Assembly (NCBI RefSeq): GCF_001571225.1
Contig: NZ_BCTJ01000024.1
Location: 1-64,000, forward strand
Length of the DNA: 64,000 nt
Reading direction: 5' to 3'
Source: Hydrogenophaga palleronii NBRC 102513
GTDB taxonomy: Bacteria; Pseudomonadota; Gammaproteobacteria; Burkholderiales; Burkholderiaceae_C
Part shown: positions 1 to 64,000 of the stretch, in pieces
Position numbering within the stretch: the stretch's first letter is position 1
Layout of the letters: every line of letters begins with the position of its first letter
Position numbers and translations under genes: made by a program
The notes under the pieces: generated by a model
Databases searched by the model: none
Told to the model about the DNA's origin: nothing
What the model saw: only the letters and a program-made list of their open reading frames with translations

Positions 1-40
1 CACGCCACGACAGAAGTGACGCCCCTTCAAAAGAGACAGG

Positions 41-76
41 CCCCTCTCCCCACTCCTCTCCCAGAGGAAGAGGGAG
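41..76. repeat. Short C/T-rich inverted repeat downstream of urtD
   Basis: The stretch reads CCCCTCTCCCC followed by CTCTCCCAGAGGAAGAGGGAG, giving imperfect CTCTCCC/AGAGG pairing. A closely similar sequence sits at 3722-3765 between urtB and urtA. It lies just after the urtD stop codon on the transcribed minus strand. It may act as a processing or termination element, but that is inference. No gene is visible in positions 1-88; urtE would be expected further left. Confidence 0.45.
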
Positions 77-88
77 CAAGAGAAAACC

Positions 89-964
89 TCAGCGCCCAAG
101 GTACACCTCAATCACCCGCTCATCCGCCTGCACCTGATCCAGCGTCCCCTCCGCCAGCACTGCCCCATCACACAACACCGTCACCTTCTCCGAAATGGTG
201 CGGATGAAGCTCATGTCGTGCTCCACCACCATCAACGAGTGTTTGCCTTTCAAAGACAGGAACAGCTGCGCCGTGCGCTCGGTTTCTTCGTCGGTCATGC
301 CGGCCACAGGCTCGTCGAGCAGCAGCAATTTCGGGTCCTGCATCAGCAACATGCCGATCTCCAGCCATTGCTTCTGCCCATGGCTCAGCAAACCGGCGAG
401 GCGCGCGGCGCTGTCGGCGAGGTGGATGGTCTGCAGCACCTCGCCCAGGCGGTCCTTCTCCTCGCCGGTGAGCGCAAACACCATGGAGTGGCGCACGCGC
501 TTGTCGGTGGCCAGCGCGAGCTCCAGGTTCTCGAACACGCTCAGGTGCTCGAACACCGTGGGCTTCTGGAACTTGCGGCCGATGCCCATGGCGGCGATCT
601 CGGCCTCGCGGTAACGCAGCAGATCAATCGTGCTGCCGAAGTACACCTGCCCCGCGTCGGGCCGGGTCTTGCCGGTGATGATGTCCATCATCGTGGTCTT
701 GCCCGCGCCGTTGGGGCCGATGATGCAGCGCAGCTCGCCGGGTGCGATGTCCAGGCTCAGGCCGTTGATGGCCTTGAAGCCGTCGAAGCTCACGTGCACG
801 TCTTCCAGGTACAGGATGCGGCCGTGCGTGGTGTCCACCTCGCCGCTCACCACCGGCCGCGAGAAGCCGGCCTGGCGGCCGCCGGATTCGGTGGCGCTGC
901 CAGCGGCGAGCACCGCCACACGTTCGGCGCGTTTCGCGCCCTCTTCCATCAGGTCGGGCGTCAT
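89..964 (-). CDS. urtD: Urea ABC transporter, ATP-binding protein UrtD
   Basis: This 291-residue ATPase energises urea import at the inner membrane together with UrtE, UrtB and UrtC. The Walker A motif GPNGAGKTT lies near residue 83, the Q-loop at GRKFQKPTVF, the signature at LSHGQKQWLEIG, and Walker B at LLLLDEPVAGM followed by the switch His in VVEHDM. The roughly 40-residue N-terminal extension before the ATPase core is typical of UrtD and distinguishes it from LivG. The start overlaps the urtC stop by four bases (ATGA), so it is translationally coupled. The partner ATPase UrtE is not inside the window and probably lies beyond the left edge. Confidence 0.95.
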   Translation of the reverse strand: MTPDLMEEGAKRAERVAVLAAGSATESGGRQAGFSRPVVSGEVDTTHGRILYLEDVHVSFDGFKAINGLSLDIAPGELRCIIGPNGAGKTTMMDIITGKTRPDAGQVYFGSTIDLLRYREAEIAAMGIGRKFQKPTVFEHLSVFENLELALATDKRVRHSMVFALTGEEKDRLGEVLQTIHLADSAARLAGLLSHGQKQWLEIGMLLMQDPKLLLLDEPVAGMTDEETERTAQLFLSLKGKHSLMVVEHDMSFIRTISEKVTVLCDGAVLAEGTLDQVQADERVIEVYLGR

Positions 965-2094
965 GCCTTGCCCCCTTCCTTCGCGGCCGGCCGCAGTTTC
1001 TTCACCAGGCCCACCACACCGTGCGGCATGTAGAGCGTGACGACGATGAACAGCGCGCCCAGCACGTAGAGCCAGTATTCGGGAAAGGTCACGGTGAGCC
1101 AGCTCTTGGCGCCGTTGACGATGAAGGCGCCGATGATCGGGCCGATCAGCGTGGCGCGCCCACCCACCGCCGCCCAGATCGCGATCTCGATGCTGTTGGC
1201 CGTGCTCATCTCACCCGGGTTGATGATGCCGACCTGCGGCACGTAAAGCGCACCGGCCACACCGCACATCACGGCAGAAATGGTCCAGATGGTGAGCTTG
1301 TAGGGCAGCGGGTTGTAGCCACAGAACATCACGCGGCTCTCCGCATCGCGCACGGCCTGCAGCACGCGGCCGAACTTGCTGCCCACCAGCCAGCGCGCGA
1401 ACAGGAAGAAGCCCAGCAGCGTGAGGCCGGTGAGCACGAACAGCGTCATGCGCATGTGCTGCGTGGCCAGCGGCAGATCAAGAATGCGCTTGAAATCCGT
1501 GAAGCCGTTGTTGCCGCCAAAGCCGGTCTCGTTGCGGAAGAACAGCAGCAGCGCGGCGAAGGTGAGCGCCTGCGTGATGATGGAGAAGTACACGCCCTTG
1601 ATGCGCGAACGGAAGGCGAAGTAGCCGAACACGAAAGCGACCAGGCCGGGCACGAGCACGATCAGCAGCAGCGTGGCGATGAAGCTGTCGCTCAGCGCCC
1701 AGTGCCAGGGCAGCTCCTTCCAGTCGAGGAACACCATGAAGTCGGGCAGCTCGCTCTTGTAGTTGCCGTCGGTGCCGATCTGGCGCATGAGGTACATGCC
1801 CATCACGTAACCGCCGAGCGCGAAGAACAGGCCGTGGCCCAGGCTCAGGATGCCGGTGTAGCCCCAGATCAGGTCCATGGCCAACGCGCAGATGGCGTAA
1901 CACATGATCTTGCCCAGCAGGCCGACCATGTAGTCGCTCAGGTGGAAGGCGCTGCCTTCGGGTACGAAGAGGTTGAGCAGCGGCGCCACGGCGCAGACCA
2001 CCAGCAGCGCGACGATGAAGGCGCTCCAGCCAGCGCGGGTGAGCAGCGGGCCGTGCGACGGCAGGACGACGGGGGTGATGGGCGCGGCGCTCAT
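961..2094 (-). CDS. urtC: Urea ABC transporter permease UrtC
   Basis: This 377-residue LivM-type permease has about ten hydrophobic segments. It carries the family motif region around GYTGILSLGHGLFFALGGY (about residues 79-97) and the cytoplasmic coupling region near RDAESRVMFCGYNPLPYKL. It pairs with UrtB to form the membrane channel of the urea importer. It overlaps urtB upstream and urtD downstream by four bases each, so the three are read as one coupled unit. The length matches UrtC of other proteobacteria. Confidence 0.95.
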   Translation of the reverse strand: MSAAPITPVVLPSHGPLLTRAGWSAFIVALLVVCAVAPLLNLFVPEGSAFHLSDYMVGLLGKIMCYAICALAMDLIWGYTGILSLGHGLFFALGGYVMGMYLMRQIGTDGNYKSELPDFMVFLDWKELPWHWALSDSFIATLLLIVLVPGLVAFVFGYFAFRSRIKGVYFSIITQALTFAALLLFFRNETGFGGNNGFTDFKRILDLPLATQHMRMTLFVLTGLTLLGFFLFARWLVGSKFGRVLQAVRDAESRVMFCGYNPLPYKLTIWTISAVMCGVAGALYVPQVGIINPGEMSTANSIEIAIWAAVGGRATLIGPIIGAFIVNGAKSWLTVTFPEYWLYVLGALFIVVTLYMPHGVVGLVKKLRPAAKEGGKA

Positions 2095-3686
2095 GCCTCA
2101 CGTCCTTTCATGGCGAAGATGCCTTGAGGTCTCTTTTGAATGAAGACGATGATGAAGACCAGCACCGCGATCTTGGCGAGCACCGCGCCGGCCCAGCCTT
2201 CAATGAACTTGTTGAGCAGCCCCAGGCCGAGCGCGGCGTACACCGTGCCGGCGAGCTGGCCCACACCGCCGAGCACCACCACCATGAACGAGTCCACGAT
2301 GTAGTTCTGGCCCAGGTCGGGGCCGACGTTGCCGATCTGGCTCAGCGCGCAGCCGGCCAGGCCGGCAATGCCCGAGCCGAGCGCGAAGGCGTAGGTGTCG
2401 ATGCGCGCGGTGTTCACGCCCATGCAGGAGGCGATGGGGCGGTTCTGCGTGACGCCGCGCACGAACAGGCCAAGACGTGTCTTGCCAATCAGCAGCGTGA
2501 CGCCCAGCAGCACCGCGAGCGCGAAGCCGATGATGATGATGCGGTTCCAGGGCAGGTTGAGGTTGCCGAGCAAGGTGATGCCACCGCTCATCCACGACGG
2601 GTTTTCCACGCCCACGTTCTGCGCGCCGAACAGGCTGCGCACCGCCTGCATCAGCACCAGGCTGATGCCCCAGGTGGCGAGCAGCGTTTCCAGCGGGCGG
2701 CCATAGAGAAAGCGGATCACCGTGCGCTCCATCGCCGCGCCCACCAGGCCCGAAGCCAGGAAGGCCACCGGCATGGCGACCAGCAGGTACCAGTCGAAAT
2801 ACTCGGGCAGCGAGGTGCGGAAGAAGCTCTGCACCAGCCAGGTGGCGTAGGCGCCGATCATGATCAGCTCGCCATGCGCCATGTTGATCACGCCCATCAG
2901 CCCATACGTGATGGCCAGGCCCAGCGCGGCCAGCAGCAGGATGCTGCCCAGGCTGATGCCGGTGAAGGCCTGGCCGAGTGCGCTGCCAATGGCGAGCGTG
3001 GTGTCCAGGCTGGAGAGCGAGGCCTTCAGTGCAGCCTTCACGTTGGCGTGTTCTTCCTTCTCCATCTGCGCGAGCAGCAGCGGACGCACGATGGGTTGTT
3101 TGGCCTCGCCCAGTTTCTCGGCTGCGGAAAGCCGCTGCGCCGGGTCTTCGCTCGCGAGCAGCACCGCTGCCCGCGCAAGCTCCAGACTCTGGCGCGCACG
3201 CGGGTCGAGCTCACCGGCCAGCGCCTTGTCGATCAGCGCGAGCTGGCTGGTGTCAGGTTCGTCGAACGCGGTGCGCTGCAACGTGAGCGCCGCTTCGCGC
3301 TGCCGCGCGGGTGGCGCGTCCACCAGTTCCATGCCGGCCAGCGCGTTGTCCATCGCGCTGCGCAGGCGGTTGTTGATCATGATGTCGCCAGCGTCTTCGG
3401 GCAGCGCCGCGAGCTTCTCGCCGGTGACGGCGTCGATGGCACCGTCGCCATCGACGATGAGCACGCGTTCGCCCTGCACACGCACGGCTTCGTCGGCCAT
3501 GGCCTTGATGAGTGCGGTGGCGCGCTCATCGGGCGTGGCGGCCAGGCGGTTCAGGGTGTCGATGCGCACGTCGGTGTCGCCATCCACCAGCGCGAGCGCG
3601 TCGGCTGGCGTGAGCGCCTGGGCCGCACCCACGGCCATCCACAGCGCGAACCCCAGCCCCAGGCAGCGGAGCCAATGCATCTTCAT
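2091..3686 (-). CDS. urtB: Urea ABC transporter permease UrtB
   Basis: This is a LivH-type permease of about 531 residues with a signal peptide and a roughly 230-residue periplasmic N-terminal region before the membrane domain. That layout is diagnostic for UrtB compared with the shorter LivH. The membrane domain begins near GISLGSILLLAALGLAITYGL and includes the GVINMAHGELIMIGAY motif. I chose the ATG at 3686 because TGAGGA lies six bases upstream; a TTG fifteen bases earlier would add five residues. The N-terminal region contains repeated helical segments of the kind seen in UrtB. It follows urtA by about 220 bases of repeat-containing DNA. Confidence 0.93.
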   Translation of the reverse strand: MKMHWLRCLGLGFALWMAVGAAQALTPADALALVDGDTDVRIDTLNRLAATPDERATALIKAMADEAVRVQGERVLIVDGDGAIDAVTGEKLAALPEDAGDIMINNRLRSAMDNALAGMELVDAPPARQREAALTLQRTAFDEPDTSQLALIDKALAGELDPRARQSLELARAAVLLASEDPAQRLSAAEKLGEAKQPIVRPLLLAQMEKEEHANVKAALKASLSSLDTTLAIGSALGQAFTGISLGSILLLAALGLAITYGLMGVINMAHGELIMIGAYATWLVQSFFRTSLPEYFDWYLLVAMPVAFLASGLVGAAMERTVIRFLYGRPLETLLATWGISLVLMQAVRSLFGAQNVGVENPSWMSGGITLLGNLNLPWNRIIIIGFALAVLLGVTLLIGKTRLGLFVRGVTQNRPIASCMGVNTARIDTYAFALGSGIAGLAGCALSQIGNVGPDLGQNYIVDSFMVVVLGGVGQLAGTVYAALGLGLLNKFIEGWAGAVLAKIAVLVFIIVFIQKRPQGIFAMKGREA

Positions 3687-3721
3687 ATCAATCCTCAACA
3701 AGGCAATACCCCTTCACGCGT

Positions 3722-3765
3722 GCCCCTCACCCCAGCCCTCTCCCCCAGAGGGGCGAGGGAGGAAG
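3722..3765. repeat. Dispersed CCCCTCACCCCAGCCCTCTCCCCC-type repeat
   Basis: The sequence includes CCAGCCCTCTCCCCCAGAGG and GGCGAGGGAGG, which can fold on itself. It resembles the element at 41-76. It lies in the transcribed gap between urtA and urtB, where it could shape differential expression of the periplasmic receptor and the permeases. That role is inferred. Confidence 0.5.
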
Positions 3766-3830
3766 AAAGAAGACACGCAACGCGCGAAGTGCCTCCATCC
3801 AGAGGCATCGCGGGACGGCATCCGCCGGCC

Positions 3831-3903
3831 CCAGATGCCGTCCCCCCTCGAAGCGCTGCAGGCGCGCCACGGAGGGGGGAAGCCGCGTCAGCGGCGCAGG
3901 GGG
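3831..3903. repeat. GC-rich intergenic repeat, family 1 (copy after urtA)
   Basis: On the minus strand this begins directly after the urtA stop codon and reads CTCCCCCCTGCGCCGC, then GCGGCTTCCCCCCTCCG, then GAGGGGGGACGGCATCTGG. Near-identical copies lie at 7884-7948 and 10157-10213, each also starting within a few bases of a minus-strand stop codon. GCCGC/GCGGC and CCCCCC/GGGGGG arms can form hairpins. Repeats of this type are widespread in Comamonadaceae; a role in 3'-end formation is inference. Confidence 0.7.
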
Positions 3904-3906
3904 GAG

Positions 3907-5193
3907 TTACTTTTTCTCCGGCACGTTCTTCTTGCCCTTGTTCTCGGCGATGTAGTCGCTCCACGGGTCGGCGACCACCGGGCCCGGCGTCTTCCACACC
4001 ACGTTGAACTGGCCGTCGGCCTTCACTTCACCGATGAACACCGGCTTGTGCAGGTGGTGGTTTTCCTTGTCCATGGTGCTGGTGAAACCACCCGGCGCCT
4101 TGAAGGTCTGTCCGGCCATGGCGGCGATGACCTTGTCGGTGTCGGTGGACTTGGCCTTGGCCACAGCCTGGGCCCACATGTTGATGCCGATGTAGGTGGC
4201 TTCCATCGGGTCGTTGGTCAGCGGCTTGTCCTTGTGGCCGGGGATGTTCTTGGCCTTGGCGTAGGCGCTCCACTTCTTCACGAACTCGGTGTTGGCCGGG
4301 CTCTTGATGCTCATGAAGTAGTTCCAGGCGGCCAGGTGGCCCACCAGCGGCTTGGTGTCCACGCCACGCAACTCTTCTTCACCGACCGAGAAGGCGACCA
4401 CCGGCACGTCCTTGGCCGACAGGCCGGCGTTGCCCAGCTCCTTGTAGAACGGCACGTTGGAGTCGCCGTTGATGGTGGAGACCACGGCCGTCTTCTTGCC
4501 GGCCGACGCGAACTTCTTGATGTTGGCGATGATGGTCTGGTAGTCCGAATGGCCGAAGGGGGTGTACTCCTCCATGATGTCGGCGTCTGCCACGCCCTTG
4601 CTCTTCAGGAAGGCGCGCAGGATCTTGTTGGTGGTGCGCGGGTACACGTAGTCGGTGCCCAGCAGCACCCAGCGCTTGGCCGAACCGCCGTCCTTGCTCA
4701 TCAGGTATTCCACCGCGGGAATGGCCTGCTGGTTGGGCGCGGCACCGGTGTAGAACACGTTCTTGCTCAGCTCTTCGCCTTCGTACTGCACCGGGTAGAA
4801 CAGCAGGCCGTTGGCCTCTTCCACCACAGGCAGCACCGACTTGCGCGACACCGAAGTCCAGCAACCGAAGATCACGGCCACCTTGTCCTGCGTCAGCAGC
4901 TGCTTGGTCTTCTCGGCGAAAAGCGGCCAGTTGGAGGCCGGGTCGACCACCACGGGTTCGAGCTTCTTGCCCAGCACGCCGCCCTTGGCGTTGATCTCGT
5001 CGATGGCCATCAGCACCGTGTCCTTGAGCACGGTTTCCGAAATGGCCATGGTGCCCGAGAGGCTGTGCAGCACGCCGACCTTGATGGTCTCCTGCGCGTG
5101 CGCGCTCAGGCCGGTGAAACCGAGCGTGGCAACCGTGGCCGCAGCGGCCAGGGTCTTGAGGGTGAAACGGCGGGCGTTGGGGGTGTTCGACAT
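3907..5193 (-). CDS. urtA: Urea ABC transporter substrate-binding protein UrtA
   Basis: This 428-residue periplasmic receptor (Peripla_BP_5/UrtA type) binds urea for import. The N-terminus has a twin-Arg-like stretch (ARRFTLK), a hydrophobic core and a cleavage site near AHAQ-ET at about residue 35. Family landmarks are KVGVLHSLSGTMAISE, the FGCWTSVSRKSVLPV region and VQYEGEE, all characteristic of UrtA. The predicted start has GGAGAAG about eight bases upstream. It is the first gene of the urt operon. A 170-bp upstream region with two strong hairpins separates it from ybdD. Confidence 0.95.
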   Translation of the reverse strand: MSNTPNARRFTLKTLAAAATVATLGFTGLSAHAQETIKVGVLHSLSGTMAISETVLKDTVLMAIDEINAKGGVLGKKLEPVVVDPASNWPLFAEKTKQLLTQDKVAVIFGCWTSVSRKSVLPVVEEANGLLFYPVQYEGEELSKNVFYTGAAPNQQAIPAVEYLMSKDGGSAKRWVLLGTDYVYPRTTNKILRAFLKSKGVADADIMEEYTPFGHSDYQTIIANIKKFASAGKKTAVVSTINGDSNVPFYKELGNAGLSAKDVPVVAFSVGEEELRGVDTKPLVGHLAAWNYFMSIKSPANTEFVKKWSAYAKAKNIPGHKDKPLTNDPMEATYIGINMWAQAVAKAKSTDTDKVIAAMAGQTFKAPGGFTSTMDKENHHLHKPVFIGEVKADGQFNVVWKTPGPVVADPWSDYIAENKGKKNVPEKK

Positions 5194-5307
5194 GGTGGCG
5201 CTTCTCCAGTGTTTCCAGGGGTCCCGTGAGGGAGTGTTTGGCGCCGCCGGCCCGCCTTCTTCAGGCGGTGCTCGACGGACAACTGGATGCTAGGGAAGCG
5301 CCTTGAT

Positions 5308-5349
5308 GGCGTATGTACGCCGGGTGGCGTACGTCCGTGGAGGACGTAC
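5308..5349. other. Two adjacent perfect inverted repeats between ybdD and urtA
   Basis: Positions 5308-5321 read GGCGTATGTACGCC (6-bp arms). Positions 5329-5349 read GTACGTCC, a five-base loop, then GGACGTAC (8-bp arms). They share the GGCGTA-GTAC core. There is no following T-run, so a plain intrinsic terminator for ybdD is unlikely. They lie about 115-155 bp upstream of the urtA start and could be regulator sites or an RNA element. Confidence 0.5.
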
Positions 5350-5362
5350 ACCATTGCCACCT

Positions 5363-5590
5363 TCAGCAGCAACGCCCCGTCGCCGAGCCATACCGCGCTG
5401 CCTGCCGTTCCCGGAAGAATGCCTCGTAGTTCATCGGCTCCTGGTCCGGGTGCGTGGCCTGCATGTGTTTCACATAGCTGCCGTAGTCGGGCACGCCGAC
5501 CATCAGGCGGAAGCTCTGTGTGAGGTAACGGCCGGCCCGCCCGAGGTCTTCGAGCAAGCCGCCGTTGCCGCCGCTGGTGGTGTCAGCCAC
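5363..5590 (-). CDS. YbdD/YjiX family small protein, CstA partner
   Basis: This 75-residue cytoplasmic protein belongs to the YbdD/YjiX (DUF466) family. Landmarks are the SFRLMVGVPDYGSYVKHM segment and the MNYEAFFRERQAARYG end. In many proteobacteria a gene of this family directly follows cstA or btsT and is needed for full transporter function. Here it overlaps the cstA stop by eight bases, which fits translational coupling. The very C-terminus (SATGRCC) is slightly longer than usual. Confidence 0.88.
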   Translation of the reverse strand: MADTTSGGNGGLLEDLGRAGRYLTQSFRLMVGVPDYGSYVKHMQATHPDQEPMNYEAFFRERQAARYGSATGRCC

Positions 5591-7655
5591 CGACGCTGGC
5601 GCCGGCGGGCAGCGCTTCGTAGGGCGTCTCGGCCACCGTCGGCTTGCGCTCGGTGCGTGCCTTGCGGATGCTCTTGATGCTGTAGAACAGCACGCTGATC
5701 ACCACGAACATGAACAGCGCGCACAGGGCGGCGTCCAGGCGGTTGTTGAAGACGATGCGCGACATGGCTTCCGGCGTCTTGGCCGGGGCGATCAGCACGC
5801 CTTGCTGCAGCGCGTCGGCGTAGCGGCTGGCGTTGGACAGGAAGCCCACCTTCACGTCGGCAGAGAAGATCTTCAGCCAGCCGGCCGTCAGCGTGCAGAC
5901 CAGCAGCACGGTGGCCGGCACGATGGTGACCCAGGCGTAGCGGTCTTTCTTCATCTTGAACAGCACCACGGTGCCCAGCAACAACGCCACGGCGGCCAGC
6001 ATCTGGTTGGCAATGCCGAACAGCGGCCACAGCGTGTTGATGCCGCCCAGCGGATCAACCACGCCCTGGTACAGGAAGTAACCCCAGGCCGCCACACACA
6101 AAGCGGTGGCGATCAGGTTGGCGGGCAGCGAGTCGGTGCGCTTGAGCGCGGGCACGAAGGTGCCCATCAGGTCTTGCAGCATGAAGCGGCCGGCGCGTGT
6201 GCCGGCGTCCACCGCGGTCAGGATGAACAGCGCTTCGAACAGGATGGCGAAGTGGTACCAGAAGGCCATCATGGCCTTGCCGCCCACCACCTGGTGCAGG
6301 ATGTGGGCCATGCCCACGGCCAGCGTGGGCGCGCCACCGGCGCGCGCCAGGATGGTGTTCTCACCCACGTCCTGCGCGGTCTGCACCAGCATCTCGGGCG
6401 TGATCACGAAGCCCCAGGTGGAGATCGTCGCGGCCACCGCTTCGGGCGTGCTGCCGACCAGCGCAGCCGGGCTGTTCATGGCGAAGTAGATGCCCGGGTC
6501 GATACAGGCCGCGGCCACTAGCGCCATCACGGCGACGAAGGATTCAGCCAGCATGCCGCCGTAGCCGATGAAGCGCGCGTTGACTTCGTTGTCCAGCATC
6601 TTGGGCGTGGTGCCCGAGGAGATCAGCGCGTGGAATCCCGACACCGCGCCGCAGGCGATGGTGATGAACAGGAAGGGGAACAGGTTGCCCGACCAGACCG
6701 GGCCGTTGCCGGCGGCGAACTGCGTGAAGGCCGGCATTTCCAGCGGCGGCGCGACCACCACGATGCCGATGGCCAGCGCCACGATGGTGCCGATCTTCAG
6801 GAAGGTGGAGAGGTAATCACGCGGTGCCAGCAGCAGCCACACGGGGATGGAGGCGGCGACGAAGCCGTAGCCGATCAGCATCCAGGTCAGGGCCTTGCCG
6901 TCGTAGGTGAACAGCGGCGCCCAGGTCGGGCTCTCGTGCACCCACTGGCCACCGATGATGGCCATCATCAGCAGCACGAAGCCGATCACCGACACCTCGC
7001 CGATGCGGCCGGGCCGGATGAAGCGCAGGTAGACCCCCATGAACAGCGCCACCGGAATGGTGGCCGCCACGGTGAAAGTGCCCCAGGGCGATTCGGCCAG
7101 GGCCTTGACGACGATCAGCGCCAGCACCGCCAGGATGATGATCATGATCATGAAGGCGCCGAACAGCGCGATCACGCCGGGCACGAAGCCCAGTTCCTGC
7201 TTGATCAGGTCACCCAGCGAACGGCCGTCGCGCCGCGTGGAGATGAACAGCACGATGAAGTCCTGCACCGCGCCGGCGAACACCACGCCGGCCAGGATCC
7301 ACAGCAGCCCGGGCAGGTAGCCCATCTGCGCGGCCAGCACCGGGCCCACCAGCGGGCCGGCGCCCGCGATGGCGGCGAAGTGGTGGCCGTACAGCACGTA
7401 CTTGTGCGTGGGCACGTAGTCCAGGCCGTCGTTGTGGCGCCAGGCCGGTGTCATGCGGGTGCCATCCAGACCGAATACCTTGGTGGCCAGGAACAGGCTG
7501 TAGTAGCGGTAGGCGATCAGGTAGACGCAAACCGACGCCACCACCACCCAGAGCGCGCTGACGGCTTCACCCCGCCCCAGCGCCACGGCCGCGAGCGCAA
7601 AAGCGCCCAGCACGGCGACAAAAAACCACCCGAGGTGGCGACCCATTGCAGACAT
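5583..7655 (-). CDS. cstA: Carbon starvation protein CstA family transporter
   Basis: This is a 690-residue polytopic inner-membrane protein of the CstA/BtsT peptide and pyruvate transporter family. Diagnostic stretches are DGLDYVPTHKYVLYGHHFAAIAG and AGPLVGPVLAAQMGYLPG near the N-terminus, and SGFHALISSGTTPKML near the middle. I place the start at 7655 because AGGAGA lies about five bases upstream; an in-frame ATG 33 bases earlier has no such site. It heads a two-gene unit with the YbdD partner. Two sensor-regulator pairs lie upstream on the same strand, which suggests but does not prove that one of them controls it. Confidence 0.93.
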   Translation of the reverse strand: MSAMGRHLGWFFVAVLGAFALAAVALGRGEAVSALWVVVASVCVYLIAYRYYSLFLATKVFGLDGTRMTPAWRHNDGLDYVPTHKYVLYGHHFAAIAGAGPLVGPVLAAQMGYLPGLLWILAGVVFAGAVQDFIVLFISTRRDGRSLGDLIKQELGFVPGVIALFGAFMIMIIILAVLALIVVKALAESPWGTFTVAATIPVALFMGVYLRFIRPGRIGEVSVIGFVLLMMAIIGGQWVHESPTWAPLFTYDGKALTWMLIGYGFVAASIPVWLLLAPRDYLSTFLKIGTIVALAIGIVVVAPPLEMPAFTQFAAGNGPVWSGNLFPFLFITIACGAVSGFHALISSGTTPKMLDNEVNARFIGYGGMLAESFVAVMALVAAACIDPGIYFAMNSPAALVGSTPEAVAATISTWGFVITPEMLVQTAQDVGENTILARAGGAPTLAVGMAHILHQVVGGKAMMAFWYHFAILFEALFILTAVDAGTRAGRFMLQDLMGTFVPALKRTDSLPANLIATALCVAAWGYFLYQGVVDPLGGINTLWPLFGIANQMLAAVALLLGTVVLFKMKKDRYAWVTIVPATVLLVCTLTAGWLKIFSADVKVGFLSNASRYADALQQGVLIAPAKTPEAMSRIVFNNRLDAALCALFMFVVISVLFYSIKSIRKARTERKPTVAETPYEALPAGASVGG

Positions 7656-7883
7656 GTTTGTCTCCTCTTGTGCGGTGGCCGCGCCCATCGGGCCACAGTG
7701 CGCCGGGCAGTATCTGCCGCGGCTCGCACAGGCGCATCCGTTGCACCGCGTGCCATGGCACGTGGTACTACGTAGGAAAAAAAACAGCCGCGTGTCATGC
7801 GGTCTTCAAGCTGTGCCGCAACGCGACCCGCAACGAAAGGGGCAACACAGACCAGAGGCAGCAAGGGTCCGGCCCCGCCGGCC

Positions 7884-7948
7884 CAAGCTCGCAGCGCCGA
7901 AGGCGCGCCACGGAGGGGGAAGCCGCGTCAGCGGCGCAGGGGGGCGCC
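7884..7948. repeat. GC-rich intergenic repeat, family 1 (copy after NarL-type regulator)
   Basis: This copy ends within two bases of the response-regulator stop at 7951 and shares GCGCGCCACGGAGGGGG and AAGCCGCGTCAGCGGCGCAG with the copy at 3831-3903. The remaining 7656-7883 stretch is the cstA leader; I see no gene in it. Confidence 0.7.
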
Positions 7949-7950
7949 CT

Positions 7951-8580
7951 TCAAATCGAGCGCGCGTGTTCAACCGCGTACTTGATGAGCTCCGCCTGCC
8001 CTTCCAGCCCCAGCTTGCGCTTGATGCTCTGGCGGTGCGTCTCCACCGTGCGCACGCTCAGGTCCAGCGCCTTGGCGATCTGCTTGCTGGACTCGCCGCG
8101 GCCGAGCGCGCTCAATATCTGGCTCTCGCGCGGTGACAGCAGCGGGCGTGGCGCGTGGTGGCGGAACAGCCGGCGCGACACGCCGGGGCTGAGGTAGGTG
8201 CCGCCGGCCACCACGGCGTCGATGGCGGCCACGATCTCGCCGGCCGGCGCGTCCTTCAGCACATAACCCCTGGCACCGGCCTGCAGCGCACGCTGCACGT
8301 ACTCGGGGTTGTCGTACATGCTGAACATCAGCACACACAGCCCGGGCCAGCGCGCCAGCATGGCCTGCGCCAGGTCGATGCCGTTGCCCTCCTTCAGGCC
8401 CACGTCCTGCAGCACCACGTCCACCGCCGTCTGGTCCAGCAGGCGCATGGCCTCGGCCGCATCACCGGCCTCCCCCACCACGGCCAGCTGGGCCAGGCTG
8501 GACAGGCGCGCGCGCAGGCCTTCGCGCACCATGGGGTGGTCGTCCACCAGCAGGATGCGGATCAACGAAGGAGGGGTCAT
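7951..8580 (-). CDS. NarL/FixJ-family response regulator
   Basis: This 209-residue regulator has an N-terminal receiver (about residues 7-125). It shows the acidic pair in LLVDDHP, the phospho-acceptor Asp59 in VVLQDVG, and the conserved Lys in VLKDAPAGE. The C-terminal LuxR-type helix-turn-helix (about 145-205) has LSPRESQILSALGRGESSK and SVRTVETHRQSIKRKLG. The ATG at 8580, with GGAGAG upstream, is preferred over longer in-frame starts because the receiver begins directly after it. It follows the sensor kinase at 8672-10000 on the same strand, which is its likely partner. Confidence 0.92.
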   Translation of the reverse strand: MTPPSLIRILLVDDHPMVREGLRARLSSLAQLAVVGEAGDAAEAMRLLDQTAVDVVLQDVGLKEGNGIDLAQAMLARWPGLCVLMFSMYDNPEYVQRALQAGARGYVLKDAPAGEIVAAIDAVVAGGTYLSPGVSRRLFRHHAPRPLLSPRESQILSALGRGESSKQIAKALDLSVRTVETHRQSIKRKLGLEGQAELIKYAVEHARSI

Positions 8581-8671
8581 CGCGTCTCTCCAGAACTGCC
8601 GCGGAAGCGGCTTGGCCGGGCCGCTGGCGCCGCCCTCTTGAGGAGATCGCGCGAAGCGTGGCGGAGGTGTT

Positions 8672-10000
8672 TCATAGGCTGGCTTCCACCTGTGTGCCGT
8701 GGGCGGGCTGCGAATGGATGGACAAACGGCCGCCGATGGCGGCCAGGCGTTCGCGCATGTTGCGCAGGCCGATGCCACGCTCGGGGTGCAGGTGCACCGC
8801 CCGGTCGTCGAAGCCCCGGCCATCGTCGGTCACGCTCATGCAGACGCTGCGCCCGTCGGGCTCGAAACGCAGCAGCAACTCCACCCGCTGCGCCTGCGCG
8901 TGCTTCAGCACATTGTTCAGGCTCTCCTGCGCCACACGGAACAGCGCGGTCTTGGCATCTTCACCCAGCTCATGTTCCGTGCCTTCGATGCGCACCGCCA
9001 CCGGCAGCCCGCTGGCCTCCTCGAACTCGCTGCCCAGGTGCTCCAGCGCGGCGGGCAGGCCCAGGGTGTCGAGCAGGGCCGGTCGCAGGCGGTGCGAGAT
9101 GCGGCGGATTTCCACCAGGTTCTGGTTGAGCCCTTGCAAGGCCTTGGCCAGCGGCTCGGGTGCGCCGGTGTCGACGCTGGTTTCCACCAGCAGCTTGGTC
9201 GACACCAGGCTCTGGCTGATGCCGTCGTGCAGCTCGCGCGCGAGGTGGGCGCGCTCGTCTTCCTGCGACTGCTGCACCTGCCGCGCCAACAGGCGCAGCT
9301 TGTTCTCGGCCACCCGGTGTTCGCTCAGGTTCAGCGCCAGGCCGCTGGCGCTGATGAGCGCGATGCCGAACACCGCGATGCCGGCAATCCACAACAGCGT
9401 GGTGGCCACGTTGCGGTTGGCCTCGGCCTCCAGCCGCGCCAGCGTGGCCTGGATGCCGTCGAGGTAGAGGCCGGTGCCCATCATCCAGCCCCAGCGTTCG
9501 TAGGCCATCACGTAACCGAGCTTGGGCGTGTCCTGGCCGCTGGAGGGCTGGCGCCAGTAGTAGTCGACAAAACCACCGCCGGCGCGCGCCTGCGCAATCA
9601 GGCGCTGGATGGTGGGCCGGCCCTTCGGGTCGCGCATCTCCCACAGGTTCTGGCCGTTCAGTTCTGGCTGGCGCGAATGCATCAGCACGCGGCCCTGCAG
9701 GTCGTAGACGAAGAAATAACCGTCCCGGCCGTAGTCCAGCGAAGCCAGCAGGCGCAGCGCCTGCTCGCGGTCGGCCGGGTCGTTGCCGCCGCGGTCGTAC
9801 AGCGGCTGCACGGTGCTGGCGGCCAGCACCACGTAGTTGTGCAGCTCCGTGCGCCGCGCCTCCATGTAGGCGCGCTCGACCATGGCGTACTCACGCCGGG
9901 CAAGGTCGTGCTCCTGGTGCTGCACCGCCAGCGCAATGAGCACCAGCGAGGCCAGCAGCGGCAGGAGGGCCAGCAGGAGGATCTTGGTTCGCAGTCGCAT
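8672..10000 (-). CDS. Sensor histidine kinase with sCache-like periplasmic domain
   Basis: This 442-residue kinase has a first membrane helix at about residues 7-27 and a periplasmic single-Cache-like domain at about 35-195 (GRDGYFFVYDLQGRVLMHSR; MAYERWGWMMGTGLYLDGI). A second helix lies at about 201-221. The HisKA_3 module has His258 in ARELHDGISQSL, and the HATPase module carries DDGRGFD and GIGLRNMRERL. This layout suits sensing of a small carboxylate or similar ligand. It is paired with the NarL-type regulator downstream (91-bp gap containing a short GC-rich repeat). I took the ATG at 10000 because the membrane helix begins there; the upstream in-frame extension looks non-coding. Confidence 0.9.
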   Translation of the reverse strand: MRLRTKILLLALLPLLASLVLIALAVQHQEHDLARREYAMVERAYMEARRTELHNYVVLAASTVQPLYDRGGNDPADREQALRLLASLDYGRDGYFFVYDLQGRVLMHSRQPELNGQNLWEMRDPKGRPTIQRLIAQARAGGGFVDYYWRQPSSGQDTPKLGYVMAYERWGWMMGTGLYLDGIQATLARLEAEANRNVATTLLWIAGIAVFGIALISASGLALNLSEHRVAENKLRLLARQVQQSQEDERAHLARELHDGISQSLVSTKLLVETSVDTGAPEPLAKALQGLNQNLVEIRRISHRLRPALLDTLGLPAALEHLGSEFEEASGLPVAVRIEGTEHELGEDAKTALFRVAQESLNNVLKHAQAQRVELLLRFEPDGRSVCMSVTDDGRGFDDRAVHLHPERGIGLRNMRERLAAIGGRLSIHSQPAHGTQVEASL

Positions 10001-10156
10001 CGGGAAGGGAAAGACGCCGAAGCGCCATTGTCGTCTGATGCCAACCCGCACCGAATGAGACAACGCGGACCAGGGGTGTTCACTCCACCGGCGCGAGACC
10101 CACACCGAACGAGACAACCCCCATCCAGGGGCATCCAGGGTCCGGCTGCACCGGCC

Positions 10157-10213
10157 CGAGATGCCGCCCCCCTCGACTACGGAGGGGGGAAGCCGCGCAG
10201 CGGCGCAGGGGGG
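10157..10213. repeat. GC-rich intergenic repeat, family 1 (copy after LuxR-type regulator)
   Basis: This third copy, CCCCCCTCGACTACGGAGGG then AAGCCGCGCAGCGGCGCAGG, ends three bases from the stop codon of the regulator at 10216. The flanking text GGGGCATCCAGGGTCCGGC also resembles the DNA preceding the copy at 3831. The rest of 10001-10156 shows no gene. Confidence 0.7.
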
Positions 10214-10215
10214 AG

Positions 10216-11214
10216 CTACCCCAACAACGACACACGGTTGATCGCCATGGCGGCGGCCGCCGTGCGCGTCTCCACCCCCATCTTGGCGTGGATGCGCTCC
10301 AGGTGCTTCTTCACGGTGGCGGGGCTAGCGCCGAGGATGTCGGCGATGTCGCGGTTGATCTTGCCCTTGACCACCCAGTACAGCACCTCGGCCTCGCGCG
10401 CCGTCAGCCCGAAGGCCGCGGCCAGGCCCGAGAGCACGCTGGCGTCCGAGGTTTCCTGCATCACGATCAGCCAGTCGCCGCCCTCGCCGTTGGCCTCGTC
10501 GCCCACGCACTGGTGCAGGCGGAAGGTGAGGCGGCGCGGCCCGTTCTCCAGCGTCAGGCGCGGCGGTTCACGCTGGTCCAGCGCATCGCCCAGGTGGCGG
10601 CGCAGCCACTGCAGCACGGCCGGCGGCGTGGCCGGCGCCTCGGTGCCGCAGTGGTGGCGCAGCAGGTCGCGCGCCAGCGGCGTCTGCCACATCAAACGGC
10701 CGTCGCGCTCGCGCACGGTGATGGTGGCGTAGCCGAAGGCGTCGAGCGCGTAACGCGCCTGGCTGCGCTCCACCGCGCCCTGGCGCACGTGGCGCGCGGT
10801 GCGCAGGTGCACGCCCATGCGCGCCATCACCTCGCGCGGCTTGATGGGTTTGGTCACGTAGTCGGCGCCACCGGCATCGAGCGCGGCCACCAGGTGTTCG
10901 GTTTCGGTGAGGCCGGTCATGAAGATGATCGGGATGTGTGCCGTGGCCGTCTGCGCCTTCAAGCGGCGCGCCACCTCGAAGCCGTCCAGCCCCGGCATCA
11001 CCGCGTCGAGCAGCACCACATCGGGCAGGGCCTGGGTGGCGCGGCGGATCGCGCTCTCGCCGTCCAGCGCCACCAGCACGGTGTAGCCGGCTTCGTCCAG
11101 CGCGTCGTGCAGCGGCGCCACGTTGTCGGGCACATCGTCGACGATCAACACCACCAGGGCGTCGGTGGGCGGCAGCACCGTCGCGGGTATGGGGGTTTCA
11201 GCCGGGTGCGACAT
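10216..11214 (-). CDS. LuxR-type response regulator paired with the NCS1-kinase fusion
   Basis: This 332-residue protein has a normal receiver at about residues 20-135 (acidic pair in LIVDDVPDN, phospho-acceptor Asp70 in VVLLDAVMPG, Lys122 in DYVTKPIK). A middle segment of about 100 residues resembles a degenerate PAS-like domain. The C-terminal LuxR-type DNA-binding domain spans about 265-330 (FGLTAREAEVLYWVVKGK; ASPATVKKHLERIHAKMG). Its start lies inside the 3' end of the upstream kinase gene (17-base overlap), so the two are co-translated and are almost certainly partners. Its receiver is complete, unlike the receiver fused to the kinase. Confidence 0.9.
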   Translation of the reverse strand: MSHPAETPIPATVLPPTDALVVLIVDDVPDNVAPLHDALDEAGYTVLVALDGESAIRRATQALPDVVLLDAVMPGLDGFEVARRLKAQTATAHIPIIFMTGLTETEHLVAALDAGGADYVTKPIKPREVMARMGVHLRTARHVRQGAVERSQARYALDAFGYATITVRERDGRLMWQTPLARDLLRHHCGTEAPATPPAVLQWLRRHLGDALDQREPPRLTLENGPRRLTFRLHQCVGDEANGEGGDWLIVMQETSDASVLSGLAAAFGLTAREAEVLYWVVKGKINRDIADILGASPATVKKHLERIHAKMGVETRTAAAAMAINRVSLLG

Positions 11215-14200
11215 GGTGTTGCAGCAGTTGCTGTTCGATGGTTTCAAAACGGAACTCGCGCGCCAGCGTGCGCAGGCCCTGGGCAAAACCGGCCTGCTCG
11301 GGCCGGCGCTGCACCCAGTCGTCGAGCCACAACACGATGCCCTTGTAGTAGCCCAGGCGCACCAGCTCCAGCAGCGGCTCCAGCTCGGCGCGGGTGGCGG
11401 GCGCGGCGGTAGTGGCAGTGGGCGCGGCCACGGGTTCGGGCGGCGTTTCGGTGATCCATTCGAGCGAGAGCTGTTCGCCGAGCCAGGTGAGCAGGTCGTC
11501 GCGGCGCACCGGCTTGACGAAAAAATCCTGCGGGTGCTGCTGGCCCGCTTCGGCATCGGCGGTATTGCCGTCGTGGTCCAGCGGCAAGCCCTTGTCGAAG
11601 GCGTTGGCCGAGACGATGGCCATGGGCAGTGCAGACCAGCCCGCAGCGCGCAGGCGGCGCAGGGTTTCCCAGCCGTCGAGGCCGCTGGTGGCCAGCATCA
11701 CCTCGAAGCCCAGCGGCGCGAGCCAGCGCGCGAGCAGTTCGCGGTCGGCCTCTTCGTTGTCCACCACCAGCACCCGGCGGCGCGCACCGGTGTAGCCGGT
11801 GTGCACCGGCAGCGCATTCGGCGCCGGCAGCAACACGCCATGCAGCTCGGGCAGGAACAGGCGCACGGTGAACACCGAGCCCTCGCCCGGCGTGCTGCGC
11901 ACCGTCATCTCGCCGCCCATGAGGTCGGTCAGCATCTTGGCAATGGTCAGGCCCAGGCCGGTGCCGGTGGCCGGTGCGCTGGTTTCGCTCTGGCCGCGTG
12001 CAAAGGGCTCGAACACGCGGTCGAGTTCATGCGGGTTCATGCCGGGCCCGGTGTCGTGCACTTCAAACTGCGCCATCTCGCGCGCATGCGCCACACGCAG
12101 CCGCACTTCGCCACGGCCGGTGAACTTCACCGCGTTGCCCAGCAGGTTGAAGAGAATCTGGCGCAGGCGTTTTTCGTCGGCGCGCACGGTGTCGGGCAGG
12201 CGGCTGCCGGTGTCGTAGGCAAAGCGCAGGCCCTTGGCCGCGGCCTGCAGTTCGAACATGCTGGCGACCTCGCGCATGGTTTCGGCGAACGCCATCGGCT
12301 TCACATCGAGCGCGAGCTTGCCGGACTCGATGCGCGCGATGTCCAGCGTGCCTTCGATCAGCGAGAGCAGGTGTTCACCGCCGCGGTGGATCACGCGGAT
12401 CGCCTGCGCGCGGTGCGGCGCCACGCCGCTGTCTTCCTGCAACAGCTGCGCATAACCCAGGATGCTGTTGAGCGGCGTGCGCAGCTCGTGGCTGATGGTG
12501 GAGATGTAGCGCGTCTTGGCCTGGTTGGCCTGCTCGGCGGCGCGGCGCGCCTGCTGCAGCGCCTCGTCGGTGCGCTGGTGCGATTCGATTTCCTGCATCA
12601 GCAAACGGGTCTGCCGGTTCGATTCTTCCTGCGCCACCTCGCGGCTCTTGTGCGCCAGCACCAGCCACCAGGCCACGGTGGCGGCGATCAGCAGCAACAC
12701 CGCGTAGACACGCAGAAAACCCGAGCGCAGCGCGGCGTCGAGCAGCGAGGTGTTGGCAGCCACACCCAGGCCATCGGCCAGGCCTTCAACCTCCTGCCGG
12801 TACAGCAGGCCAAGCACGGCGGCCAGCACCGGCGCCACCACCAGCATGAGCAACAGGTAGTGCGCCAGGCCCGCTTCGAGGAAGGGCCAGGCGCGGCGTG
12901 GCGAGACACGGCGCAGCGCCGCCATCCATTGTTCGGACAGGCGGGCGTGCGGCTTGCACAGGTCGCCGCAACGCGCGTCCAGCGTGCAGCACAACGAACA
13001 GATGTGGCCCTGGTAGGCCGGGCAGTGCGCCATGTCGGGCGCTTCGTATTCGCGCTCGCAGATCACGCAGGTCTGGGTGACACCCCCCGCGCCGCCTGCG
13101 GCGTCACCCCCCTGAAGGGGGGCCGCACTGGCGGCCTGGCGGAGCCAGATCCTCGGTGCGTCTGGTCTTGTCTCGCCGCCGCTTCTGGCGATGTAGTAAC
13201 GCCCTTGTGTGGCCCAGGCAATCGCCGGCGCCGTGACCAGCGCCGTCACCATCGCGATCACCGCCGAGAAGGCCTGTGCGCCCGGCCCCATCAGGCCCAT
13301 GTGCGCCGCGATGGACAGGGCCGAGGCCAGGCCCATCGCGCCCACGCCGACCGGGTTGATGTCGTACAGGTAAGCGCGCTTGAACTCGATGCCCTTGGGC
13401 GACCAGCCCAGCGGCTTGTTGATCACCAGGTCGGCCACCACCGCCATGATCCAGGCGATGGCGATGTTGGAGTACACGCCCAGCACCTCGCCCAGCGCCT
13501 GGAACACGTTCATCTCCATCAACATGAAGGCGATCAGCGTGTTGAACACCACCCACACCACGCGCCCCGGGTGGCTGTGCGTGATGCGCGAGAAAAAGTT
13601 GCTCCAGGCCAGCGAGCCCGCGTAGGCGTTGGTGACGTTGATCTTCAGCTGCGAAACCACCACGAACAGCGCCGTGGCCGCCACCGCCCAGCCGTAGTCG
13701 CTGAACACGTACTCGTAGGCGGCGAGGTACATCTGGTTTGGGTCCACCGCGCGCTCGGGTGACACCATGTGGCTGATGGCCAGGTAGGCCAGCACCGCGC
13801 CGCCCAGCATCTTGAGCACCCCCAGCAGCACCCAGCCCGGCCCGCCGGCCAGCACGCCGGCCCACCAGCGCAACGCCTTGCCCGGCTCTTTCGCCGGCAT
13901 GAAGCGCAGGTAGTCGGCCTGCTCGCCCATCTGCGTGATGAGCGCAATGCCCACCGTCAAGGCCGCACCAAACAAGTGCCAATCAAACCGACCGCCCGCA
14001 CCAGATTCGCCCGCGTACCGCACCACGTTGGTGAATGTCTCGGGCGCCATCCAGGCCACGGCCGCAAAAGGCACCAGCATCATCACCAGCCAGAGCGGCT
14101 GGGTCCAGACCTGGAAGCGGCTGATCACCGATACCCCGTGCGTCACCAGCGGAATGACCACCAGCGCGCAGATGAGGTAACCCCAGGCGGGCGGGATGTC

Positions 14201-14698
14201 GAGCACCAGCTCCAGCGCGTAGGCCATCACCGCCGCTTCGAGCGCAAAGAAGATGAAGGTGAAGGTGGCGTAGATCAGCGAGGTGATGGTCGAGCCGATG
14301 TAGCCAAAGCCCGCGCCTCGCGTGAGCAGGTCCATGTCCACACCATGCCGGGCGGCGTAGACGCTGATGGGCAGGCCGGCCAGGAAGATGATGAGCCCCG
14401 TGCACAGGATCGCCAGCGCGGCGTTGACGAAGCCGTATTGCACCAGCAGGGTGGCGCCCACGGCTTCGAGGATGAGGAACGAGGCGGCACCGAACGCGGT
14501 GTTGGCCACGCGCCATTCGCTCCACTTGCGAAAGCGCTGCGGCGTGTAGCGCAGCGCGTAGTCTTCCATGGTCTCGCTGCCGACCCAGCTGTTGTAGTCG
14601 CGCCGCACCTTGATGATGCGCTGCGGCGCGTCCTGCCCGGCCGGTGCAGGCGTGGACGCGGTGGGGGTGGGAAGGTCGGTCGCGGGGCGGGGGGTCAC
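11198..14698 (-). CDS. NCS1-type permease fused to hybrid histidine kinase (degenerate receiver)
   Basis: This 1166-residue protein begins with an NCS1 (purine/cytosine/allantoin permease) membrane domain at about residues 35-500. A Cys-rich module follows at 544-581 (C544, C547, C559, C567, C570, C571, C577, C581). Two more membrane helices lie at about 611-633 and 663-683, then a coiled coil, HisKA with His737 (STISHELRTP), and HATPase_c (N855, DTGPG, GTGLGLT). The receiver-like domain at about 974-1078 keeps D980 and K1062 but jumps from LATSG to LDGWETLRRLR, so the strand with the phospho-acceptor Asp is missing. A GC-rich repeat encodes residues about 515-541. By analogy with transporter-kinase fusions such as CbrA it may sense its own transported substrate. 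The nearby urea genes hint at a nitrogen compound, but that is inference. Confidence 0.88.
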   Translation of the reverse strand: MTPRPATDLPTPTASTPAPAGQDAPQRIIKVRRDYNSWVGSETMEDYALRYTPQRFRKWSEWRVANTAFGAASFLILEAVGATLLVQYGFVNAALAILCTGLIIFLAGLPISVYAARHGVDMDLLTRGAGFGYIGSTITSLIYATFTFIFFALEAAVMAYALELVLDIPPAWGYLICALVVIPLVTHGVSVISRFQVWTQPLWLVMMLVPFAAVAWMAPETFTNVVRYAGESGAGGRFDWHLFGAALTVGIALITQMGEQADYLRFMPAKEPGKALRWWAGVLAGGPGWVLLGVLKMLGGAVLAYLAISHMVSPERAVDPNQMYLAAYEYVFSDYGWAVAATALFVVVSQLKINVTNAYAGSLAWSNFFSRITHSHPGRVVWVVFNTLIAFMLMEMNVFQALGEVLGVYSNIAIAWIMAVVADLVINKPLGWSPKGIEFKRAYLYDINPVGVGAMGLASALSIAAHMGLMGPGAQAFSAVIAMVTALVTAPAIAWATQGRYYIARSGGETRPDAPRIWLRQAASAAPLQGGDAAGGAGGVTQTCVICEREYEAPDMAHCPAYQGHICSLCCTLDARCGDLCKPHARLSEQWMAALRRVSPRRAWPFLEAGLAHYLLLMLVVAPVLAAVLGLLYRQEVEGLADGLGVAANTSLLDAALRSGFLRVYAVLLLIAATVAWWLVLAHKSREVAQEESNRQTRLLMQEIESHQRTDEALQQARRAAEQANQAKTRYISTISHELRTPLNSILGYAQLLQEDSGVAPHRAQAIRVIHRGGEHLLSLIEGTLDIARIESGKLALDVKPMAFAETMREVASMFELQAAAKGLRFAYDTGSRLPDTVRADEKRLRQILFNLLGNAVKFTGRGEVRLRVAHAREMAQFEVHDTGPGMNPHELDRVFEPFARGQSETSAPATGTGLGLTIAKMLTDLMGGEMTVRSTPGEGSVFTVRLFLPELHGVLLPAPNALPVHTGYTGARRRVLVVDNEEADRELLARWLAPLGFEVMLATSGLDGWETLRRLRAAGWSALPMAIVSANAFDKGLPLDHDGNTADAEAGQQHPQDFFVKPVRRDDLLTWLGEQLSLEWITETPPEPVAAPTATTAAPATRAELEPLLELVRLGYYKGIVLWLDDWVQRRPEQAGFAQGLRTLAREFRFETIEQQLLQHHVAPG
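13081..13167. repeat. GC-rich repeat, family 2, inside the permease-kinase coding sequence
   Basis: The segment contains CACCCCCCGCGCCGCCTGCG, CCCCCCTGAAGGGGGG, and GGCGGCCTGGCGGAGCCAGA. It matches the intergenic copy at 15203-15288 (CCCCCCTCAAGGGGGCGG, GCGGCCCGGCGGAGCCGG) in order and spacing. It is read in frame as an Ala/Gly-rich linker between the permease and the Cys-rich module. Confidence 0.7.
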
Positions 14699-14815
14699 AC
14701 CGGGATTTCGCAGCTTTCATGCCACGCCCCGAGGCGGGGCACGGGAATTGCTGAATCACCCTGCCCCTGAACACTCAGGGCCACCACCTCCCAAGAACGA
14801 TCTCGCACCACCACC

Positions 14816-14833
14816 ATGGAACTCACGCCCCGG
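14816..14833 (+). other. Stub of a second ureA start (M-E-L-T-P-R)
   Basis: The DNA ATGGAACTCACGCCCCGG encodes MELTPR, the same six residues that begin ureA at 14895 (ATGGAACTGACTCCCCGA). The two differ only at three third-codon positions. The stub frame closes after 17 codons at 14867-14869. Between the stub and the true start are two direct GCGAAGCGA repeats (14870-14878 and 14885-14893). No recognisable Shine-Dalgarno site precedes the functional ureA start. The stretch 14699-14815 shows no gene. Confidence 0.65.
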
Positions 14834-14894
14834 GGTTCGGCCGCGTGCCGGCCGCTCGGGCTGATTTGAGCGAAGCGAAAGTAAGCGAAGCGAT

Positions 14895-15197
14895 ATGGAA
14901 CTGACTCCCCGAGAAAAAGACAAGCTGCTGATCTTCACCGCCGCCTTGCTGGCCGAGCGGCGCAAGGCTCGTGGCCTCAAGCTCAACTACCCCGAGTCGG
15001 TGGCGCTGATCAGCGCGGCCGTGATGGAGGGCGCGCGCGACGGCAAGACCGTGGCCCAGCTGATGAGCGAAGGCCGCAACGTGCTGGGCCGCGCCGACGT
15101 GATGGAAGGCATCCCCGAAATGATCCCGGACATTCAGGTCGAGGCCAGCTTTCCCGACGGCACCAAGCTGGTGACGGTGCATCAACCCATTACTTGA
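14895..15197 (+). CDS. ureA: Urease subunit gamma UreA
   Basis: This 100-residue urease gamma subunit is a structural part of the nickel enzyme that hydrolyses urea to ammonia and carbamate. It begins [20 protein letters not shown] and ends with the conserved [20 protein letters not shown] stretch, and its length is exactly that of the family. It opens the rightward urease cluster. The leader is odd: a duplicated start stub and GCGAAGCGA repeats replace a normal ribosome site. Confidence 0.97.
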
Positions 15198-15202
15198 AAG
15201 CA

Positions 15203-15288
15203 CCCCGCCGCACTGCGCGCGCCCCCCTCAAGGGGGCGGTGCCTGCGGCCCGGCGGAGCCGGTTCCGCGGCACCTCTGGATGGGACAC
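15203..15288. repeat. GC-rich intergenic repeat, family 2 (between ureA and ureJ)
   Basis: The copy contains CCCCCCTCAAGGGGGCGG, a strong hairpin, followed by GCGGCCCGGCGGAGCCGG and CGCGGCACCTCTGGATGGG. It is homologous to the in-gene copy at 13081-13167. It lies inside the ureA-ureJ transcript and could attenuate or stabilise part of it. Confidence 0.7.
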
Positions 15289-15328
15289 TTCACGCCTGAC
15301 ACGCATCTTTGAACTGGAGCACAAGCAC

Positions 15329-15904
15329 ATGAAATACAAGCACCTGATTCCCGTTGCCCTCGCGGCCCTGTCGTTCTCGGCATTCGCCCATGTGGGTGAG
15401 GCGCACCACGACCATGGTGGTTTCATCACCGGCTTCCTGCACCCCATCACCGGGCTGGACCACCTGGCCGCCATGCTGGCGGTGGGCGTGTGGAGCGCCA
15501 TGACCACGCGCCGCCTGTGGCTCGCGCCGCTGTCCTTCGCGGCCCTGCTGCTGGCAGGTGCGCTGCTGGCGCAGGCCGGTGTGGCCTTCCCGGCCATCGA
15601 ACCCATGATCGCCGCCTCCATGCTGGTGGTGGGTCTGTTGCTGGCCGCACAGGTGAAGCTGCCCGAGACCGCGGGTGCGGTGCTGGTGGGCGCGTTCGCG
15701 TTGTTCCACGGCGCCGCGCATGGCCAGGAACTGGCGGCCGGCACCGCGCTGGCCGGCATGGTGTTGGGCACGGCCCTGCTGCACGCCGCGGGCATCGCCA
15801 TCGGCCTGGGCTTCCAGCGCGCCCACCGCTGGTTGCCGCGCCTGGCCGGTGGCGTGGTGGCGCTGATGGGCTTGAACATGGGCTGGTCCCTGCTGGCAGG
15901 GTGA
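15329..15904 (+). CDS. ureJ: HupE/UreJ family membrane protein, probable nickel permease
   Basis: This 191-residue HupE/UreJ protein has a signal-like N-terminal helix, a His-rich segment just after it ([11 protein letters not shown], residues about 20-31) and six or so membrane helices. The [16 protein letters not shown] and [13 protein letters not shown] motifs are family hallmarks with potential metal-binding His residues. Members are thought to bring nickel to urease or hydrogenase. I chose the ATG at 15329 because the signal helix begins there; GGAG lies about ten bases upstream. It sits between ureA and ureB, a common place for ureJ in this group. Confidence 0.9.
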
Positions 15905-15909
15905 ACACC

Positions 15910-16218
15910 ATGATTCCTGGCGAACTCCTCATCGACGAAGGCGAGCACACGCTCAACCCCGGCCGCCGCACGCTCACCCTGGTGGTGAAGAACGGCGCCG
16001 ACCGGCCGATCCAGGTCGGTTCCCACTACCACTTCGCCGAGACCAACGGCGCGCTGGACTTCGACCGCGCCGCCGCACGCGGCATGCGCCTGAACATTGC
16101 CAGCGGCACCGCCGTGCGCTTCGAGCCGGGCCAGCAACGCACGGTGGAACTGGTGGACTACGCCGGTGAGCGCCTGGTGTATGGTTTTCGCGGCCTGACG
16201 CAAGGCGCGCTCGGCTGA
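15910..16218 (+). CDS. ureB: Urease subunit beta UreB
   Basis: This 102-residue urease beta subunit starts [19 protein letters not shown] and contains the conserved [18 protein letters not shown] motif, with length matching the family. It starts five bases after the ureJ stop; a GTG nine bases earlier is an alternative start. It is the last gene of the first urease block, because the next gene is read from the opposite strand before ureC resumes. Confidence 0.96.
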
Positions 16219-16238
16219 CAGGCAGCGCCCCCCCCCGC

Positions 16239-16251
16239 GCCGCTTCGCGGC
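16239..16251. terminator. Short hairpin between convergent ureB and lipoprotein gene
   Basis: GCCGC-TTC-GCGGC lies in the 41-bp gap between the two stop codons, next to a run of nine C. There is no T-tract, so any terminator function is tentative. Confidence 0.35.
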
Positions 16252-16259
16252 TTGCGGGC

Positions 16260-17483
16260 TCAGTACGAAATCGCGGAATTCGTCACCACCGGCTGGCCCG
16301 CGCCGGCCTGGATGAACATGCCCGGCAGGCCTGCGGTGCCGAACTTCGACGCGGCGTTGCGCACGAACTGCGAGTCGCTCAAGGTCACGCGCCCGGTGAG
16401 GTTGTTGCTGACGAAGAAGACCGCACTGCCGCCCTCCACCGCCGTGTTGTCGCTCACCACGCTGCCGTAGATCGACAGGCTGTAGGTGTTGCCATCGGTC
16501 GCGATAGCGCCGCCATTGCCACCACCGGGCGAGGGCAGTCGGCCGGTGGCGGTGTTGTGCGTGAAGAGGCTGTTGTAGATGCTGTACGACACGCCGATGG
16601 TGCTGAGCGCACCGCCGCTGGAACAGCTGTTGCCCAGGCCGGCGGCGCCACCGAAGGTGCTCTGCACCACGTACACCGGACGCTCCTGGTAGATGGCGAG
16701 CACGCGCACCGCACCGCCGCCGATGTCGTTGCCGGAAGACTCGCAACGGTTGTTGGTGAACACGCTGTTGACGATCTTGAACTGGCCGCCGCGCACGAAG
16801 ATCGCGCCACCACCGCCGCCGTCCGTGAGGTCTCCGGTGGAGTTGCCGTTGGCGAAGCGCATGTTCTGCACCGTGAAGCGCGGCGTTTCCTGGTTGTCGC
16901 AGTTGGCACTGGTCCAGACCTGGGCCTGATCGCAGGTGTTCTGGTACAGGATGCGCCGCGCGCCGCCACCGTCCAGGGTGATCAGGCCCTGGCCATCCAG
17001 CGTGACATCGGGTTTGTTGTTGAACACCTTGGCCGTGCTGGTCATGGGAATGGTCACCGGGTTGGGGCCGCAGTTGAAGCGGATCTTGCCGCCCTGCGCC
17101 ACCGCGTTCACCACCGCTGCGCTGGTGCAGCTGGCCGGCGTGCCGGTGCCCACCACCCGGTCTGGCGCGCTGGTGTCGACCGCCTGGCCCGCAGCCGGCA
17201 CACCCACCTGGCCGCTGCCGGTGCCCGCCCCGCCGGTGGAGCCACCGCCGCTGCCCGAACCACCCGTTGAACCACCGGAAGAGCCGCCGCCTGTGGACCC
17301 GCCGGATCCGGTGGAGCCACCCGACCCCGTGGACCCGCCAGAACCACCCGATCCGGTGGAGCCACCATCGGATGGCGCGTCTCCACCGCCACCACCGCAT
17401 GCCGCAAGGCCCAGCAGCAGCGCGGCCATGAGGACGCTGGTGCGCGCAGAAAACGGACGAAGGTGCAGTGGGGTATGGGACAT
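16260..17483 (-). CDS. Predicted lipoprotein with Gly/Ser linker and beta-helix domain
   Basis: This 407-residue protein is read against the urease genes. Its N-terminus has a lipoprotein signal with lipobox LGLAAC-GGGG (Cys at about residue 29). A Gly/Ser/Thr-rich linker of about 55 residues (repeats of GSTGSGGS type) follows. The C-terminal part of about 290 residues has repeated Asn/Gly/Val-rich strands (e.g. RFTVQNMRFANGNSTG, YSLSIYGSVVSDNTA), which fits a right-handed parallel beta-helix of the pectate-lyase-like kind. It is likely exported and surface- or periplasm-tethered; its substrate is unknown. It separates ureB from ureC and is therefore an insertion into the usual urease order. 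The start at 17483 is set by the signal peptide. Confidence 0.75.
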   Translation of the reverse strand: MSHTPLHLRPFSARTSVLMAALLLGLAACGGGGGDAPSDGGSTGSGGSGGSTGSGGSTGSGGSTGGGSSGGSTGGSGSGGGSTGGAGTGSGQVGVPAAGQAVDTSAPDRVVGTGTPASCTSAAVVNAVAQGGKIRFNCGPNPVTIPMTSTAKVFNNKPDVTLDGQGLITLDGGGARRILYQNTCDQAQVWTSANCDNQETPRFTVQNMRFANGNSTGDLTDGGGGGAIFVRGGQFKIVNSVFTNNRCESSGNDIGGGAVRVLAIYQERPVYVVQSTFGGAAGLGNSCSSGGALSTIGVSYSIYNSLFTHNTATGRLPSPGGGNGGAIATDGNTYSLSIYGSVVSDNTAVEGGSAVFFVSNNLTGRVTLSDSQFVRNAASKFGTAGLPGMFIQAGAGQPVVTNSAISY

Positions 17484-17708
17484 GGCTGGGAGGGAATGGA
17501 GTTCGGAGGAGCGCCGGTGCGCCGCTCGGGAGCGGGAAGGCTGTGGCTGGCACGATCCGTGCTGACGAGCACTGGCCAGATCGGAAGCCACTGTAAGCCC
17601 GACTGCCCGTCAGACCGCACGGCGGCGTGCAACGGTGTGTGACCCTGTTACACCTCCCGCCCGCCGCTGCAGTGCCATGCAGACCTTTTCGCAGGACACA
17701 CCAACACC

Positions 17709-19427
17709 ATGAGCAGCATCTCCCGCAGCGCCTACGCCAACATGTTCGGCCCCACGGTCGGCGACCGCCTGCGCCTGGCCGACACCGGGCTGATGATCGA
17801 GATCGAAAAAGACTTCACCCTCGCTGCCGGCGGTTATGGCGAAGAGGTGAAGTTCGGCGGCGGCAAGACCATCCGCGACGGCATGGCGCAAAGCCAGCGC
17901 ACCCGGGCCGAGGGCGCGGTCGACACGGTGATGACCAACGCCGTGATCATCGACCACTGGGGCATCGTCAAGGCCGACATCGGCCTGAAGGACGGGCGCA
18001 TCGCCGCCATCGGCAAGGCCGGCAACCCCGACACGCAGAGCGGCGTGGACATCGTCATCGGTCCGGGCACCGAAGTCATCAGCTGCGAGGGCCACATCGT
18101 CACCGCCGGCGGTATCGACAGCCACATCCATTTCATCTGCCCGCAGCAGGTGGACGAAGCGCTCACCTCCGGCATCACCACCATGCTGGGTGGCGGCACC
18201 GGCCCGGCCACCGGCACCTTCGCCACCACCTGCACGCCCGGACCCTGGCACATCGAGCGCATGCTGCAGGCCGCCGACGGCCTGCCCATGAACATCGGTT
18301 TTCTCGGCAAGGGCAATGCCAGCCTGCCGGCCGCGCTGCACGAACAGATCCTCGCCGGTGTGATCGGCCTCAAGCTGCACGAAGACTGGGGCACCACACC
18401 CGCCGCCATCGACAACTGCCTGAGCGTGGCCGACGAGGCCGACATCCAGGTGGCGATCCACAGCGACACGCTGAACGAATCGGGCTTCGTCGAGAACACC
18501 ATCGAAGCCACCAAGGGCCGCACGCTCTGCGCCTTCCACACCGAAGGCGCGGGCGGCGGCCACGCGCCCGACATCCTGCGCGTGGTGGGTGAGGCCAACT
18601 TCCTGCCCTCCTCCACCAACCCGACCATGCCGTACACCGTCAACACGCTGGACGAGCACGTGGACATGCTGATGGTCTGCCACCACCTTGATGCCGGCAT
18701 TGCCGAAGACCTGGCCTTCGCCGAGAGCCGCATCCGCCGCGAGACGATTGCGGCCGAAGACATCCTGCACGACATGGGCGCCATCAGCATGATGAGCAGC
18801 GACAGCCAGGCCATGGGCCGGGTGGGCGAGGTCATCATCCGCACCTGGCAGGCGGCCGACAAGATGAAGAGCCAGCGCGGCAGCCTGCCCGAAGACAGCG
18901 CGCGCCACGACAACTTCCGCGTCAAGCGCTACATCGCCAAATACACCATCAACCCGGCCATCGCACACGGCATCTCGCACATCGTCGGCTCGCTCGAAGT
19001 CGGCAAGTGGGCCGACCTGGTGGTGTGGAAGCCGGCTTTCTTCGGCGTGAAGCCCACCATCGTTCTCAAGGGTGGCAGCATCGCGCTGGCTGCCATGGGC
19101 GACCCCAATGCCTCCATCCCCACGCCGCAACCGGTGCACTACCGCCCCATGTTTGGCAGCTTCGGCGGCGCGCTGGCGCGCAGCAGCCTGAGCTTTGTCT
19201 CGCAGGCCGCACTGGCGGCCGGTGTGGGCGCGCGTTACGGCCTGCAGAAAACCCTGAGCGCGGTGCAAGGCTGCCGCGGCGTGAACAAGACCCACATGGT
19301 GCACAACGCCCTGCTGCCGAAGATGCAGATCGACCCGCAAACCTATGCCGTGCACGCCGACGGCGTGCTGCTGCGCTGCGAGCCAGCCAGCGTGTTGCCC
19401 ATGGCGCAGCGCTATTTCCTGTTCTGA
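17709..19427 (+). CDS. ureC: Urease subunit alpha UreC (catalytic)
   Basis: This 572-residue catalytic subunit is complete. Nickel ligands are visible in GGIDSHIHF (H139, H141), the carbamylated Lys222 in GLKLHEDWG and the His in [10 protein letters not shown]. The mobile flap is MVCHHLDAG (C324). The length is standard. Because an opposite-strand gene lies just upstream, ureC-E-F-G must either have its own promoter in 17484-17708 or depend on readthrough across an antisense gene. That 225-bp region carries a GGTGT-N11-ACACC inverted repeat (about 17632-17652). Confidence 0.98.
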
Positions 19428-19444
19428 ATGTTTCCCGCTTCCCC

Positions 19445-19993
19445 ATGTTGCAAGTCTCCAAACTGATTCCCCTGGGCCAGGGCCTCGCCCCGGTGCTGGT
19501 GCGTCGCTCGGCACACCTCGAACTGGACTGGGACATCCGCCAGAAAAGCCGCTTCGACGCCACCACCTCCGACGGCCGCCACGTCGGCGTGTTCCTGCCG
19601 CGTGGCACTGTGGTGCGTGGCGGCGACGTGCTGCTGACGCAGGACGGCTCCCTGCTGCGCGTGGTCGCCGCACCGCAGGCCGTGCTGCGCATCACGGCCT
19701 GCCCCGACCACCCGGCACAAGACCAGGCCTTTGACCTGATGCGCGCCGCCTACCACCTGGGCAATCGACACGTGCCCATCGAACTGCAGCCCGACCACCT
19801 CAAGATCGAGCCCGACCATGTGCTGGCCGACCTGCTGCGCGCCATGCACCTTACGGTGGTGGAAGTGCGCGAACCCTTTGAACCCGAGGGCGGCGCCTAC
19901 GGGGCCCATGGCGCGTCGGGCCACGGTGGCGGTCATGCAGGGCACGGACATCACCACGGCCACCACCACCCTCACGGACATGACCACGGCTGA
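19445..19993 (+). CDS. ureE: Urease accessory protein UreE (nickel chaperone)
   Basis: This 182-residue UreE delivers nickel to the urease apoenzyme. It starts [16 protein letters not shown], has the core region [24 protein letters not shown] with the metal-binding His, and ends in a His-rich tail of about 30 residues ([17 protein letters not shown]). The tail overlaps the ureF start. It follows ureC by 17 bases. Confidence 0.95.
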
Positions 19994-20702
19994 GGCCACG
20001 CCCGCCGTGGGCGCACGCTCGGCCGCCAGCCTGCTGCAGATCCTGTGGCTGGCCTCGCCCGCCTTGCCGGTGGGCGGCTTCTCGTACTCCGAAGGGCTGG
20101 AGGGCGCGGTGCACGCAAGCCTGGTGCACGACGAGACGAGCGCCGCGCTCTGGCTGACGGACCAGCTGCACCTGGGCCTGGCGCGCAGCGACCTCGCCGT
20201 GGCGGCGCAAGCCATCGTGGCCTGGCGCGCCGACGACCTGGAGCGCATCCGCGCGCTCAACCGCTGGGTCTTGCAGACGCGCGAGACACACGAGTTCCGC
20301 CTGCAGTCCGAGCAGATGGGGCGCTCGCTGATGGAATGGGCGCGCCAGCTCGGTGAGCTCGGCGCCGGCGTGTTCGAGCGCCTGCACGCGGCGCAACTCA
20401 CCCCACCCACCTACCCCGTGGCCTGCGCCTGCGCCGCCGCCAGCACCGAGGCCAGCGTGCGCGACAGCCTGCTGGGTTATGCCTTCGGCTGGGCCGAGAA
20501 CATGGTGCAGGCCGGCATCAAGTCCGTGCCGCTGGGCCAGAGCGCGGGCCAGCGCATGCTGGCGCGGCTGGCCCAGCAGATTCCCACCGCGGTTGAACAC
20601 GCCATGGCCCTGCCCGACGGTGAACGCCAGGCCTTTGCGCCGGTGCTCGCCATCCTGTCCGCACGCCACGAAACGCAGTACTCCCGCCTCTTCCGCTCCT
20701 GA
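19980..20702 (+). CDS. ureF: Urease accessory protein UreF
   Basis: This 240-residue UreF is part of the UreDFG maturation complex. Typical motifs are [24 protein letters not shown] near the N-terminus and [20 protein letters not shown] in the second half. The ATG at 19980 lies 14 bases inside ureE. Its usual partner UreD is not found in the window. Confidence 0.94.
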
Positions 20703-20727
20703 GCGAACACCTCCGAAAGCCCTTCGC

Positions 20728-21408
20728 ATGACCTCCGCCCTGCACCACATCCCGAACCGCACCAAGACCCTGCCGCCGCTGCGCGTGGGCATCGGCGGCC
20801 CGGTCGGCTCCGGCAAGACCACGCTGCTGGAGATGCTGTGCAAGGCCATGCGCAAGCAGTACGACCTGGTTGCCATCACCAACGACATCTACACCAAGGA
20901 AGACCAGCGCATCCTGACCGTCAGCGGCGCGCTGCCCGCCGAACGCATCATGGGCGTGGAAACCGGCGGCTGCCCGCACACCGCGATCCGCGAAGACGCC
21001 TCGATCAACCTCGAAGCCATCGACCGCATGCTCGACCAGTTTCCCAATGCGGATGTGGTGTTCATCGAAAGCGGCGGCGACAACCTGGCCGCCACCTTCA
21101 GCCCCGAACTGAGCGACCTCACCATCTACGTGATCGACGTCGCCGCGGGCGAGAAGATTCCACGCAAAGGCGGCCCCGGCATCACCAAGAGCGACCTCTT
21201 CGTCATCAACAAGACCGACCTGGCGCCGCACGTGGGTGCCAACCTGGACGTGATGAAGGCCGACACCGCACGCATGCGGCCCGACGCCGCCCGCCGTCCC
21301 TGGGTCATGACCAACCTCAAGACCCTGGCCGGCGTGCAGGAGGTAGTGCGCTTCATCGAGACGCGCGGCATGCTGCGCAGCGAGACCGGCGCGACGGTGC
21401 CCGCATGA
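20728..21408 (+). CDS. ureG: Urease accessory GTPase UreG
   Basis: This 226-residue SIMIBI-class GTPase couples GTP hydrolysis to nickel insertion. The P-loop [10 protein letters not shown] spans about residues 23-32. The metal-binding CPH motif is in [13 protein letters not shown], and the base-recognition motif is [10 protein letters not shown]. It is the last urease gene; the tRNA-Ser follows 41 bases downstream. Confidence 0.97.
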
Positions 21409-21449
21409 CACAGCGCGCAGGCTAAAATCCCACCCGTGCCATCGCTCCC

Positions 21450-21537
21450 GGAGACTTGGGTGAGCGGTTTAAACCAGCAGTCTTGAAAACTGCCGACCCG
21501 CAAGGGTCCGTGAGTTCGAATCTCACAGTCTCCGCCA
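21450..21537 (+). tRNA. tRNA-Ser (anticodon UGA)
   Basis: The 88-base sequence folds as a class II tRNA. The acceptor stem GGAGACT pairs with AGTCTCC, followed by the discriminator G and an encoded CCA. The anticodon stem-loop is GCAGT-CTTGAAA-ACTGC with anticodon TGA. A long variable arm (CCGACCCGCAAGGGTCCG region) and the T-arm GTGAG-TTCGAAT-CTCAC are present. It marks the border between the core-like left half and the transposon-bearing right half. Confidence 0.95.
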
Positions 21538-21551
21538 TGACAGTAGTAAAC

Positions 21552-21579
21552 AAGCGCCTTCCGGGGCGCTTTTTTTATT
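21552..21579 (+). terminator. Rho-independent terminator after tRNA-Ser
   Basis: AAGCGCC, a short loop TTCCGG, then GGCGCTT followed by a run of seven to eight T forms a classic intrinsic terminator 14 bases after the tRNA. Confidence 0.88.
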
Positions 21580-21727
21580 TTTACACCATTGCTTCTACCA
21601 ATTTGCCCGCCCCTTAAAACTACGGGGATGCGACAGGTAGAACGCTTGCACCGCAGTCGCCAAAGGTCTATGAATCGCCCCGGGTTTGAACTGACCCCCA
21701 GAAGTTGGACAAACTTCAAGGGGTTTC

Positions 21728-22246
21728 ATGAAGAAGTACGAAACGGAGCTCAAGCTGGAAGTGGTCCAGAGCTTCTTGGCAGGCGAAGGCGGCGCGAAGC
21801 TTCTGGCTCGGCGGTGGTCTGTTCCCGAGGAGAAGGTGCGGACATGGGTGAGCCACTACCGCCTGCACGGCGTCGATGGCTTGCGCCCCAAGCGCAGCGC
21901 GTACAGTGCGCAGTTCAAGTTGCAGGTGCTTGCTCATCAGGATCGCCAGAAGCTTTCCAGCCGTCAGGTCGCGGCGCTCTATGACATTCGCAATCCCAAC
22001 CAGGTTGTGGTCTGGCGACGCAATCTCGATCAAGGCCGCTTGCACGCGAGCGCGAGTAGGATAGAAGAACTGCCCAAGATGAAGCTAGAGCGACACTCTG
22101 CAGCACCGCCGAGCGCGGTCGTTGCCGATGCGGAGAAAGCCCTGCGGGAAGAGAATGAGCGACTGCGCGCGGAGGTCGCGTACCTAAAAAAATTGCAGGC
22201 CTTGATCCGATCGAAGAGATCAGCTGCGCCGACAAAGCGCGCCTGA
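21728..22246 (+). CDS. IS3-family transposase OrfA
   Basis: This 172-residue protein has two helix-turn-helix segments (FLAGEGGAKLLARRWSVPEE and KLSSRQVAALYDIRNPNQV) and a C-terminal coiled coil (LREENERLRAEVAYLKKLQA). It binds the element ends. Its frame overlaps orfB's open frame, and an A7 run near its 3' end allows -1 frameshifting to make the full transposase OrfAB. Confidence 0.9.
   Translation: MKKYETELKLEVVQSFLAGEGGAKLLARRWSVPEEKVRTWVSHYRLHGVDGLRPKRSAYSAQFKLQVLAHQDRQKLSSRQVAALYDIRNPNQVVVWRRNLDQGRLHASASRIEELPKMKLERHSAAPPSAVVADAEKALREENERLRAEVAYLKKLQALIRSKRSAAPTKRA
22186..22192 (+). other. A7 slippery sequence for -1 frameshift in the IS3 element
   Basis: Seven consecutive A lie in the overlap of orfA (frame 2) and the upstream open part of orfB (frame 1). 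Shifting back one base here continues directly into orfB, as in IS150-type elements. Confidence 0.75.
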
Positions 22247-22254
22247 TCGTCGGG

Positions 22255-23085
22255 TTGAGGCATGACCATAAACTGGCGGACCTGCTGCAGGTGGCGGGCC
22301 TGGCGCGCAGCACGTTCTACTATCAGTGCCAGGCGACCCAACGTGCCGACGCGCAGAGCATCCTGGCGGCCCGGATTCGCACTGTCTACGACGAGCACAA
22401 AGGCCGTTACGGCTTCAGGCGGATCACTGCCGCGCTACGCCGTTCGACGGAGGAGCCGGTCAATCACAAGTGCGTGCAGCGTCTGATGCAGAAGATGGGG
22501 CTGCGCGCATTGATTCGGGCGAAGAAGCGCGTTCGGCACGTTACGGGCATGAGCGACGAGCAAGTGCCGAACATTCTGCATCGCGACTTCTGCGCGACCG
22601 CCCCGAACCAGAAGTGGGTGACCGATGTCACCGAGTTCAATGTGAGCGGCCATAAGCTTTACCTGTCGGCCTGCATGGACCTGTACAACGGCGAGATCGT
22701 CGCGTATCGCATGGCAAGGCGCCCGGTCTTCGAGATGGTTTCCAGCATGCTTGAGACCGCGCTCTCACGGACCAGCTGCGCCGCCGGCCTGATCGTGCAC
22801 TCCGACCAAGGCTGGCACTATAAGATGCAGCCCTACCGAGCGATGCTCGCGCGACACGGCGCCAAACAGAGCATGAGCCGCAAGGGCAACTGCTTCGACA
22901 ACGCGGCAATTGAAAGCTTCTTCGGCACCCTGAAAGCCGAGTATTTCCATCTCAAAAGACCCGACAGCGTTGATGCGCTCGAAGCGGGCGTGCATGATTA
23001 CGTCCAGTACTACAACCGCGAGCGCATCAAGCTCGGGTTGCAGGGGCTCAGTCCGGTTGAGTACCGATTGAGAAGCACCGCCTGA
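22255..23085 (+). CDS. IS3-family transposase OrfB (DDE integrase core)
   Basis: This roughly 276-residue integrase domain has the family's N-terminal helical region (YRFGFRRITAAL-like, here KGRYGFRRITAALRR). The catalytic acids are in KWVTDVTEF, VHSDQGWHY and NAAIESFFGTLKAE, completing the DDE triad. The first in-frame start is a TTG at 22255, with an ATG-less leader. In practice it is probably produced as the C-terminal part of an OrfAB fusion by frameshifting. Confidence 0.93.
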   Translation: MRHDHKLADLLQVAGLARSTFYYQCQATQRADAQSILAARIRTVYDEHKGRYGFRRITAALRRSTEEPVNHKCVQRLMQKMGLRALIRAKKRVRHVTGMSDEQVPNILHRDFCATAPNQKWVTDVTEFNVSGHKLYLSACMDLYNGEIVAYRMARRPVFEMVSSMLETALSRTSCAAGLIVHSDQGWHYKMQPYRAMLARHGAKQSMSRKGNCFDNAAIESFFGTLKAEYFHLKRPDSVDALEAGVHDYVQYYNRERIKLGLQGLSPVEYRLRSTA

Positions 23086-23988
23086 TCGGCGGAATCGTGA
23101 CCGTCCAACTTCTGGGGGTCAGTTCAATCCCGGGGCGATTCAGTCTTCTGCCCGTTCTGCCGTCATAGCGCCGATGCTAAACAGTGGTTCACCTCTGATC
23201 AGGCCGAACACATGAAGCAGCAGGCGCTCGCACACGTATCAGGCCTCATCGATGAATCCATGCATGAAGACGCACTTGCTTGGAATCGACGTCAGTCGGG
23301 CAATCGCTTCTTGTCTATGACGATGAAAGTCTCCCGCAGTACCCGAGAGGTGGTCCTGCCCTTGGCTGCAGCCCAGCCGATGCGCCTGAAGGTCGAATGT
23401 GATCAATGCGCCTGCCGCTTTGCTGCAGTGGGGGCCGCTTTCTTTTGTCCTGGCTGTGGTTACAACGCAGCCGACCGAGTGTTTTCGCAGTCGCTAAATA
23501 CCGTGCGGGCGGCACTGGAAGCTGTGACTGCAGTGCGTACCAGCATGAGTGACGCCGATGCGGCAGAGAACACCGCACGCACATTGATCGAGAGCGGATT
23601 GCAAAACGCGGTCATGGCGTTCCAACGGTTCGCAGAAGCTCTTTTCACCCTGCAAGTGCAACCACCTCGAGCCCGTCGCAACGTCTTTCAGAATCTGACT
23701 GAAGGCAGTGCTCTGTGGGCCACCTCGTTTGGCAACGCCTACGATGCCCATCTGTCAAAAGATGAAATAGGCAAGTTGACGCAGTTTTTTCAGCAACGGC
23801 ACCTCCTGGCACACCGAGAAGGTATTGTTGACGAGGACTATTTGGCTCGCAGCGGAGATACGCGATATCGCGCCGGCCAGCGCATTGTGGTCCGCGAGGA
23901 TGCTGTCAGGCTATGTGTTGACCTGGTAGAAAAGTTGGCCGCTGGCATGAGTAGAGATGCCGGTAACACCCAATCTCGCAACAAGTAG

Positions 23989-24217
23989 TCCAGCAAGACG
24001 CCTGCCGGACGTGATCCGTTACACAAAAACTACGGCGCAGGTCAAGCTGCGCTGAGCAAAAATCTTTAACGCCCCTCTACAAGACCTCGCATGTGTACCG
24101 AAGTTCGCGCATGTGAACCAAGCAAGCGTGATGTCCTGCCGAGCACACTCATACCAGGGGTGGGTATTCACCGATGGGTGAAAAACACGCCCAAATGCGC
24201 GGCACAATCGTCCAACG
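23989..24217. other. Intergenic, no gene seen
   Basis: This stretch after the interrupted zinc-ribbon gene has no convincing reading frame or RNA fold that I can recognise. It is visibly less GC-rich than the flanking genes. Confidence 0.5.
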
Positions 24218-24448
24218 ATGGAGCCTCTAGACCTGCAAGACCAAGAACTGATGATTCAGGCGCACGAATGGAGAGCGAGTGCGCTGCGTGGCGACAAACA
24301 GGCGCGCGGCATCGCGCATGCGCTCGAGTGCGAGGTACGACGTCGCTTCACGGCGCCCTCAAACGACACCGCGTACGACACCCTGGATCTGCGCCCATTG
24401 GAGGAACGGCAAGACGAAGCGCGACGGCCCGCGTGGAAGTTCTGGTAG
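24218..24448 (+). CDS. Small hypothetical protein (76 residues)
   Basis: The protein begins MEPLDLQDQELMIQAHEW and ends in an aromatic tail, RRPAWKFW. The middle part RGDKQARGIAHALECEVRRRF looks like a soluble amphipathic helix. The organised composition and the tail suggest a real gene; I recall similar small proteins in Burkholderiales but cannot verify that here. No function can be given. Confidence 0.55.
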   Translation: MEPLDLQDQELMIQAHEWRASALRGDKQARGIAHALECEVRRRFTAPSNDTAYDTLDLRPLEERQDEARRPAWKFW

Positions 24449-24512
24449 GCCGTGACCGGCCGCACTGCCTGATGCGGTCGGGTGCACAGCTAAGCAGACA
24501 CTTGCTGACGCC

Positions 24513-24749
24513 ATGTCGGTAGGCGCCCTGCTCTGTTGGGTGGTCGCGATCAGCGACGGCGACACCCTCAAGGCACGCTGCGGTGTGCCTGGGGCCTATG
24601 AGCAGATCACCATTCGCATCGCTGCCATTGATGCGCCCGAGAAGGCGCAGGCCTTCGGCAACGTCTCTCGCCAGCACCTCTCGGCACTGTGCTTTCAGCA
24701 GACCACCGCGATCACCGTCAGGGGCACCGATCGGTCCCGGTGCAAGATC
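24513..24749 (+). pseudogene. Staphylococcal-nuclease-like protein, 3' truncated by an IS6 remnant
   Basis: The fragment reads WVVAISDGDTLKARC, then ITIRIAAIDAPEKAQAFG and SRQHLSALCF. This is the start of an SNase fold with the first catalytic Arg/Asp region (R-x-A-x-I-D-A-P-E). The frame then runs into the inverted end of the IS6-like remnant at 24750 and stops shortly afterwards. The second half of the domain, with the remaining active-site Glu and Arg, is missing. The product is unlikely to be active. Confidence 0.7.
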
Positions 24750-25330
24750 GGGTTCTGTCGCAATAGCAGCACCGGGCCGAGCATTGACGAGTAGCGCATA
24801 ACGCTCAGAAAGCCAGTGAGTAGAACTTCGCTAGCCCTGACGAGGCTTGACCTTTGAAGCAGTCCAACATCTGCCCCTTCCTGATCGTATGCATGGCCTC
24901 GATGCCGGCAATGAGTGCTCGGGCCGATCGGAATGATTTGAATCCCTGCATCGGCCGCACGATGCGCTTGATGGCCCGGTGGTCAAGCTCAGATACTTCC
25001 ACTGGCCGGTGACCTTGACGCAGGTCTCATCCATCCGCCAGCTCGCGCCTACAAGCCGCTTTTGCCGCCGGAATACCGCAGCCAACACCGGCAGGATCCT
25101 GATCGACCACCGGTGAACCGTGGCGTGATCAACGACTACGCCACGCTCGGCCATCATTTCCTAAATGTGGCGCAGGCTCAACGGGTAGGTCGCATACCAG
25201 CGCACGCAGGTGAACATCACCTCCAACCGTTAGTGCATGCGCTTGATCACCTTCTTCGGGGCTTTGAGCATTGGTGGTGCTTCAGATTTCATCCAGCCGA
25301 ATACCGTGCGCCGCTATTGCGACAGAACCC
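24750..25330 (-). mobile_element. Decayed IS6-family insertion sequence remnant
   Basis: Perfect 18-bp inverted ends are present: GGGTTCTGTCGCAATAGC at 24750-24767 and its complement at 25313-25330. Between them, on the minus strand, lie pieces of an IS6-type DDE transposase. One is an N-terminal part with MMAERGVVVDHATVHRWS and WRMDETCVKVTGQWKYL, already containing stops before it. The other is a C-terminal part with LDHRAIKRIVRPMQGFKSF. About 100 codons between WKYL and LDHRAIK are missing and the frame is shifted. At 581 bp it is shorter than a working IS6-type element. No flanking duplication is evident. Confidence 0.82.
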
Positions 25331-25598
25331 CAAGGGCCCCCCTCGTAGCCGCAGCGCATCATGCAGCCAGCGGGACCGCCGGACGCACAGGACGATAGTT
25401 CCGCACCCTCCAGATCTTCGATCACGCGCTGGATGTTTTCCGGGCGCAAGCTTAAACAAGCAATCAAGGGGCCGAACTGCAGAGGCTTTTGACGTACACA
25501 AGCAACTGAACCCCGAGAAAACATGTATGCCCGCAGCGAATTCCGACTTTCATGCTTGGCAGTCATTCCATGATCGCGAGTTTCAAAGAAACTGCCTG
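25331..25598. other. Unassigned DNA, possible gene remnant
   Basis: On the minus strand a short open stretch reads LRPENIQRVIEDLEGAELSS then CASGGPAGCMMRCGYEGGP and runs into the IS6 remnant. It looks like a fragment of a former protein, but I cannot name its family. Nothing else is visible here. Confidence 0.4.
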
Positions 25599-26375
25599 CT
25601 ATCCGGCCATGTGTGCTCCACCGTTCACCGAAAGATGCTGCCCCGTCACGTACGACCCCGCATCGCTCAGTAAAAATGCGATGGGTTGCACAGCCTCTTC
25701 CGCTTCGACGAAACGGCCCAGAGGGATGTTGGCCAGCATTTTTTCGCGAAACTTTTCGCCGCGGATGACTTCGGTCATCTCGGTAGCCACCACCCCGAAC
25801 GCGATGCTGTTGACCCGGATGCCATAGCGCCCCCATTCGCGCGCAGCGCTCATGGTGATGCCCAGAACACCCGCCTTCGCAGCACCGTAGTTCACCTGTC
25901 CGATCGTGCCCTTGCGCCCAGCGTCTGACGATATGTTCACGATGGCGCCCGGGGTTTTGTCGCCGGCCTCGGCGCGCCGTTTCATCTCAACGCCCACCAA
26001 CTGCAGGCAGTTGAAAACACCGGTCAGGTTGACGTCCATCACCTGGTGCCACTGCTCGGGTGTCATCTTGTCGATCATGGCCGCTCGCACGATGCCGGCG
26101 TTGTTCACCAGACCGTGCACGCCACCGAACCGCCGCGCCGCTTCGTCCACCACACCCTGGATCTGGTCACGATTCGTCACGCTCGCGGGCACAGCCAACA
26201 CCCGGTTCGCGTCGAACGCCTTCGCGGCTTCGGCGAGTTTGTCTTCGGATGCATCCACCAGCGTCAGCTGGGCGCCCAGTTCGTACAGCAGGTGGGCTGT
26301 CGCCAGACCGATCCCTTGTGCAGCACCGGTGATCAGCACGTTGCGACCCGTCATATCCAAAAGCTTTGCTGCCAT
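25599..26375 (-). CDS. Short-chain dehydrogenase/reductase (FabG-like)
   Basis: This 258-residue NAD(P)-dependent SDR has the cofactor motif TGAAQGIG, the NNAG motif, and the catalytic Ser-Tyr-Lys in NISSDAGRKG and NYGAAKAG. It ends LSVNGGAHMAG. It likely oxidises a 3-hydroxyacyl-CoA or a side-chain alcohol in the catabolic cluster. ATG 26375 has GAGGAA upstream. It is divergent from the TTT receptor gene at 26509, and the shared promoter region carries the 15-bp palindrome. It is the first clearly catabolic gene to the right of the transposon zone. Confidence 0.9.
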   Translation of the reverse strand: MAAKLLDMTGRNVLITGAAQGIGLATAHLLYELGAQLTLVDASEDKLAEAAKAFDANRVLAVPASVTNRDQIQGVVDEAARRFGGVHGLVNNAGIVRAAMIDKMTPEQWHQVMDVNLTGVFNCLQLVGVEMKRRAEAGDKTPGAIVNISSDAGRKGTIGQVNYGAAKAGVLGITMSAAREWGRYGIRVNSIAFGVVATEMTEVIRGEKFREKMLANIPLGRFVEAEEAVQPIAFLLSDAGSYVTGQHLSVNGGAHMAG

Positions 26376-26425
26376 GTGTTCCTCGTTGGTTGGTCTGAAC
26401 TTTTCCATCATCCGATAAAAATACA

Positions 26426-26440
26426 ATTGGATGGACCATT
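26426..26440. promoter_or_regulatory. Putative GntR operator, site 1
   Basis: ATTGGATGGACCATT (complement AATGGTCCATCCAAT) lies between the divergent SDR and TTT receptor genes. An extra half-site AACCATT follows at 26442-26448. It matches the AATGGT-NNN-ACCATT pattern shared by seven other promoters. Confidence 0.65.
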
Positions 26441-26508
26441 TAACCATTGTATTATCAACCAAAAACATGCATCATCCCCCCCGCCATCAACAGCCACCGG
26501 AGACATCC

Positions 26509-27477
26509 ATGCAACGAAGAACGATCCTGTCCACCCTCGCCCTGACACCCATGCTCGGGCACTTTTCCTCCGCCACCGCAGCAGAGTCGGCCGAGTCCTA
26601 TCCGTCCAAGCCGATCCGTCTGGTCGTCCCGTTCGCACCGGGCGGTCAGTTCGATGGCCTTGCGCGCCTGTTCGCCGAGAAGCTCTCGGCCAGCTGGAAG
26701 CAAACCGTCATCGTGGAGAACAAGACGGGTGCTGCCACGATGATTGGCGCGGCGTTCGTGGCCAAGTCACCTGGCGATGGCTACACCATCCTGTTCGGCG
26801 CCAGTGGTGTGGTGCAAAACCCTTCGCTGTATCCCAAGATGGGCTACGAAGCGTCCGAGCTCACACCGGTCGCTCGCATGCACGACATTCCGTTTTCGCT
26901 CGCGGTGCTCACGTCCTCGGGGGTGAACACGCTTGCAGAGTTCATCGCCAAGGCGAAAGCGGCCGACGGCAAACTGACCTACGGACAGATCTCCACCACC
27001 AGCCAGGCGCTCGGTGAAATCTTCCAGCAAAGTGCGGGCATCAAACTCGTCGGCATCCCGTACAAAGGCGAGGCCAACGCGGTCACCGATTTGCTGGGTG
27101 GTCAGATTGACGCCACCTTCGTGTCACCGGGTACCGCCGCCAACTACCCCAACAAAGTCAAAGTGCTCGCCATCACCGGCACCAAGCGCGTGGCGCGCCT
27201 GCCGGACGTGCCCACGTTCGACGAGGCCGGCATTACCACGCTGAAGCAATCGGGCTGGGGCGGCATCTTCCTGCCGTCCACCACGCCCCGCCCCATCGTG
27301 AACAAGTTGTCGGCCGAAATCGCGCGCATCGGCGTGCTGCCGGAGGTCGTGCAAAAGACCAACAACGCGGGCTACCCGGTCTCCGTCGCGGAGGCCCCGG
27401 AGTTCGAGCGCTTCGTGAACAGCGAATACGGCTACTGGCGCGACATTTTCAAGCGTTACAACATCAAGGCGGAATGA
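26509..27477 (+). CDS. Bug/TTT-family periplasmic solute receptor 1
   Basis: This 322-residue exported protein has a signal peptide (cleavage near SSATAAES). Tripartite-tricarboxylate receptor landmarks are YPSKPIRLVVPFAPGGQFDGLAR, the VENKTGAATMIGA region and the VGIPYKGEANAVTDLLGGQID binding loop. GGAGA lies upstream of ATG 26509. It heads the operon with the thiolase-like, DUF35, MaoC, synthetase and dehydrogenase genes, so it probably binds the pathway substrate or an intermediate. No TctA/TctB membrane partners are in the window. Confidence 0.9.
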   Translation: MQRRTILSTLALTPMLGHFSSATAAESAESYPSKPIRLVVPFAPGGQFDGLARLFAEKLSASWKQTVIVENKTGAATMIGAAFVAKSPGDGYTILFGASGVVQNPSLYPKMGYEASELTPVARMHDIPFSLAVLTSSGVNTLAEFIAKAKAADGKLTYGQISTTSQALGEIFQQSAGIKLVGIPYKGEANAVTDLLGGQIDATFVSPGTAANYPNKVKVLAITGTKRVARLPDVPTFDEAGITTLKQSGWGGIFLPSTTPRPIVNKLSAEIARIGVLPEVVQKTNNAGYPVSVAEAPEFERFVNSEYGYWRDIFKRYNIKAE

Positions 27478-27491
27478 GGCGGCGCACCGAC

Positions 27492-28661
27492 ATGAACCGT
27501 TCCGATGCTGCCGTCATCTCAGGCATTTACGAGATTCCCACCCGCCTCTCGCCCGACAAATCGATCGCCATGCTGCATGCCGAAGCCGCCCGAGGCGCGC
27601 TGGAGGATGCAGGGCTGACCCACCGCGACGTCGACGCCTACTTCTGCGCGGGCGACGCGCCCGGCTTTGGTCCGGTGTCGATGGCCGACTACATGGGTCT
27701 GAAGCTGCGGCACGCCGACTCGACGGAGTTCGGCGGCGCGTCCTACATCTCGCACGTGGCCCGCGCATCAGCCGCGATCGAATCGGGGCGCTGCAACGTG
27801 GCGCTCATCACGCTGGCGGGGCGCCCCCGTTCGGAGGGCCGCGCGGTGGGCACCACCGCGCGCACCGCTTCGCTGCAGGTGCCCGACACCGCCTATGAGA
27901 CGCCCTACAAGCCGAACGTGACCACGCTCTACGGCATGAGCGCGAAGCGGCACATGCACGAATACGGCACCACGAGCGAACAGCTGGCCTGGATCCGCGT
28001 GGCCGCTTCGCAACATGCGCAGCACAACCCGAACGCGCTGCTGCGCAAGCCCGTGTCGGTGCAGGACGTGCTTGAGTCGCCCATCGTGGCCGACCCGTTG
28101 CACCGACTGGACTGCTGCGTGGTGACCGACGGGGGTGGTGCCATCGTGGTCTCGCGCCGCGAGATCGCGCGCGACACCGGTCGCCAGCTGGTGGCCATTC
28201 GCGGCGCGGGTGACGCGATCTACCACCAGCAAGGTGGCGCCATCAACCTCACCACCACCGGCGCGGCCGCGTCGGGGCGGCTCGCGTTCGAACAGGCGGG
28301 CATCACCCCCGCCGACATTCAGTACGCGTCGATCTACGACAGCTTCACCATCACCGTGCTGCTGCAGATCGAAGACCTGGGCTTCTGCGCCAAAGGCGAC
28401 GGCGGCAAGTTCGTCGCCGACGGCAACCTCATCTCCGGCGTCGGCAAGCTGCCCTTCAACACCGACGGTGGCGGCCAGTGCAACAACCACCCGGCCAACC
28501 GGGGTGGCCTCACCAAAGTGATCGAGGCCGTGCGCCAGCTGCGTGGCCAGGCCCACCCTGCCGTGCAGGTGCCGAACTGCCAACTGGCGGTGGCGCAAGG
28601 CATCGGCGGTTGGGTCGGCTCTCGCCACGCCAGTTCCACTCTCATCATGGAGCGCCTCTGA
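27492..28661 (+). CDS. Thiolase-like protein (SCP-x/Ltp2 type), probable retro-aldolase
   Basis: This 389-residue thiolase-fold protein belongs to the SCP-x/lipid-transfer group. Where a normal thiolase carries its nucleophilic Cys, it has FGGASYISHVARA without Cys. The C-terminal motif is NTDGGGQCNNHPANRGGL. In steroid side-chain breakdown Ltp2 of this group pairs with a DUF35 protein and cleaves a beta-hydroxyacyl-CoA by retro-aldol reaction. The next gene here is exactly such a DUF35 protein. The same role is therefore inferred. An ATG at 27474 overlapping the receptor stop is an alternative start. Confidence 0.85.
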   Translation: MNRSDAAVISGIYEIPTRLSPDKSIAMLHAEAARGALEDAGLTHRDVDAYFCAGDAPGFGPVSMADYMGLKLRHADSTEFGGASYISHVARASAAIESGRCNVALITLAGRPRSEGRAVGTTARTASLQVPDTAYETPYKPNVTTLYGMSAKRHMHEYGTTSEQLAWIRVAASQHAQHNPNALLRKPVSVQDVLESPIVADPLHRLDCCVVTDGGGAIVVSRREIARDTGRQLVAIRGAGDAIYHQQGGAINLTTTGAAASGRLAFEQAGITPADIQYASIYDSFTITVLLQIEDLGFCAKGDGGKFVADGNLISGVGKLPFNTDGGGQCNNHPANRGGLTKVIEAVRQLRGQAHPAVQVPNCQLAVAQGIGGWVGSRHASSTLIMERL

Positions 28662-28662
28662 C

Positions 28663-29073
28663 ATGAGCACCCCTACGACAAATACCGCACCCACCGGCTA
28701 CGAAGCCATCCTCGCCGAGCAACCGGAATCGGCGCCCTACTGGAACGCCATCGGCCAAGGCGAACTGATGGTGAAGCAATGCGCCACGTGCGAGCGCTTC
28801 CACCACTATCCCCGCGCCATCTGCCCGCACTGCTTCAGCGACGACACGCGCTGGGTGCGCGCGGCGGGCAAGGGCGAGATCTACACCTTCAGCGTGATGC
28901 GGCGCGCCGAGGTGCCCTACGCCGTGGGCTACGTGATGCTGGACGAAGGCTGCGCCATGCTGACGAACTTCGTGGAATGCGACTTCGACGCACTGCACAT
29001 CGGCCAACGGGTGCAGCTGCGTTTCGAGCGCTGCGACCAGGGCCACGTGATGCCGGTGTTCACGCCCGACTGA
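28663..29073 (+). CDS. DUF35/OB-fold Zn-ribbon partner of the thiolase-like protein
   Basis: This 136-residue protein has an N-terminal helix and a rubredoxin-like zinc ribbon (CATCERFHHYPRAICPHC, CxxC-x13-CxxC with the YPR motif). The OB fold is ACP_beta-barrel type with GEIYTFSVMRRAEVPYAVGYV. It starts one base after the thiolase stop. Members form tight complexes with SCP-x-type thiolase-like proteins, so an aldolase complex is the likely unit. Confidence 0.9.
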   Translation: MSTPTTNTAPTGYEAILAEQPESAPYWNAIGQGELMVKQCATCERFHHYPRAICPHCFSDDTRWVRAAGKGEIYTFSVMRRAEVPYAVGYVMLDEGCAMLTNFVECDFDALHIGQRVQLRFERCDQGHVMPVFTPD

Positions 29074-29095
29074 ACGCCACCACCGTCGCATCACC

Positions 29096-29980
29096 ATGCC
29101 ATTGAACGCCTCTCTGCTGGTCCAGAAATCTTTTCCCGTCGTCGAACAACGCTACGGCCCGACCGACGCGATCCTGTATGCGCTTGGCCTGGGGCTGGGC
29201 CTGTCACCCACCTCGCCGCAAGAGCTGCCGTATGTGCTCGAAGATGCCGAGGGCCAGGTGCGCATGCTGCCAGCGATGGCCAGCGTGCTCGCTTTCCCAC
29301 CGCCCTGGGGCCAGGACCCGGCCATTGGCGCCGACTGGCGCCGCGTGGTGCACGCCGAGCAGCGGGTGGACTTCCACACGCCGCTGCCGCCGAACGCCAC
29401 CGTGCGCGCCGAGACGCGCGTGGAACGTGTGACCGACAAAGGACCGGGCAAAGGCGCGCTGGTGCAGGCCACCCGCTCGGTGCTGGACGCTGCCACCGGC
29501 CACACGATCGCCGACGTCACCATGCTGTCGCTAGCGCGCGGCGACGGGGGGTGCGGCCATGCCGAACGGCCCGACGCCGCCACCCTCGCCGATCTGCCCG
29601 ACGTGCCCGCGCGAGACGCCGACGGCAGCGTGGACATCCCCACCTCGGCGCAGGCAGCGCTGGTCTACCGGCTCAGCGGTGACCGCAACCGCTTGCACGC
29701 CGACCCGGCCACAGCAAAAGCCGCGGGCTTCGACCGACCGATCCTGCACGGGCTGGCCAGCTTCGGCATCGCCACGCACGGCCTCGTCCACCACGCGCTC
29801 GACGGCGACGCGTCGCGCCTGGCGTCGATCGGCTGCCGCTTCAGCGACGTGGTGTTCCCCGGTGAGTCGCTGCGCCTGGCGTACTGGCACGCACCGCAGG
29901 GGCTGCACTTCCGTTTGAGCGTGCCGGGCCGCAACACCGTCGCGCTGTCGCGCGGCTTCGCAGCCCTGCGCCTTCCCTGA
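29096..29980 (+). CDS. MaoC-type (double hot-dog) enoyl-CoA hydratase
   Basis: This 294-residue two-domain hydratase resembles the hydratase-2 unit of peroxisomal MFE-2. The hydratase-2 motif in the C-terminal hot dog is YRLSGDRNRLHADPATAKAAGF followed by RPILHGLASFG. The N-terminal half (GPTDAILYALGLGLG) is the catalytically inert half typical of the family. It would hydrate the enoyl-CoA made by the acyl-CoA dehydrogenases at 32160-34464, giving the substrate for the thiolase/DUF35 unit. Confidence 0.9.
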   Translation: MPLNASLLVQKSFPVVEQRYGPTDAILYALGLGLGLSPTSPQELPYVLEDAEGQVRMLPAMASVLAFPPPWGQDPAIGADWRRVVHAEQRVDFHTPLPPNATVRAETRVERVTDKGPGKGALVQATRSVLDAATGHTIADVTMLSLARGDGGCGHAERPDAATLADLPDVPARDADGSVDIPTSAQAALVYRLSGDRNRLHADPATAKAAGFDRPILHGLASFGIATHGLVHHALDGDASRLASIGCRFSDVVFPGESLRLAYWHAPQGLHFRLSVPGRNTVALSRGFAALRLP

Positions 29981-30030
29981 ACTTCTGGTTGCCCTGACGG
30001 CACCCCCTGCTCTCACCGACTGCTCTCTTC

Positions 30031-32163
30031 ATGACCTCCTCCCCTCACCCTCTCGCCTCCCGTGCGGTGCTCAGCCCCACCTCGATCGCCGTGATCGGCG
30101 CCTCGTCCGATGCCGAGCGCATCGGCGGCATCCCCATTGCCAACCTGCTCTCGCAAGGCTTTGCGGGCGACATCTGGCCGGTCAACCCCAGCCGCGACAC
30201 GGTGCAGGGCTTGCGCAGCTTCGCCTCGGTGGATGCACTGCCCGGCGCGCCCGAAGCGGCCATCGTCGCCGTGCCGGCCGACCTGGCCGTGGCGGCCGTG
30301 GAAGAACTGGCGCGCATCGGCACGCGTTCGGCCATCGTCTTCTCCGCCGGGTTCGCCGAGACCGGCGAGCGCGGCATCGCCATGCAAGCGCAAATGGCCG
30401 ACGCCGCGCGCGAGCACGGCATGCGGCTGTTCGGGCCGAACACCATCGGCCTGTTCAACGCGCACGCGAACTACTACCCCTTCTTCACCACGGCGTTCGA
30501 ACGCGGCTTTCCGCGCGGCGGGCGCGTGGGCATTGCCAGCCAGTCGGGTGCGTTCGGCTCGCAGATCTTCAACATCGCGCGCAACCGCCGCATCGGCACA
30601 CCCATCTGCATCACGACCGGCAACGAGGCGGACGTGACCATCGGCGAGGCCATCGGCTGGCTGGCCGAAGACGACAACATCGATGTCATCGTCGCCTACC
30701 TCGAAGGCCTGCGCGAACCCGAGAAATTCCTCGCGGCACTGGAGACCGCGCGGCGCGCGCGCAAGCCCGTCATCGTGCTCAAGGCAGGACGCAGCGTGCT
30801 GGGTGCCAGCGCGGTTCAATCGCACACCGCGTCGATCGCCGGTGACGACAAGTTGTTCGACGTGACGCTGTCGGAGCTGGGTGCGGTCCGCGTCGAGCAC
30901 GTGGAGGAAATGCTGGACGTGGCCCATGTCGCGACCCGCCGCATCTTCCCGGTCAGCGGCACACTCGGCGCCCTCACCCTCAGCGGCGGCGCGGGCATCC
31001 AGATCAGCGACGCCGCCGAAAAATACGGGCTGGACATGCCCCAGCTCGACCCGGACGCACAGGCCGAACTCAAGCGCTTGCTGCCCATCGCATCGCCCGT
31101 CAACCCGATCGACATCACCGCGCAATCGCTGAACAACATGGGCGTGGTCGCCGAGTTCGCGAAGGTGGTGGCCGAGCGCGGCAACTACGCGGCCATCGTG
31201 GCCTACCTCGCCGGCGTGGGCGGGTCGGCCAAAAAAGGGCCAGAGCTGCAGAAGACCTTTGGCGATGTGGCGCGCGCCCACCCGGACCGGCTGTGGGCCA
31301 TGCTCACCACTGCCGAGCCCCACCACATCGAGGCGTTCGAGCGCGAAGGGCTGCTGGTGTTTGAAGAGTCGGCGCGCGCGGTGAACGCGATCGCGGCCAT
31401 GAGCCGACTGGGGCAAGCGTTCGCTCGCCCGACTGCTGTCGAGCCGGCGCCCCTGCCAGGCCCGGCTCTGTCGGCGAAGGCCCCCAACGAAGCCGAGGCC
31501 AAGGCCTGGCTGTCCAGCCATGGCATTGCGGTGACGCAGGAACGCGTGGTGAGCACCGAAGACCTGGCCGTGCAAACCGCACTCGAATTCGGCTATCCGG
31601 TGGTGTTGAAGATCGTGTCGCCCGACATCCTGCACAAGTCGGAGGTCAACGGCGTGAAGCTGAACCTGCGCGACGACGAAGCGGTGCGCTTGGCCTATCG
31701 CGAGATCCTCGCGTCGGTGGCGCAGGCCCGGCCCGACGCCCGCATCGAGGGCATTCTGGTCGCGCGCCAGGTGGAGAACGCCGTCGAGTGCCTCATGAGC
31801 ATCCACCGCGATCCGCAGCTGGGCTTGTTCGCCGCGTTCGGCCTGGGCGGCATCTACGTCGAGATCCTGAAGGACGTCGCGTTTGCCCGTTGCCCGTTCG
31901 ACGAAACGCGGGCCGAGGCGTTGATCCGCAGCATCCGCTGCATCGGTCTTCTCACTGGCGCGCGCGGTCGTCCTTCTGTCGACGTGCCGGCCTTGGCGCG
32001 CACGCTGTCGCGCCTCTCGCACATCGCGCACCAGCACGGCGAGCGCCTGCAATCGATCGAACTCAACCCGGTGCTGGCGCTGCCGGAGGGCCAGGCACCC
32101 GTGGCCGCCGACGCGCTGATCGAACTGCTGAGCGCGCCCGGCGCTGAAGGACAGCCTGCATGA
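30031..32163 (+). CDS. Acyl-CoA synthetase, NDP-forming (fused alpha-beta)
   Basis: This 710-residue ADP/GDP-forming acid-CoA ligase has the CoA-binding domain first (SIAVIGASSDAERIGG, about residues 18-33). The succinyl-CoA-ligase-like domain follows with the phospho-His265 in AVQSHTASIAG. The C-terminal ATP-grasp part (from about residue 490) contains VVLKIVSPDILHKSEVNGVK. It would activate a carboxylic acid intermediate to its CoA ester. Using this ligase type in place of an AMP-forming ligase is less usual in aromatic or steroid clusters. The stop overlaps the next start by four bases. Confidence 0.92.
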   Translation: MTSSPHPLASRAVLSPTSIAVIGASSDAERIGGIPIANLLSQGFAGDIWPVNPSRDTVQGLRSFASVDALPGAPEAAIVAVPADLAVAAVEELARIGTRSAIVFSAGFAETGERGIAMQAQMADAAREHGMRLFGPNTIGLFNAHANYYPFFTTAFERGFPRGGRVGIASQSGAFGSQIFNIARNRRIGTPICITTGNEADVTIGEAIGWLAEDDNIDVIVAYLEGLREPEKFLAALETARRARKPVIVLKAGRSVLGASAVQSHTASIAGDDKLFDVTLSELGAVRVEHVEEMLDVAHVATRRIFPVSGTLGALTLSGGAGIQISDAAEKYGLDMPQLDPDAQAELKRLLPIASPVNPIDITAQSLNNMGVVAEFAKVVAERGNYAAIVAYLAGVGGSAKKGPELQKTFGDVARAHPDRLWAMLTTAEPHHIEAFEREGLLVFEESARAVNAIAAMSRLGQAFARPTAVEPAPLPGPALSAKAPNEAEAKAWLSSHGIAVTQERVVSTEDLAVQTALEFGYPVVLKIVSPDILHKSEVNGVKLNLRDDEAVRLAYREILASVAQARPDARIEGILVARQVENAVECLMSIHRDPQLGLFAAFGLGGIYVEILKDVAFARCPFDETRAEALIRSIRCIGLLTGARGRPSVDVPALARTLSRLSHIAHQHGERLQSIELNPVLALPEGQAPVAADALIELLSAPGAEGQPA

Positions 32164-33332
32164 ACCTGGACTTCACTCCCGAACAGGAGCAGCTGCGCGC
32201 CGAGGTGCGCCGCTACATCGAGGCCGAGCTGCCCCCCCCCGTGCAGCAGAAGGTGCGGCGCGGTGAGTTCCTCGACAAGCAAGAGGTCGTGCGCTGGCAA
32301 CGTGGCTTGCACCAGCGGGGCTGGGCAGCGCCGCATTGGCCCCCCGAACACGGTGGGCTGGGGTTGAAGCCGGTCGACAAACTGATCATCCAGGAAGAGC
32401 TCTACCGCGCCTGCGCGCCCATGCCGCTGGTGTTCAACGTCGACATGCTGGGGCCCGTGGTGCTGCGCTTCGGCACCGATGCGCAGAAAAAGGACCTGCT
32501 GCCGCGGCTGGCAAACGCCGACCTCTGGTTCTGCCAGGGGTTCTCCGAGCCGGACGCTGGATCCGATCTCGCGTCGCTGCGCACCCGCGCGACCCGCGAA
32601 GGCGACCACTACGTCGTCAATGGCCAGAAGATCTGGACCACGCACGCGCACCTGGCAGACTGGATTTTCGCGCTCGTGCGCACCGACCCGGATGTCAAGC
32701 CACAGCGCGGCATCTCCTTCCTGCTCATCGATCTGAAATCGCCCGGCGTGGTGGTGCGCCCGATCGACACCATCGACGGCCAGCACCACCTCAACGAGGT
32801 GTTCTTCGACAACGTGAAGGTGCCCGTGTCGCAACGACTGGGCGAAGAAGGCCAGGGCTGGGACTGTGCCAAGTACCTGCTCACCAACGAGCGCACCGGC
32901 ATCGCCCGCGTGGGCTACTGCCGCGAGCGGCTGCAGCATGCGCGCGACTTGCTGGAGCGCCGCAGAGCCGACGGGCTGCAAGAGGCCGAGGCGCAGGACT
33001 TCCTGATCGAGATCGCCAGGCTGGAGGCCGAGCTGCGCGGGCTGGAGCTGATGAACTGGCGCTTCATGTATTCGCAGGACGCCGCGCGCGGCGTTCCCGC
33101 CCATGCATCGCTGATCAAACTCAAGGGCGTCGACCTGCAGCAAAACATCGCCGCCTTGCTGATGCACATCTCGGGCCGGCACAGCCTGCGCCGGACCGCG
33201 CCGCAGGACTGGGAATCCATCGACGGCCTGCAGACTGCCACCTCGCGTTACCTGTACGCGCGTTCGGTGAGCATTTACGGTGGCGCGACCGAGGTGCAGA
33301 AGAACATCATCGCCAAGACCCTGCTGGATTGA
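32160..33332 (+). CDS. Acyl-CoA dehydrogenase, first of a pair
   Basis: This 390-residue FAD-dependent dehydrogenase has WFCQGFSEPDAGSDLASLRT (flavin/substrate contact region), YVVNGQKIWTTHAHLADW, and the terminal YGGATEVQKNIIAKTLL. It is directly followed by a second, more divergent acyl-CoA dehydrogenase, as in ChsE1-ChsE2-type heteromers for branched or steroid side chains. Such a pair usually forms one alpha2beta2 enzyme. Confidence 0.92.
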   Translation: MNLDFTPEQEQLRAEVRRYIEAELPPPVQQKVRRGEFLDKQEVVRWQRGLHQRGWAAPHWPPEHGGLGLKPVDKLIIQEELYRACAPMPLVFNVDMLGPVVLRFGTDAQKKDLLPRLANADLWFCQGFSEPDAGSDLASLRTRATREGDHYVVNGQKIWTTHAHLADWIFALVRTDPDVKPQRGISFLLIDLKSPGVVVRPIDTIDGQHHLNEVFFDNVKVPVSQRLGEEGQGWDCAKYLLTNERTGIARVGYCRERLQHARDLLERRRADGLQEAEAQDFLIEIARLEAELRGLELMNWRFMYSQDAARGVPAHASLIKLKGVDLQQNIAALLMHISGRHSLRRTAPQDWESIDGLQTATSRYLYARSVSIYGGATEVQKNIIAKTLLD

Positions 33333-33336
33333 CCCC

Positions 33337-34464
33337 ATGGATTTCGACCTCTCCGACGAACAACGCGCCTTCGGGCACAGCGTGTCGCGCTTCCTGCAGG
33401 AACGCTACCCTTTCGAGCACCGCCGCCGCAGTCTGCGCGCTGCCCCGGATGACACCACTTGGCAGGGCTTGTCCGAGCTCGGCGTGCCGATGCTGCTGTT
33501 GCCGGCATCGGCCGGTGGTGTGGACGGTGGCGCCAGCGATTTGTTGAGCGTGTGCGAAGCCTTCGGCGGCGCGCTCGTGCTGCAGCCCTTGCTGTCCAGC
33601 AGCGTGATGGCGACGGTGGCGCTGAGCAGTGCCATCCAGGCACCCGAGGTGCACGCCCTGCTCGAACGCATGGCCACCGGCGAAGCCCGGGTGGGCTGGG
33701 CGCATGGCGAGGGCCACCTGGGTGGCGCACTGGCGACCCGGGCACGCCGATCGCCAGACGGCCAATGGCGGCTCGATGGCCACAAGGTCGACGTGCTCTA
33801 CGGCATGGGTGCCGATGCCTTCGTGGTCAGCGCATTGGAAGACAGTGACACGGGCCGCACCGGTCTGTTCCTGGTGGACGCCGCGCTGCAGGCCGTGCAG
33901 CGTTCCGCGCTCACGCTGGTGGACGACACGCCAGCCGCCGACATCGCCTTGCAGGACTGCCCTGCCCTTCGCCTCGACGTGGATGCGACCGCGACCATCG
34001 AGCGCGCGGCGCTCTGGGGTGCGTTCGCGTCCTGCGCCGAGCGGGTCGGCGTCATGGACGCTGCGCTGCGCATCAGCCGCGACTACCTCGGCCAGCGCAA
34101 GCAGTTCGGGCAAGCGCTGTCCACCTACCAGAGCCTGCGCCACCACATTGCAGAGATGGCCGCCGACGTGGAGATCTGCCGCGCTCTCGCCATTGGTGCC
34201 GCCGTGGCGTTGGACGTCCTGAGCCGGGACGGTGGCGATGCCGCATGGCAGGAAGCCCGCCTTCGCATTGGGCAAGCCAACCTGGTCACAGGCAGTGCGG
34301 CGCAGCGCGCGTGCGAAGCAGCGGTGCAACTGCACGGCGGCATCGGCATGACCGAGGAACACCCGGTGGGCTCGCTGTTGCGACGCGTGGTGTGTCTGAA
34401 CGCGTTGTTCGGTCAGGGGCGGGCGCTGGCGAGGGAACTGGCATTGCCCACTGCGAACAGGTAA
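33337..34464 (+). CDS. Acyl-CoA dehydrogenase, second (divergent) of a pair
   Basis: This 375-residue acyl-CoA dehydrogenase-like protein starts MDFDLSDEQRAFGHSVSRFL, four bases after its partner's stop. It keeps RDYLGQRKQFGQALSTYQ and LHGGIGMTEEHPVGSLLRR, but its middle beta-barrel is weakly conserved (WRLDGHKVDVLYG). This is typical of the second subunit of heteromeric dehydrogenases. It is the last gene of the operon that began at 26509. Confidence 0.9.
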   Translation: MDFDLSDEQRAFGHSVSRFLQERYPFEHRRRSLRAAPDDTTWQGLSELGVPMLLLPASAGGVDGGASDLLSVCEAFGGALVLQPLLSSSVMATVALSSAIQAPEVHALLERMATGEARVGWAHGEGHLGGALATRARRSPDGQWRLDGHKVDVLYGMGADAFVVSALEDSDTGRTGLFLVDAALQAVQRSALTLVDDTPAADIALQDCPALRLDVDATATIERAALWGAFASCAERVGVMDAALRISRDYLGQRKQFGQALSTYQSLRHHIAEMAADVEICRALAIGAAVALDVLSRDGGDAAWQEARLRIGQANLVTGSAAQRACEAAVQLHGGIGMTEEHPVGSLLRRVVCLNALFGQGRALARELALPTANR

Positions 34465-34534
34465 GCCACACCACGGCGCTCCTGGAGACGGAGCGCTCTC
34501 AAATTTGAAGTCGCTTAGTGTTAACCCTGGTTTC

Positions 34535-34549
34535 AATGTCTCTACCATT
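34535..34549. promoter_or_regulatory. Putative GntR operator, site 2
   Basis: AATGTCTCTACCATT lies 39 bp upstream of the first ABC permease gene. The right half ACCATT is perfect and the left half AATG matches partly. Confidence 0.5.
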
Positions 34550-34587
34550 GATACAAAATACCAATATCAAACTTGGGTAACACTGGC

Positions 34588-35469
34588 ATGCAGTTCATCG
34601 ACTTGGCTTCTATTCTGTCCATCACCCAGCTTGCCAACGCACTGGCGCTCGCCTCGCTGCTGACGATTTTGGCCAGCGGACTGGCGCTGATCTTTGGCTT
34701 GCGCGACGTGATGAATTTCGGGCACGGCGCTTTCTACATGTTGGGCGCCTATTTGGGCTATTCGATCGGCGCACGACTGGGCTTCTGGATGGCGATGCTG
34801 CTGGTGCCCACGCTGCTCGCCGTGGTGGGCGTGGTGTTTGAAGTTGCACTGCTGAGGCCATTGCAGAAGCGCTCGCACATGGACGTAGCCTTGATCACCT
34901 TTGGCGTGGCGCTCATCGTAGGCCCGACGATCATCCAGATATGGGGTGCAACACCTTTGACCGTGGCGGTGCCCGATGTGCTGTCTGGCTCTGCATCGCT
35001 CATGGGTGAGCCGTATCCGATATACCGCTTGTTTCTGATCGCAGCAGGGTTCAGCACGTGTCTCGCACTGGCAGCCTGGCTGCGCTGGACGACCAGCGGC
35101 ATGTATGTGCGCGCAGTGAGCCAGCAGCCACACGTCGCTCGCATGATGGGCGTGAACACCGATCGCTTGAGCCTGCTGGTGGTCTGCCTCGGTACGGGCT
35201 TCGCCGGCCTGGCTGGCGTTCTTGCGGGGCCCTACCTGTCGGTCGAACCTTCCATGGGGGCCAGCTTCCTCATCACCTGTTTGATCATTGTGGTTGTGGG
35301 TGGACTCGGCAGCATTGGCGGCGCGATCGTGGCCGCGCTGGTGTACGGGTTCATTCAGGTCATCGGCAGCGTGGTAGTGCCATCGCTCGCTGCTTTGGCA
35401 CCGTATCTGTTGCTGTTCATCGTGCTTCTCTGGCGGCCGCAAGGATTCGGCCGAGGCCGCGTGGCCTGA
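34588..35469 (+). CDS. Branched-chain amino acid-type ABC permease (LivH-like)
   Basis: This 293-residue permease has about eight membrane helices and the motif LRDVMNFGHGAFYMLGAYLG, plus GVNTDRLSLLVVCLGTGFAGLAGVLAG. ATG 34588 is chosen over an in-frame TTG 15 bases earlier. It begins a full five-gene HAAT importer, probably for the cluster's growth substrate rather than an amino acid. The base composition of this importer block looks less GC-rich than the flanking catabolic genes. Confidence 0.92.
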   Translation: MQFIDLASILSITQLANALALASLLTILASGLALIFGLRDVMNFGHGAFYMLGAYLGYSIGARLGFWMAMLLVPTLLAVVGVVFEVALLRPLQKRSHMDVALITFGVALIVGPTIIQIWGATPLTVAVPDVLSGSASLMGEPYPIYRLFLIAAGFSTCLALAAWLRWTTSGMYVRAVSQQPHVARMMGVNTDRLSLLVVCLGTGFAGLAGVLAGPYLSVEPSMGASFLITCLIIVVVGGLGSIGGAIVAALVYGFIQVIGSVVVPSLAALAPYLLLFIVLLWRPQGFGRGRVA

Positions 35470-35571
35470 ATTGCACGCAACACCTCTTCCTCTCCCATCC
35501 ATCAACCGAATCGCTGGCGTCATTGCCGCGCACCACCTACGTGCGTGAATGTGGCGACATGCACCACCCAT

Positions 35572-36609
35572 ATGCCTGCACTGCAAACCTTTCCGATAGA
35601 ACGCGCGCCAACGACCACGGGTCTCGCATCGCGAGCCTCGCAGGGCACATGGCCTTTCGTGTTGGCCGCACTGTGCATCGGCGCTGGATTCTTCTTGCCG
35701 CAGTTGCTGAACAATCCCTTCTACATCGGGCTTGCTCAGCAGGGCATCGTGCTCGGTATCGCCGCTGTGGGCATCGGCTTCCTGATGCACCAATGCGGAT
35801 TCGTGATGTTTGGTGTCGCCGCATTTGTAGGCTTGCCCGCCTACCTGGTCGGCATCTCGGTGCACAACCTGGGCCTGAGCACTGCTGCGGCGGTGGGCGT
35901 AGCGCTTCTGGGTTCCACTCTCTTCGCGCTGCTGGTCGGTGCCCTGGTCGTTCGTGCGCGTCCATTGCCTTTCGCGATGCTCACCCTGGCCCTGGCCCAG
36001 ATGCTTAAAACGGTGTGCACCCTCCAAGCGATTCGCCCGTTCACCGGCGGTGACGACGGACTGTCCATGAACTTCGAAGGCAGCTTTCTGGGCCTCACAC
36101 AGTCCGAGTTTGGCAAGCCGATGCAGTTCTGGCCCATTGCATGGGGTACGTTGTGCGTCTCGATGTTGCTCGTATGGACGGCTGGCCGCTCTCGCCTTGG
36201 TGCTGTGCTGCGTGCCATCAAGTCCAACGAGGAGCGCATGCGGTTTTCGGGATTCGACACCTACATCCCGCGCCTCGCCGCATTCGCGCTGAGTTGCTTT
36301 GTGGTGTCGTTGTCGGGCGTGCTGATCGCGCTGAGCGGCGCATTTGCGTCGCCAGAGCTGCTCGACTTCGTCACAGGCGGAAGTGCGCTCACGGCGATGC
36401 TGGTGGGAGGCCCCGCCACGGCGGGGGGTGGTGTGCTGGGCGCATTGCTCTACACCTGGGGACAAGACATTTTTGGCACCACGGGGCACCTGGAGTTGCT
36501 CACCGGGATTGCCATGGTCGTGGTCATCTGGTTCTTTCCCCAAGGCGCCATGGGCTTTGTGCAGCGTGTTGGCTTGCGATTGCGGGCCCTCTTTCGGAGG
36601 GGAAACTGA
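35572..36609 (+). CDS. Branched-chain amino acid-type ABC permease (LivM-like)
   Basis: This 345-residue permease has about ten hydrophobic segments and the LivM coupling region LGAVLRAIKSNEERMRFSGFD. ATG 35572 is preferred; a GTG at 35545 would add nine residues. It ends by sharing one base with the ATP-binding gene that follows. A 102-bp gap separates it from the LivH-like gene. Confidence 0.92.
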   Translation: MPALQTFPIERAPTTTGLASRASQGTWPFVLAALCIGAGFFLPQLLNNPFYIGLAQQGIVLGIAAVGIGFLMHQCGFVMFGVAAFVGLPAYLVGISVHNLGLSTAAAVGVALLGSTLFALLVGALVVRARPLPFAMLTLALAQMLKTVCTLQAIRPFTGGDDGLSMNFEGSFLGLTQSEFGKPMQFWPIAWGTLCVSMLLVWTAGRSRLGAVLRAIKSNEERMRFSGFDTYIPRLAAFALSCFVVSLSGVLIALSGAFASPELLDFVTGGSALTAMLVGGPATAGGGVLGALLYTWGQDIFGTTGHLELLTGIAMVVVIWFFPQGAMGFVQRVGLRLRALFRRGN

Positions 36610-37307
36610 TGCTTCGCATTGAAGACCTCAGCGTGTCATACGGCAATGTCCAGGCCTTGAGCGGCATCCACCTTGAAGTGAAGCAACGCGGCGTCCTTCA
36701 TGGCGTGATCGGGCCCAACGGTGCAGGCAAGTCCACCTTGATGGATGCCATCACGGGTCGGCGCAAGCCAACCAGTGGCAAGGTGTTCATCGATGGGCAA
36801 GACATTACGCGGCGATCGGTGCACTGGCGGCGGCGCATGGGCATGTCCCGTTCGTTCCAGCGCACGAGCATCTTTCCGGGGTTGACCGTGCGCGATCAAC
36901 TTGAACTTGTTGCATCGCAACTGGGTGAACCAAATCTGGATGAAATCGTTGACGCCTTCGAGCTGCGCGCCGTCTACGACGAGCAAGCCGATTCCATCGC
37001 CTACGGCGACCAGAGGCGGGTGGACGTTGCACTGGCGATGGTCGGAAAGCCGAGCCTCTTGTTGCTGGACGAGCCGGCGGCAGGACTCTCGACGACAGAG
37101 ACGATTGCACTGTTCGAACACCTGCGAACGCTTGTGGAAAGGCGAGGCGTTACGGCGCTGGTCGTCGAACACGACGTGGATGCCGTTTTCCGCTTCTGCG
37201 ACAGCATCACCGCGCTGGACCTGGGCCAACTGATCGTCACTGGAAAGCCTGTGGATGTTCGGAGCGACCAGCGTGTGATCACCGCTTACCTGGGAACAGC
37301 GGCATAG
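36609..37307 (+). CDS. ABC transporter ATP-binding protein (LivG-like)
   Basis: This 232-residue ATPase has Walker A GPNGAGKST, the Q-loop in RSFQRTSIF, and Walker B LLLLDEPAAGL with VVEHDVD. The signature motif is altered to SIAYGDQRRVDVALAM in place of the usual LSGGQ-type sequence, a common variant in LivG-type subunits. It works with the LivF-like ATPase encoded next. Confidence 0.93.
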   Translation: MLRIEDLSVSYGNVQALSGIHLEVKQRGVLHGVIGPNGAGKSTLMDAITGRRKPTSGKVFIDGQDITRRSVHWRRRMGMSRSFQRTSIFPGLTVRDQLELVASQLGEPNLDEIVDAFELRAVYDEQADSIAYGDQRRVDVALAMVGKPSLLLLDEPAAGLSTTETIALFEHLRTLVERRGVTALVVEHDVDAVFRFCDSITALDLGQLIVTGKPVDVRSDQRVITAYLGTAA

Positions 37308-37362
37308 CACCACGCGGCGTTCAGCGGTGTGGAAACAAAGACGTATCTACCAGGAGGGATTC

Positions 37363-38058
37363 ATGAGTTTTCTCAAGATCGAAGGCCTTAGCGCCGGGTA
37401 TGGAAAGTCGGTGGTGCTGCGCGGCATCAACCTTCAAGTCGCCGAAGGAGAGGCCATCGCGGTGGTGGGCAAGAACGGGGCGGGCAAGTCTACGCTGCTC
37501 AATACCTTCTTTGACGGCACCACCGTGCTCGGCGGCGTCATATCACTCGGCGGCATTTCGCTGCTGGAACGGCCTGCTTATGCGGCACCCAAACTCGGCG
37601 CCACGCTGTCACCGCAAGGGCGAATGATTCTGCCGCACCTTACCGTGCGCGAGAACCTGATGCTCGGTGCCGCATCGGGCCGCAAAGGCCACTGGACACT
37701 GGCGTCCGTTTATGCGTTGTTTCCGGTGCTGAAAGAGCGTGGTGACAAGCCTGGAACGGCGCTCAGTGGCGGTCAGCAACAGATGCTTGCGGTAGGGCGT
37801 GCCTTGATGGGCAATCCCCGGATTTTGCTGCTGGACGAACCTTCAGAAGGTTTGTCCCCGCTGTTGGTGGACGAACTGGCCGGCGTACTGAAAAACATCC
37901 GCAGCGAGGGCACAGGCCTGTTGTTGGTTGAACAGCATCTGAGTCTGGTGCGCCGCGTTTGCCATCGCTTTTCAGTGATGGCAAAGGGGGCGTTCATCGA
38001 CCACGGACTGATCGGAAACATCGATGGCGAACAGCACCGCGCGTCGCTGGCCTTTTAA
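37363..38058 (+). CDS. ABC transporter ATP-binding protein (LivF-like)
   Basis: This 231-residue ATPase has Walker A GKNGAGKST, signature LSGGQQQMLAVGRALM, and Walker B ILLLDEPSEGLSP with VEQHLSL. A strong AGGAGG lies just before ATG 37363. Together with the LivG-like protein it forms the nucleotide-binding pair of the importer. Confidence 0.94.
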   Translation: MSFLKIEGLSAGYGKSVVLRGINLQVAEGEAIAVVGKNGAGKSTLLNTFFDGTTVLGGVISLGGISLLERPAYAAPKLGATLSPQGRMILPHLTVRENLMLGAASGRKGHWTLASVYALFPVLKERGDKPGTALSGGQQQMLAVGRALMGNPRILLLDEPSEGLSPLLVDELAGVLKNIRSEGTGLLLVEQHLSLVRRVCHRFSVMAKGAFIDHGLIGNIDGEQHRASLAF

Positions 38059-38077
38059 CAACCCAACAGGAGCACCC

Positions 38078-39268
38078 ATGATCAGAAGAATCGCCATCCC
38101 TATCGGCGCGGCCATCTGCGCCGCCATGACCTTGAGCGCGGCAGCGCAGGACAAAGAACCCATCCGTGTGGGTCTCATGACCGCGGATGCCGGATCACTG
38201 GCATTCGTCATGCCGCATTTCATCGAGCCCGCAAAGCTCGCTGTTGACATGTTCAATGCCCAAGGTGGCGTGCTGGGCCGCAAGTTCGAGGTTGTTCTGC
38301 AGACGCACAACGCCACGCCAGCTGGTGCGCTGGCCGCCGCCACCCGCCTAGTGCAGCAGGAGAAGGTGTCGTTCATCTCCGGTTTCACCACGTCAGGGAT
38401 ATCGCTGGCCATCGCACCTCGCCTCGATGGGCTCGGAGCCCTGCTGCTGGACAGCACGGCGCAGTCGAAGGAGCTCACGACAAAAAAATGCTACGCGAAC
38501 TACTTCCGCAGCTCGGTGCATGACGGCATGAACGTACGTGCCCTTCGCAACGTGGTGCGGGACTCCGGCATCAAGAACTGGACCGTGGTCGGGGCAGACT
38601 GGGCCTTCGGTCGCGACTTCGATTCGGGCTTTCGCGAACTGGTTGCCGAGTTTGGCGGCACGGTTCAGAACTCGGTGTTCACCCCCGTGGGTACCTCGGA
38701 CTTTGGCTCTGCGATTGCACAGCTCGGCAGCAGACAGACCGAGGGTCTGGCCGTGGCCTTGTCCGGCAACGAAGGTATCAATTTCGCGAAACAGCAAAAG
38801 CAGTTCGGGCTGTTCCCCAAGTTCAAAACAGTGGTTTCGGTGGGCTTTACCAGCGACATGGTACTGGGTGCGCAAGGCGACAGCACGGTGGGTGTGTACG
38901 CCCCTCTGGGCTTCGCACCGGAGTATCCCGGCGCGAAGTCACAGGCCTTCGTCAAGCTGTGGCAGGAGCGTTTCAAGCGTCCGCCCAGCAACCTGGAAGC
39001 GGACAGCTGGCAGGCGATTGAGTTGTTGCACGCGGCGATTCAGCGCGCTGGTTCGACGGACGTGGCAGCCGTGCGCAAGGCGCTGTTGGGATTGAAGGCG
39101 AACACTGTCGTCGGTGATGTCGAGATGCGCTCTTCCGATCACCAACTGATGCGAAGCATGGCCCTGGTGCAGATCGAGTCTGCCGGGGAAGGTAAGTCAC
39201 GCCAGGTCCTGCGCAATTTGGTGCCCGCCGATCAGGCGACGCCGGCCGCCGTTCTGAACTGCAACTGA
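38078..39268 (+). CDS. ABC transporter substrate-binding protein (Peripla_BP_6 type)
   Basis: This 396-residue periplasmic receptor has a signal peptide ending near LSAAAQDK. The fold is of the leucine-binding-protein kind: RVGLMTADAGSLAFVMPHFIEPAKLAVDMFNAQGGVLGR, cited here as positions 28-66. AGGAGC lies upstream of ATG 38078. Genes of this receptor type next to aromatic or acyl-CoA genes often serve aromatic acids or side-chain acids. Substrate unknown. Confidence 0.9.
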   Translation: MIRRIAIPIGAAICAAMTLSAAAQDKEPIRVGLMTADAGSLAFVMPHFIEPAKLAVDMFNAQGGVLGRKFEVVLQTHNATPAGALAAATRLVQQEKVSFISGFTTSGISLAIAPRLDGLGALLLDSTAQSKELTTKKCYANYFRSSVHDGMNVRALRNVVRDSGIKNWTVVGADWAFGRDFDSGFRELVAEFGGTVQNSVFTPVGTSDFGSAIAQLGSRQTEGLAVALSGNEGINFAKQQKQFGLFPKFKTVVSVGFTSDMVLGAQGDSTVGVYAPLGFAPEYPGAKSQAFVKLWQERFKRPPSNLEADSWQAIELLHAAIQRAGSTDVAAVRKALLGLKANTVVGDVEMRSSDHQLMRSMALVQIESAGEGKSRQVLRNLVPADQATPAAVLNCN

Positions 39269-39269
39269 G

Positions 39270-40115
39270 ATGGCAAACATGGCCATCCGCATGAATCGCT
39301 TTGACGGTCAGATCGTCATGGTGACCGGAGGGGGTTCAGGGATTGGTGCCGCCGTGGCGCGACGCTTCGTGGACGAAGGCGCCCGCGTCGCCTTGGTGGA
39401 TCGAAACCCCGCCGTGACCGACGCAGTGACCTCGGCACTGGGAAGCGCGGCTTTCGCCTGTACCGCAGACGTCAGCGACGAAGCCCAGGTGGCCGCCGCT
39501 GTGGAAGAGACCGTGCGCCGCTTCGGCAGACTGGACGTGGCGGTCAACGCCGCGGGTTTTGGACTGCAGAGTCACATCGTCGACACAACGCTAGAGCAAT
39601 GGCACAGCGTGTTGAACGTGGACCTCACGGGCATTTTCCTCTGCGCAAAGCACCAGGCTCGGCAGATGCTGCGTCAAGGGTCGGCAGGTTGCATTGTCAA
39701 CATCTCTTCGACAAACGCGGTGCAGCCGGGCGAAGGTCTGAGCGCGTACTGCGCGGCGAAGGCGGGTGTGGCCATGTTCACCCAGGTCGCGGCCATGGAG
39801 TTGGCACCCCATGGCATTCGCGTTGTTGCGGTCGGCCCGGGTCTGACGGAAACGCCGCTGACCTCCCTGATGCTGCAAAACGAACACACGCAACAGGCTT
39901 GGCTGCGCAACATTCCGGCGGGCAGACCAGCGGCTGCGGATGAACTGGCGTCGCTGGTCGCCTGGGTCGCGTCCTCTGAAGCCGCCTACATCACGGGCGA
40001 GTCCATCTACATGGACGGCGGGCTGAGAACCCGCAGCTATCCCTCCATGTCGGACCGAAAACTCAACAACCCGCCGGGCTCGGCCTTTCACCAATCCTTG
40101 TCGAGGTCGGCATGA
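39270..40115 (+). CDS. Short-chain dehydrogenase/reductase
   Basis: This 281-residue SDR has TGGGSGIG (cofactor), NAAGFG in place of NNAG, and the catalytic Ser/Tyr/Lys in NISSTNAV and YCAAKAG. Its C-terminal extension of about 25 residues is longer than usual. It is co-transcribed with the importer and with a zinc alcohol dehydrogenase whose start it overlaps. A later internal start (MNRFDGQ) is possible. Confidence 0.9.
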   Translation: MANMAIRMNRFDGQIVMVTGGGSGIGAAVARRFVDEGARVALVDRNPAVTDAVTSALGSAAFACTADVSDEAQVAAAVEETVRRFGRLDVAVNAAGFGLQSHIVDTTLEQWHSVLNVDLTGIFLCAKHQARQMLRQGSAGCIVNISSTNAVQPGEGLSAYCAAKAGVAMFTQVAAMELAPHGIRVVAVGPGLTETPLTSLMLQNEHTQQAWLRNIPAGRPAAADELASLVAWVASSEAAYITGESIYMDGGLRTRSYPSMSDRKLNNPPGSAFHQSLSRSA

Positions 40116-41059
40116 AAGCCCTTGTATACGAAGGTCAATGCGATTTGCGCCTGCGCCACATCGCAGCGCCCTCCCCATTGCCCCATGAAATATTGGTGCA
40201 GGTGGCTGTCACTGGCATCTGTGGATCTGACATCGGCCTGTTTCGAAAGACTTCGAGCATCATGCCGCCATCCACAGTGCCCGGACACGAGTTCGGCGGC
40301 TGGACGAGCGACGGCAACTTCGTGGTGGTCAATCCCATGCTGTCCTGTGGACACTGCCCCAACTGCCAGATCGGGCACACGCATCTCTGCCCGGAACGCC
40401 GGGTCATGGGCATCCAGACGGCTGGCGCCTATGCAGAACAGGTGGCGGTTCCGCGCCGCAATCTGGTGCCCGCACCGGGATTGACGCCCATCCAGGCGGC
40501 ACTGGTCGAACCCATCGCGAACGGCCTGCATGCGTGGGTGCGCGCAGGAAAGCCGGTGCATTCTGCAGCAATCATCGGCGCGGGCGCGATCGGTATGTGC
40601 TTGCTGCATGTGCTGCGCCAGCACGGCGTGAAGGACATTTCAGTCGTGGACCCCGTTCAGGCGCGGCTGGACCACGCGATGGCGGGCGGCGCCACAAAGG
40701 TGATGGGCAAACTCGAAGGTCGCTACGGCGTTGTTTTCGATGCGGCGGGCACACGCTCTACCCGTGAAGACGCCGTTGCCTGCACCGTGCCGGGCGGCAC
40801 CGTGGCGTTCATCGGATTGCATGACGACATCCTTTCGCTGTCGGCTGCCGCGCTGGTCGTTGGGGATCGCACGCTTTGCGGCTGCTTTGCCTACACGGAG
40901 CAAGAGTTCCGGGACTCGGTGGTCCTCGCTCGTGACATCCACGCACCCTGGGCCGAAACAGTCCCCATCGATGCAGCTGAAGAGACGATGGTCGAGCTGC
41001 TTGCCGGCCGGAGTCCACCAGAGCGCATTAAGACACTCATTGCATTTGCGAATCAATGA
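40112..41059 (+). CDS. Zinc-dependent alcohol dehydrogenase (MDR family)
   Basis: This 315-residue medium-chain dehydrogenase has the catalytic zinc site in GICGSDIGLF and PGHEFGG. A structural zinc loop CGHCPNCQIGHTHLC and the Rossmann motif GAGAIGMCLL follow. It would oxidise an alcohol group, possibly one made by the P450. It overlaps the SDR by four bases. Confidence 0.9.
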   Translation: MKALVYEGQCDLRLRHIAAPSPLPHEILVQVAVTGICGSDIGLFRKTSSIMPPSTVPGHEFGGWTSDGNFVVVNPMLSCGHCPNCQIGHTHLCPERRVMGIQTAGAYAEQVAVPRRNLVPAPGLTPIQAALVEPIANGLHAWVRAGKPVHSAAIIGAGAIGMCLLHVLRQHGVKDISVVDPVQARLDHAMAGGATKVMGKLEGRYGVVFDAAGTRSTREDAVACTVPGGTVAFIGLHDDILSLSAAALVVGDRTLCGCFAYTEQEFRDSVVLARDIHAPWAETVPIDAAEETMVELLAGRSPPERIKTLIAFANQ

Positions 41060-41116
41060 TATGACGCCCGATACCGCCGTCTGCGCGCACACATCTGCAA
41101 TCACTTTCTCTTCACC

Positions 41117-41446
41117 ATGACGACTATTCGAATCACTTATGTGGAGCACACAGGCGCAACACACACTGTCGAAGCCAGAGTTGGCCGGTCACTCATGCTC
41201 GCGGCCATTGACAACGCGGTGCCTGGAATTGACGCGGATTGCGGCGGCCAATGCGTGTGCGCCACCTGTCACGTCTATGTCGACGAGCACTGGAGCGAGC
41301 GCCTCGTACCCGCCTCTCAAACCGAACAGTGGACTTTGGACGGCTCCGTGGATCTGGATCCCGCGCGTTCAAGGTTGGCATGCCAGATCGTATTGACCGA
41401 AGCACTGGATGGCCTGACGGTCACCCTGCCGCAGAGCCAACGCTAA
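41117..41446 (+). CDS. [2Fe-2S] ferredoxin, adrenodoxin/putidaredoxin type
   Basis: This 109-residue ferredoxin has ligands C42, C48, C51 and C89 (C-x5-C-x2-C-x37-C), with an additional C46. This spacing is that of ferredoxins serving class I P450s. A cytochrome P450 and a matching reductase lie at 42390-46145, so it is a likely electron carrier for them. Confidence 0.93.
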   Translation: MTTIRITYVEHTGATHTVEARVGRSLMLAAIDNAVPGIDADCGGQCVCATCHVYVDEHWSERLVPASQTEQWTLDGSVDLDPARSRLACQIVLTEALDGLTVTLPQSQR

Positions 41447-41478
41447 GACGCTACTTCAACCCACCCTGGAGAACGACC

Positions 41479-42048
41479 ATGAACGACAGTGAACAAAATC
41501 CCATCTCCGAGCCAGCCGCCGTGAGAAAGAGTGCCGGGCGCATCGAGATTTTCCGAGCAGACAAAGCGGTGAATCTGGATGAGGCGGGCATCATGCATGC
41601 AGAGGCGCCGCCGCCAGAACGCGCGCCCTTGAACGGCATCTTCAAGGAGGCCGTGGAACGCGGGATAGCGACACGGTTGCTGTTCCGGGAGCCGCGCCCC
41701 GATGGCTTCAGTCTCGTCTACGCATGGTTCAAAAGCGGTTACCCCCTGCCCGCGCATTCGCACAACGCCAACTGTTTGTATTACGTCATTTCGGGTGAGC
41801 TGACGATGGGCACCGAGGTTCTGAAGTCGGGCGACGGATTTTTTGTACCGGCCAACGCCATCTACTCGTATTTCGCGGGACCACAAGGCGTTGAGGTGCT
41901 GGAGTTCCGCAATGTGGCGGAGTTCGACCTGGTGTTCCGCGGCGGCACACTGCCCATGTGGGAGCGCGCTGCGGCTATATGTTCTGCGGGCTTCGAGCGC
42001 TGGAAAACAGAAGAGCCTCCCGAACGGCAGTCTGCCGGCCTGGGCTGA
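41479..42048 (+). CDS. Single-domain cupin protein
   Basis: This 189-residue protein has one cupin barrel (about residues 80-160). It carries PLPAHSHNANCLYYVISGEL and FFVPANAIYSYFAGP, with two His of the first cupin motif present. The N-terminal region of about 60 residues is unassigned. A small-molecule binding, isomerase or dioxygenase role is possible. It is the last gene of the rightward importer operon. Confidence 0.8.
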   Translation: MNDSEQNPISEPAAVRKSAGRIEIFRADKAVNLDEAGIMHAEAPPPERAPLNGIFKEAVERGIATRLLFREPRPDGFSLVYAWFKSGYPLPAHSHNANCLYYVISGELTMGTEVLKSGDGFFVPANAIYSYFAGPQGVEVLEFRNVAEFDLVFRGGTLPMWERAAAICSAGFERWKTEEPPERQSAGLG

Positions 42049-42102
42049 ACGCGGCAACGGGATGCAGGCGGCGCCATGCCGCTTGTACTCGCCTGGGCCC
42101 GA

Positions 42103-42393
42103 TCAAGCCGCGTCGACGATGAATAGCTCGCGCACCATCGCGGCGTCCCTGAGCTTGAGCGCTTCGGCGTATTCGGGTGAGTCGTACCAGCGGCGCGCGG
42201 CCTCACCCGATTCGAACTCCATGATGATGACCTTGCCCGGGCGCGCGGGATCGCCTTCGGCAAACAGCTTGTCCTTGCCACGCACGAGGAAGCGCCCGCC
42301 GTACTTCACGATCGCCGCGCCCGCGTGCTGGCGGTAGGCGTCGAGTTCGGGGCCGGGCTTCATGTCGGCTTGTACCACCACGTAAGCGCTCAT
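42103..42393 (-). CDS. DUF1330 family protein
   Basis: This 96-residue ferredoxin-like-fold protein of the DUF1330 group has YVVVQADMKPGPELDAYRQH and KVIIMEFESGEAARRWYDSPEY. AAGGAGA lies just upstream of its ATG. The start overlaps the reductase stop by four bases, so it is coupled to the P450 operon. Biochemical function unknown. Confidence 0.85.
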   Translation of the reverse strand: MSAYVVVQADMKPGPELDAYRQHAGAAIVKYGGRFLVRGKDKLFAEGDPARPGKVIIMEFESGEAARRWYDSPEYAEALKLRDAAMVRELFIVDAA

Positions 42394-43598
42394 TCGGTTG
42401 TCTCCTTCAGTGCTTGCGGTTGTATCGATGCGGGTGCAGGCACTAACCGGGCACGGTACTTCATGAGGCGGCCCGCCGCGTTGCAACCGGCCACACCAAT
42501 GAGCTGGCCTGCGCGCAGGTATTCCGCCAAGAATGCGCCCTTGGTCTCGTCCTCGAACACGAAGCGCACCTCGTCGGCGTGCTGCGGCGTGCCCAGCGCC
42601 TGGATGCGTTTGCCGTGCATGTCCGACCAGAAGTAAGGCACGTATTCGGCCCACACCGGGCCGGTCTGGCCGCAGATGGTGTGCGCGACGATGCGTGCAT
42701 GCTCGCGCGCGCTGGTCCAGTGTTCGTCGCGGTGGCGCGCGGCACCATCGGTCGGCGCCCAGTTGGCCACGTCGCCTGCGGCGAAAAGGCCGGCGTGCGA
42801 GGTGCGGCCCCAGGCGTCGCAGACGATTCCATCGGCCACCTGCACGCCCGAGGCTTCGAGAAATTCAACGTTGGGCAACGCGCCCAGGCCGGCCACGACC
42901 ACGTCAGCCGGGTGCACCGAGCCGTCGGACAGCCGCAGCGAGAAACCGTCGCCCGCGCGAGACACCTGCTCCACGCGCACCCCGGTTTTCACCTTCACAC
43001 CGGCAGCCAGGTGAAGATCGACCAGGCGCTGCGCGACCGCAGGACCGAGCACGCGCAAAAATGGCAGCGACTCGCATTCGTACACGGTCGCCTCCAGGCC
43101 AAGTTGGCGGGCGCTCGACGCCACTTCCGCGCCGATGAAACCGCCACCGATCACGGCCACGTGCTTCGCGCTCGCCATCACCTGCTTGAGGCGCAGACCG
43201 TCGTCGAGGTCGCGCAAGGTGATCACACCCTCGCACGAGCAGGCGGAGGGCAGCACCCGTGCGCGTGCGCCGGTGGCGATGACGATGAAGTCCGCCGAGA
43301 GAACGGTGCCATCGGCGAGCGTCACGCGGCGCGCGGGCGCGTCGAGCGCGGCCACGGGCACGCCCAGCCGCAGCTCGATGTTTTTCTCGCTCAGCTCCGC
43401 AGGCGTTGCCAGCGCGATGCTGTCGGTGGTCGCCTCGCCGGTCAGGATGGCCTTGGACAAGGGCGGGCGGTCGTAGGGTGCGTGAGGCTGCCCATCGACC
43501 AGCACGATGCGGCCTTCGAAGCCACAACGCCGAAGCTCGGTGGCGGCACCCACACCGGCAACCGAGGCGCCCAGGATGAGAACGACGGGTTGGGTCAT
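42390..43598 (-). CDS. NAD(P)H-dependent ferredoxin reductase (putidaredoxin reductase type)
   Basis: This 402-residue flavoprotein has an N-terminal FAD motif (LILGASVAGVGAATELR), YDRPPLSKAIL, and an NAD motif (VAVIGGGFIGAEVA). The FAD-binding GLFAAGDVANW and a C-terminal reductase domain follow. It belongs to the group feeding electrons to [2Fe-2S] ferredoxins of P450s or ring-hydroxylating dioxygenases. It lies in the same minus-strand operon as the P450. Confidence 0.92.
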   Translation of the reverse strand: MTQPVVLILGASVAGVGAATELRRCGFEGRIVLVDGQPHAPYDRPPLSKAILTGEATTDSIALATPAELSEKNIELRLGVPVAALDAPARRVTLADGTVLSADFIVIATGARARVLPSACSCEGVITLRDLDDGLRLKQVMASAKHVAVIGGGFIGAEVASSARQLGLEATVYECESLPFLRVLGPAVAQRLVDLHLAAGVKVKTGVRVEQVSRAGDGFSLRLSDGSVHPADVVVAGLGALPNVEFLEASGVQVADGIVCDAWGRTSHAGLFAAGDVANWAPTDGAARHRDEHWTSAREHARIVAHTICGQTGPVWAEYVPYFWSDMHGKRIQALGTPQHADEVRFVFEDETKGAFLAEYLRAGQLIGVAGCNAAGRLMKYRARLVPAPASIQPQALKETTE

Positions 43599-43611
43599 GG
43601 CCGGCTCCGTG

Positions 43612-44871
43612 TCAGATGATGCCGCGCTGGTGGTAGTCCCCCAGCTCGCTTGCCGAGAGGCCGATCACACCCGCGAGGATCTCATCGGTGTGCTCGCCGA
43701 GCAAGGGCGGGCAACGCAGCGCTGGCGTGGGCGAGTCGGACATCTTTACCGGCCAGCCCGGCAACACCACCTTGCCACGCACCGGGTGGTCCACTTCGGT
43801 GAGGATGCCGGTGGCGCGCAGCGATGGGTCGTTGATCAGGTCGGCGCTGTCGAGCACCGCACCCGCTGGCACGCCGGCGGCGTTGAGCAGCTCCATGGCA
43901 CGGCGCTTCTCCTGCGTGGACATCCACGGCGTGATGATCTCGTCGACCTCTTCCTTGCGCTCGAAGCGCGCCGACGGCGTGTTGTAGCGCGGATCGTTCA
44001 CCAGGTCTTCGCGGCCGATAACCTTCAGCAGTGCGTTCCATTGCTGGTTGCCGGTGAAATCGTCGCGCGCGGTGTAGATGAAGCAATAGTCGTTCGGGCC
44101 ACCGCCTTCGCAGGGGTACAACGAAGACGGTGCCGAGCTGCTGCTGGGCGATGCATTGCCCACGCGCTCGGCGGCACGGCCGGTGACCTGCTGGCGCGCC
44201 AGCGACATGCGCGAGAAGGTGATGGTGGCTTCCTGCATGGCCACTTTCACGTGCTGACCTCGCCCGGTCGTGTGGCGTTGGAAGAGCGCCGCGATCACAC
44301 CGCTGGCGAGGTACATGCCGGTGCCGGTGTCGGCGAAGGTGGGGCCCGGCTTGAGTGGCGGGCCATCGGATGTGCCGGTGATGGCCACCGCCCCCCCCAT
44401 GGATTGCGCCACCGCGTCGAAGCAGCGAAAGTCGCGGTACGGACTCTGGTCGCTGAAGCCCTGGATAGAGCCGTAGACGATGCGCGGGTTGAGCTCGCTC
44501 ACGGTCTTGTAGTCAAAGCCCAGGCGCTGAATGGTGCCCGGCGCAAAGTTCTCCAGCAACACGTCGCTCTCTTTGATGAGGCGGCGCAGCAGGGCCTTTC
44601 CCTCCTCTTTCGACAGGTCCAGCGTCACGCCCTTCTTGTTGGTGTTGAGCACCAGGAAGTAGAGCGAATCGGCGGTCGGGTTGTCGACCGATGCGATGCG
44701 CGCCGGATCTCCGCCCTTGGGCCGCTCAATCTTGAGCACGTCGGCGCCCAGAAAGGCCAGCGAGGTCGCGGTGGTCGACCCGGCTTCCCACTGGGTGAGG
44801 TCAAGCACACGGATGCCGGTGAGAGCCCGCGGCACGTGGGCGCCGACGGCTGGGGTGGGGGTAGTGATCAT
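43612..44871 (-). CDS. Class III (CaiB/BaiF-type) CoA-transferase
   Basis: This 419-residue family III CoA-transferase begins its fold at LTGIRVLDLTQWEAGS. The nucleophilic Asp is in PTFADTGTGMYLASG. ADVLKIERPKGGDPAR and VTLDLSKEEGK are family landmarks. It would move CoA between acids in the pathway. ATG 44871 is a choice; an upstream ATG at 44916 would add 15 residues. Neither start has a strong ribosome site. Confidence 0.9.
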   Translation of the reverse strand: MITTPTPAVGAHVPRALTGIRVLDLTQWEAGSTTATSLAFLGADVLKIERPKGGDPARIASVDNPTADSLYFLVLNTNKKGVTLDLSKEEGKALLRRLIKESDVLLENFAPGTIQRLGFDYKTVSELNPRIVYGSIQGFSDQSPYRDFRCFDAVAQSMGGAVAITGTSDGPPLKPGPTFADTGTGMYLASGVIAALFQRHTTGRGQHVKVAMQEATITFSRMSLARQQVTGRAAERVGNASPSSSSAPSSLYPCEGGGPNDYCFIYTARDDFTGNQQWNALLKVIGREDLVNDPRYNTPSARFERKEEVDEIITPWMSTQEKRRAMELLNAAGVPAGAVLDSADLINDPSLRATGILTEVDHPVRGKVVLPGWPVKMSDSPTPALRCPPLLGEHTDEILAGVIGLSASELGDYHQRGII

Positions 44872-44921
44872 GAAGTCGCTTTCCGTGGTGGCGGGGTATT
44901 GGGTTCGCATGCGCACCGCTT

Positions 44922-46145
44922 TCAGTCCCAGGCCAGCGGCAGTTCGTGCACGCCGTACACGAACATCTCATGGCGAAATTGCAGCGCTTCGAACGGCACC
45001 GCGAGGCGCAGGTTGGGAAAGCGCTTGAACACCGATTCGTAGACGATCTGCAGCTCCGCGCGCGCCAGCACTTGCCCCAGGCATTGGTGGAAGCCGTAGC
45101 CGAAGGCCACGTGCTGGGAGGCATTGCGCTCGATATTGAACTGGTCCGGCTCGGGGAACAGGGTCTCGTCGCGGTTGGCCGCTGGCGTCGAGCAGATCAC
45201 TCCCTCTCCCTTCTTCACCAAGTGGCCGTTGATGTCCACGTCTTCCAGAGCGACACGCCGCGCGCCGATGTGAAGTGGCGAGGTGAAGCGCAGGATTTCT
45301 TCCACCGCGTGGGGAATCAGCTCGGGGTCGGCGCGCATCAGCGCGAGCTGGTCGGGGTTTTGCAGCAGTGTGAGCACGCCCATGGCGGTCATGCTCTGCG
45401 TGGTCTGGTGCCCCGCGCTCAGCAACAGGCGGATGATGTTGATCAGCGTCTCGCGGTCCACGTGGCCGGGCAGCAGCTGCTCGTGCACCAGGCGCGAAAT
45501 GATGTCGTCCTGCGGACTCTCAGCCTTCTTGTCGATCAGGTCGCTGAGGTACTGGGAGATTTCCTTGAGCGAGGCGCGCACCTCGTCGGGCGTGGACTTC
45601 GTGCCGAACTGGATGCGCGTGGCGCGGTGAAAGATCTCGTGGTCGCCCAACGGCACGCCCAGCAAGTTGGAGATAACCTCGGTGGGCAGCGGCGCGGCCA
45701 CGTGTTCCACGAAGTCCGAGCCCTGGGGCATTTTTTCGTAGGCGTCGAGCAAGCGGTCCACCAGGGCCTGCATCACTGGCCGCAGCGCGTTGATCTTCTT
45801 GACGGTGAACTCCCTGGTCACCATGCGGCGTTGCCGGTCGTGCTCGGGGTTGTCCATGCGCAGGAAGGAACGGTCGGCCAGGTCGGCCGCCTTGCGGCCT
45901 TCGAACACGTGCGGGTACGAAGGATTGATGGCCTGCGCGCTGAAGCCCGGGTGCGAGAGGATGAGCTTGATGTCGTTGTAGTTGGTCACCAGGTACGGGC
46001 TGGTGCCATCCCACAGGCGAACCCGGGCAAACGGCTCTTCGCGTTGCAGGCGTCCGTACTCGGCGGGCGGGTGGAAGGGGCAGCCACGGGCCATCGGGTA
46101 GGTGAGTTCGGCCTTGTCCTGCACTGTTGGTTCTGCTGTCGTCAT
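44922..46145 (-). CDS. Cytochrome P450 monooxygenase
   Basis: This 407-residue soluble bacterial P450 has the heme ligand Cys355 in FGYGFHQCLGQVLARAE, the ExxR pair E283-R286, and the I-helix motif AGHQTT at about 244-249. In that motif Gln replaces the usual acidic residue before Thr-Thr. It most resembles CYP families that act on terpenoid, steroid or alkyl-aromatic carbon. Partners encoded nearby are the reductase at 42390, the 3Fe-4S ferredoxin at 48769 and the [2Fe-2S] ferredoxin at 41117. It likely starts side-chain attack. Confidence 0.94.
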   Translation of the reverse strand: MTTAEPTVQDKAELTYPMARGCPFHPPAEYGRLQREEPFARVRLWDGTSPYLVTNYNDIKLILSHPGFSAQAINPSYPHVFEGRKAADLADRSFLRMDNPEHDRQRRMVTREFTVKKINALRPVMQALVDRLLDAYEKMPQGSDFVEHVAAPLPTEVISNLLGVPLGDHEIFHRATRIQFGTKSTPDEVRASLKEISQYLSDLIDKKAESPQDDIISRLVHEQLLPGHVDRETLINIIRLLLSAGHQTTQSMTAMGVLTLLQNPDQLALMRADPELIPHAVEEILRFTSPLHIGARRVALEDVDINGHLVKKGEGVICSTPAANRDETLFPEPDQFNIERNASQHVAFGYGFHQCLGQVLARAELQIVYESVFKRFPNLRLAVPFEALQFRHEMFVYGVHELPLAWD

Positions 46146-46161
46146 CGTAATCTCCTTGGTT

Positions 46162-46959
46162 TCAATTCGGGGTGGTTTCGGCGCTCGGCTGTGTGCGCAG
46201 AAAAGCCTTGTTCATGCTTTCGATCCAGCGTTGGCGGTCGCTCGCGCGGCGTGCCTCGTAGTCCGCAACACGGGGGTGCGGCAGGATGAGAAATTCCCCT
46301 TGCGCCATGCGCTCGAGCGCGTGACGCGCGACCTCTTCGGCTTCGAGGAACACCATGCCTTTGCCCGCCTTTTCGCTGCTGGCCTTGGTCATGCCGGTGC
46401 GCACGCCCTCAGGGCAGATGCAGTGCACGGCAATGCCATCGCCACGGCAGGTGATGGCCAGCCACTCGGCGAGCGCCACGGCCGCGTGTTTGGTGGCGGT
46501 GTAGGGCGCGGTGCGGAAATCGCTGAGCAAACCGGCGGCCGATGCTGTCACTACGAAGCACCCTGCGCCGCGCTGCTTCATGCCCGGCAGCACCGCCTGA
46601 GCGGCGTGCACGTGGCCCATGACATTGACGCCCAGCGAGCGCGCCCAGTCCGTCGCATCGCCCAGGCCCTGGCCGGCGTTGATGCCAGCGTTGGAGCACC
46701 AGAGGTCGATACCGCCCCAGGTGGTTTCCACTTGCACGGCCAGCGCGCGCACGGCGGCTGCGTCGCTCACATCGAGCGCGGCAGCCGTGGCACGCGTGCC
46801 CAGTGCGTCGGCCACGCGGCGCGCGACGTCGATCTGCACGTCCGCCACGATCACGTGGCGCGCGCCACCGGCCAGCAAGGCCTCGCACAGCGCACGGCCG
46901 ATGCCGCTGGCACCGCCTGTGACGACGGCGACTTGATCCTGGGGCTGAAACGTTTTCAT
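46162..46959 (-). CDS. Short-chain dehydrogenase/reductase
   Basis: This 265-residue SDR has TGGASGIG, SNAGINAG, and catalytic VTASAAGLL/APYTATKHA. The C-terminal part FLILPHPRVADYEARRASDR is typical of a subgroup often found near acyl-CoA catabolic genes. It is the first gene of the P450 operon, with the 15-bp palindrome 13 bp upstream of its start. Confidence 0.9.
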   Translation of the reverse strand: MKTFQPQDQVAVVTGGASGIGRALCEALLAGGARHVIVADVQIDVARRVADALGTRATAAALDVSDAAAVRALAVQVETTWGGIDLWCSNAGINAGQGLGDATDWARSLGVNVMGHVHAAQAVLPGMKQRGAGCFVVTASAAGLLSDFRTAPYTATKHAAVALAEWLAITCRGDGIAVHCICPEGVRTGMTKASSEKAGKGMVFLEAEEVARHALERMAQGEFLILPHPRVADYEARRASDRQRWIESMNKAFLRTQPSAETTPN

Positions 46960-46971
46960 GATTTTAGGTAG

Positions 46972-46986
46972 TATGGTTGGACCATT
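46972..46986. promoter_or_regulatory. Putative GntR operator, site 3
   Basis: TATGGTTGGACCATT is a near-perfect palindrome (ATGGT-TGG-ACCAT), 13 bp before the start of the SDR/P450 operon. Confidence 0.7.
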
Positions 46987-47028
46987 GAACTAGATTATGT
47001 CAGAAAAGTGCGCGACGTGCAGCGGCCG

Positions 47029-47679
47029 TTACGCGGCCCGTAGCAGGCGGCTGTCTTCGGCCTGCAGCACCGCGAGCACAGCGGGGCGGTGCACCATCCG
47101 GTCTTTCCAGGCGGTGTAGTGGGTCAGGGTCTCCATGGGCAAACGCATGCGCCGCCCGAAGCCCCAGAACGGCAACGCGTGCGCGTCGCAGACGGTGAAC
47201 CGCTCGCCAAAAACCCACGGGCCGGCGGCGCCGATCAAGGCGTCGACTTCCTGCAGCGCGGCCCAGTAGGCTTCCATGCCGGCGTTCCTGATGCTGTCCA
47301 GCGCCTCGGGCTGGTGGCTGAAGCGCCCGGGTTTGACGACGTGCGCAAACGTGGGGTGCACGGTGCTGGCCAGCCAGGCCAGGATGGACATGCACTGCGC
47401 CTCGCGCAGCGGGTCTTGCGGCAGCAGCTGCGCCGCGGGAAAACGCCGCGCGATATAGAGCAGGACCGCACAGGTCTCCACCAACGTGGTGTGCCCATCG
47501 ACCACCAATGCCGGCACCCTGCCGCGCGGGTTCAACTGGAGGTACGCCGCGCTTTGGGTTTCGCCATCGTTGACGGAGACGGAGCGCCGTTCGTAGGCCA
47601 CGCCAGCCTCGTGCAGCGCGATGTGCACCGCCATGGAGCAGGCGCCAGGGCTGTAGTAGAGAACCAGCGACATCGCCAC
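47029..47679 (-). CDS. Glutathione S-transferase family protein
   Basis: This 216-residue protein has the thioredoxin-like N-terminal domain (LVLYYSPGACSMAVHIALHEAG), the RGRVPALVVDG cis-Pro segment, and an all-helical C-terminal domain. It resembles beta-class enzymes. In gentisate pathways a GST-fold maleylpyruvate isomerase is often needed, so this is a candidate, though the sequence is not clearly zeta class. A second Met (residue 3) may be the start. Confidence 0.85.
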   Translation of the reverse strand: MAMSLVLYYSPGACSMAVHIALHEAGVAYERRSVSVNDGETQSAAYLQLNPRGRVPALVVDGHTTLVETCAVLLYIARRFPAAQLLPQDPLREAQCMSILAWLASTVHPTFAHVVKPGRFSHQPEALDSIRNAGMEAYWAALQEVDALIGAAGPWVFGERFTVCDAHALPFWGFGRRMRLPMETLTHYTAWKDRMVHRPAVLAVLQAEDSRLLRAA

Positions 47680-47688
47680 GCGACCCGC

Positions 47689-48669
47689 TCAGTCGACTTC
47701 GATCTTGGCCTGGCGTCCCAGCGCCGTGAAGCGCTTCATGTCTTCTTCCATCATGGTCTTGAAGCGATCGGGCGCGGCGATGACAGCCTCCTGCCCGATG
47801 GCCAACAGCGCCGGCTTGCCTTCCGGTTTTTCTGCCTCTTCGTTGATCACGCCATTGATGCGCTTGACCAGATCGGCCGGCATGTTCGCCGGTCCGAGCA
47901 GGCCGATCCAACTGCCGATCTCGAAACCCGGCACGGCCGACGACACCAGCGTCTTCGAGCCACCGGCCAGATCGGAGGGCGCGTTCGAGGCCACGCCCAG
48001 CAATTTGATCTTCTTGGCCTGCACTTGCGGCATGGCGTTGCCGGCGGTCATGAAATACACATCGATCAGTCCGGCAATGACGTCCGCGGAACCTGGCGCA
48101 TCGCCCTTGTAGGGGACGTGGATCATCGAGACACCCGCTGCGTTGGCGAACCACTCACCCGCCAGGTGGTTGGTGGAGCCGATGCCGGCCGAGCCGAAGG
48201 TCACCTTGCCGGGGTTACGTTTGGCGTACTCGATCAATCCTGCGGCGTCGTTGGCCGGGAACGAATTGCGCGCCACGAGCACGTAGGGGAACTGGCCAAC
48301 GATGGCCAGTGGCGTGAAGTCCTTGAGCGGGTCGTAGCGCGGTGCTTTCTGCAGCGACGGTGCAATGGTCAGCGCGCCGCGTGGAATGGCCGCGAGCGTG
48401 TAGCCGTCGGGCTTGCTTTGCATGAGCAGCTGGATCGCCACCTGGCTGTTCGCGCCGACGCGGTTGTCCACGATCGCGGGCTGGCCCAGGCGCTCGGACA
48501 ACCAGCGCGCGGCCAGGCGGGCCGCCAGGTCGGTCGGGCCGCCAGCGGCCGACCCGCACAGGATCTTGATCGGCTGGCTGGGGTAGGTGTTGGCAAAGGC
48601 GGGCATCGCGCCGGCCAGAGGGGTGAGAAGCGCAGTGGTGAGCAGCTTGCGCCGGTCGATGGAATACAT
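47689..48669 (-). CDS. Bug/TTT-family periplasmic solute receptor 2
   Basis: This 326-residue exported receptor has a signal peptide ending near MPAFANTYPS. It carries the family features PIKILCGSAAGGPTDLAARLAARW, FGSAGIGSTNHLAGEWF and MIHVPYKGDAPGSADVIAGLID. It is very like the receptor at 54677-55657 in its GGPTD and NHLAGEWF motifs, so the two are probably recent paralogs. No membrane partner genes are nearby. Confidence 0.9.
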   Translation of the reverse strand: MYSIDRRKLLTTALLTPLAGAMPAFANTYPSQPIKILCGSAAGGPTDLAARLAARWLSERLGQPAIVDNRVGANSQVAIQLLMQSKPDGYTLAAIPRGALTIAPSLQKAPRYDPLKDFTPLAIVGQFPYVLVARNSFPANDAAGLIEYAKRNPGKVTFGSAGIGSTNHLAGEWFANAAGVSMIHVPYKGDAPGSADVIAGLIDVYFMTAGNAMPQVQAKKIKLLGVASNAPSDLAGGSKTLVSSAVPGFEIGSWIGLLGPANMPADLVKRINGVINEEAEKPEGKPALLAIGQEAVIAAPDRFKTMMEEDMKRFTALGRQAKIEVD

Positions 48670-48768
48670 GTGTGTCTCCTGAGGGTGGAAATGCGAACCG
48701 TGGTGGGCGTCCCTGCGCTCTTCTGGTGATGCTCACGGGCCGCAAGGGGTCCCGGTGAGACGGCAGCT

Positions 48769-48966
48769 TCAGTCTTCGTAAACCTTGATGGCTTCGGCCG
48801 GGCAGAGACGCGCGGCGGCTCGCACCGAATCGGCCAGCTCGGCCGAGGGGTTGGCGTTAAGCAGGATCACGATCCCGTCGTCTTCGCTCTGGTCAAACAC
48901 CTCGGGCGACTTGAGCACGCACTGCCCTGCCGCGATGCAGCGCGCTCGTTCGATGGTTACTCGCAT
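48769..48966 (-). CDS. 3Fe-4S ferredoxin of P450-partner type
   Basis: This 65-residue ferredoxin has only three ligand Cys (C10, C16, C55-Pro), spacing C-x5-C-x38-C, which fits a single 3Fe-4S or convertible cluster. Small ferredoxins like this accompany many bacterial P450s. It lies between the receptor and the enoyl-CoA hydratase genes in a unit beside the P450 operon. Confidence 0.9.
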   Translation of the reverse strand: MRVTIERARCIAAGQCVLKSPEVFDQSEDDGIVILLNANPSAELADSVRAAARLCPAEAIKVYED

Positions 48967-49017
48967 GGTTATCTCCTTCGTGGGTTTCGTGTGTCGGTGT
49001 GTGTGATGGGCGGGTGC

Positions 49018-49800
49018 TCAGGCACCGGCCCAGACCGGATCGCGCTTCTCCAGGAAAGCGGTAGAGCCTTCCTTCGCGTCCTGGGTTTTAAAAAGGCGCT
49101 GCTGCGTCGCTTCGGTCAGCTCGTCGTAGCTGGGGCCTGCCGTGGGCAGCAGGTGCCGCATCAGCGCCATGGTCCCTCCGATGGCCAGCGGCGCGCTGGT
49201 CATGACGCGCTGCGCCATCTCTTTCGCTGTGGCCAACGCGTCGTCGGCCACAGCGTTGACCATGCCGTACTGCAGCGCTTCCTCGGCGGTGATGCGCCGC
49301 CCGGTAAGCGCCACATCCCAAGCCACGGACAGCGGCAGGCGCGAGAGTGCAATGGGCAGGCAATCGCCACCGGCGATCAATCCGCGCAGCGGTTCGGGCA
49401 GCGAGAAACTGGCATTGGGTGCCGCCACCACCAGCTCGCACGACATGGCGATCTCCAGACCGCCACCGACCGCATAGCCATTGACCGCCGCAATGAAGGG
49501 TTTGCTGCGCGGACGCCTCACGAAACCGGCAAAACCGTACGGCGGGAACACCGCCCGGGCCTCACCCCGGGCACGTGCCCGCAAGTCGGCTCCCGCGCTG
49601 AAGGCCACGCCGCCGGCGCCTGTGATGATGCCGACGCGGATCGATGGGTCTTGTTCGATCTGTTCCACCACTTCGGTCAGTCGCCGGGCAGCGGCCAGGT
49701 CGATGGAATTCCGCACCTTGGGGCGGTTCAGCGTGATGGTGGCAATGGCGCCTTCGACATGCAGGTCGATGGAGCCGTTTTCGGGGTCTGACATGGACAT
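49018..49800 (-). CDS. Enoyl-CoA hydratase/isomerase (crotonase family)
   Basis: This 260-residue crotonase-fold protein has the oxyanion-hole segments GVAFSAGADLRAR and NGYAVGGGLEIAMSCEL, and SLPEPLRGLIAGGDCL. It is separate from the MaoC-type hydratase, so the cluster has two hydration routes. It is the first gene of a minus-strand unit with the 3Fe-4S ferredoxin, TTT receptor 2 and the GST. The palindrome lies 43 bp upstream. Confidence 0.92.
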   Translation of the reverse strand: MSMSDPENGSIDLHVEGAIATITLNRPKVRNSIDLAAARRLTEVVEQIEQDPSIRVGIITGAGGVAFSAGADLRARARGEARAVFPPYGFAGFVRRPRSKPFIAAVNGYAVGGGLEIAMSCELVVAAPNASFSLPEPLRGLIAGGDCLPIALSRLPLSVAWDVALTGRRITAEEALQYGMVNAVADDALATAKEMAQRVMTSAPLAIGGTMALMRHLLPTAGPSYDELTEATQQRLFKTQDAKEGSTAFLEKRDPVWAGA

Positions 49801-49843
49801 CCTTCGAATGGTGTGGTCAAAGGTTTAGAATGGGCTCTAGTTT

Positions 49844-49858
49844 AATGGTTGAACCATT
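49844..49858. promoter_or_regulatory. Putative GntR operator, site 4 (perfect palindrome)
   Basis: AATGGTTGAACCATT is a perfect palindrome in the divergent region between the enoyl-CoA hydratase and the SMP-30 genes. Confidence 0.75.
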
Positions 49859-49904
49859 GATAGTCAACATTTTCTGATCGTCTGCTTTCAAAAACGGGGG
49901 CCCC

Positions 49905-50753
49905 ATGACATTCAACGTTTTTCAGTCCGGCCTCGGCTTCATCGAAGGACCGGTGTGGACGCCCGACGGCCGTCTGTGCGTGACCTCGATCAGCCAGGGC
50001 TGCATCTACGTGCTGGGCGGCGACGGGGTGGTGCTCGAGCGCCTTCCCACGGGTGGCGGCCCCAACGGTCTGGCGGTCGGCCAGGACGCGCTCTGGGTGG
50101 CGCAGAACGGCGGCATCTTTGGCGCCTCGGGCGTCACCAGGGGCGGCATTCAGAGGATTTGCGACGGGAAGGTGGAACTGCTGTTCGCCGGCATGCTCAC
50201 CGCACCCAACGACCTCTGCTTCGGCCCGGACGGCCGCCTCTATGTGACCGATCCGCTCACCGACCGGGCGCTGACCGAAGAGATCGAAGGCAGCGTGTTC
50301 GCCTGCGACGTGGAGACAGGCGAGATCGAGACGGTTGTGTCACAACGTCTGTTTCCCAATGGCATTGCCTTCGACCCCAGCGGCACGGTGATGTACTTGG
50401 CGCAGACCTACCCGCGCGTGATCGAAAAATTCCGCTTCAGCGCGGGCCGCCTCACCTCGGAAGGCGTTCTTTGCACGATCGCCAAAGGCCGGCCCGACGG
50501 CATTGCGGTGGACCGCGAGGGCAAGCTCTGGGTGTGCACGCCCGGCACCGGCGGCCTGGAAGTGTTCGGCCCGGATGGCCAGCCGCTGCGCCGCATCGAA
50601 TTCGGCGATGGCACGATGACCACCAACTGCTGTTTCGGCGGGCCGGCCATGACCGACCTGTTCGTCACCGCCGCCGGCCGTGGCAGCGTGCTTAAGCTGG
50701 ATGCGGGCGTGGCCGGGCTTCCGTTGTATCCGCGCGCCGCAGTGCTTACTTAG
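49905..50753 (+). CDS. SMP-30/gluconolactonase-like beta-propeller hydrolase
   Basis: This 282-residue protein has the family's repeated propeller strands and metal-site motifs: GLGFIEGPVWTPDGRLCVTS, GGPNGLAV, APNDLCFGPDGRLYVTDP, FPNGIAFDPSG and KGRPDGIAVDREGKLWV. The expected calcium or zinc ligands (Glu in IEGPVW, Asn in PNDL, Asp in PDGIAVD) are present. It would open a lactone intermediate. Its 3' end overlaps the convergent GntR gene by eight bases. Confidence 0.92.
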   Translation: MTFNVFQSGLGFIEGPVWTPDGRLCVTSISQGCIYVLGGDGVVLERLPTGGGPNGLAVGQDALWVAQNGGIFGASGVTRGGIQRICDGKVELLFAGMLTAPNDLCFGPDGRLYVTDPLTDRALTEEIEGSVFACDVETGEIETVVSQRLFPNGIAFDPSGTVMYLAQTYPRVIEKFRFSAGRLTSEGVLCTIAKGRPDGIAVDREGKLWVCTPGTGGLEVFGPDGQPLRRIEFGDGTMTTNCCFGGPAMTDLFVTAAGRGSVLKLDAGVAGLPLYPRAAVLT

Positions 50754-51657
50754 CCTTCGCGGTGCGCCGGGGGGCGGCCACGCGGCGGGTCGCCGACGCC
50801 GTCGGCTCCTCGACCACGACCGCTTTGGCGGCGGCCTTGGTGGCCGCTGTGCCCGCAGGCCTGGCGGCAGCGCGCGACGCCGGCGGTTTTGCGGCTGGCG
50901 CGGGCACCGGGCTGGTCGGTGCGCGCTGGCCTTGTTCGAGTCGCGCGAGATAGCCCTTGTGCACGACGCGCAGGTTGTCTTCCATCTCGGCCGCTGCCAC
51001 CTCGGCGTTGCGCGCGCGCAGCGCGGCAATGACTTTCATGCGCGACTTGAACACATCGGGAATCTGTGGCGGCCCGAGCGTGTCGATGAAGTGCTCCATG
51101 ATCGAAATCAGGCCGTCCATCACGGCGACAAAAATCGGGTTGTCGGTCGTACGCGCGAGCACGCGGTGGAAGTTCAGGTTGATGCGCGAACGCAGCACCA
51201 CGTCGCCATCGCGCTCGGCTTGCTGCGCGTCGGCCACGTTGCGCTCCAGGTCGCGAATGTCTTCTTCCCGGATGCGCTCGCACGCCACGCGCGCCACCGC
51301 CGCCGTGATGTGCAGGCGGGCTTCGGTCAGTTGCCCGGCCGTCACACTGCCAAACTGGAACATGTCTTGAAGCGCGCCAGCGAGCGTGTCGCCACCGGGT
51401 GCCACGAGGAAAGCGCCACCGTAGGCGCCCTTGCGCAGTTCGAGCACGCCCGACATTTCCAGGCCGCGCAGTGCTTCGCGGATCGTGTTGCGGCTCACGC
51501 CGAGTTTGAGCGCCAGATCGCGCTCCGAGGGCAGACGGTCACCGGGTTTGAGCTGCCCCTGAACGGTGAGCCGTCGAAGCTGGGCAATCACCTCTTCAAA
51601 AGCACGCGAGGTTTGCACCACTTCGTACTCGATCTCCGACCGTTCGCGCTTGACCAT
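50746..51657 (-). CDS. GntR-family regulator, FadR/FCD type, with basic C-terminal tail
   Basis: This 303-residue regulator has an N-terminal winged helix (RLPSERDLALKLGVSRNTIREALRGLEMSGVLELR, cited as about residues 41-75). A C-terminal FCD helical domain (about 100-240) has likely metal-binding His in NLNFHRVLA and the VVHKGYL region. It then has a tail of about 58 residues rich in Ala, Pro, Lys and Arg (ending RRVAAPRRTAKAK), which is not normal for the family. ATG 51657 has GGAG six bases upstream. The family binds TGGT-NNN-ACCA-like sites, which is the pattern shared by eight promoters here. It shares the operon of the flavoprotein upstream. Confidence 0.92.
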   Translation of the reverse strand: MVKRERSEIEYEVVQTSRAFEEVIAQLRRLTVQGQLKPGDRLPSERDLALKLGVSRNTIREALRGLEMSGVLELRKGAYGGAFLVAPGGDTLAGALQDMFQFGSVTAGQLTEARLHITAAVARVACERIREEDIRDLERNVADAQQAERDGDVVLRSRINLNFHRVLARTTDNPIFVAVMDGLISIMEHFIDTLGPPQIPDVFKSRMKVIAALRARNAEVAAAEMEDNLRVVHKGYLARLEQGQRAPTSPVPAPAAKPPASRAAARPAGTAATKAAAKAVVVEEPTASATRRVAAPRRTAKAK

Positions 51658-51731
51658 GTATTCTCCAGCTTTTGCGAGGGCCATCTCCCGTGGCCCCACC
51701 ATTCAGCCGATTCTCGCACGCCATGGGCGCA

Positions 51732-53153
51732 TCAACGGGCGAAAGCGGGCTGGCACAGGGCAGCAATGCGATCCGCGGCGCGCAGACCCGTCACAGCCGC
51801 TTTCGCCAGTCCACCCACATAGCCGATCGACTCGCCCCCTTCGAGCCCGCCCGACGCGCCGCCCGCTGCGAACAGTCCCGGAAACGGTGTGCCTTGCGCC
51901 GTCATCGCCTGGCCCCATTCGTCAATGGCGATGCCGCCCATGGTGTTGGTGATACCCGCCACCACCGGCACCGCCAGCAGCGGCCCCTGCAGCGGAGCTG
52001 CGCCGCGGGGGCCGATGCTGCGCGCGGGTGTCAGCGTGCCGGGTGTACTCGCCGACAGCGCCGCGTTGTAGTGCGACAGCGTCGTCTGAAGCGCGCCGAC
52101 CGGCAGCCCCATCTGCGGCTCCAGCGCCGCTGCGGTGTCCGCGCGCACCACGCGCCCCCCCGCCTGCTCCAGGTGGGGATTGGGCGGCAGGAAGCGCGAC
52201 TTGCCGGCCGTGCTCCAGACTGCTTCGTCGAACACGACCCAGGCGCCCTGCGGATCGGGCAGGCGCGCGATCGCGTTGGCGCCGTAGATGCCGCCGCGCC
52301 CCTCGTCGGTGAAGCGCTGGCCATGGCCATCGACCAGCACCGAAGCACTCACGATGTCGTCCAGCCACGGGTAAGGCCACAAGCGCGGATTGCTCAGCGC
52401 TTCGCGGTGCTGGACGTGGCCGTAAAAGCCCCGCAAGTCGCTCAAGCGCGCACCGGCGGCCTGCGCCATGCGAAGACCATCGCCACGGCTCGCACCTGCA
52501 TTGCGCGCCAGAACCGCAGTAGGTTGGGGGGTGATGTGCGCCTGCAGCAGCTCGGGCGCGTTCTGGAATCCGCCATCGGCGATGAGCACGAACGCGGCGT
52601 CGATCGCGAAGTCGGCGCCTTGCGCGGTGGTGCCGCGCAGGCCCCGGCAGTTGCCGTCTTCCACGCGCAGTGCGGTGGCGCGGTACCCCCGCAGCACGCT
52701 GCCACCGGCCTTGACCAGTGCAGCTTCGAGCAGGCGCAGCGTGGCATCCCCGCCCCGCCCTTTCCAGTCCAGCCCTTGACGGTGCAGCGCTGGCGGCGCC
52801 AGCACGAAATTCTGGTGCGGCTCGGCGCTGCCCCTGATGAACCGTGCGCCCTTGGACTGCAGCCACTTCACCGCGCGGCGCGTGTCGTGCGCCACAGCCC
52901 GCGCCAGTGCCGGATGGGCGTGTCCGCCCGTGACGCGCAGGATTGTCTTCTCCAGCACGTCGGGGTCGGTTTGGATATCCGTCACGCAGACGTGGAACAC
53001 GCCGCCCGTCAGGCGCGAGTTGCACAGGTACTCCCGCTCGGACGACTGCTCCAGCACCAGAACCTGCACACCCTGCTCGGCGGCTCGCAGTGCCGCCGTC
53101 AGGCCCGCCAGGCCTGCACCCACCACACACAGTTGGGTTTTCAAAGCGGGCAT
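51732..53153 (-). CDS. FAD-dependent dehydrogenase/fumarate reductase-type flavoprotein
   Basis: This 473-residue flavoprotein has VVGAGLAGLTAALRAAEQG at the N-terminus and FAAGGASGGLEGGESIGYVGG at the C-terminus. It belongs to the FAD_binding_2 group, which includes fumarate reductases, tricarballylate dehydrogenase and ketosteroid dehydrogenases. The exact substrate cannot be read from the sequence. It follows a small membrane protein by two bases, so the two may form a membrane-bound dehydrogenase. Confidence 0.85.
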   Translation of the reverse strand: MPALKTQLCVVGAGLAGLTAALRAAEQGVQVLVLEQSSEREYLCNSRLTGGVFHVCVTDIQTDPDVLEKTILRVTGGHAHPALARAVAHDTRRAVKWLQSKGARFIRGSAEPHQNFVLAPPALHRQGLDWKGRGGDATLRLLEAALVKAGGSVLRGYRATALRVEDGNCRGLRGTTAQGADFAIDAAFVLIADGGFQNAPELLQAHITPQPTAVLARNAGASRGDGLRMAQAAGARLSDLRGFYGHVQHREALSNPRLWPYPWLDDIVSASVLVDGHGQRFTDEGRGGIYGANAIARLPDPQGAWVVFDEAVWSTAGKSRFLPPNPHLEQAGGRVVRADTAAALEPQMGLPVGALQTTLSHYNAALSASTPGTLTPARSIGPRGAAPLQGPLLAVPVVAGITNTMGGIAIDEWGQAMTAQGTPFPGLFAAGGASGGLEGGESIGYVGGLAKAAVTGLRAADRIAALCQPAFAR

Positions 53154-53155
53154 GG

Positions 53156-53401
53156 TTACCTCGGCATCAAGGTATCGGCCACGAGAGACACCACGTCCAC
53201 CGCGACCCGCACCACGAAGTGCAGCACCCATGCGGCGAAGGGCCCCGCCAGCAGCAGTTCCGGCCAGCCGGTGCGCCAGGCCAACCAGCCGAACACCACC
53301 AGCACCGCAAGCGAGGCACCCCACGTCCAGGCACGCGCGTGGCGGATCAATGCCACGACAGCGGGATACGCCGGTGTATTCAACTCGGGTTCGTCATTCA
53401 T
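53156..53401 (-). CDS. Small membrane protein with two helices
   Basis: This 81-residue protein has two hydrophobic segments (WGASLAVLVVFGWLAW and LLLAGPFAAWVLHFVVRVAV). It resembles no family I can name. The tight spacing to the flavoprotein (two bases) suggests it anchors or serves that enzyme. It is too short for TctB. Confidence 0.65.
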   Translation of the reverse strand: MNDEPELNTPAYPAVVALIRHARAWTWGASLAVLVVFGWLAWRTGWPELLLAGPFAAWVLHFVVRVAVDVVSLVADTLMPR

Positions 53402-53415
53402 GCAGCGTCTCCTTT

Positions 53416-53430
53416 AATGGTCCTTCCATT
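53416..53430. promoter_or_regulatory. Putative GntR operator, site 5
   Basis: AATGGTCCTTCCATT lies between the divergent small-membrane-protein/flavoprotein/GntR operon and the racemase gene. It would place the regulator under its own control. Confidence 0.7.
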
Positions 53431-53460
53431 GTACTATTCGATTTTTTCTCTGGAGGCACC

Positions 53461-54624
53461 ATGGGCCCGTTGACCGGCTACCGAGTTCTTGAGTTCGCCA
53501 GCATCGGCCCTATTCCGCTGTGCGGCATGCTGCTGGCGGATCTGGGTGCGGAGGTGATTCGCATCGACCGCACAGGCGATACGGATCTGGGCGTGCGCCG
53601 CGATCCCGCTTTCGAATACACCGGTCGTGGCAAGCGCAGCATCGCGGTGAACCTGAAGCACGCCGAGGGCGTGCAGACCTTGCTGGGCCTGGTGAAGCAG
53701 GCCGACGTGCTCATCGAAGGCTTTCGCCCTGGCGTGATGGAGCGGCTGGGGCTCGGCCCCGACGTCTGCCTGGCCACGCAACCCCGACTGGTCTATGGCC
53801 GCCTCACGGGTTGGGGGCAGCAAGGCCCCCTGTCCTCCGCCGCAGGACACGACATGAACTTCCTCGCGGTCACGGGCGCTCTCGATGCGATCGGCACGCG
53901 CGGCGGTCCGCCGGTGGCGCCGTTGAACCTGGTGGGCGATTTCGCCGGGGGCTCACTCTTTCTCGCGCTGGGCATTGCCGCCGCCCTCGCCTCGCCGCAG
54001 GATCGGGGGCGTGGGCAAGTGATTGACGCGGCGATCACCGACGGCGTGTCGGCAATGATGGCCTCGATCCACGGCCAGGTGGAAGCCGGCACCTGGCCCA
54101 CCGGCCGTGGCGAGCACTTGATCGGTGGCGGTGCGCCATGGAACGCGGCTTACGAGACGGCCGATGGCCTGTATGTCACGGTGTGCCCGATCGAGCAGCG
54201 CTTCTTCGACATCCTGCTGGACAAACTGGAGATCGACCCCGCCACCATGCCGGACCGCATGGACCGCGCCCACTGGCCCGCCTGGCAGCAGCGCTTCGAG
54301 GCCGTTTTTCGCAGCCGAACCCGCGCCGCCTGGCGCGACCTGCTCGAAGGCACGGATGCCTGCTTTGCGCCGGTGCTCAGCGCCGCCGAAGCCCGCGCGC
54401 ATCCGCAGGCCACACGGCGGCAGATGTTTGTGGTGCACGAAGGCAAAACCCAACCAGCGCCCGCGCCGCGCTTCAGTGGCACGCCGGCCACCCTCGGCAG
54501 CCCACCCGTGCTGCGGGCGGGGCAACACTCTCTTGAGGTGCTGCAGTCGTGTGAATTTTCGGCTGCCGAGATCGATCGCCTGTTGGCGTCGGGCGCCGTC
54601 GTGGAGACAGCGGCGCCCACTTGA
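53461..54624 (+). CDS. Alpha-methylacyl-CoA racemase (AMACR/Mcr type)
   Basis: This 387-residue family III member aligns with bacterial Mcr and human AMACR rather than with CoA-transferases. The racemase acid-base residues are visible: His130 in SAAGHDMNFLA, Asp160 in LVGDFAGGS and Glu232 in PWNAAYETADG. It inverts the alpha-methyl centre of branched acyl-CoA esters so that acyl-CoA dehydrogenases can act. It is monocistronic, ending at a strong hairpin. Confidence 0.92.
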   Translation: MGPLTGYRVLEFASIGPIPLCGMLLADLGAEVIRIDRTGDTDLGVRRDPAFEYTGRGKRSIAVNLKHAEGVQTLLGLVKQADVLIEGFRPGVMERLGLGPDVCLATQPRLVYGRLTGWGQQGPLSSAAGHDMNFLAVTGALDAIGTRGGPPVAPLNLVGDFAGGSLFLALGIAAALASPQDRGRGQVIDAAITDGVSAMMASIHGQVEAGTWPTGRGEHLIGGGAPWNAAYETADGLYVTVCPIEQRFFDILLDKLEIDPATMPDRMDRAHWPAWQQRFEAVFRSRTRAAWRDLLEGTDACFAPVLSAAEARAHPQATRRQMFVVHEGKTQPAPAPRFSGTPATLGSPPVLRAGQHSLEVLQSCEFSAAEIDRLLASGAVVETAAPT

Positions 54625-54630
54625 CGGCGT

Positions 54631-54662
54631 GCGGCGACGGGACCGCCCGGTCCCGTCGCCGC
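54631..54662. terminator. Perfect 14-bp hairpin between convergent genes
   Basis: GCGGCGACGGGACC, a four-base loop GCCC, then GGTCCCGTCGCCGC lies in the gap between the racemase and the TTT receptor 3 stop codons. It probably ends transcription from both sides, although a T-tract is missing. Confidence 0.65.
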
Positions 54663-54676
54663 CATCGGCGGCTGTC

Positions 54677-55657
54677 TTATTCGACGCTGATCTTCGCGTC
54701 GGTCGCCACCTTTGTCCACACACCCAGCTCCTTCTGAATGCGCGCGGCGAACTGTTCGGGCGTGACGGCCACCGGGTCCTGACCAATGCTGGCCAGCGAC
54801 TGCAGGTACTGCGGCTGCTTCAGGCGCTCGTTGATCGCGGCGTTGAGCTTCTTCACCACGTCGCGCGGCATGCCGGCCGGGCCGACGATGCCGATCCAGC
54901 TGCCCATGTGGAAGCCGGGCACGGTCTTGGCGACCACGTCCTTCACGCCCGCCGCCAGCGGTGTGGGCGCGGTGGAGGCAACACCCAGCACCTTGAGCTT
55001 GCCAGCTGCGGCCTGTGGCATCGCCAGGCTAGGCGTCAAGAAGTACACGTCCAGCCGATCGGCGAGCAAATCGCCGATGGCGGGCGCATCGCCCTTGTAG
55101 GGCACGTGTTCCATCGAAATTTTGGCCATGCTGTTGAACCACTCCCCGGCCAGGTGGTTGCTTGAACCAATGCCCGCCGAGCCGTAGTTCACCTTGCCAG
55201 GATTCTTCTTCGCGAAGTCGACCAGGCCTGCCACGTCGTCGGCCGGGAAACCGTTGCGCGCCACTAGCACAAAAGGGAACTCGCCCACGATGGCGATGGG
55301 GGTGAAATCCTTGATGGGGTCGTATCCCGCATTCGCTTTCACCGCCGGCGTGATGGTCATCATGCCGGCCGTCACCGCCAGCAGCGTGTGGCCATCGGCC
55401 TTGGCGCGCTTGAGCGCCTGGATCGAAATCAGGCCATTGGCGCCGGCGCGTGTGTCCACGACGACCGGGTCCTTGAAGCCATCGCTGAGCACCTTGGCCG
55501 CCAGGCGCGCGGCGACGTCGGTAGGTCCACCGGCGGCAAAGCCACTGAGAATGGTGACCGGTCCAGCAGGAAAAGTCGCGGGGGTTTGGGCGTTGGCCGC
55601 CAGCGCCAGGACGGCGCTGACCAGACCGACAACGGTCTTCTTGAGGATGGATTGCAT
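54677..55657 (-). CDS. Bug/TTT-family periplasmic solute receptor 3
   Basis: This 326-residue exported receptor has a signal peptide ending near LAANAQTP. Features are VTILSGFAAGGPTDVAARLAAK, YGSAGIGSSNHLAGEWF and MEHVPYKGDAPAIGDLLADRLD. It is closest to receptor 2 at 47689-48669. It is divergent from the aromatic hydroxylase operon, with two palindrome sites between them. ATG 55657 is chosen from the signal peptide. Confidence 0.9.
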   Translation of the reverse strand: MQSILKKTVVGLVSAVLALAANAQTPATFPAGPVTILSGFAAGGPTDVAARLAAKVLSDGFKDPVVVDTRAGANGLISIQALKRAKADGHTLLAVTAGMMTITPAVKANAGYDPIKDFTPIAIVGEFPFVLVARNGFPADDVAGLVDFAKKNPGKVNYGSAGIGSSNHLAGEWFNSMAKISMEHVPYKGDAPAIGDLLADRLDVYFLTPSLAMPQAAAGKLKVLGVASTAPTPLAAGVKDVVAKTVPGFHMGSWIGIVGPAGMPRDVVKKLNAAINERLKQPQYLQSLASIGQDPVAVTPEQFAARIQKELGVWTKVATDAKISVE

Positions 55658-55779
55658 GGGGAAGTGTCTCCTGTGTTTTGAGGGGTCGCGCGGCGAAGGG
55701 TTCAACGGCCAAAGGGATGCGGACAGGCGGTTGGTCCTCGTGCACTAAGCCGATTATTCAACAGAAACGGATTTGGACC

Positions 55780-55794
55780 TATGGTCCATCCATT
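55780..55794. promoter_or_regulatory. Putative GntR operator, site 6
   Basis: TATGGTCCATCCATT lies 123 bp upstream of the TTT receptor 3 start and 152 bp before the hydroxylase start; it is one of two sites in this 288-bp divergent region. Confidence 0.65.
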
Positions 55795-55858
55795 AGATTA
55801 TTGATTTTTCAGGTTTCTCAGGCGAAGCTGTCGGCCATTTTTCCTGCAGGACTATATC

Positions 55859-55873
55859 AATGGTCCAATCATT
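55859..55873. promoter_or_regulatory. Putative GntR operator, site 7
   Basis: AATGGTCCAATCATT lies 73 bp before the hydroxylase start, the second site in this divergent region. The DNA around it is AT-rich (ACTATATCAATGG, TTGGTATATTTGCG), as expected of a promoter. Confidence 0.65.
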
Positions 55874-55945
55874 GGTATATTTGCGACCCGAGATGGCGCT
55901 TGGCTGCGAAGGCCACGCTGCATGGCAGACCAATAGGAGAACACG

Positions 55946-57619
55946 ATGATTGAAGAGACACCCGTCCTGATTGTTGGCGGCGGGCCCGTGGGCCTGGCGC
56001 TGGCCGGTGACCTGGGCTGGCGCGGCGTGAAGAGCACGCTGATCGAGAAGAGCGACGGCATCATTGCCCAGCCGCGCATGGACATGGTGGGCATTCGCAG
56101 CATGGAGTTTTGCCGCCGCTGGGGCATCGTGCCCTGGGTCGAGGCCGCGGGCTACAACCGCGACTACCCGCAAGACTGCGCCTGGGTCACCGACCTCAAC
56201 GGCTACGAGTTCGGCCGCGAATTTTTCCCCTCGCCCGCCGCCGAAAAAGCGCCGCCGCACAGCCCGCAAAAGCGCGAGCGCTGCCCGCAGAACTTCTTCG
56301 ACCCGGTGCTCGCACGCTTCGCCAAAAGCACCCAGCTCGCAGATCTGCGCTACCGCAGCACCCTCGAATCGTTTGTGGACCATGGCGACCACATCATCGC
56401 CACCGTGAACGACGAAGCCGCCGGCACGCAGCGCCAGATCCGCGCGCGCTACCTGGTCGGCTGCGACGGCGGCGCGAGCACGGTGCGCAAAGGCATGGGC
56501 ATTCGCATGGACGGCGACGGTGTGCTCACGTACACCACGAACGTGATCTTTCGCTGCGACGGGCTGGAGAAGCTGCACAAAATGCAGCCCGCATACCGCT
56601 ACATCTTTATCGGCCCCGAAGGCACCTGGGCCACTCTGGTGGCGATCAACGGCCGCGACCAGTGGCGTTTCTCGCTCGTAGGCGACGGCGAAAAGCGCGA
56701 CCTCACCGAGGCCGATCTGCGCAGCGCCATCGTGCGCGCGGTCGGGCGCGAGTTCGATTTCGACATTCTTTCCGTGCTGCCATGGATCCGCCGCCAGCTC
56801 GTGGCCGACCACTACCGCAAAGGCAACGCCTTCATCGCAGGCGACGCAGCGCATCTCACCTCGCCCACCGGCGGTTTCGGCATGAACACCGGTCTGCTCG
56901 ACGTGGTGAACCTGAGCTGGAAGATTGCGGGCGTGCTGCAGGGCTGGGGCGGCGAACACCTGCTCGACAGCTACGAAGCCGAGCAGTACCCCGTGGCCGT
57001 GCGCAACGTGACCGAGGCCGGCGAGAACCTGCGCCGCATGCTCTCGCCGCGCGTGCTGCGCCCCGACGCTGCGGCCTTCGACACCAGCAGCCCGAACTTC
57101 GAGCAAGCCCGCAAAGAGTATGGCGACCGCTACACCGAGATGATGAAGCGCGAGTGGTTCTCGGTCGGCATCCACCTCGGCTATGTGTATGAGAACTCGC
57201 CGATCGTCGTACCCGACGGCACGCCCGCGCCGGTCAACCAGGTGTCGCGCTACGTGCCCACCGCGCGCCCGGGTTCGCGTGCGCCGCACGTCTGGCTGAC
57301 GCCGGAACAGTCGACGCTGGACCTGTTCGGACGTGAATTTGTTCTGCTGCGCTTTGGTGCCGAGCCGGTGCCGGTGCAAGCCCTAATCGAAACGGCGGCG
57401 CGCGTCGGTCTGCCACTAAAGGTCTTGGACATCGACCACGCCGAAGCGGCGACGCTCTACGAGAGCCGTCTGGTGCTGGTGCGGCCCGATGGCTCTGTGG
57501 CCTGGCGCGCAGACGTCTTGCCGGCCGATGCGCAACGCATTGTCGACACCGCGCGTGGCGCCGTGAGCCCGGTGCCCGAACAACTCGAGCGCCGCGAATA
57601 CGAACTCGCCGAGGCTTGA
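55946..57619 (+). CDS. FAD-dependent aromatic hydroxylase (phenol hydroxylase-like group A)
   Basis: This 557-residue flavin monooxygenase has the dinucleotide motif VLIVGGGPVGLALAGDLG. The DG motif is VGCDGGASTVRKGMG, and the second FAD motif is GDAAHLTSPTGGFGMNTGL. A thioredoxin-like C-terminal region of about 150 residues is typical of the MhpA/TfdB/PheA group. It would hydroxylate a phenolic ring ahead of the dioxygenase encoded two bases downstream, for example to give a gentisate-type hydroquinone acid. It begins a five-gene operon. Confidence 0.9.
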   Translation: MIEETPVLIVGGGPVGLALAGDLGWRGVKSTLIEKSDGIIAQPRMDMVGIRSMEFCRRWGIVPWVEAAGYNRDYPQDCAWVTDLNGYEFGREFFPSPAAEKAPPHSPQKRERCPQNFFDPVLARFAKSTQLADLRYRSTLESFVDHGDHIIATVNDEAAGTQRQIRARYLVGCDGGASTVRKGMGIRMDGDGVLTYTTNVIFRCDGLEKLHKMQPAYRYIFIGPEGTWATLVAINGRDQWRFSLVGDGEKRDLTEADLRSAIVRAVGREFDFDILSVLPWIRRQLVADHYRKGNAFIAGDAAHLTSPTGGFGMNTGLLDVVNLSWKIAGVLQGWGGEHLLDSYEAEQYPVAVRNVTEAGENLRRMLSPRVLRPDAAAFDTSSPNFEQARKEYGDRYTEMMKREWFSVGIHLGYVYENSPIVVPDGTPAPVNQVSRYVPTARPGSRAPHVWLTPEQSTLDLFGREFVLLRFGAEPVPVQALIETAARVGLPLKVLDIDHAEAATLYESRLVLVRPDGSVAWRADVLPADAQRIVDTARGAVSPVPEQLERREYELAEA

Positions 57620-57620
57620 G

Positions 57621-58664
57621 ATGGACAACATTTCCGAAGAAAGCGCCGCCCGGCGGCGCGAGCTCAAGGAACACCTGGCGCGCTTCAACTGCCGCGTGCA
57701 CCAGGCTGGCGACCCGCCTTTCTTCACGCGCGAACCCAAGCCCGACATGCAATCGGTGCACTGGCGCTGGAGCGATCTGCAGCCGCTGCTTGAGCGCATC
57801 GGCCACGAGGTCGACCTCGCGGCCGCGGGGCCACGGCGTACGCTGCGGCTGCACAACCCGGGGCTGGCGGTGGGCACCACGCACACGTTCTGGGGTTCGA
57901 TCCAGGTGATCCTGCCCGGCGAGGTGGCCACCGCGCACCGCCATAGCGCCAGTGCGCTGCGCTTCATCATGAAGGGCCAAGGCGCGTGGACCACGGTGGA
58001 GGGCGAGTGCTACCCGATGGCCGAGGGCGACCTCGTACTCACACCGGCCTGGACCTGGCACGACCACGTCCACAAAGGCGATGAGCCAATGGTCTGGCTC
58101 GACGTGCTCGACATCTCGCTCATGAAGTCGATGGAAGCCACGTTTTTCGAGCCCTATGCAGGCGACGTGCAACCTGTGCACACGCTGCCCGACAGCAGCT
58201 GGCGCGCGTTCGGCAGCGGCCTGATGCGTCCACCGGGCGCGAAACCTGCCACTGTGAACCCGTTGCTGGCCTACCCATTCGGCATGGCGGAGACCGCGCT
58301 GAACGCCGCCGCCGGACTGCCCGCCGACCCGTGCGACGACGTGATTCTGGAATACCAGAACCCGACCGATGGCTCACCGGCCATGCGCACGCTGGGCATG
58401 CAACTGCAGTTGCTGCGCGCCGGCTTCAACGGACAGCGCCGGCGCCACACGGGCAGCAAGCTGTACTACGTGGTGCGTGGCCAAGGCGTCACCACGGTGG
58501 AACAGGAGCGCTACGAGTGGTCGCAAGGCGACTTCATGGTGATCGCGCCTTGGGCGTGGCATCAACATCAGAACAACACCTCGCAGGACGCGATGCTGTG
58601 GCAAGTCAACGACCTGCCCACGCTCAAGCTGCTGCACTACTTCCGGGAAGAATTCCAACCATGA
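57621..58664 (+). CDS. Gentisate 1,2-dioxygenase-like bicupin
   Basis: This 347-residue protein has two cupin domains. The first carries EVATAHRHSASALRFIMKGQG and LTPAWTWHDH, with the iron-binding His set. The second carries RRRHTGSKLYYVVRGQGVTTVE and IAPWAWHQH. This matches gentisate and 1-hydroxy-2-naphthoate dioxygenases, which open a ring bearing adjacent carboxyl and hydroxyl groups. The next gene is an FAH-family hydrolase, the usual follower. The exact substrate is not known. Confidence 0.9.
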   Translation: MDNISEESAARRRELKEHLARFNCRVHQAGDPPFFTREPKPDMQSVHWRWSDLQPLLERIGHEVDLAAAGPRRTLRLHNPGLAVGTTHTFWGSIQVILPGEVATAHRHSASALRFIMKGQGAWTTVEGECYPMAEGDLVLTPAWTWHDHVHKGDEPMVWLDVLDISLMKSMEATFFEPYAGDVQPVHTLPDSSWRAFGSGLMRPPGAKPATVNPLLAYPFGMAETALNAAAGLPADPCDDVILEYQNPTDGSPAMRTLGMQLQLLRAGFNGQRRRHTGSKLYYVVRGQGVTTVEQERYEWSQGDFMVIAPWAWHQHQNNTSQDAMLWQVNDLPTLKLLHYFREEFQP

Positions 58665-59548
58665 AAATCGCCAGCTTCAATGACTTCCGCATCGGCATCG
58701 TCGAAGACGGGCAACTGTTCGACATCACCTCGGTGGTGCCGGCCGCGTTCGATGCCTTGCCACAGCAACGCCTGAACTGGCTGATCGCGCAGTGGGCACA
58801 GGCGCTGCCCGCTGCACAGGCAGCGCGCGCCAGCGTATCGCCAGTCGCGCTTGCCAGCGTGCAATTGCTGGCGGCCACGCCCTGCCCCCCGCATGTGTTC
58901 GCCGCTCCGGCCAACTACCGCAAACACCTCGGCGAACTCGGCGACCGCACCGTGACAAAGAAGGGCCGCAGCGCGCGCGAGCAGGGCTTCTTCCTCAAGG
59001 CGCCCGCGTCGGTCGTCGGCGCGGGCGGGGCGATCTTCGTGCCCAAGGGCTCTGCGCGGCGCTTCGACCACGAGTCCGAACTGGCCGTGATCATCGGCAA
59101 GGGCGGGCGCGACATTCCGCGCGCGAAGGCCATGGAACACGTGTTCGGCTATGCCTGCCTGCTCGACGCCACCATGCGCATTGAAAAGGACACTTTCGAA
59201 GAAGAGCGTTCCATGCGCAAGTCCTTCGAGGGCTTCACACCGGTGGGGCCGTACATCGTCACCGCCGATGAGGTGCCCGACCCGGCGAATCTCGCCAACC
59301 GCCTGTGGGTGAACGGCGAGCTGCGCCAGGAAGCCAACACCAGCGAGATGATCGTGGACATTCCAGAACTCATCGAACTGATCTCGTCCGTGCTGCCGCT
59401 GGTGCCAGGCGATTTGATCGCCACCGGCACACCCGAAGGCGTGGGGCCGTTCGCGGCGGGCGACACGGTCACCATCGAGATCGAGGGCGTGGGCCGGCTC
59501 AGCATGCCGGTGCGCGAGCGCGAGCACGTTTCGCCGCGCGCTTACTGA
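58661..59548 (+). CDS. Fumarylacetoacetate hydrolase (FAH) family protein
   Basis: This 295-residue FAH-fold hydrolase has FAAPANYRKHLGELG, the metal-ligand acids in RRFDHESELAVIIGK and FGYACLLDAT, and the terminal GDLIATGTPEGVGPF loop. It would cleave the ring-opening product, as fumarylpyruvate or maleylpyruvate hydrolase does. Its ATG overlaps the dioxygenase stop by four bases. Confidence 0.92.
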   Translation: MKIASFNDFRIGIVEDGQLFDITSVVPAAFDALPQQRLNWLIAQWAQALPAAQAARASVSPVALASVQLLAATPCPPHVFAAPANYRKHLGELGDRTVTKKGRSAREQGFFLKAPASVVGAGGAIFVPKGSARRFDHESELAVIIGKGGRDIPRAKAMEHVFGYACLLDATMRIEKDTFEEERSMRKSFEGFTPVGPYIVTADEVPDPANLANRLWVNGELRQEANTSEMIVDIPELIELISSVLPLVPGDLIATGTPEGVGPFAAGDTVTIEIEGVGRLSMPVREREHVSPRAY

Positions 59549-59559
59549 GGCCACAGACG

Positions 59560-60696
59560 ATGGGCCAGCGATACCGCGCCGCCTTCATCCGTGGCGGCAC
59601 CAGCAAGGCGATCGTCTTCCGTCTCGAAGACCTGCCCGCCGACCGCGCTGCATGGGACGCCATCTTCCTGCGCGCCATGGGCACGCCCGACCGCTATGGC
59701 CGCCAGCTCAATGGCATGGGGGGCGGCGTGTCTTCTTTGTCCAAGGTCTGCGTGGTCGGGCCGGCGACGGTGGAAGGCGCCGATGTGGACTACACCTTCG
59801 CGCAGGTGCAGATCCGCGAGGCGCGGGTCGACTACAGCGGCAACTGCGGCAACATGTCGTCGTCCATCGGCCCGTTTGCGATCGACGAACGCCTGCTGCC
59901 CACGCCGCCTGATGGCCCCATCTGCGTGCGCATCCACAACACCAACACGCGCAAGATCATCCACGCGCATTTCGAGGTACGCGATGGGCAATCGGTGGAA
60001 GCCGGCACGTTGGAGATTCCCGGTGTCGACGGTCCGGGCGCGCCGGTGCGGCTGGACTTTCTCAGCCCGGGTGGCGCGTCCACGGGTCGCTTGCTGCCCA
60101 CCGGGTCACCGCTGGATGAACTGCAAACAACCGCACTCGGCGCCACGCGTGCGTCGCTCGTCGACGCCGCCAACGCCTGCGTGTTCGTGCCGGCGGCGGC
60201 AGTAGGCCTGGTCGGTACCGAGTTGCCCGACGAGATCGCCGCGCACCCGACGGCGCTGGAACAGTTGAAGCAACTGCGCCTGGCGGCTTCGGTCGCGATG
60301 GGCATTTCGGCATCGCTCGAAGAAGCCGCGGCGAAGCCGATGATTCCGCTGATCGCGATCGTGAGCCCGCCCGCCGACAGCATCACGCTCGATGGCGAAC
60401 GCATCGCCGCGTCGCAGGTCGACCTGGTGGTGCGCATGATCTCCAGCGGCCAGCCGCACCGGGCGCTGCCACTCACAGGTTCGCTGTGCACCGCCGTGGC
60501 GATGCAGATCGAAGGCACCGTGGTGCATGAGGCGGCGCGCGCTGAGCGCGATGCCACCGCATTGCGCCTGGCCATGCCCTCGGGCGTGCTCACCGTGGCC
60601 GCGAAGGTGAGCCACGGCGCCAGCGGCTGGCATGCCGATTCCGGTTGTTTCTACCGCACCACGCGGCGCTTGTTCGATGGCCATGTCTACGCCTGA
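59560..60696 (+). CDS. PrpF-like isomerase/tautomerase
   Basis: This 378-residue protein of the PrpF family (two diaminopimelate-epimerase-like folds) begins with YRAAFIRGGTSKAIVFRLEDLP. It includes DYSGNCGNMSSSIGPFA, where a Cys-Gly-Asn motif supplies the likely catalytic Cys. Relatives isomerise aconitate (PrpF) or oxalomesaconate (GalD). In a ring-cleavage operon it probably isomerises a double bond of the acyclic product. It lies 11 bases after the FAH gene. Confidence 0.9.
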   Translation: MGQRYRAAFIRGGTSKAIVFRLEDLPADRAAWDAIFLRAMGTPDRYGRQLNGMGGGVSSLSKVCVVGPATVEGADVDYTFAQVQIREARVDYSGNCGNMSSSIGPFAIDERLLPTPPDGPICVRIHNTNTRKIIHAHFEVRDGQSVEAGTLEIPGVDGPGAPVRLDFLSPGGASTGRLLPTGSPLDELQTTALGATRASLVDAANACVFVPAAAVGLVGTELPDEIAAHPTALEQLKQLRLAASVAMGISASLEEAAAKPMIPLIAIVSPPADSITLDGERIAASQVDLVVRMISSGQPHRALPLTGSLCTAVAMQIEGTVVHEAARAERDATALRLAMPSGVLTVAAKVSHGASGWHADSGCFYRTTRRLFDGHVYA

Positions 60697-61840
60697 ACCC
60701 ACCGCACCACGCCGGCCACTGACCGGTGTTCGCGTGCTGGACTTCAGCATGTTCATGGCAGGTCCGTATTGCACGCGCTACCTCGCCGACCTCGGCGCGG
60801 ACGTGATCAAGGTCGAACCCGTCGAGGGCGACAACCTGCGCCATTCCACACCGCAGCGTGACGGTTGCAGCAGCTACTTCGGCCACATCAACGTCGGCAA
60901 GCGCAGCGTGGTGATCGACCTGAAAACCGAGCAGGGACTGCAGCATGCGCGCCGCCTCGCCCGTGAGGTCGATGTGATCGTGGAAAACGGCAGACCCGGC
61001 ACAATGCAGCGCTTCGGGCTCGACCACGCGAGCTTGCGCAAGGCGCGCCCCGCGCTCATCTACTGCTCGATTTCGGGCTACGGCCAGGAGGGCCCGGGCG
61101 CGCACCAGCCCGCGTTTGCGCAAACCATGCACGCTGCCTCGGGCCTGGACCTCGCCTTCGCGGGCTACCAGGATGGCGAACGCCAGCAACCACCGAACAC
61201 AGGCATCTTCACGGCCGACATCCTGGCCGGTCTACATGCCTTCAGCGGCGTTCTCACCGCGCTCTACGACCGCGAACGCACCGGCCACGGTCAGTTCGTC
61301 GACGTGTCCCTGCTAGACGGCATGCTTAACTTCCTGCCCTACGAAGTGCAGGAAGCGCAGTTTCCAAGCGCCACACGCCGCCCGGTCTACAAACCCATGC
61401 GCACGCGCGACGGCCATGTGATGCTTGGACTCATCACACAGAAGAATTTCGAGGCCATGTTCGAGCTCATGGGCCACCCCGAGTTCATGGCGGACACGCG
61501 TTACGCCACACCCGCAGCGCGCGCACAGCACTGGGATGCGCTGATGGACTCCATCCAGGACTGGACCACACAACACAGCAGCGCGAACTGCGTGGAGCGA
61601 GTGTCTCAGGCCGGCATTCCCGGCACGACCTACCACACTGTGGCCGAGGTGATTCGCGATCCACAGGTAGCATTTCGCGGCAGCTTGTCGACGGTGAGCG
61701 ACCGTGCGGGTGAGTTCCAGGTGACCAACCTGCCATTCAAGCTCTCCGGCGCGGAGACCCGCTCTTCCGGGCGCGTGCCAGCGCTCGGCGAGCACACCGA
61801 TCAGGTGTTGGGCGACAGCGGATCAACGCCATCGTCCTGA
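60683..61840 (+). CDS. Class III (CaiB/BaiF-type) CoA-transferase
   Basis: This 385-residue family III CoA-transferase has LTGVRVLDFSMFMAGPYCTR and the nucleophilic Asp in GIFTADILAGLHAF. GADVIKVEPVEGDNLR and RSVVIDLKTEQG match the family. The racemase His/Asp pair is absent, so it is a transferase rather than an AMACR. The start is tentative (60677 or 60683), inside the PrpF gene end. It is the last gene of the ring-cleavage operon. Confidence 0.9.
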   Translation: MSTPEPTAPRRPLTGVRVLDFSMFMAGPYCTRYLADLGADVIKVEPVEGDNLRHSTPQRDGCSSYFGHINVGKRSVVIDLKTEQGLQHARRLAREVDVIVENGRPGTMQRFGLDHASLRKARPALIYCSISGYGQEGPGAHQPAFAQTMHAASGLDLAFAGYQDGERQQPPNTGIFTADILAGLHAFSGVLTALYDRERTGHGQFVDVSLLDGMLNFLPYEVQEAQFPSATRRPVYKPMRTRDGHVMLGLITQKNFEAMFELMGHPEFMADTRYATPAARAQHWDALMDSIQDWTTQHSSANCVERVSQAGIPGTTYHTVAEVIRDPQVAFRGSLSTVSDRAGEFQVTNLPFKLSGAETRSSGRVPALGEHTDQVLGDSGSTPSS

Positions 61841-61849
61841 GGCCCAACC

Positions 61850-62827
61850 TCACTCGAGGGTGACGCCCGCCGCCTTCACCTGCTCGGCCGTGAGGCGGCT
61901 CTCATCCTGGATCACGCGGCGCAACTGCGCCGCGTCGCCCGCCACCACAGTCAGCCCTTTGGCGGTGACCTGCTTCTCGGCAAACGAAGGATCCGTGAGC
62001 ACCGAGCGCACGTCGGCATGAATCTTCGCGATCACCGCAGCGGGCATGCCGGCAGGTGCGAACAGGCCGTACCAGATCGAGGTCTTCACATAGGGGTAGC
62101 CCTGCTCCGTGCTGGTGGCGGTCTGGCCGTACTGCACCATGCGCGACGCACCGGCCACCGCAATCGGCTTGATCTTGCCCGCCGCGATCAACGGCCCGGC
62201 CACGGCCGCGCTGCCCGTGCCCAGCATCACCTCGCCGCCCGCCAGCGCGGTAAGCATGGGCGTCACGCCTTTGTAGGGCACGTGCAGCAGCTTCACGCTC
62301 TCGCGCGCGCCGATGGTTTCGAACAACAAGTGTGGCTGGCTGCCGTTGCCGAACGACCCGTAGGTCAGGCCGCCTGGTTGGCGGCGCGCGGCCTCGACCA
62401 CGTCCTTCAAGGTATTGCCCGGAAAGGTCGAACTGGCGATCACCATCTGGTCGCTGTTCACCATCAGGGTGATCGGCTCGAAGCTCTTGTCCGGATCGTA
62501 CGGCAGCGAGCGGTAGAGGAACCGGTTGCTCACCAGCGTCTGGTTGACGGTGGCCAGCAGCGTGTAGCCGTCGGGCGCGGCCTTGGCTACCGCCTCGGCG
62601 CCGATCAACGAGCCCGCACCCGCGCGGTTCTCGATCACCACGGGCTGCTTCCAGCGCGTGGACAACTCGGTCATCACCGAGCGCGTGAGCACGTCAATGC
62701 CGCCACCGGGCGCAAACGGCACGATGATGCGCACGGGCTTGTGCGGCCAGTCGGTGGTCTGGGCGGTGGCGTTGGCGGCGGACAGCGCGGCGAGGGCCGC
62801 GCACAGAAGAACGCGTCTGGTCTGCAT
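61850..62827 (-). CDS. Bug/TTT-family periplasmic solute receptor 4
   Basis: This 325-residue exported receptor has a signal peptide ending near ANATAQTT. Features are PVRIIVPFAPGGGIDVLTRSVM, the ENRAGAGSLIGAEAVAKAAPDG segment and LLHVPYKGVTPMLTALAGGE. It is more distant from receptors 2 and 3. It converges on the CoA-transferase (nine-base gap) and diverges from the lyase gene, with a palindrome in between. Confidence 0.9.
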   Translation of the reverse strand: MQTRRVLLCAALAALSAANATAQTTDWPHKPVRIIVPFAPGGGIDVLTRSVMTELSTRWKQPVVIENRAGAGSLIGAEAVAKAAPDGYTLLATVNQTLVSNRFLYRSLPYDPDKSFEPITLMVNSDQMVIASSTFPGNTLKDVVEAARRQPGGLTYGSFGNGSQPHLLFETIGARESVKLLHVPYKGVTPMLTALAGGEVMLGTGSAAVAGPLIAAGKIKPIAVAGASRMVQYGQTATSTEQGYPYVKTSIWYGLFAPAGMPAAVIAKIHADVRSVLTDPSFAEKQVTAKGLTVVAGDAAQLRRVIQDESRLTAEQVKAAGVTLE

Positions 62828-62866
62828 GGGAAATGTCTCGATTTCTGTGGATGGAATGCTTATGAT

Positions 62867-62881
62867 ATAGGCCCTACCATT
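62867..62881. promoter_or_regulatory. Putative GntR operator, site 8
   Basis: ATAGGCCCTACCATT lies between TTT receptor 4 and the lyase gene. The right half ACCATT is perfect and the left half is weak. Confidence 0.5.
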
Positions 62882-62911
62882 GGACATCAATACCTTTAAT
62901 TCCACGCTGCC

Positions 62912-63811
62912 ATGAGTCCTCCCACTTCGCTGCTCGACCTCCTGCAACCGGGTGCCGGCACCGTGATCCCTGGTGCGTTCAACGCGATGACGGCACGCAT
63001 GATCGAATCGGCCGGCTTCCCGGTCGTCTACCTCACCGGCGCGGGCATCACCAACGGCCACCTGGGCGCGCCCGACCTGGGCCTGATTACCGCCACCGAA
63101 ATGGCGACCCAAATCGCCGCTTGTCGTGACGCGGTGCGCGTGCCACTCATCGCCGATGGCGACACCGGGTTTGGCAACGCCCTCAACCTCGTGCGCACGG
63201 TGCACCTCTACGAGCGCGCGGGCGCCAACGCAATCCAGCTGGAGGACCAGGTGTTTCCCAAGCGCTGCGGCCACTTCGACGGCAAGGGTGTGGTACCCCT
63301 GTACGAGATGGTGCAGAAGATCCACGCGGCCGTGGACGCACGCCGTGATGCGGGTTTTCTGGTGATTGCGCGCACCGACGCGCGCGCCGTGGAAGGCTTC
63401 GACGCGGCTCTGGAACGCGCCGCGCGCTACCGAGAGGCCGGTGCGGACGTGTTGTTCGTGGAAGCACCGCAGACCGAAGACGAGTTGCGCGCCATCCCGC
63501 GCGCCCTGCCCGGCCCGCACCTGTGCAACATCGTGCACGGTGGCAAGACGCCCATGCTGCCGCAGCAGACGCTGGCCGCCATGGGCTTCGGCGGCATCCT
63601 GTACGCCAACGCGGCCTTGCAGTCCGCCATGCTGGCGATGTCGCGCACGCTGGCGCATTTGAAAAGCGTGGGCTCGCTCGAAGGCGCACAAGACCAGCTC
63701 ATTGGCTTCGCGCAGCGCCAGGAAATCGTCGATTTCGATCATTGGACCGGGCTTGATCGCAAATACGCACAACTGACGTCCTCACCCGCACCAGCAAAAC
63801 CACAGCCATGA
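62912..63811 (+). CDS. Isocitrate lyase/PEP mutase family protein
   Basis: This 299-residue protein has the barrel motifs PGAFNAMTARMIESAGF, LIADGDTGFGN with metal-binding Asp, QLEDQVFPKRCGH, and IARTDARAVEG. The KRCGH loop, with its catalytic Cys, is typical of 2-methylisocitrate lyase-like lyases and related oxaloacetate or methylmalate lyases. It would split a C4-C7 hydroxy di- or tricarboxylate from late in the pathway. Confidence 0.9.
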   Translation: MSPPTSLLDLLQPGAGTVIPGAFNAMTARMIESAGFPVVYLTGAGITNGHLGAPDLGLITATEMATQIAACRDAVRVPLIADGDTGFGNALNLVRTVHLYERAGANAIQLEDQVFPKRCGHFDGKGVVPLYEMVQKIHAAVDARRDAGFLVIARTDARAVEGFDAALERAARYREAGADVLFVEAPQTEDELRAIPRALPGPHLCNIVHGGKTPMLPQQTLAAMGFGGILYANAALQSAMLAMSRTLAHLKSVGSLEGAQDQLIGFAQRQEIVDFDHWTGLDRKYAQLTSSPAPAKPQP

Positions 63812-64000
63812 GCACCGCCGCCAAGATGCGCGCCTGGATGCCCCAGCCCGCAAGCGTTCAGGCCGTGGAAGAGCAAGGCGAACGGATCGACGTTCCCCAT
63901 GACGGTGGCTTCGTGTGCTGGCGCCGCTTCGGCGAAGGTTCGCCGCTGGTGCTGCTGCACGGCGGCCACGGCAGCTGGATGCATTGGCTGCGCAACATCC
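63808..64000 (+). CDS. Alpha/beta hydrolase, partial (runs off the right edge)
   Basis: About 64 residues are visible. WRRFGEGSPLVLLHGGHGSWMHWLRNI contains the oxyanion-hole HGG-type motif that precedes the nucleophile elbow in alpha/beta hydrolases. The ATG overlaps the lyase stop (ATGA). The nucleophile, acid and His lie beyond the window. A role as an ester or C-C hydrolase in the same pathway is likely. Confidence 0.8.
   Translation, partial: MSTAAKMRAWMPQPASVQAVEEQGERIDVPHDGGFVCWRRFGEGSPLVLLHGGHGSWMHWLRNI

Follow-up and report, generated by a model that had tools for sequence, protein, structure and literature searches.

Gene Content and Boundaries of the Island

The window analyzed here is a 64,000-nucleotide stretch of the Hydrogenophaga palleronii NBRC 102513 genome (contig NZ_BCTJ01000024.1). 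A tRNA-Ser(TGA) gene found with ARAGORN at 21450..21537 (+) forms the left edge of a variable region, and the congener alignment ended at 21537 in five of five congener stretches. No exact copy of tRNA-Ser stretches of at least 12 bases was found elsewhere on the contig. The gene set at 25.6–64 kb sits in the variable region behind tRNA-Ser and is cut by the window end, after which come one alpha/beta hydrolase gene (contig positions 63808–64695) and then HipA-like genes. Since the gene calls were based on GC3 scoring and start lists, the start positions are approximate. Across the island, the genes form separate blocks on both strands.

Unless another basis is given below, the assignments were made with Pfam. 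The left part encodes a short-chain dehydrogenase (SDR1, 25599..26375 (-), adh_short_C2), a TctC/Bug binding protein (TctC 1, 26509..27477 (+)), a thiolase-fold lyase (27474..28661 (+)), a DUF35/ChsH2-C partner with a C4 zinc motif (28663..29073 (+)), a MaoC hydratase (29096..29980 (+); YRLSGDRNRLHADP), an NDP-forming acyl-CoA ligase (30031..32163 (+), ATP-grasp_5 and Succ_CoA_lig), PimC-like and PimD-like acyl-CoA dehydrogenases (32160..33332 (+) and 33337..34464 (+)), a Liv-type ABC uptake system (LivHMGF and a binding protein, 34588..39268 (+)), SDR2 (39270..40115 (+)), a zinc-type alcohol dehydrogenase (40112..41059 (+)), a 2Fe-2S ferredoxin (41117..41446 (+), Fer2), and a ChrR-like cupin under the gathering score (41479..42048 (+)). 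The middle part contains genes for a ferredoxin reductase (42390..43598 (-)), a formyl-CoA-transferase-like class III CoA transferase (43612..44916 (-)), a cytochrome P450 with the heme motif FGYGFHQCLG (44922..46145 (-)), SDR3 (46162..46959 (-)), a glutathione S-transferase (47029..47673 (-)), TctC 2 (47689..48669 (-)), and an enoyl-CoA hydratase/isomerase (49018..49800 (-), ECH_1). These are followed by an SMP-30/gluconolactonase-like protein (49905..50753 (+), SGL), a GntR/FCD regulator (50746..51657 (-)), an FAD_binding_2 dehydrogenase as a candidate ring dehydrogenase (FAD2, 51732..53153 (-)), an alpha-methylacyl-CoA racemase (53461..54624 (+)), TctC 3 (54677..55657 (-)), an FAD ring hydroxylase (FMO, 55946..57619 (+)), a gentisate-type cupin dioxygenase (GDO, 57621..58664 (+)), an FAH-family hydrolase (58661..59548 (+)), a PrpF-family isomerase (59560..60696 (+)), a class III CoA transferase (CoAT3, 60677..61840 (+)), TctC 4 (61850..62827 (-)), and a PEPM/ICL-family C-C lyase (62912..63811 (+)).

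All enzyme classes named in the original prediction were thus recovered at 25.6–64 kb, by Pfam and, for the racemase, by its match to the Mtb MCR. Among the scanned ORFs, no ring-hydroxylating dioxygenase, extradiol dioxygenase, dimethylmaleate hydratase, or steroid ring genes were seen. Nor was an aldehyde dehydrogenase seen among them, and the description of the route as complete is not supported.

Side-Chain Enzymes

The thiolase-fold lyase scored 666.7 bits with NF006010 (cut-off 462). In the alignment to 7yvy, Gly occupies the place of the thiolase nucleophilic Cys, and a Claisen thiolase was ruled out on the absence of this residue. The protein has the motif YDSF, which is neither the YDHF of Ltp2 nor the YDCY of Sal, and the alignment revealed no Tyr at the place of Ltp2 Tyr344. 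YDSF was conserved in 99 of 99 lyase matches of at least 60% identity, the window copy counted. According to the available part of PMC12329534, the motif Tyr is common to the aldolases Sal and Ltp2, and replacement of Cys304 by Ser in the corresponding motif of CtSal abolished activity, so YDSF need not mean an aldolase. The Gly in place of Cys and the YDSF motif nevertheless make a retro-aldol lyase the likely assignment. The lyases of the same genome and of congeners reached at most 68–69% identity to it. DUF35 is a separate protein of 136 aa, not fused to a MaoC subunit, and the hydratase is a single protein with two hotdog domains. Both acyl-CoA dehydrogenases fell under the curated cut-offs for PimC (TIGR03204, 403.7 against 623.85 bits) and PimD (TIGR03203, 158.9 against 652.7 bits).

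The predicted alpha-methylacyl-CoA racemase was borne out by its best match, the Mtb MCR (E 2e-94), and fits an alpha-methylacyl-CoA. Its GHD and GDF motifs aligned to the same motifs of that enzyme, whose His and Asp, respectively, we take to be the catalytic residues. The CoA transferase at 43612 was rejected as a candidate for this role: it has no GHD motif, and its nearest solved relative is YfdW (E 2e-82).

Ring Enzymes and FAD2

The FMO scored 662.6 bits with NF004780 (cut-off 445). Its relatives at E ≤ 1e-100 were detected in 12 of 399 genomes of the order (up to three candidates scored per genome), and the best other one had 60% identity, with a GDO of only about 30% beside it. At E ≤ 1e-130, the own genome was the only one recovered among 398 genomes of the phylum (up to three candidates scored in each). 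The GDO carries the His motifs of the first cupin (HRHS 106 and WHDH 146, aligned to 2d40 and 3bu7), to which we assign a metal role; it reached 266.5 bits with the gentisate 1,2-dioxygenase model TIGR02272 (cut-off 442.1). Two other GDO-like genes of the genome showed 34% identity to it. PrpF, whose nearest solved relative is 3-methylitaconate isomerase (3g7k), scored 302.3 bits against the 2-methylaconitate isomerase model TIGR02334 (cut-off 440.55). The ICL-type lyase has a KRCGH motif, is nearest among solved structures to the petal death protein and then to methylisocitrate lyase, and gave 268.3 bits with PrpB TIGR02317 (cut-off 354.4). The sub-cut-off scores of GDO, PrpF, the ICL-type lyase, and the PimCD-like pair fit another substrate. 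The genes for GDO, FAH, PrpF, and CoAT3 overlap or almost touch.

A simple I-helix pattern was not matched in the P450. The best NCBIfam model for FAD2 was TcuA (164.3 bits, under the cut-off of 369), and tricarballylate dehydrogenase and flavocytochrome c models outscored those of cyclic-ketone dehydrogenases, including weak matches to ChcC1 (64.2 bits) and ChcC2 (66.5 bits). The presumed substrate Arg/His positions of flavocytochrome c3 (fumarate reductase) are not kept in FAD2, as judged from two low-identity alignments, and a fumarate reductase is an unlikely assignment.

Linkage of the Two Gene Sets in Other Genomes

The side-chain and ring genes were found linked again in the metagenome-assembled genome RUBRI1. 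Of the 36 queries, LivM, LivK, and TctC 2–4 were left out of the count, and 13 of the remaining 31 window genes had relatives at or above 40% identity in a region of about 57 kb on a single RUBRI1 contig; the two stretches covering it share an overlap that is identical across 3,041 bases. This region joins the lyase (80% identity), ligase (67%), racemase (60%), and the acyl-CoA dehydrogenase pair with FMO (74%), GDO (69%), and FAH (73%), and also holds relatives of TctC 1 (59%), SDR1 (59%), MaoC, and CoAT3 (51%, as in the Sagittula loci). The RUBRI1 lyase is the sister of the window lyase (quick 110-row tree, SH-aLRT 98). The relatives of SDR1, MaoC, and CoAT3 lie in the far part of the region and may belong to another set, since a second lyase copy (66%) is located nearby. 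Relatives of P450, ferredoxin, its reductase, alcohol dehydrogenase, Liv, FAD2, PrpF, and ICL were not found in the RUBRI1 region; those of PrpF and ICL are on a different contig. In an informal comparison with stretches of unequal length, several of them chosen for holding one family, the number of relatives at this threshold was zero in each of four congener stretches of 18–19 kb, 1, 2, and 3 in others, and 4 in a 60-kb stretch elsewhere in RUBRI1 chosen for its PrpF.

The lyase with DUF35 is met very often (at least 580 relatives confirmed in the contig scan), and an FMO of at least 50% occurred in one of 80 contig-scan lyase loci, 37 of which were at least 20 kb long. Among the loci examined, only the window and RUBRI1 combined the lyase with ring genes. 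The ring set without the lyase was detected in four plasmid stretches, from Paraburkholderia (with a P450 and a ferredoxin reductase relative), Sagittula, R. gallicum, and Variovorax, the last two having a GDO relative of only 26–28%. In Sagittula and Variovorax, PrpF and ICL-type genes again accompany the ring set. Since the ring set also exists apart from the lyase, the two parts are modular, and their renewed linkage in RUBRI1 indicates that they probably belong together.

Proposed Route and Alternative Explanations

On balance, we favor the reading that the island encodes one route for a ring compound with an alpha-methyl-branched acyl side chain. The order of reactions is predicted from protein family and gene context, step by step. 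The substrate would be taken up by the Liv-type ABC system and the TctC proteins, hydroxylated by the P450 with its ferredoxin and reductase, oxidized by the alcohol and short-chain dehydrogenases, and activated with CoA by the NDP-forming ligase. The racemase would epimerize the alpha-methyl center, the PimCD-like pair could introduce the alpha,beta-double bond, and MaoC would hydrate it. The YDSF protein with DUF35 may then perform a retro-aldol cleavage to a ring ketone or aldehyde, with release of propionyl-CoA if the methyl group is on the alpha carbon. FAD2 is a candidate for dehydrogenation, perhaps aromatizing an alicyclic ketone, and FMO for the hydroxylation preceding ring opening by the gentisate-type dioxygenase. 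The FAH protein would hydrolyze the product to an oxoacid and an alkylmaleate, the latter possibly resolved by the PrpF isomerase, the class III CoA transferase, and the PEPM/ICL lyase. A single aerobic route in exactly this form, with a steroid-like retro-aldol module based on a new YDSF lyase subtype, an alicyclic (terpenoid-like) ring, FAD2 aromatization, gentisate-fashion cleavage, and alkylmaleate breakdown, is put forward tentatively.

The original prediction of one linked route for an aromatic or terpenoid substrate is supported as to linkage, by the repeat in RUBRI1, and not as to completeness or substrate class; an alicyclic ring aromatized en route is a further candidate. The substrates considered were p-menthane, bisabolane, tocopherol-like, 2-arylpropionate, and alpha-methylcinnamate compounds, and the sequence does not separate them. 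A gentisate-type enzyme is expected to need a carboxyl group adjacent to a hydroxyl, an arrangement that bare p-menthane would not provide.

Two or three independent operons for different substrates may instead be stacked in one island, a possible though less probable arrangement: a branched acyl-CoA lyase set with its own transporter (26–42 kb), a P450 set (42–49 kb), and a ring set (50–64 kb). The separate blocks on both strands, the four lyase-free plasmid stretches, the 79 of 80 contig-scan lyase loci without an FMO of at least 50% in the stretch examined, and the four TctC proteins, which suggest more than one uptake system, are consistent with this layout. Nevertheless, RUBRI1 combines both sets in about 57 kb, and the racemase, a side-chain enzyme, adjoins the ring genes in the window, which makes one linked route more likely than stacked operons. 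A rather improbable explanation, compatible with the other readings, is that PrpF, FAD2, the CoA transferase, and the ICL-family genes belong to a side route for tri- or dicarboxylates (tricarballylate or methylcitrate type), leaving FMO-GDO-FAH alone to act on the ring. The TcuA match of FAD2 and a 26% FAD2 relative adjoining a PrpF relative in another RUBRI1 contig, in a stretch without FMO, point in this direction. They are opposed by the tight spacing from GDO to CoAT3, the apparent lack of the fumarate-reductase substrate residues in the two low-identity alignments, and the FAD2 relatives adjoining FMO in Variovorax (60%) or lying 2 kb away in R. gallicum (55%); a 46% relative is 7 kb from FMO in Paraburkholderia.

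It is very unlikely that the island is a known route in disguise, namely steroid C3 side-chain removal, ibuprofen degradation (ipf), or the 3-hydroxybenzoate/gentisate pathway. The order of acyl-CoA dehydrogenase pair, hydratase, and Cys-less aldolase with DUF35 does match steroid C3 removal as given in the available text of PMC8399759, and ipf, in the accessible portion of PMC9195938, likewise relies on a CoA ligase together with a retro-aldolase that yields propionyl-CoA. However, the hydratase and DUF35 are unfused, the lyase motif is different, both dioxygenase types mentioned above were missing from the scanned ORFs, and GDO is far under the gentisate cut-off in a genome with two other GDO-like genes. 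No publication with such a gene set was found in searches of one open-licence library, in agreement with the claim that the route is undescribed, and the island appears to be a fresh assembly of known modules.

The island draws attention to a lyase subtype that is marked by YDSF and paired with DUF35, and to a plasmid ring-module family in Paraburkholderia, Variovorax, Rhizobium, and Sagittula, comprising FMO, a gentisate-type or other cupin, and FAH, often with FAD2, PrpF, and an ICL-type lyase. No assigned substrate was found for this family. Fixing one substrate would make many such clusters easier to annotate. It would also test whether one pathway joins side-chain loss by an aldolytic step to ring opening of the gentisate type.

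Comparison with Known Systems

The predicted difference from steroid and gentisate clusters is provisional, the comparison having drawn on the available parts of papers and on family models rather than going genome by genome. The 3-hydroxybenzoate/gentisate pathway (mhb) uses a flavin hydroxylase, a cupin dioxygenase, and an FAH-type hydrolase, all of which have counterparts in the island, whereas the island dioxygenase scores far below its gentisate model and is accompanied by PrpF, a CoA transferase, and an ICL-type lyase. At the end of nicotinate fermentation, 3-methylitaconate isomerase and 2,3-dimethylmalate lyase act on alkylated C4 diacids; the island shares the PrpF-family isomerase and PEPM/ICL-family lyase, but has oxygenases upstream and no dimethylmaleate hydratase among the scanned ORFs. 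Cyclohexanecarboxylate aromatization (Chc) employs a P450, an SDR, and an FAD_binding_2 dehydrogenase as a set, which the island also holds, although FAD2 matches ChcC1 and ChcC2 weakly and ring opening would be gentisate-type.

Steroid C3 removal (Ltp2 with ChsH1-ChsH2; Sal2 in Proteobacteria), as described in the available parts of PMC8399759 and PMC12329534, resembles the island in its heteromeric acyl-CoA dehydrogenase, MaoC hydratase, Cys-less thiolase-fold aldolase with DUF35, and release of propionyl-CoA. In the steroid module, DUF35 is fused to a MaoC hydratase subunit (PMC8399759, available text), whereas the island has a free DUF35, one two-hotdog hydratase, and YDSF, so its side-chain enzymes do not simply reproduce the steroid module. 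The ipf system of Sphingomonadaceae, as described in PMC9195938, is alike in applying a CoA ligase and a retro-aldolase to a 2-arylpropionate with formation of propionyl-CoA, but it proceeds through a ring dioxygenase and then extradiol cleavage, in contrast to the FMO and gentisate-type enzyme of the island.

Gene Content and Genomic Setting

Each enzyme class named in the original prediction was recovered at or near its predicted position by Pfam scans of 40 plus 10 further translated ORFs of the window, some of which were alternative ORFs giving no family; gene starts were set by GC3 scoring and start-codon lists. The genes form a forward-strand block (26509-42048), a reverse-strand block (42390-48669), a section with genes on both strands, and a forward-strand ring block (55946-61840) encoding a flavin hydroxylase (FMO), a gentisate-type dioxygenase (GDO), FAH, PrpF and CoAT3 proteins with intergenic gaps of -20 to 11 bases. 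The contig totals 71,431 bases, and 3' of the PEPM/ICL lyase gene (62912) it carries one alpha/beta hydrolase gene, then two HipA-like genes. These two HipA_C-domain genes (contig 64643-68984) lie on opposite strands, directly past the catabolic block.

The tRNA-Ser gene ends at 21537, exactly where congener alignment breaks off in 5/5 stretches; past it, there are just two short weak congener matches, both from one of the five. Two transposase genes follow, bracketed by a 30-base inverted repeat (97%; 21671-21700 and 23113-23142). A 69-base repeat with 81% identity, starting in the last six tRNA-Ser bases, is found at 21532-21600 of the window and 70055-70123 of the contig. Since it contains a terminator-like hairpin, it could represent an ancient copy of an attachment site or simply a similar terminator, so the catabolic region is regarded as a putative island.

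Side-Chain Module

The DUF35 protein (28663) carries a C4 zinc motif, and the MaoC protein (29096) carries a hydratase-2 motif. Both acyl-CoA dehydrogenases (32160 and 33337) match the PimC and PimD models under cut-off, and the racemase (53461) was aligned to Mtb MCR across residues 2-350 of 387. The thiolase-fold lyase (27474) scores over the NF006010 cut-off, and in alignment with acetyl-CoA acetyltransferase 7yvy, Gly occupies the Cys position, the same replacement as in the bile acid aldolase CtSal according to PMC12329534. Its YDSF motif differs from YDHF (plus Tyr344) in Ltp2 and YDCY in Sal, and Cys304Ser abolished CtSal activity (PMC12329534). Among the 110 loci with a match, including the window copy and a few identical rows, YDSF is present in 99/99 at ≥60% identity; the 11 matches below 60% have YDSF (2/11) or YDAF (9/11). 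A retro-aldol role for the lyase is likely.

The genome of the window contains a second lyase/DUF35/MaoC set (68, 48 and 42%) on contig C2 (stretch L134, 11643-15661). Two loci, L044 and L103, come from MAGs titled Klebsiella pneumoniae. In the lyase tree, L044 pairs with a Betaproteobacteria MAG and L103 with sequences from the genus to which the window belongs; given these placements, the titles look doubtful.

Ring Module and Its Possible Product

The FMO (55946) scores over the NF004780 cut-off; among proteins of solved structure, RebC comes closest to it, followed by others and 2-hydroxybiphenyl 3-monooxygenase. The GDO (57621) falls far under the gentisate cut-off, yet its His motifs are kept, and two further GDO-like genes (34%) occur in the genome. 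The nearest solved relative of PrpF (59560) is 3-methylitaconate isomerase, and those of lyase 62912, with three further matches in the genome (one partial), are petal death protein and methylisocitrate lyase. For the FAD_binding_2 dehydrogenase (51732), the closest solved structure is that of flavocytochrome c3 fumarate reductase and the closest NCBIfam model is TcuA; in two alignments, it lacks the reductase's substrate residues, and a C-terminal Tyr is invariant in 7/7 aligned rows.

MmgE/PrpD, PrpF and PrpB are annotated round the FMO of Variovorax VAI-C, PrpB and PrpF in Sagittula, and LeuCD adjoining a cupin and a FAH gene in B. guangxiense. The substrates of the MmgE/PrpD, PrpF, PrpB and LeuCD families are alkylated malates, maleates or aconitates, so these neighbours would fit an alkylated ring-cleavage product. 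The R. gallicum (L153, 23748-27377) and Variovorax (L154, 18472-22992) plasmids each have two different FAD_binding_2 genes near FMO, accompanied by SDR genes and a Liv-type transporter.

Linkage of Side-Chain and Ring Genes

Scanning contigs for relatives of the thiolase-like protein gave at least 580 confirmed ones, of which the best 80 were kept. Among these 80, a locus of the MAG RUBRI1 (L031) shares 80% identity with the window lyase, the others at most 71%, and is the only one with FMO (≥50%) or GDO matches, only 37/80 loci being ≥20 kb. Racemase relatives (49-62%) occur in 6/80 of the same best loci (L045, L065, L069, L097, L108 and L110). In the RUBRI1 locus, genes for FMO, GDO, FAH, TctC, lyase, DUF35 and ligase all fall inside 10 kb; upstream on the same contig are relatives of the racemase (60%) and the acyl-CoA dehydrogenase pair (58 and 39%), and farther upstream, near a second lyase copy (66%), those of SDR1, MaoC and CoAT3. 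The two stretches belong to one 518-kb contig, their 3,041-base overlap being identical. RUBRI1 contig C4 (L139, 7866-19856) bears another set with ICL-like (47%), Liv-type ABC, FAD_binding_2-like (26%) and PrpF-like (52%) genes; no FMO was found in that stretch.

Of 36 protein queries, 31 were counted (LivM, LivK and TctC 2-4 left out), and 13 reach 40% identity in the RUBRI1 region. The same count gave 7 in Paraburkholderia and Sagittula, 6 in R. gallicum, 5 in Variovorax, and 1 in B. guangxiense and genome G239, and 3, 2, 4, 1, 0, 0, 0 and 0 in comparison stretches of 18 to 78 kb, several picked for holding one family. The P450 of the Paraburkholderia plasmid, adjoined by a ferredoxin reductase relative and ~20 kb from the plasmid's FMO, is 44.5% identical to that of the window (44922-46145). 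Streptomyces accounts for 9/12 plasmid-collection rows listed for the window P450 (42-47% identity).

The side-chain and ring genes could be stacked independent operons or parts of one route, in which retro-aldol side-chain loss would precede gentisate-type ring opening. With linkage in one second genome and partial repeats elsewhere, the linked route is more likely. The gene set named in the original prediction is confirmed, and its reading as a complete, undescribed route is supported in part: a single linked route gains likelihood from RUBRI1 and the partial repeats, and this route may or may not be complete. No paper on this gene set was found in one open-licence library, so a known assignment may have been missed. 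Compared with known systems, the gene set is a fresh combination of already known modules.
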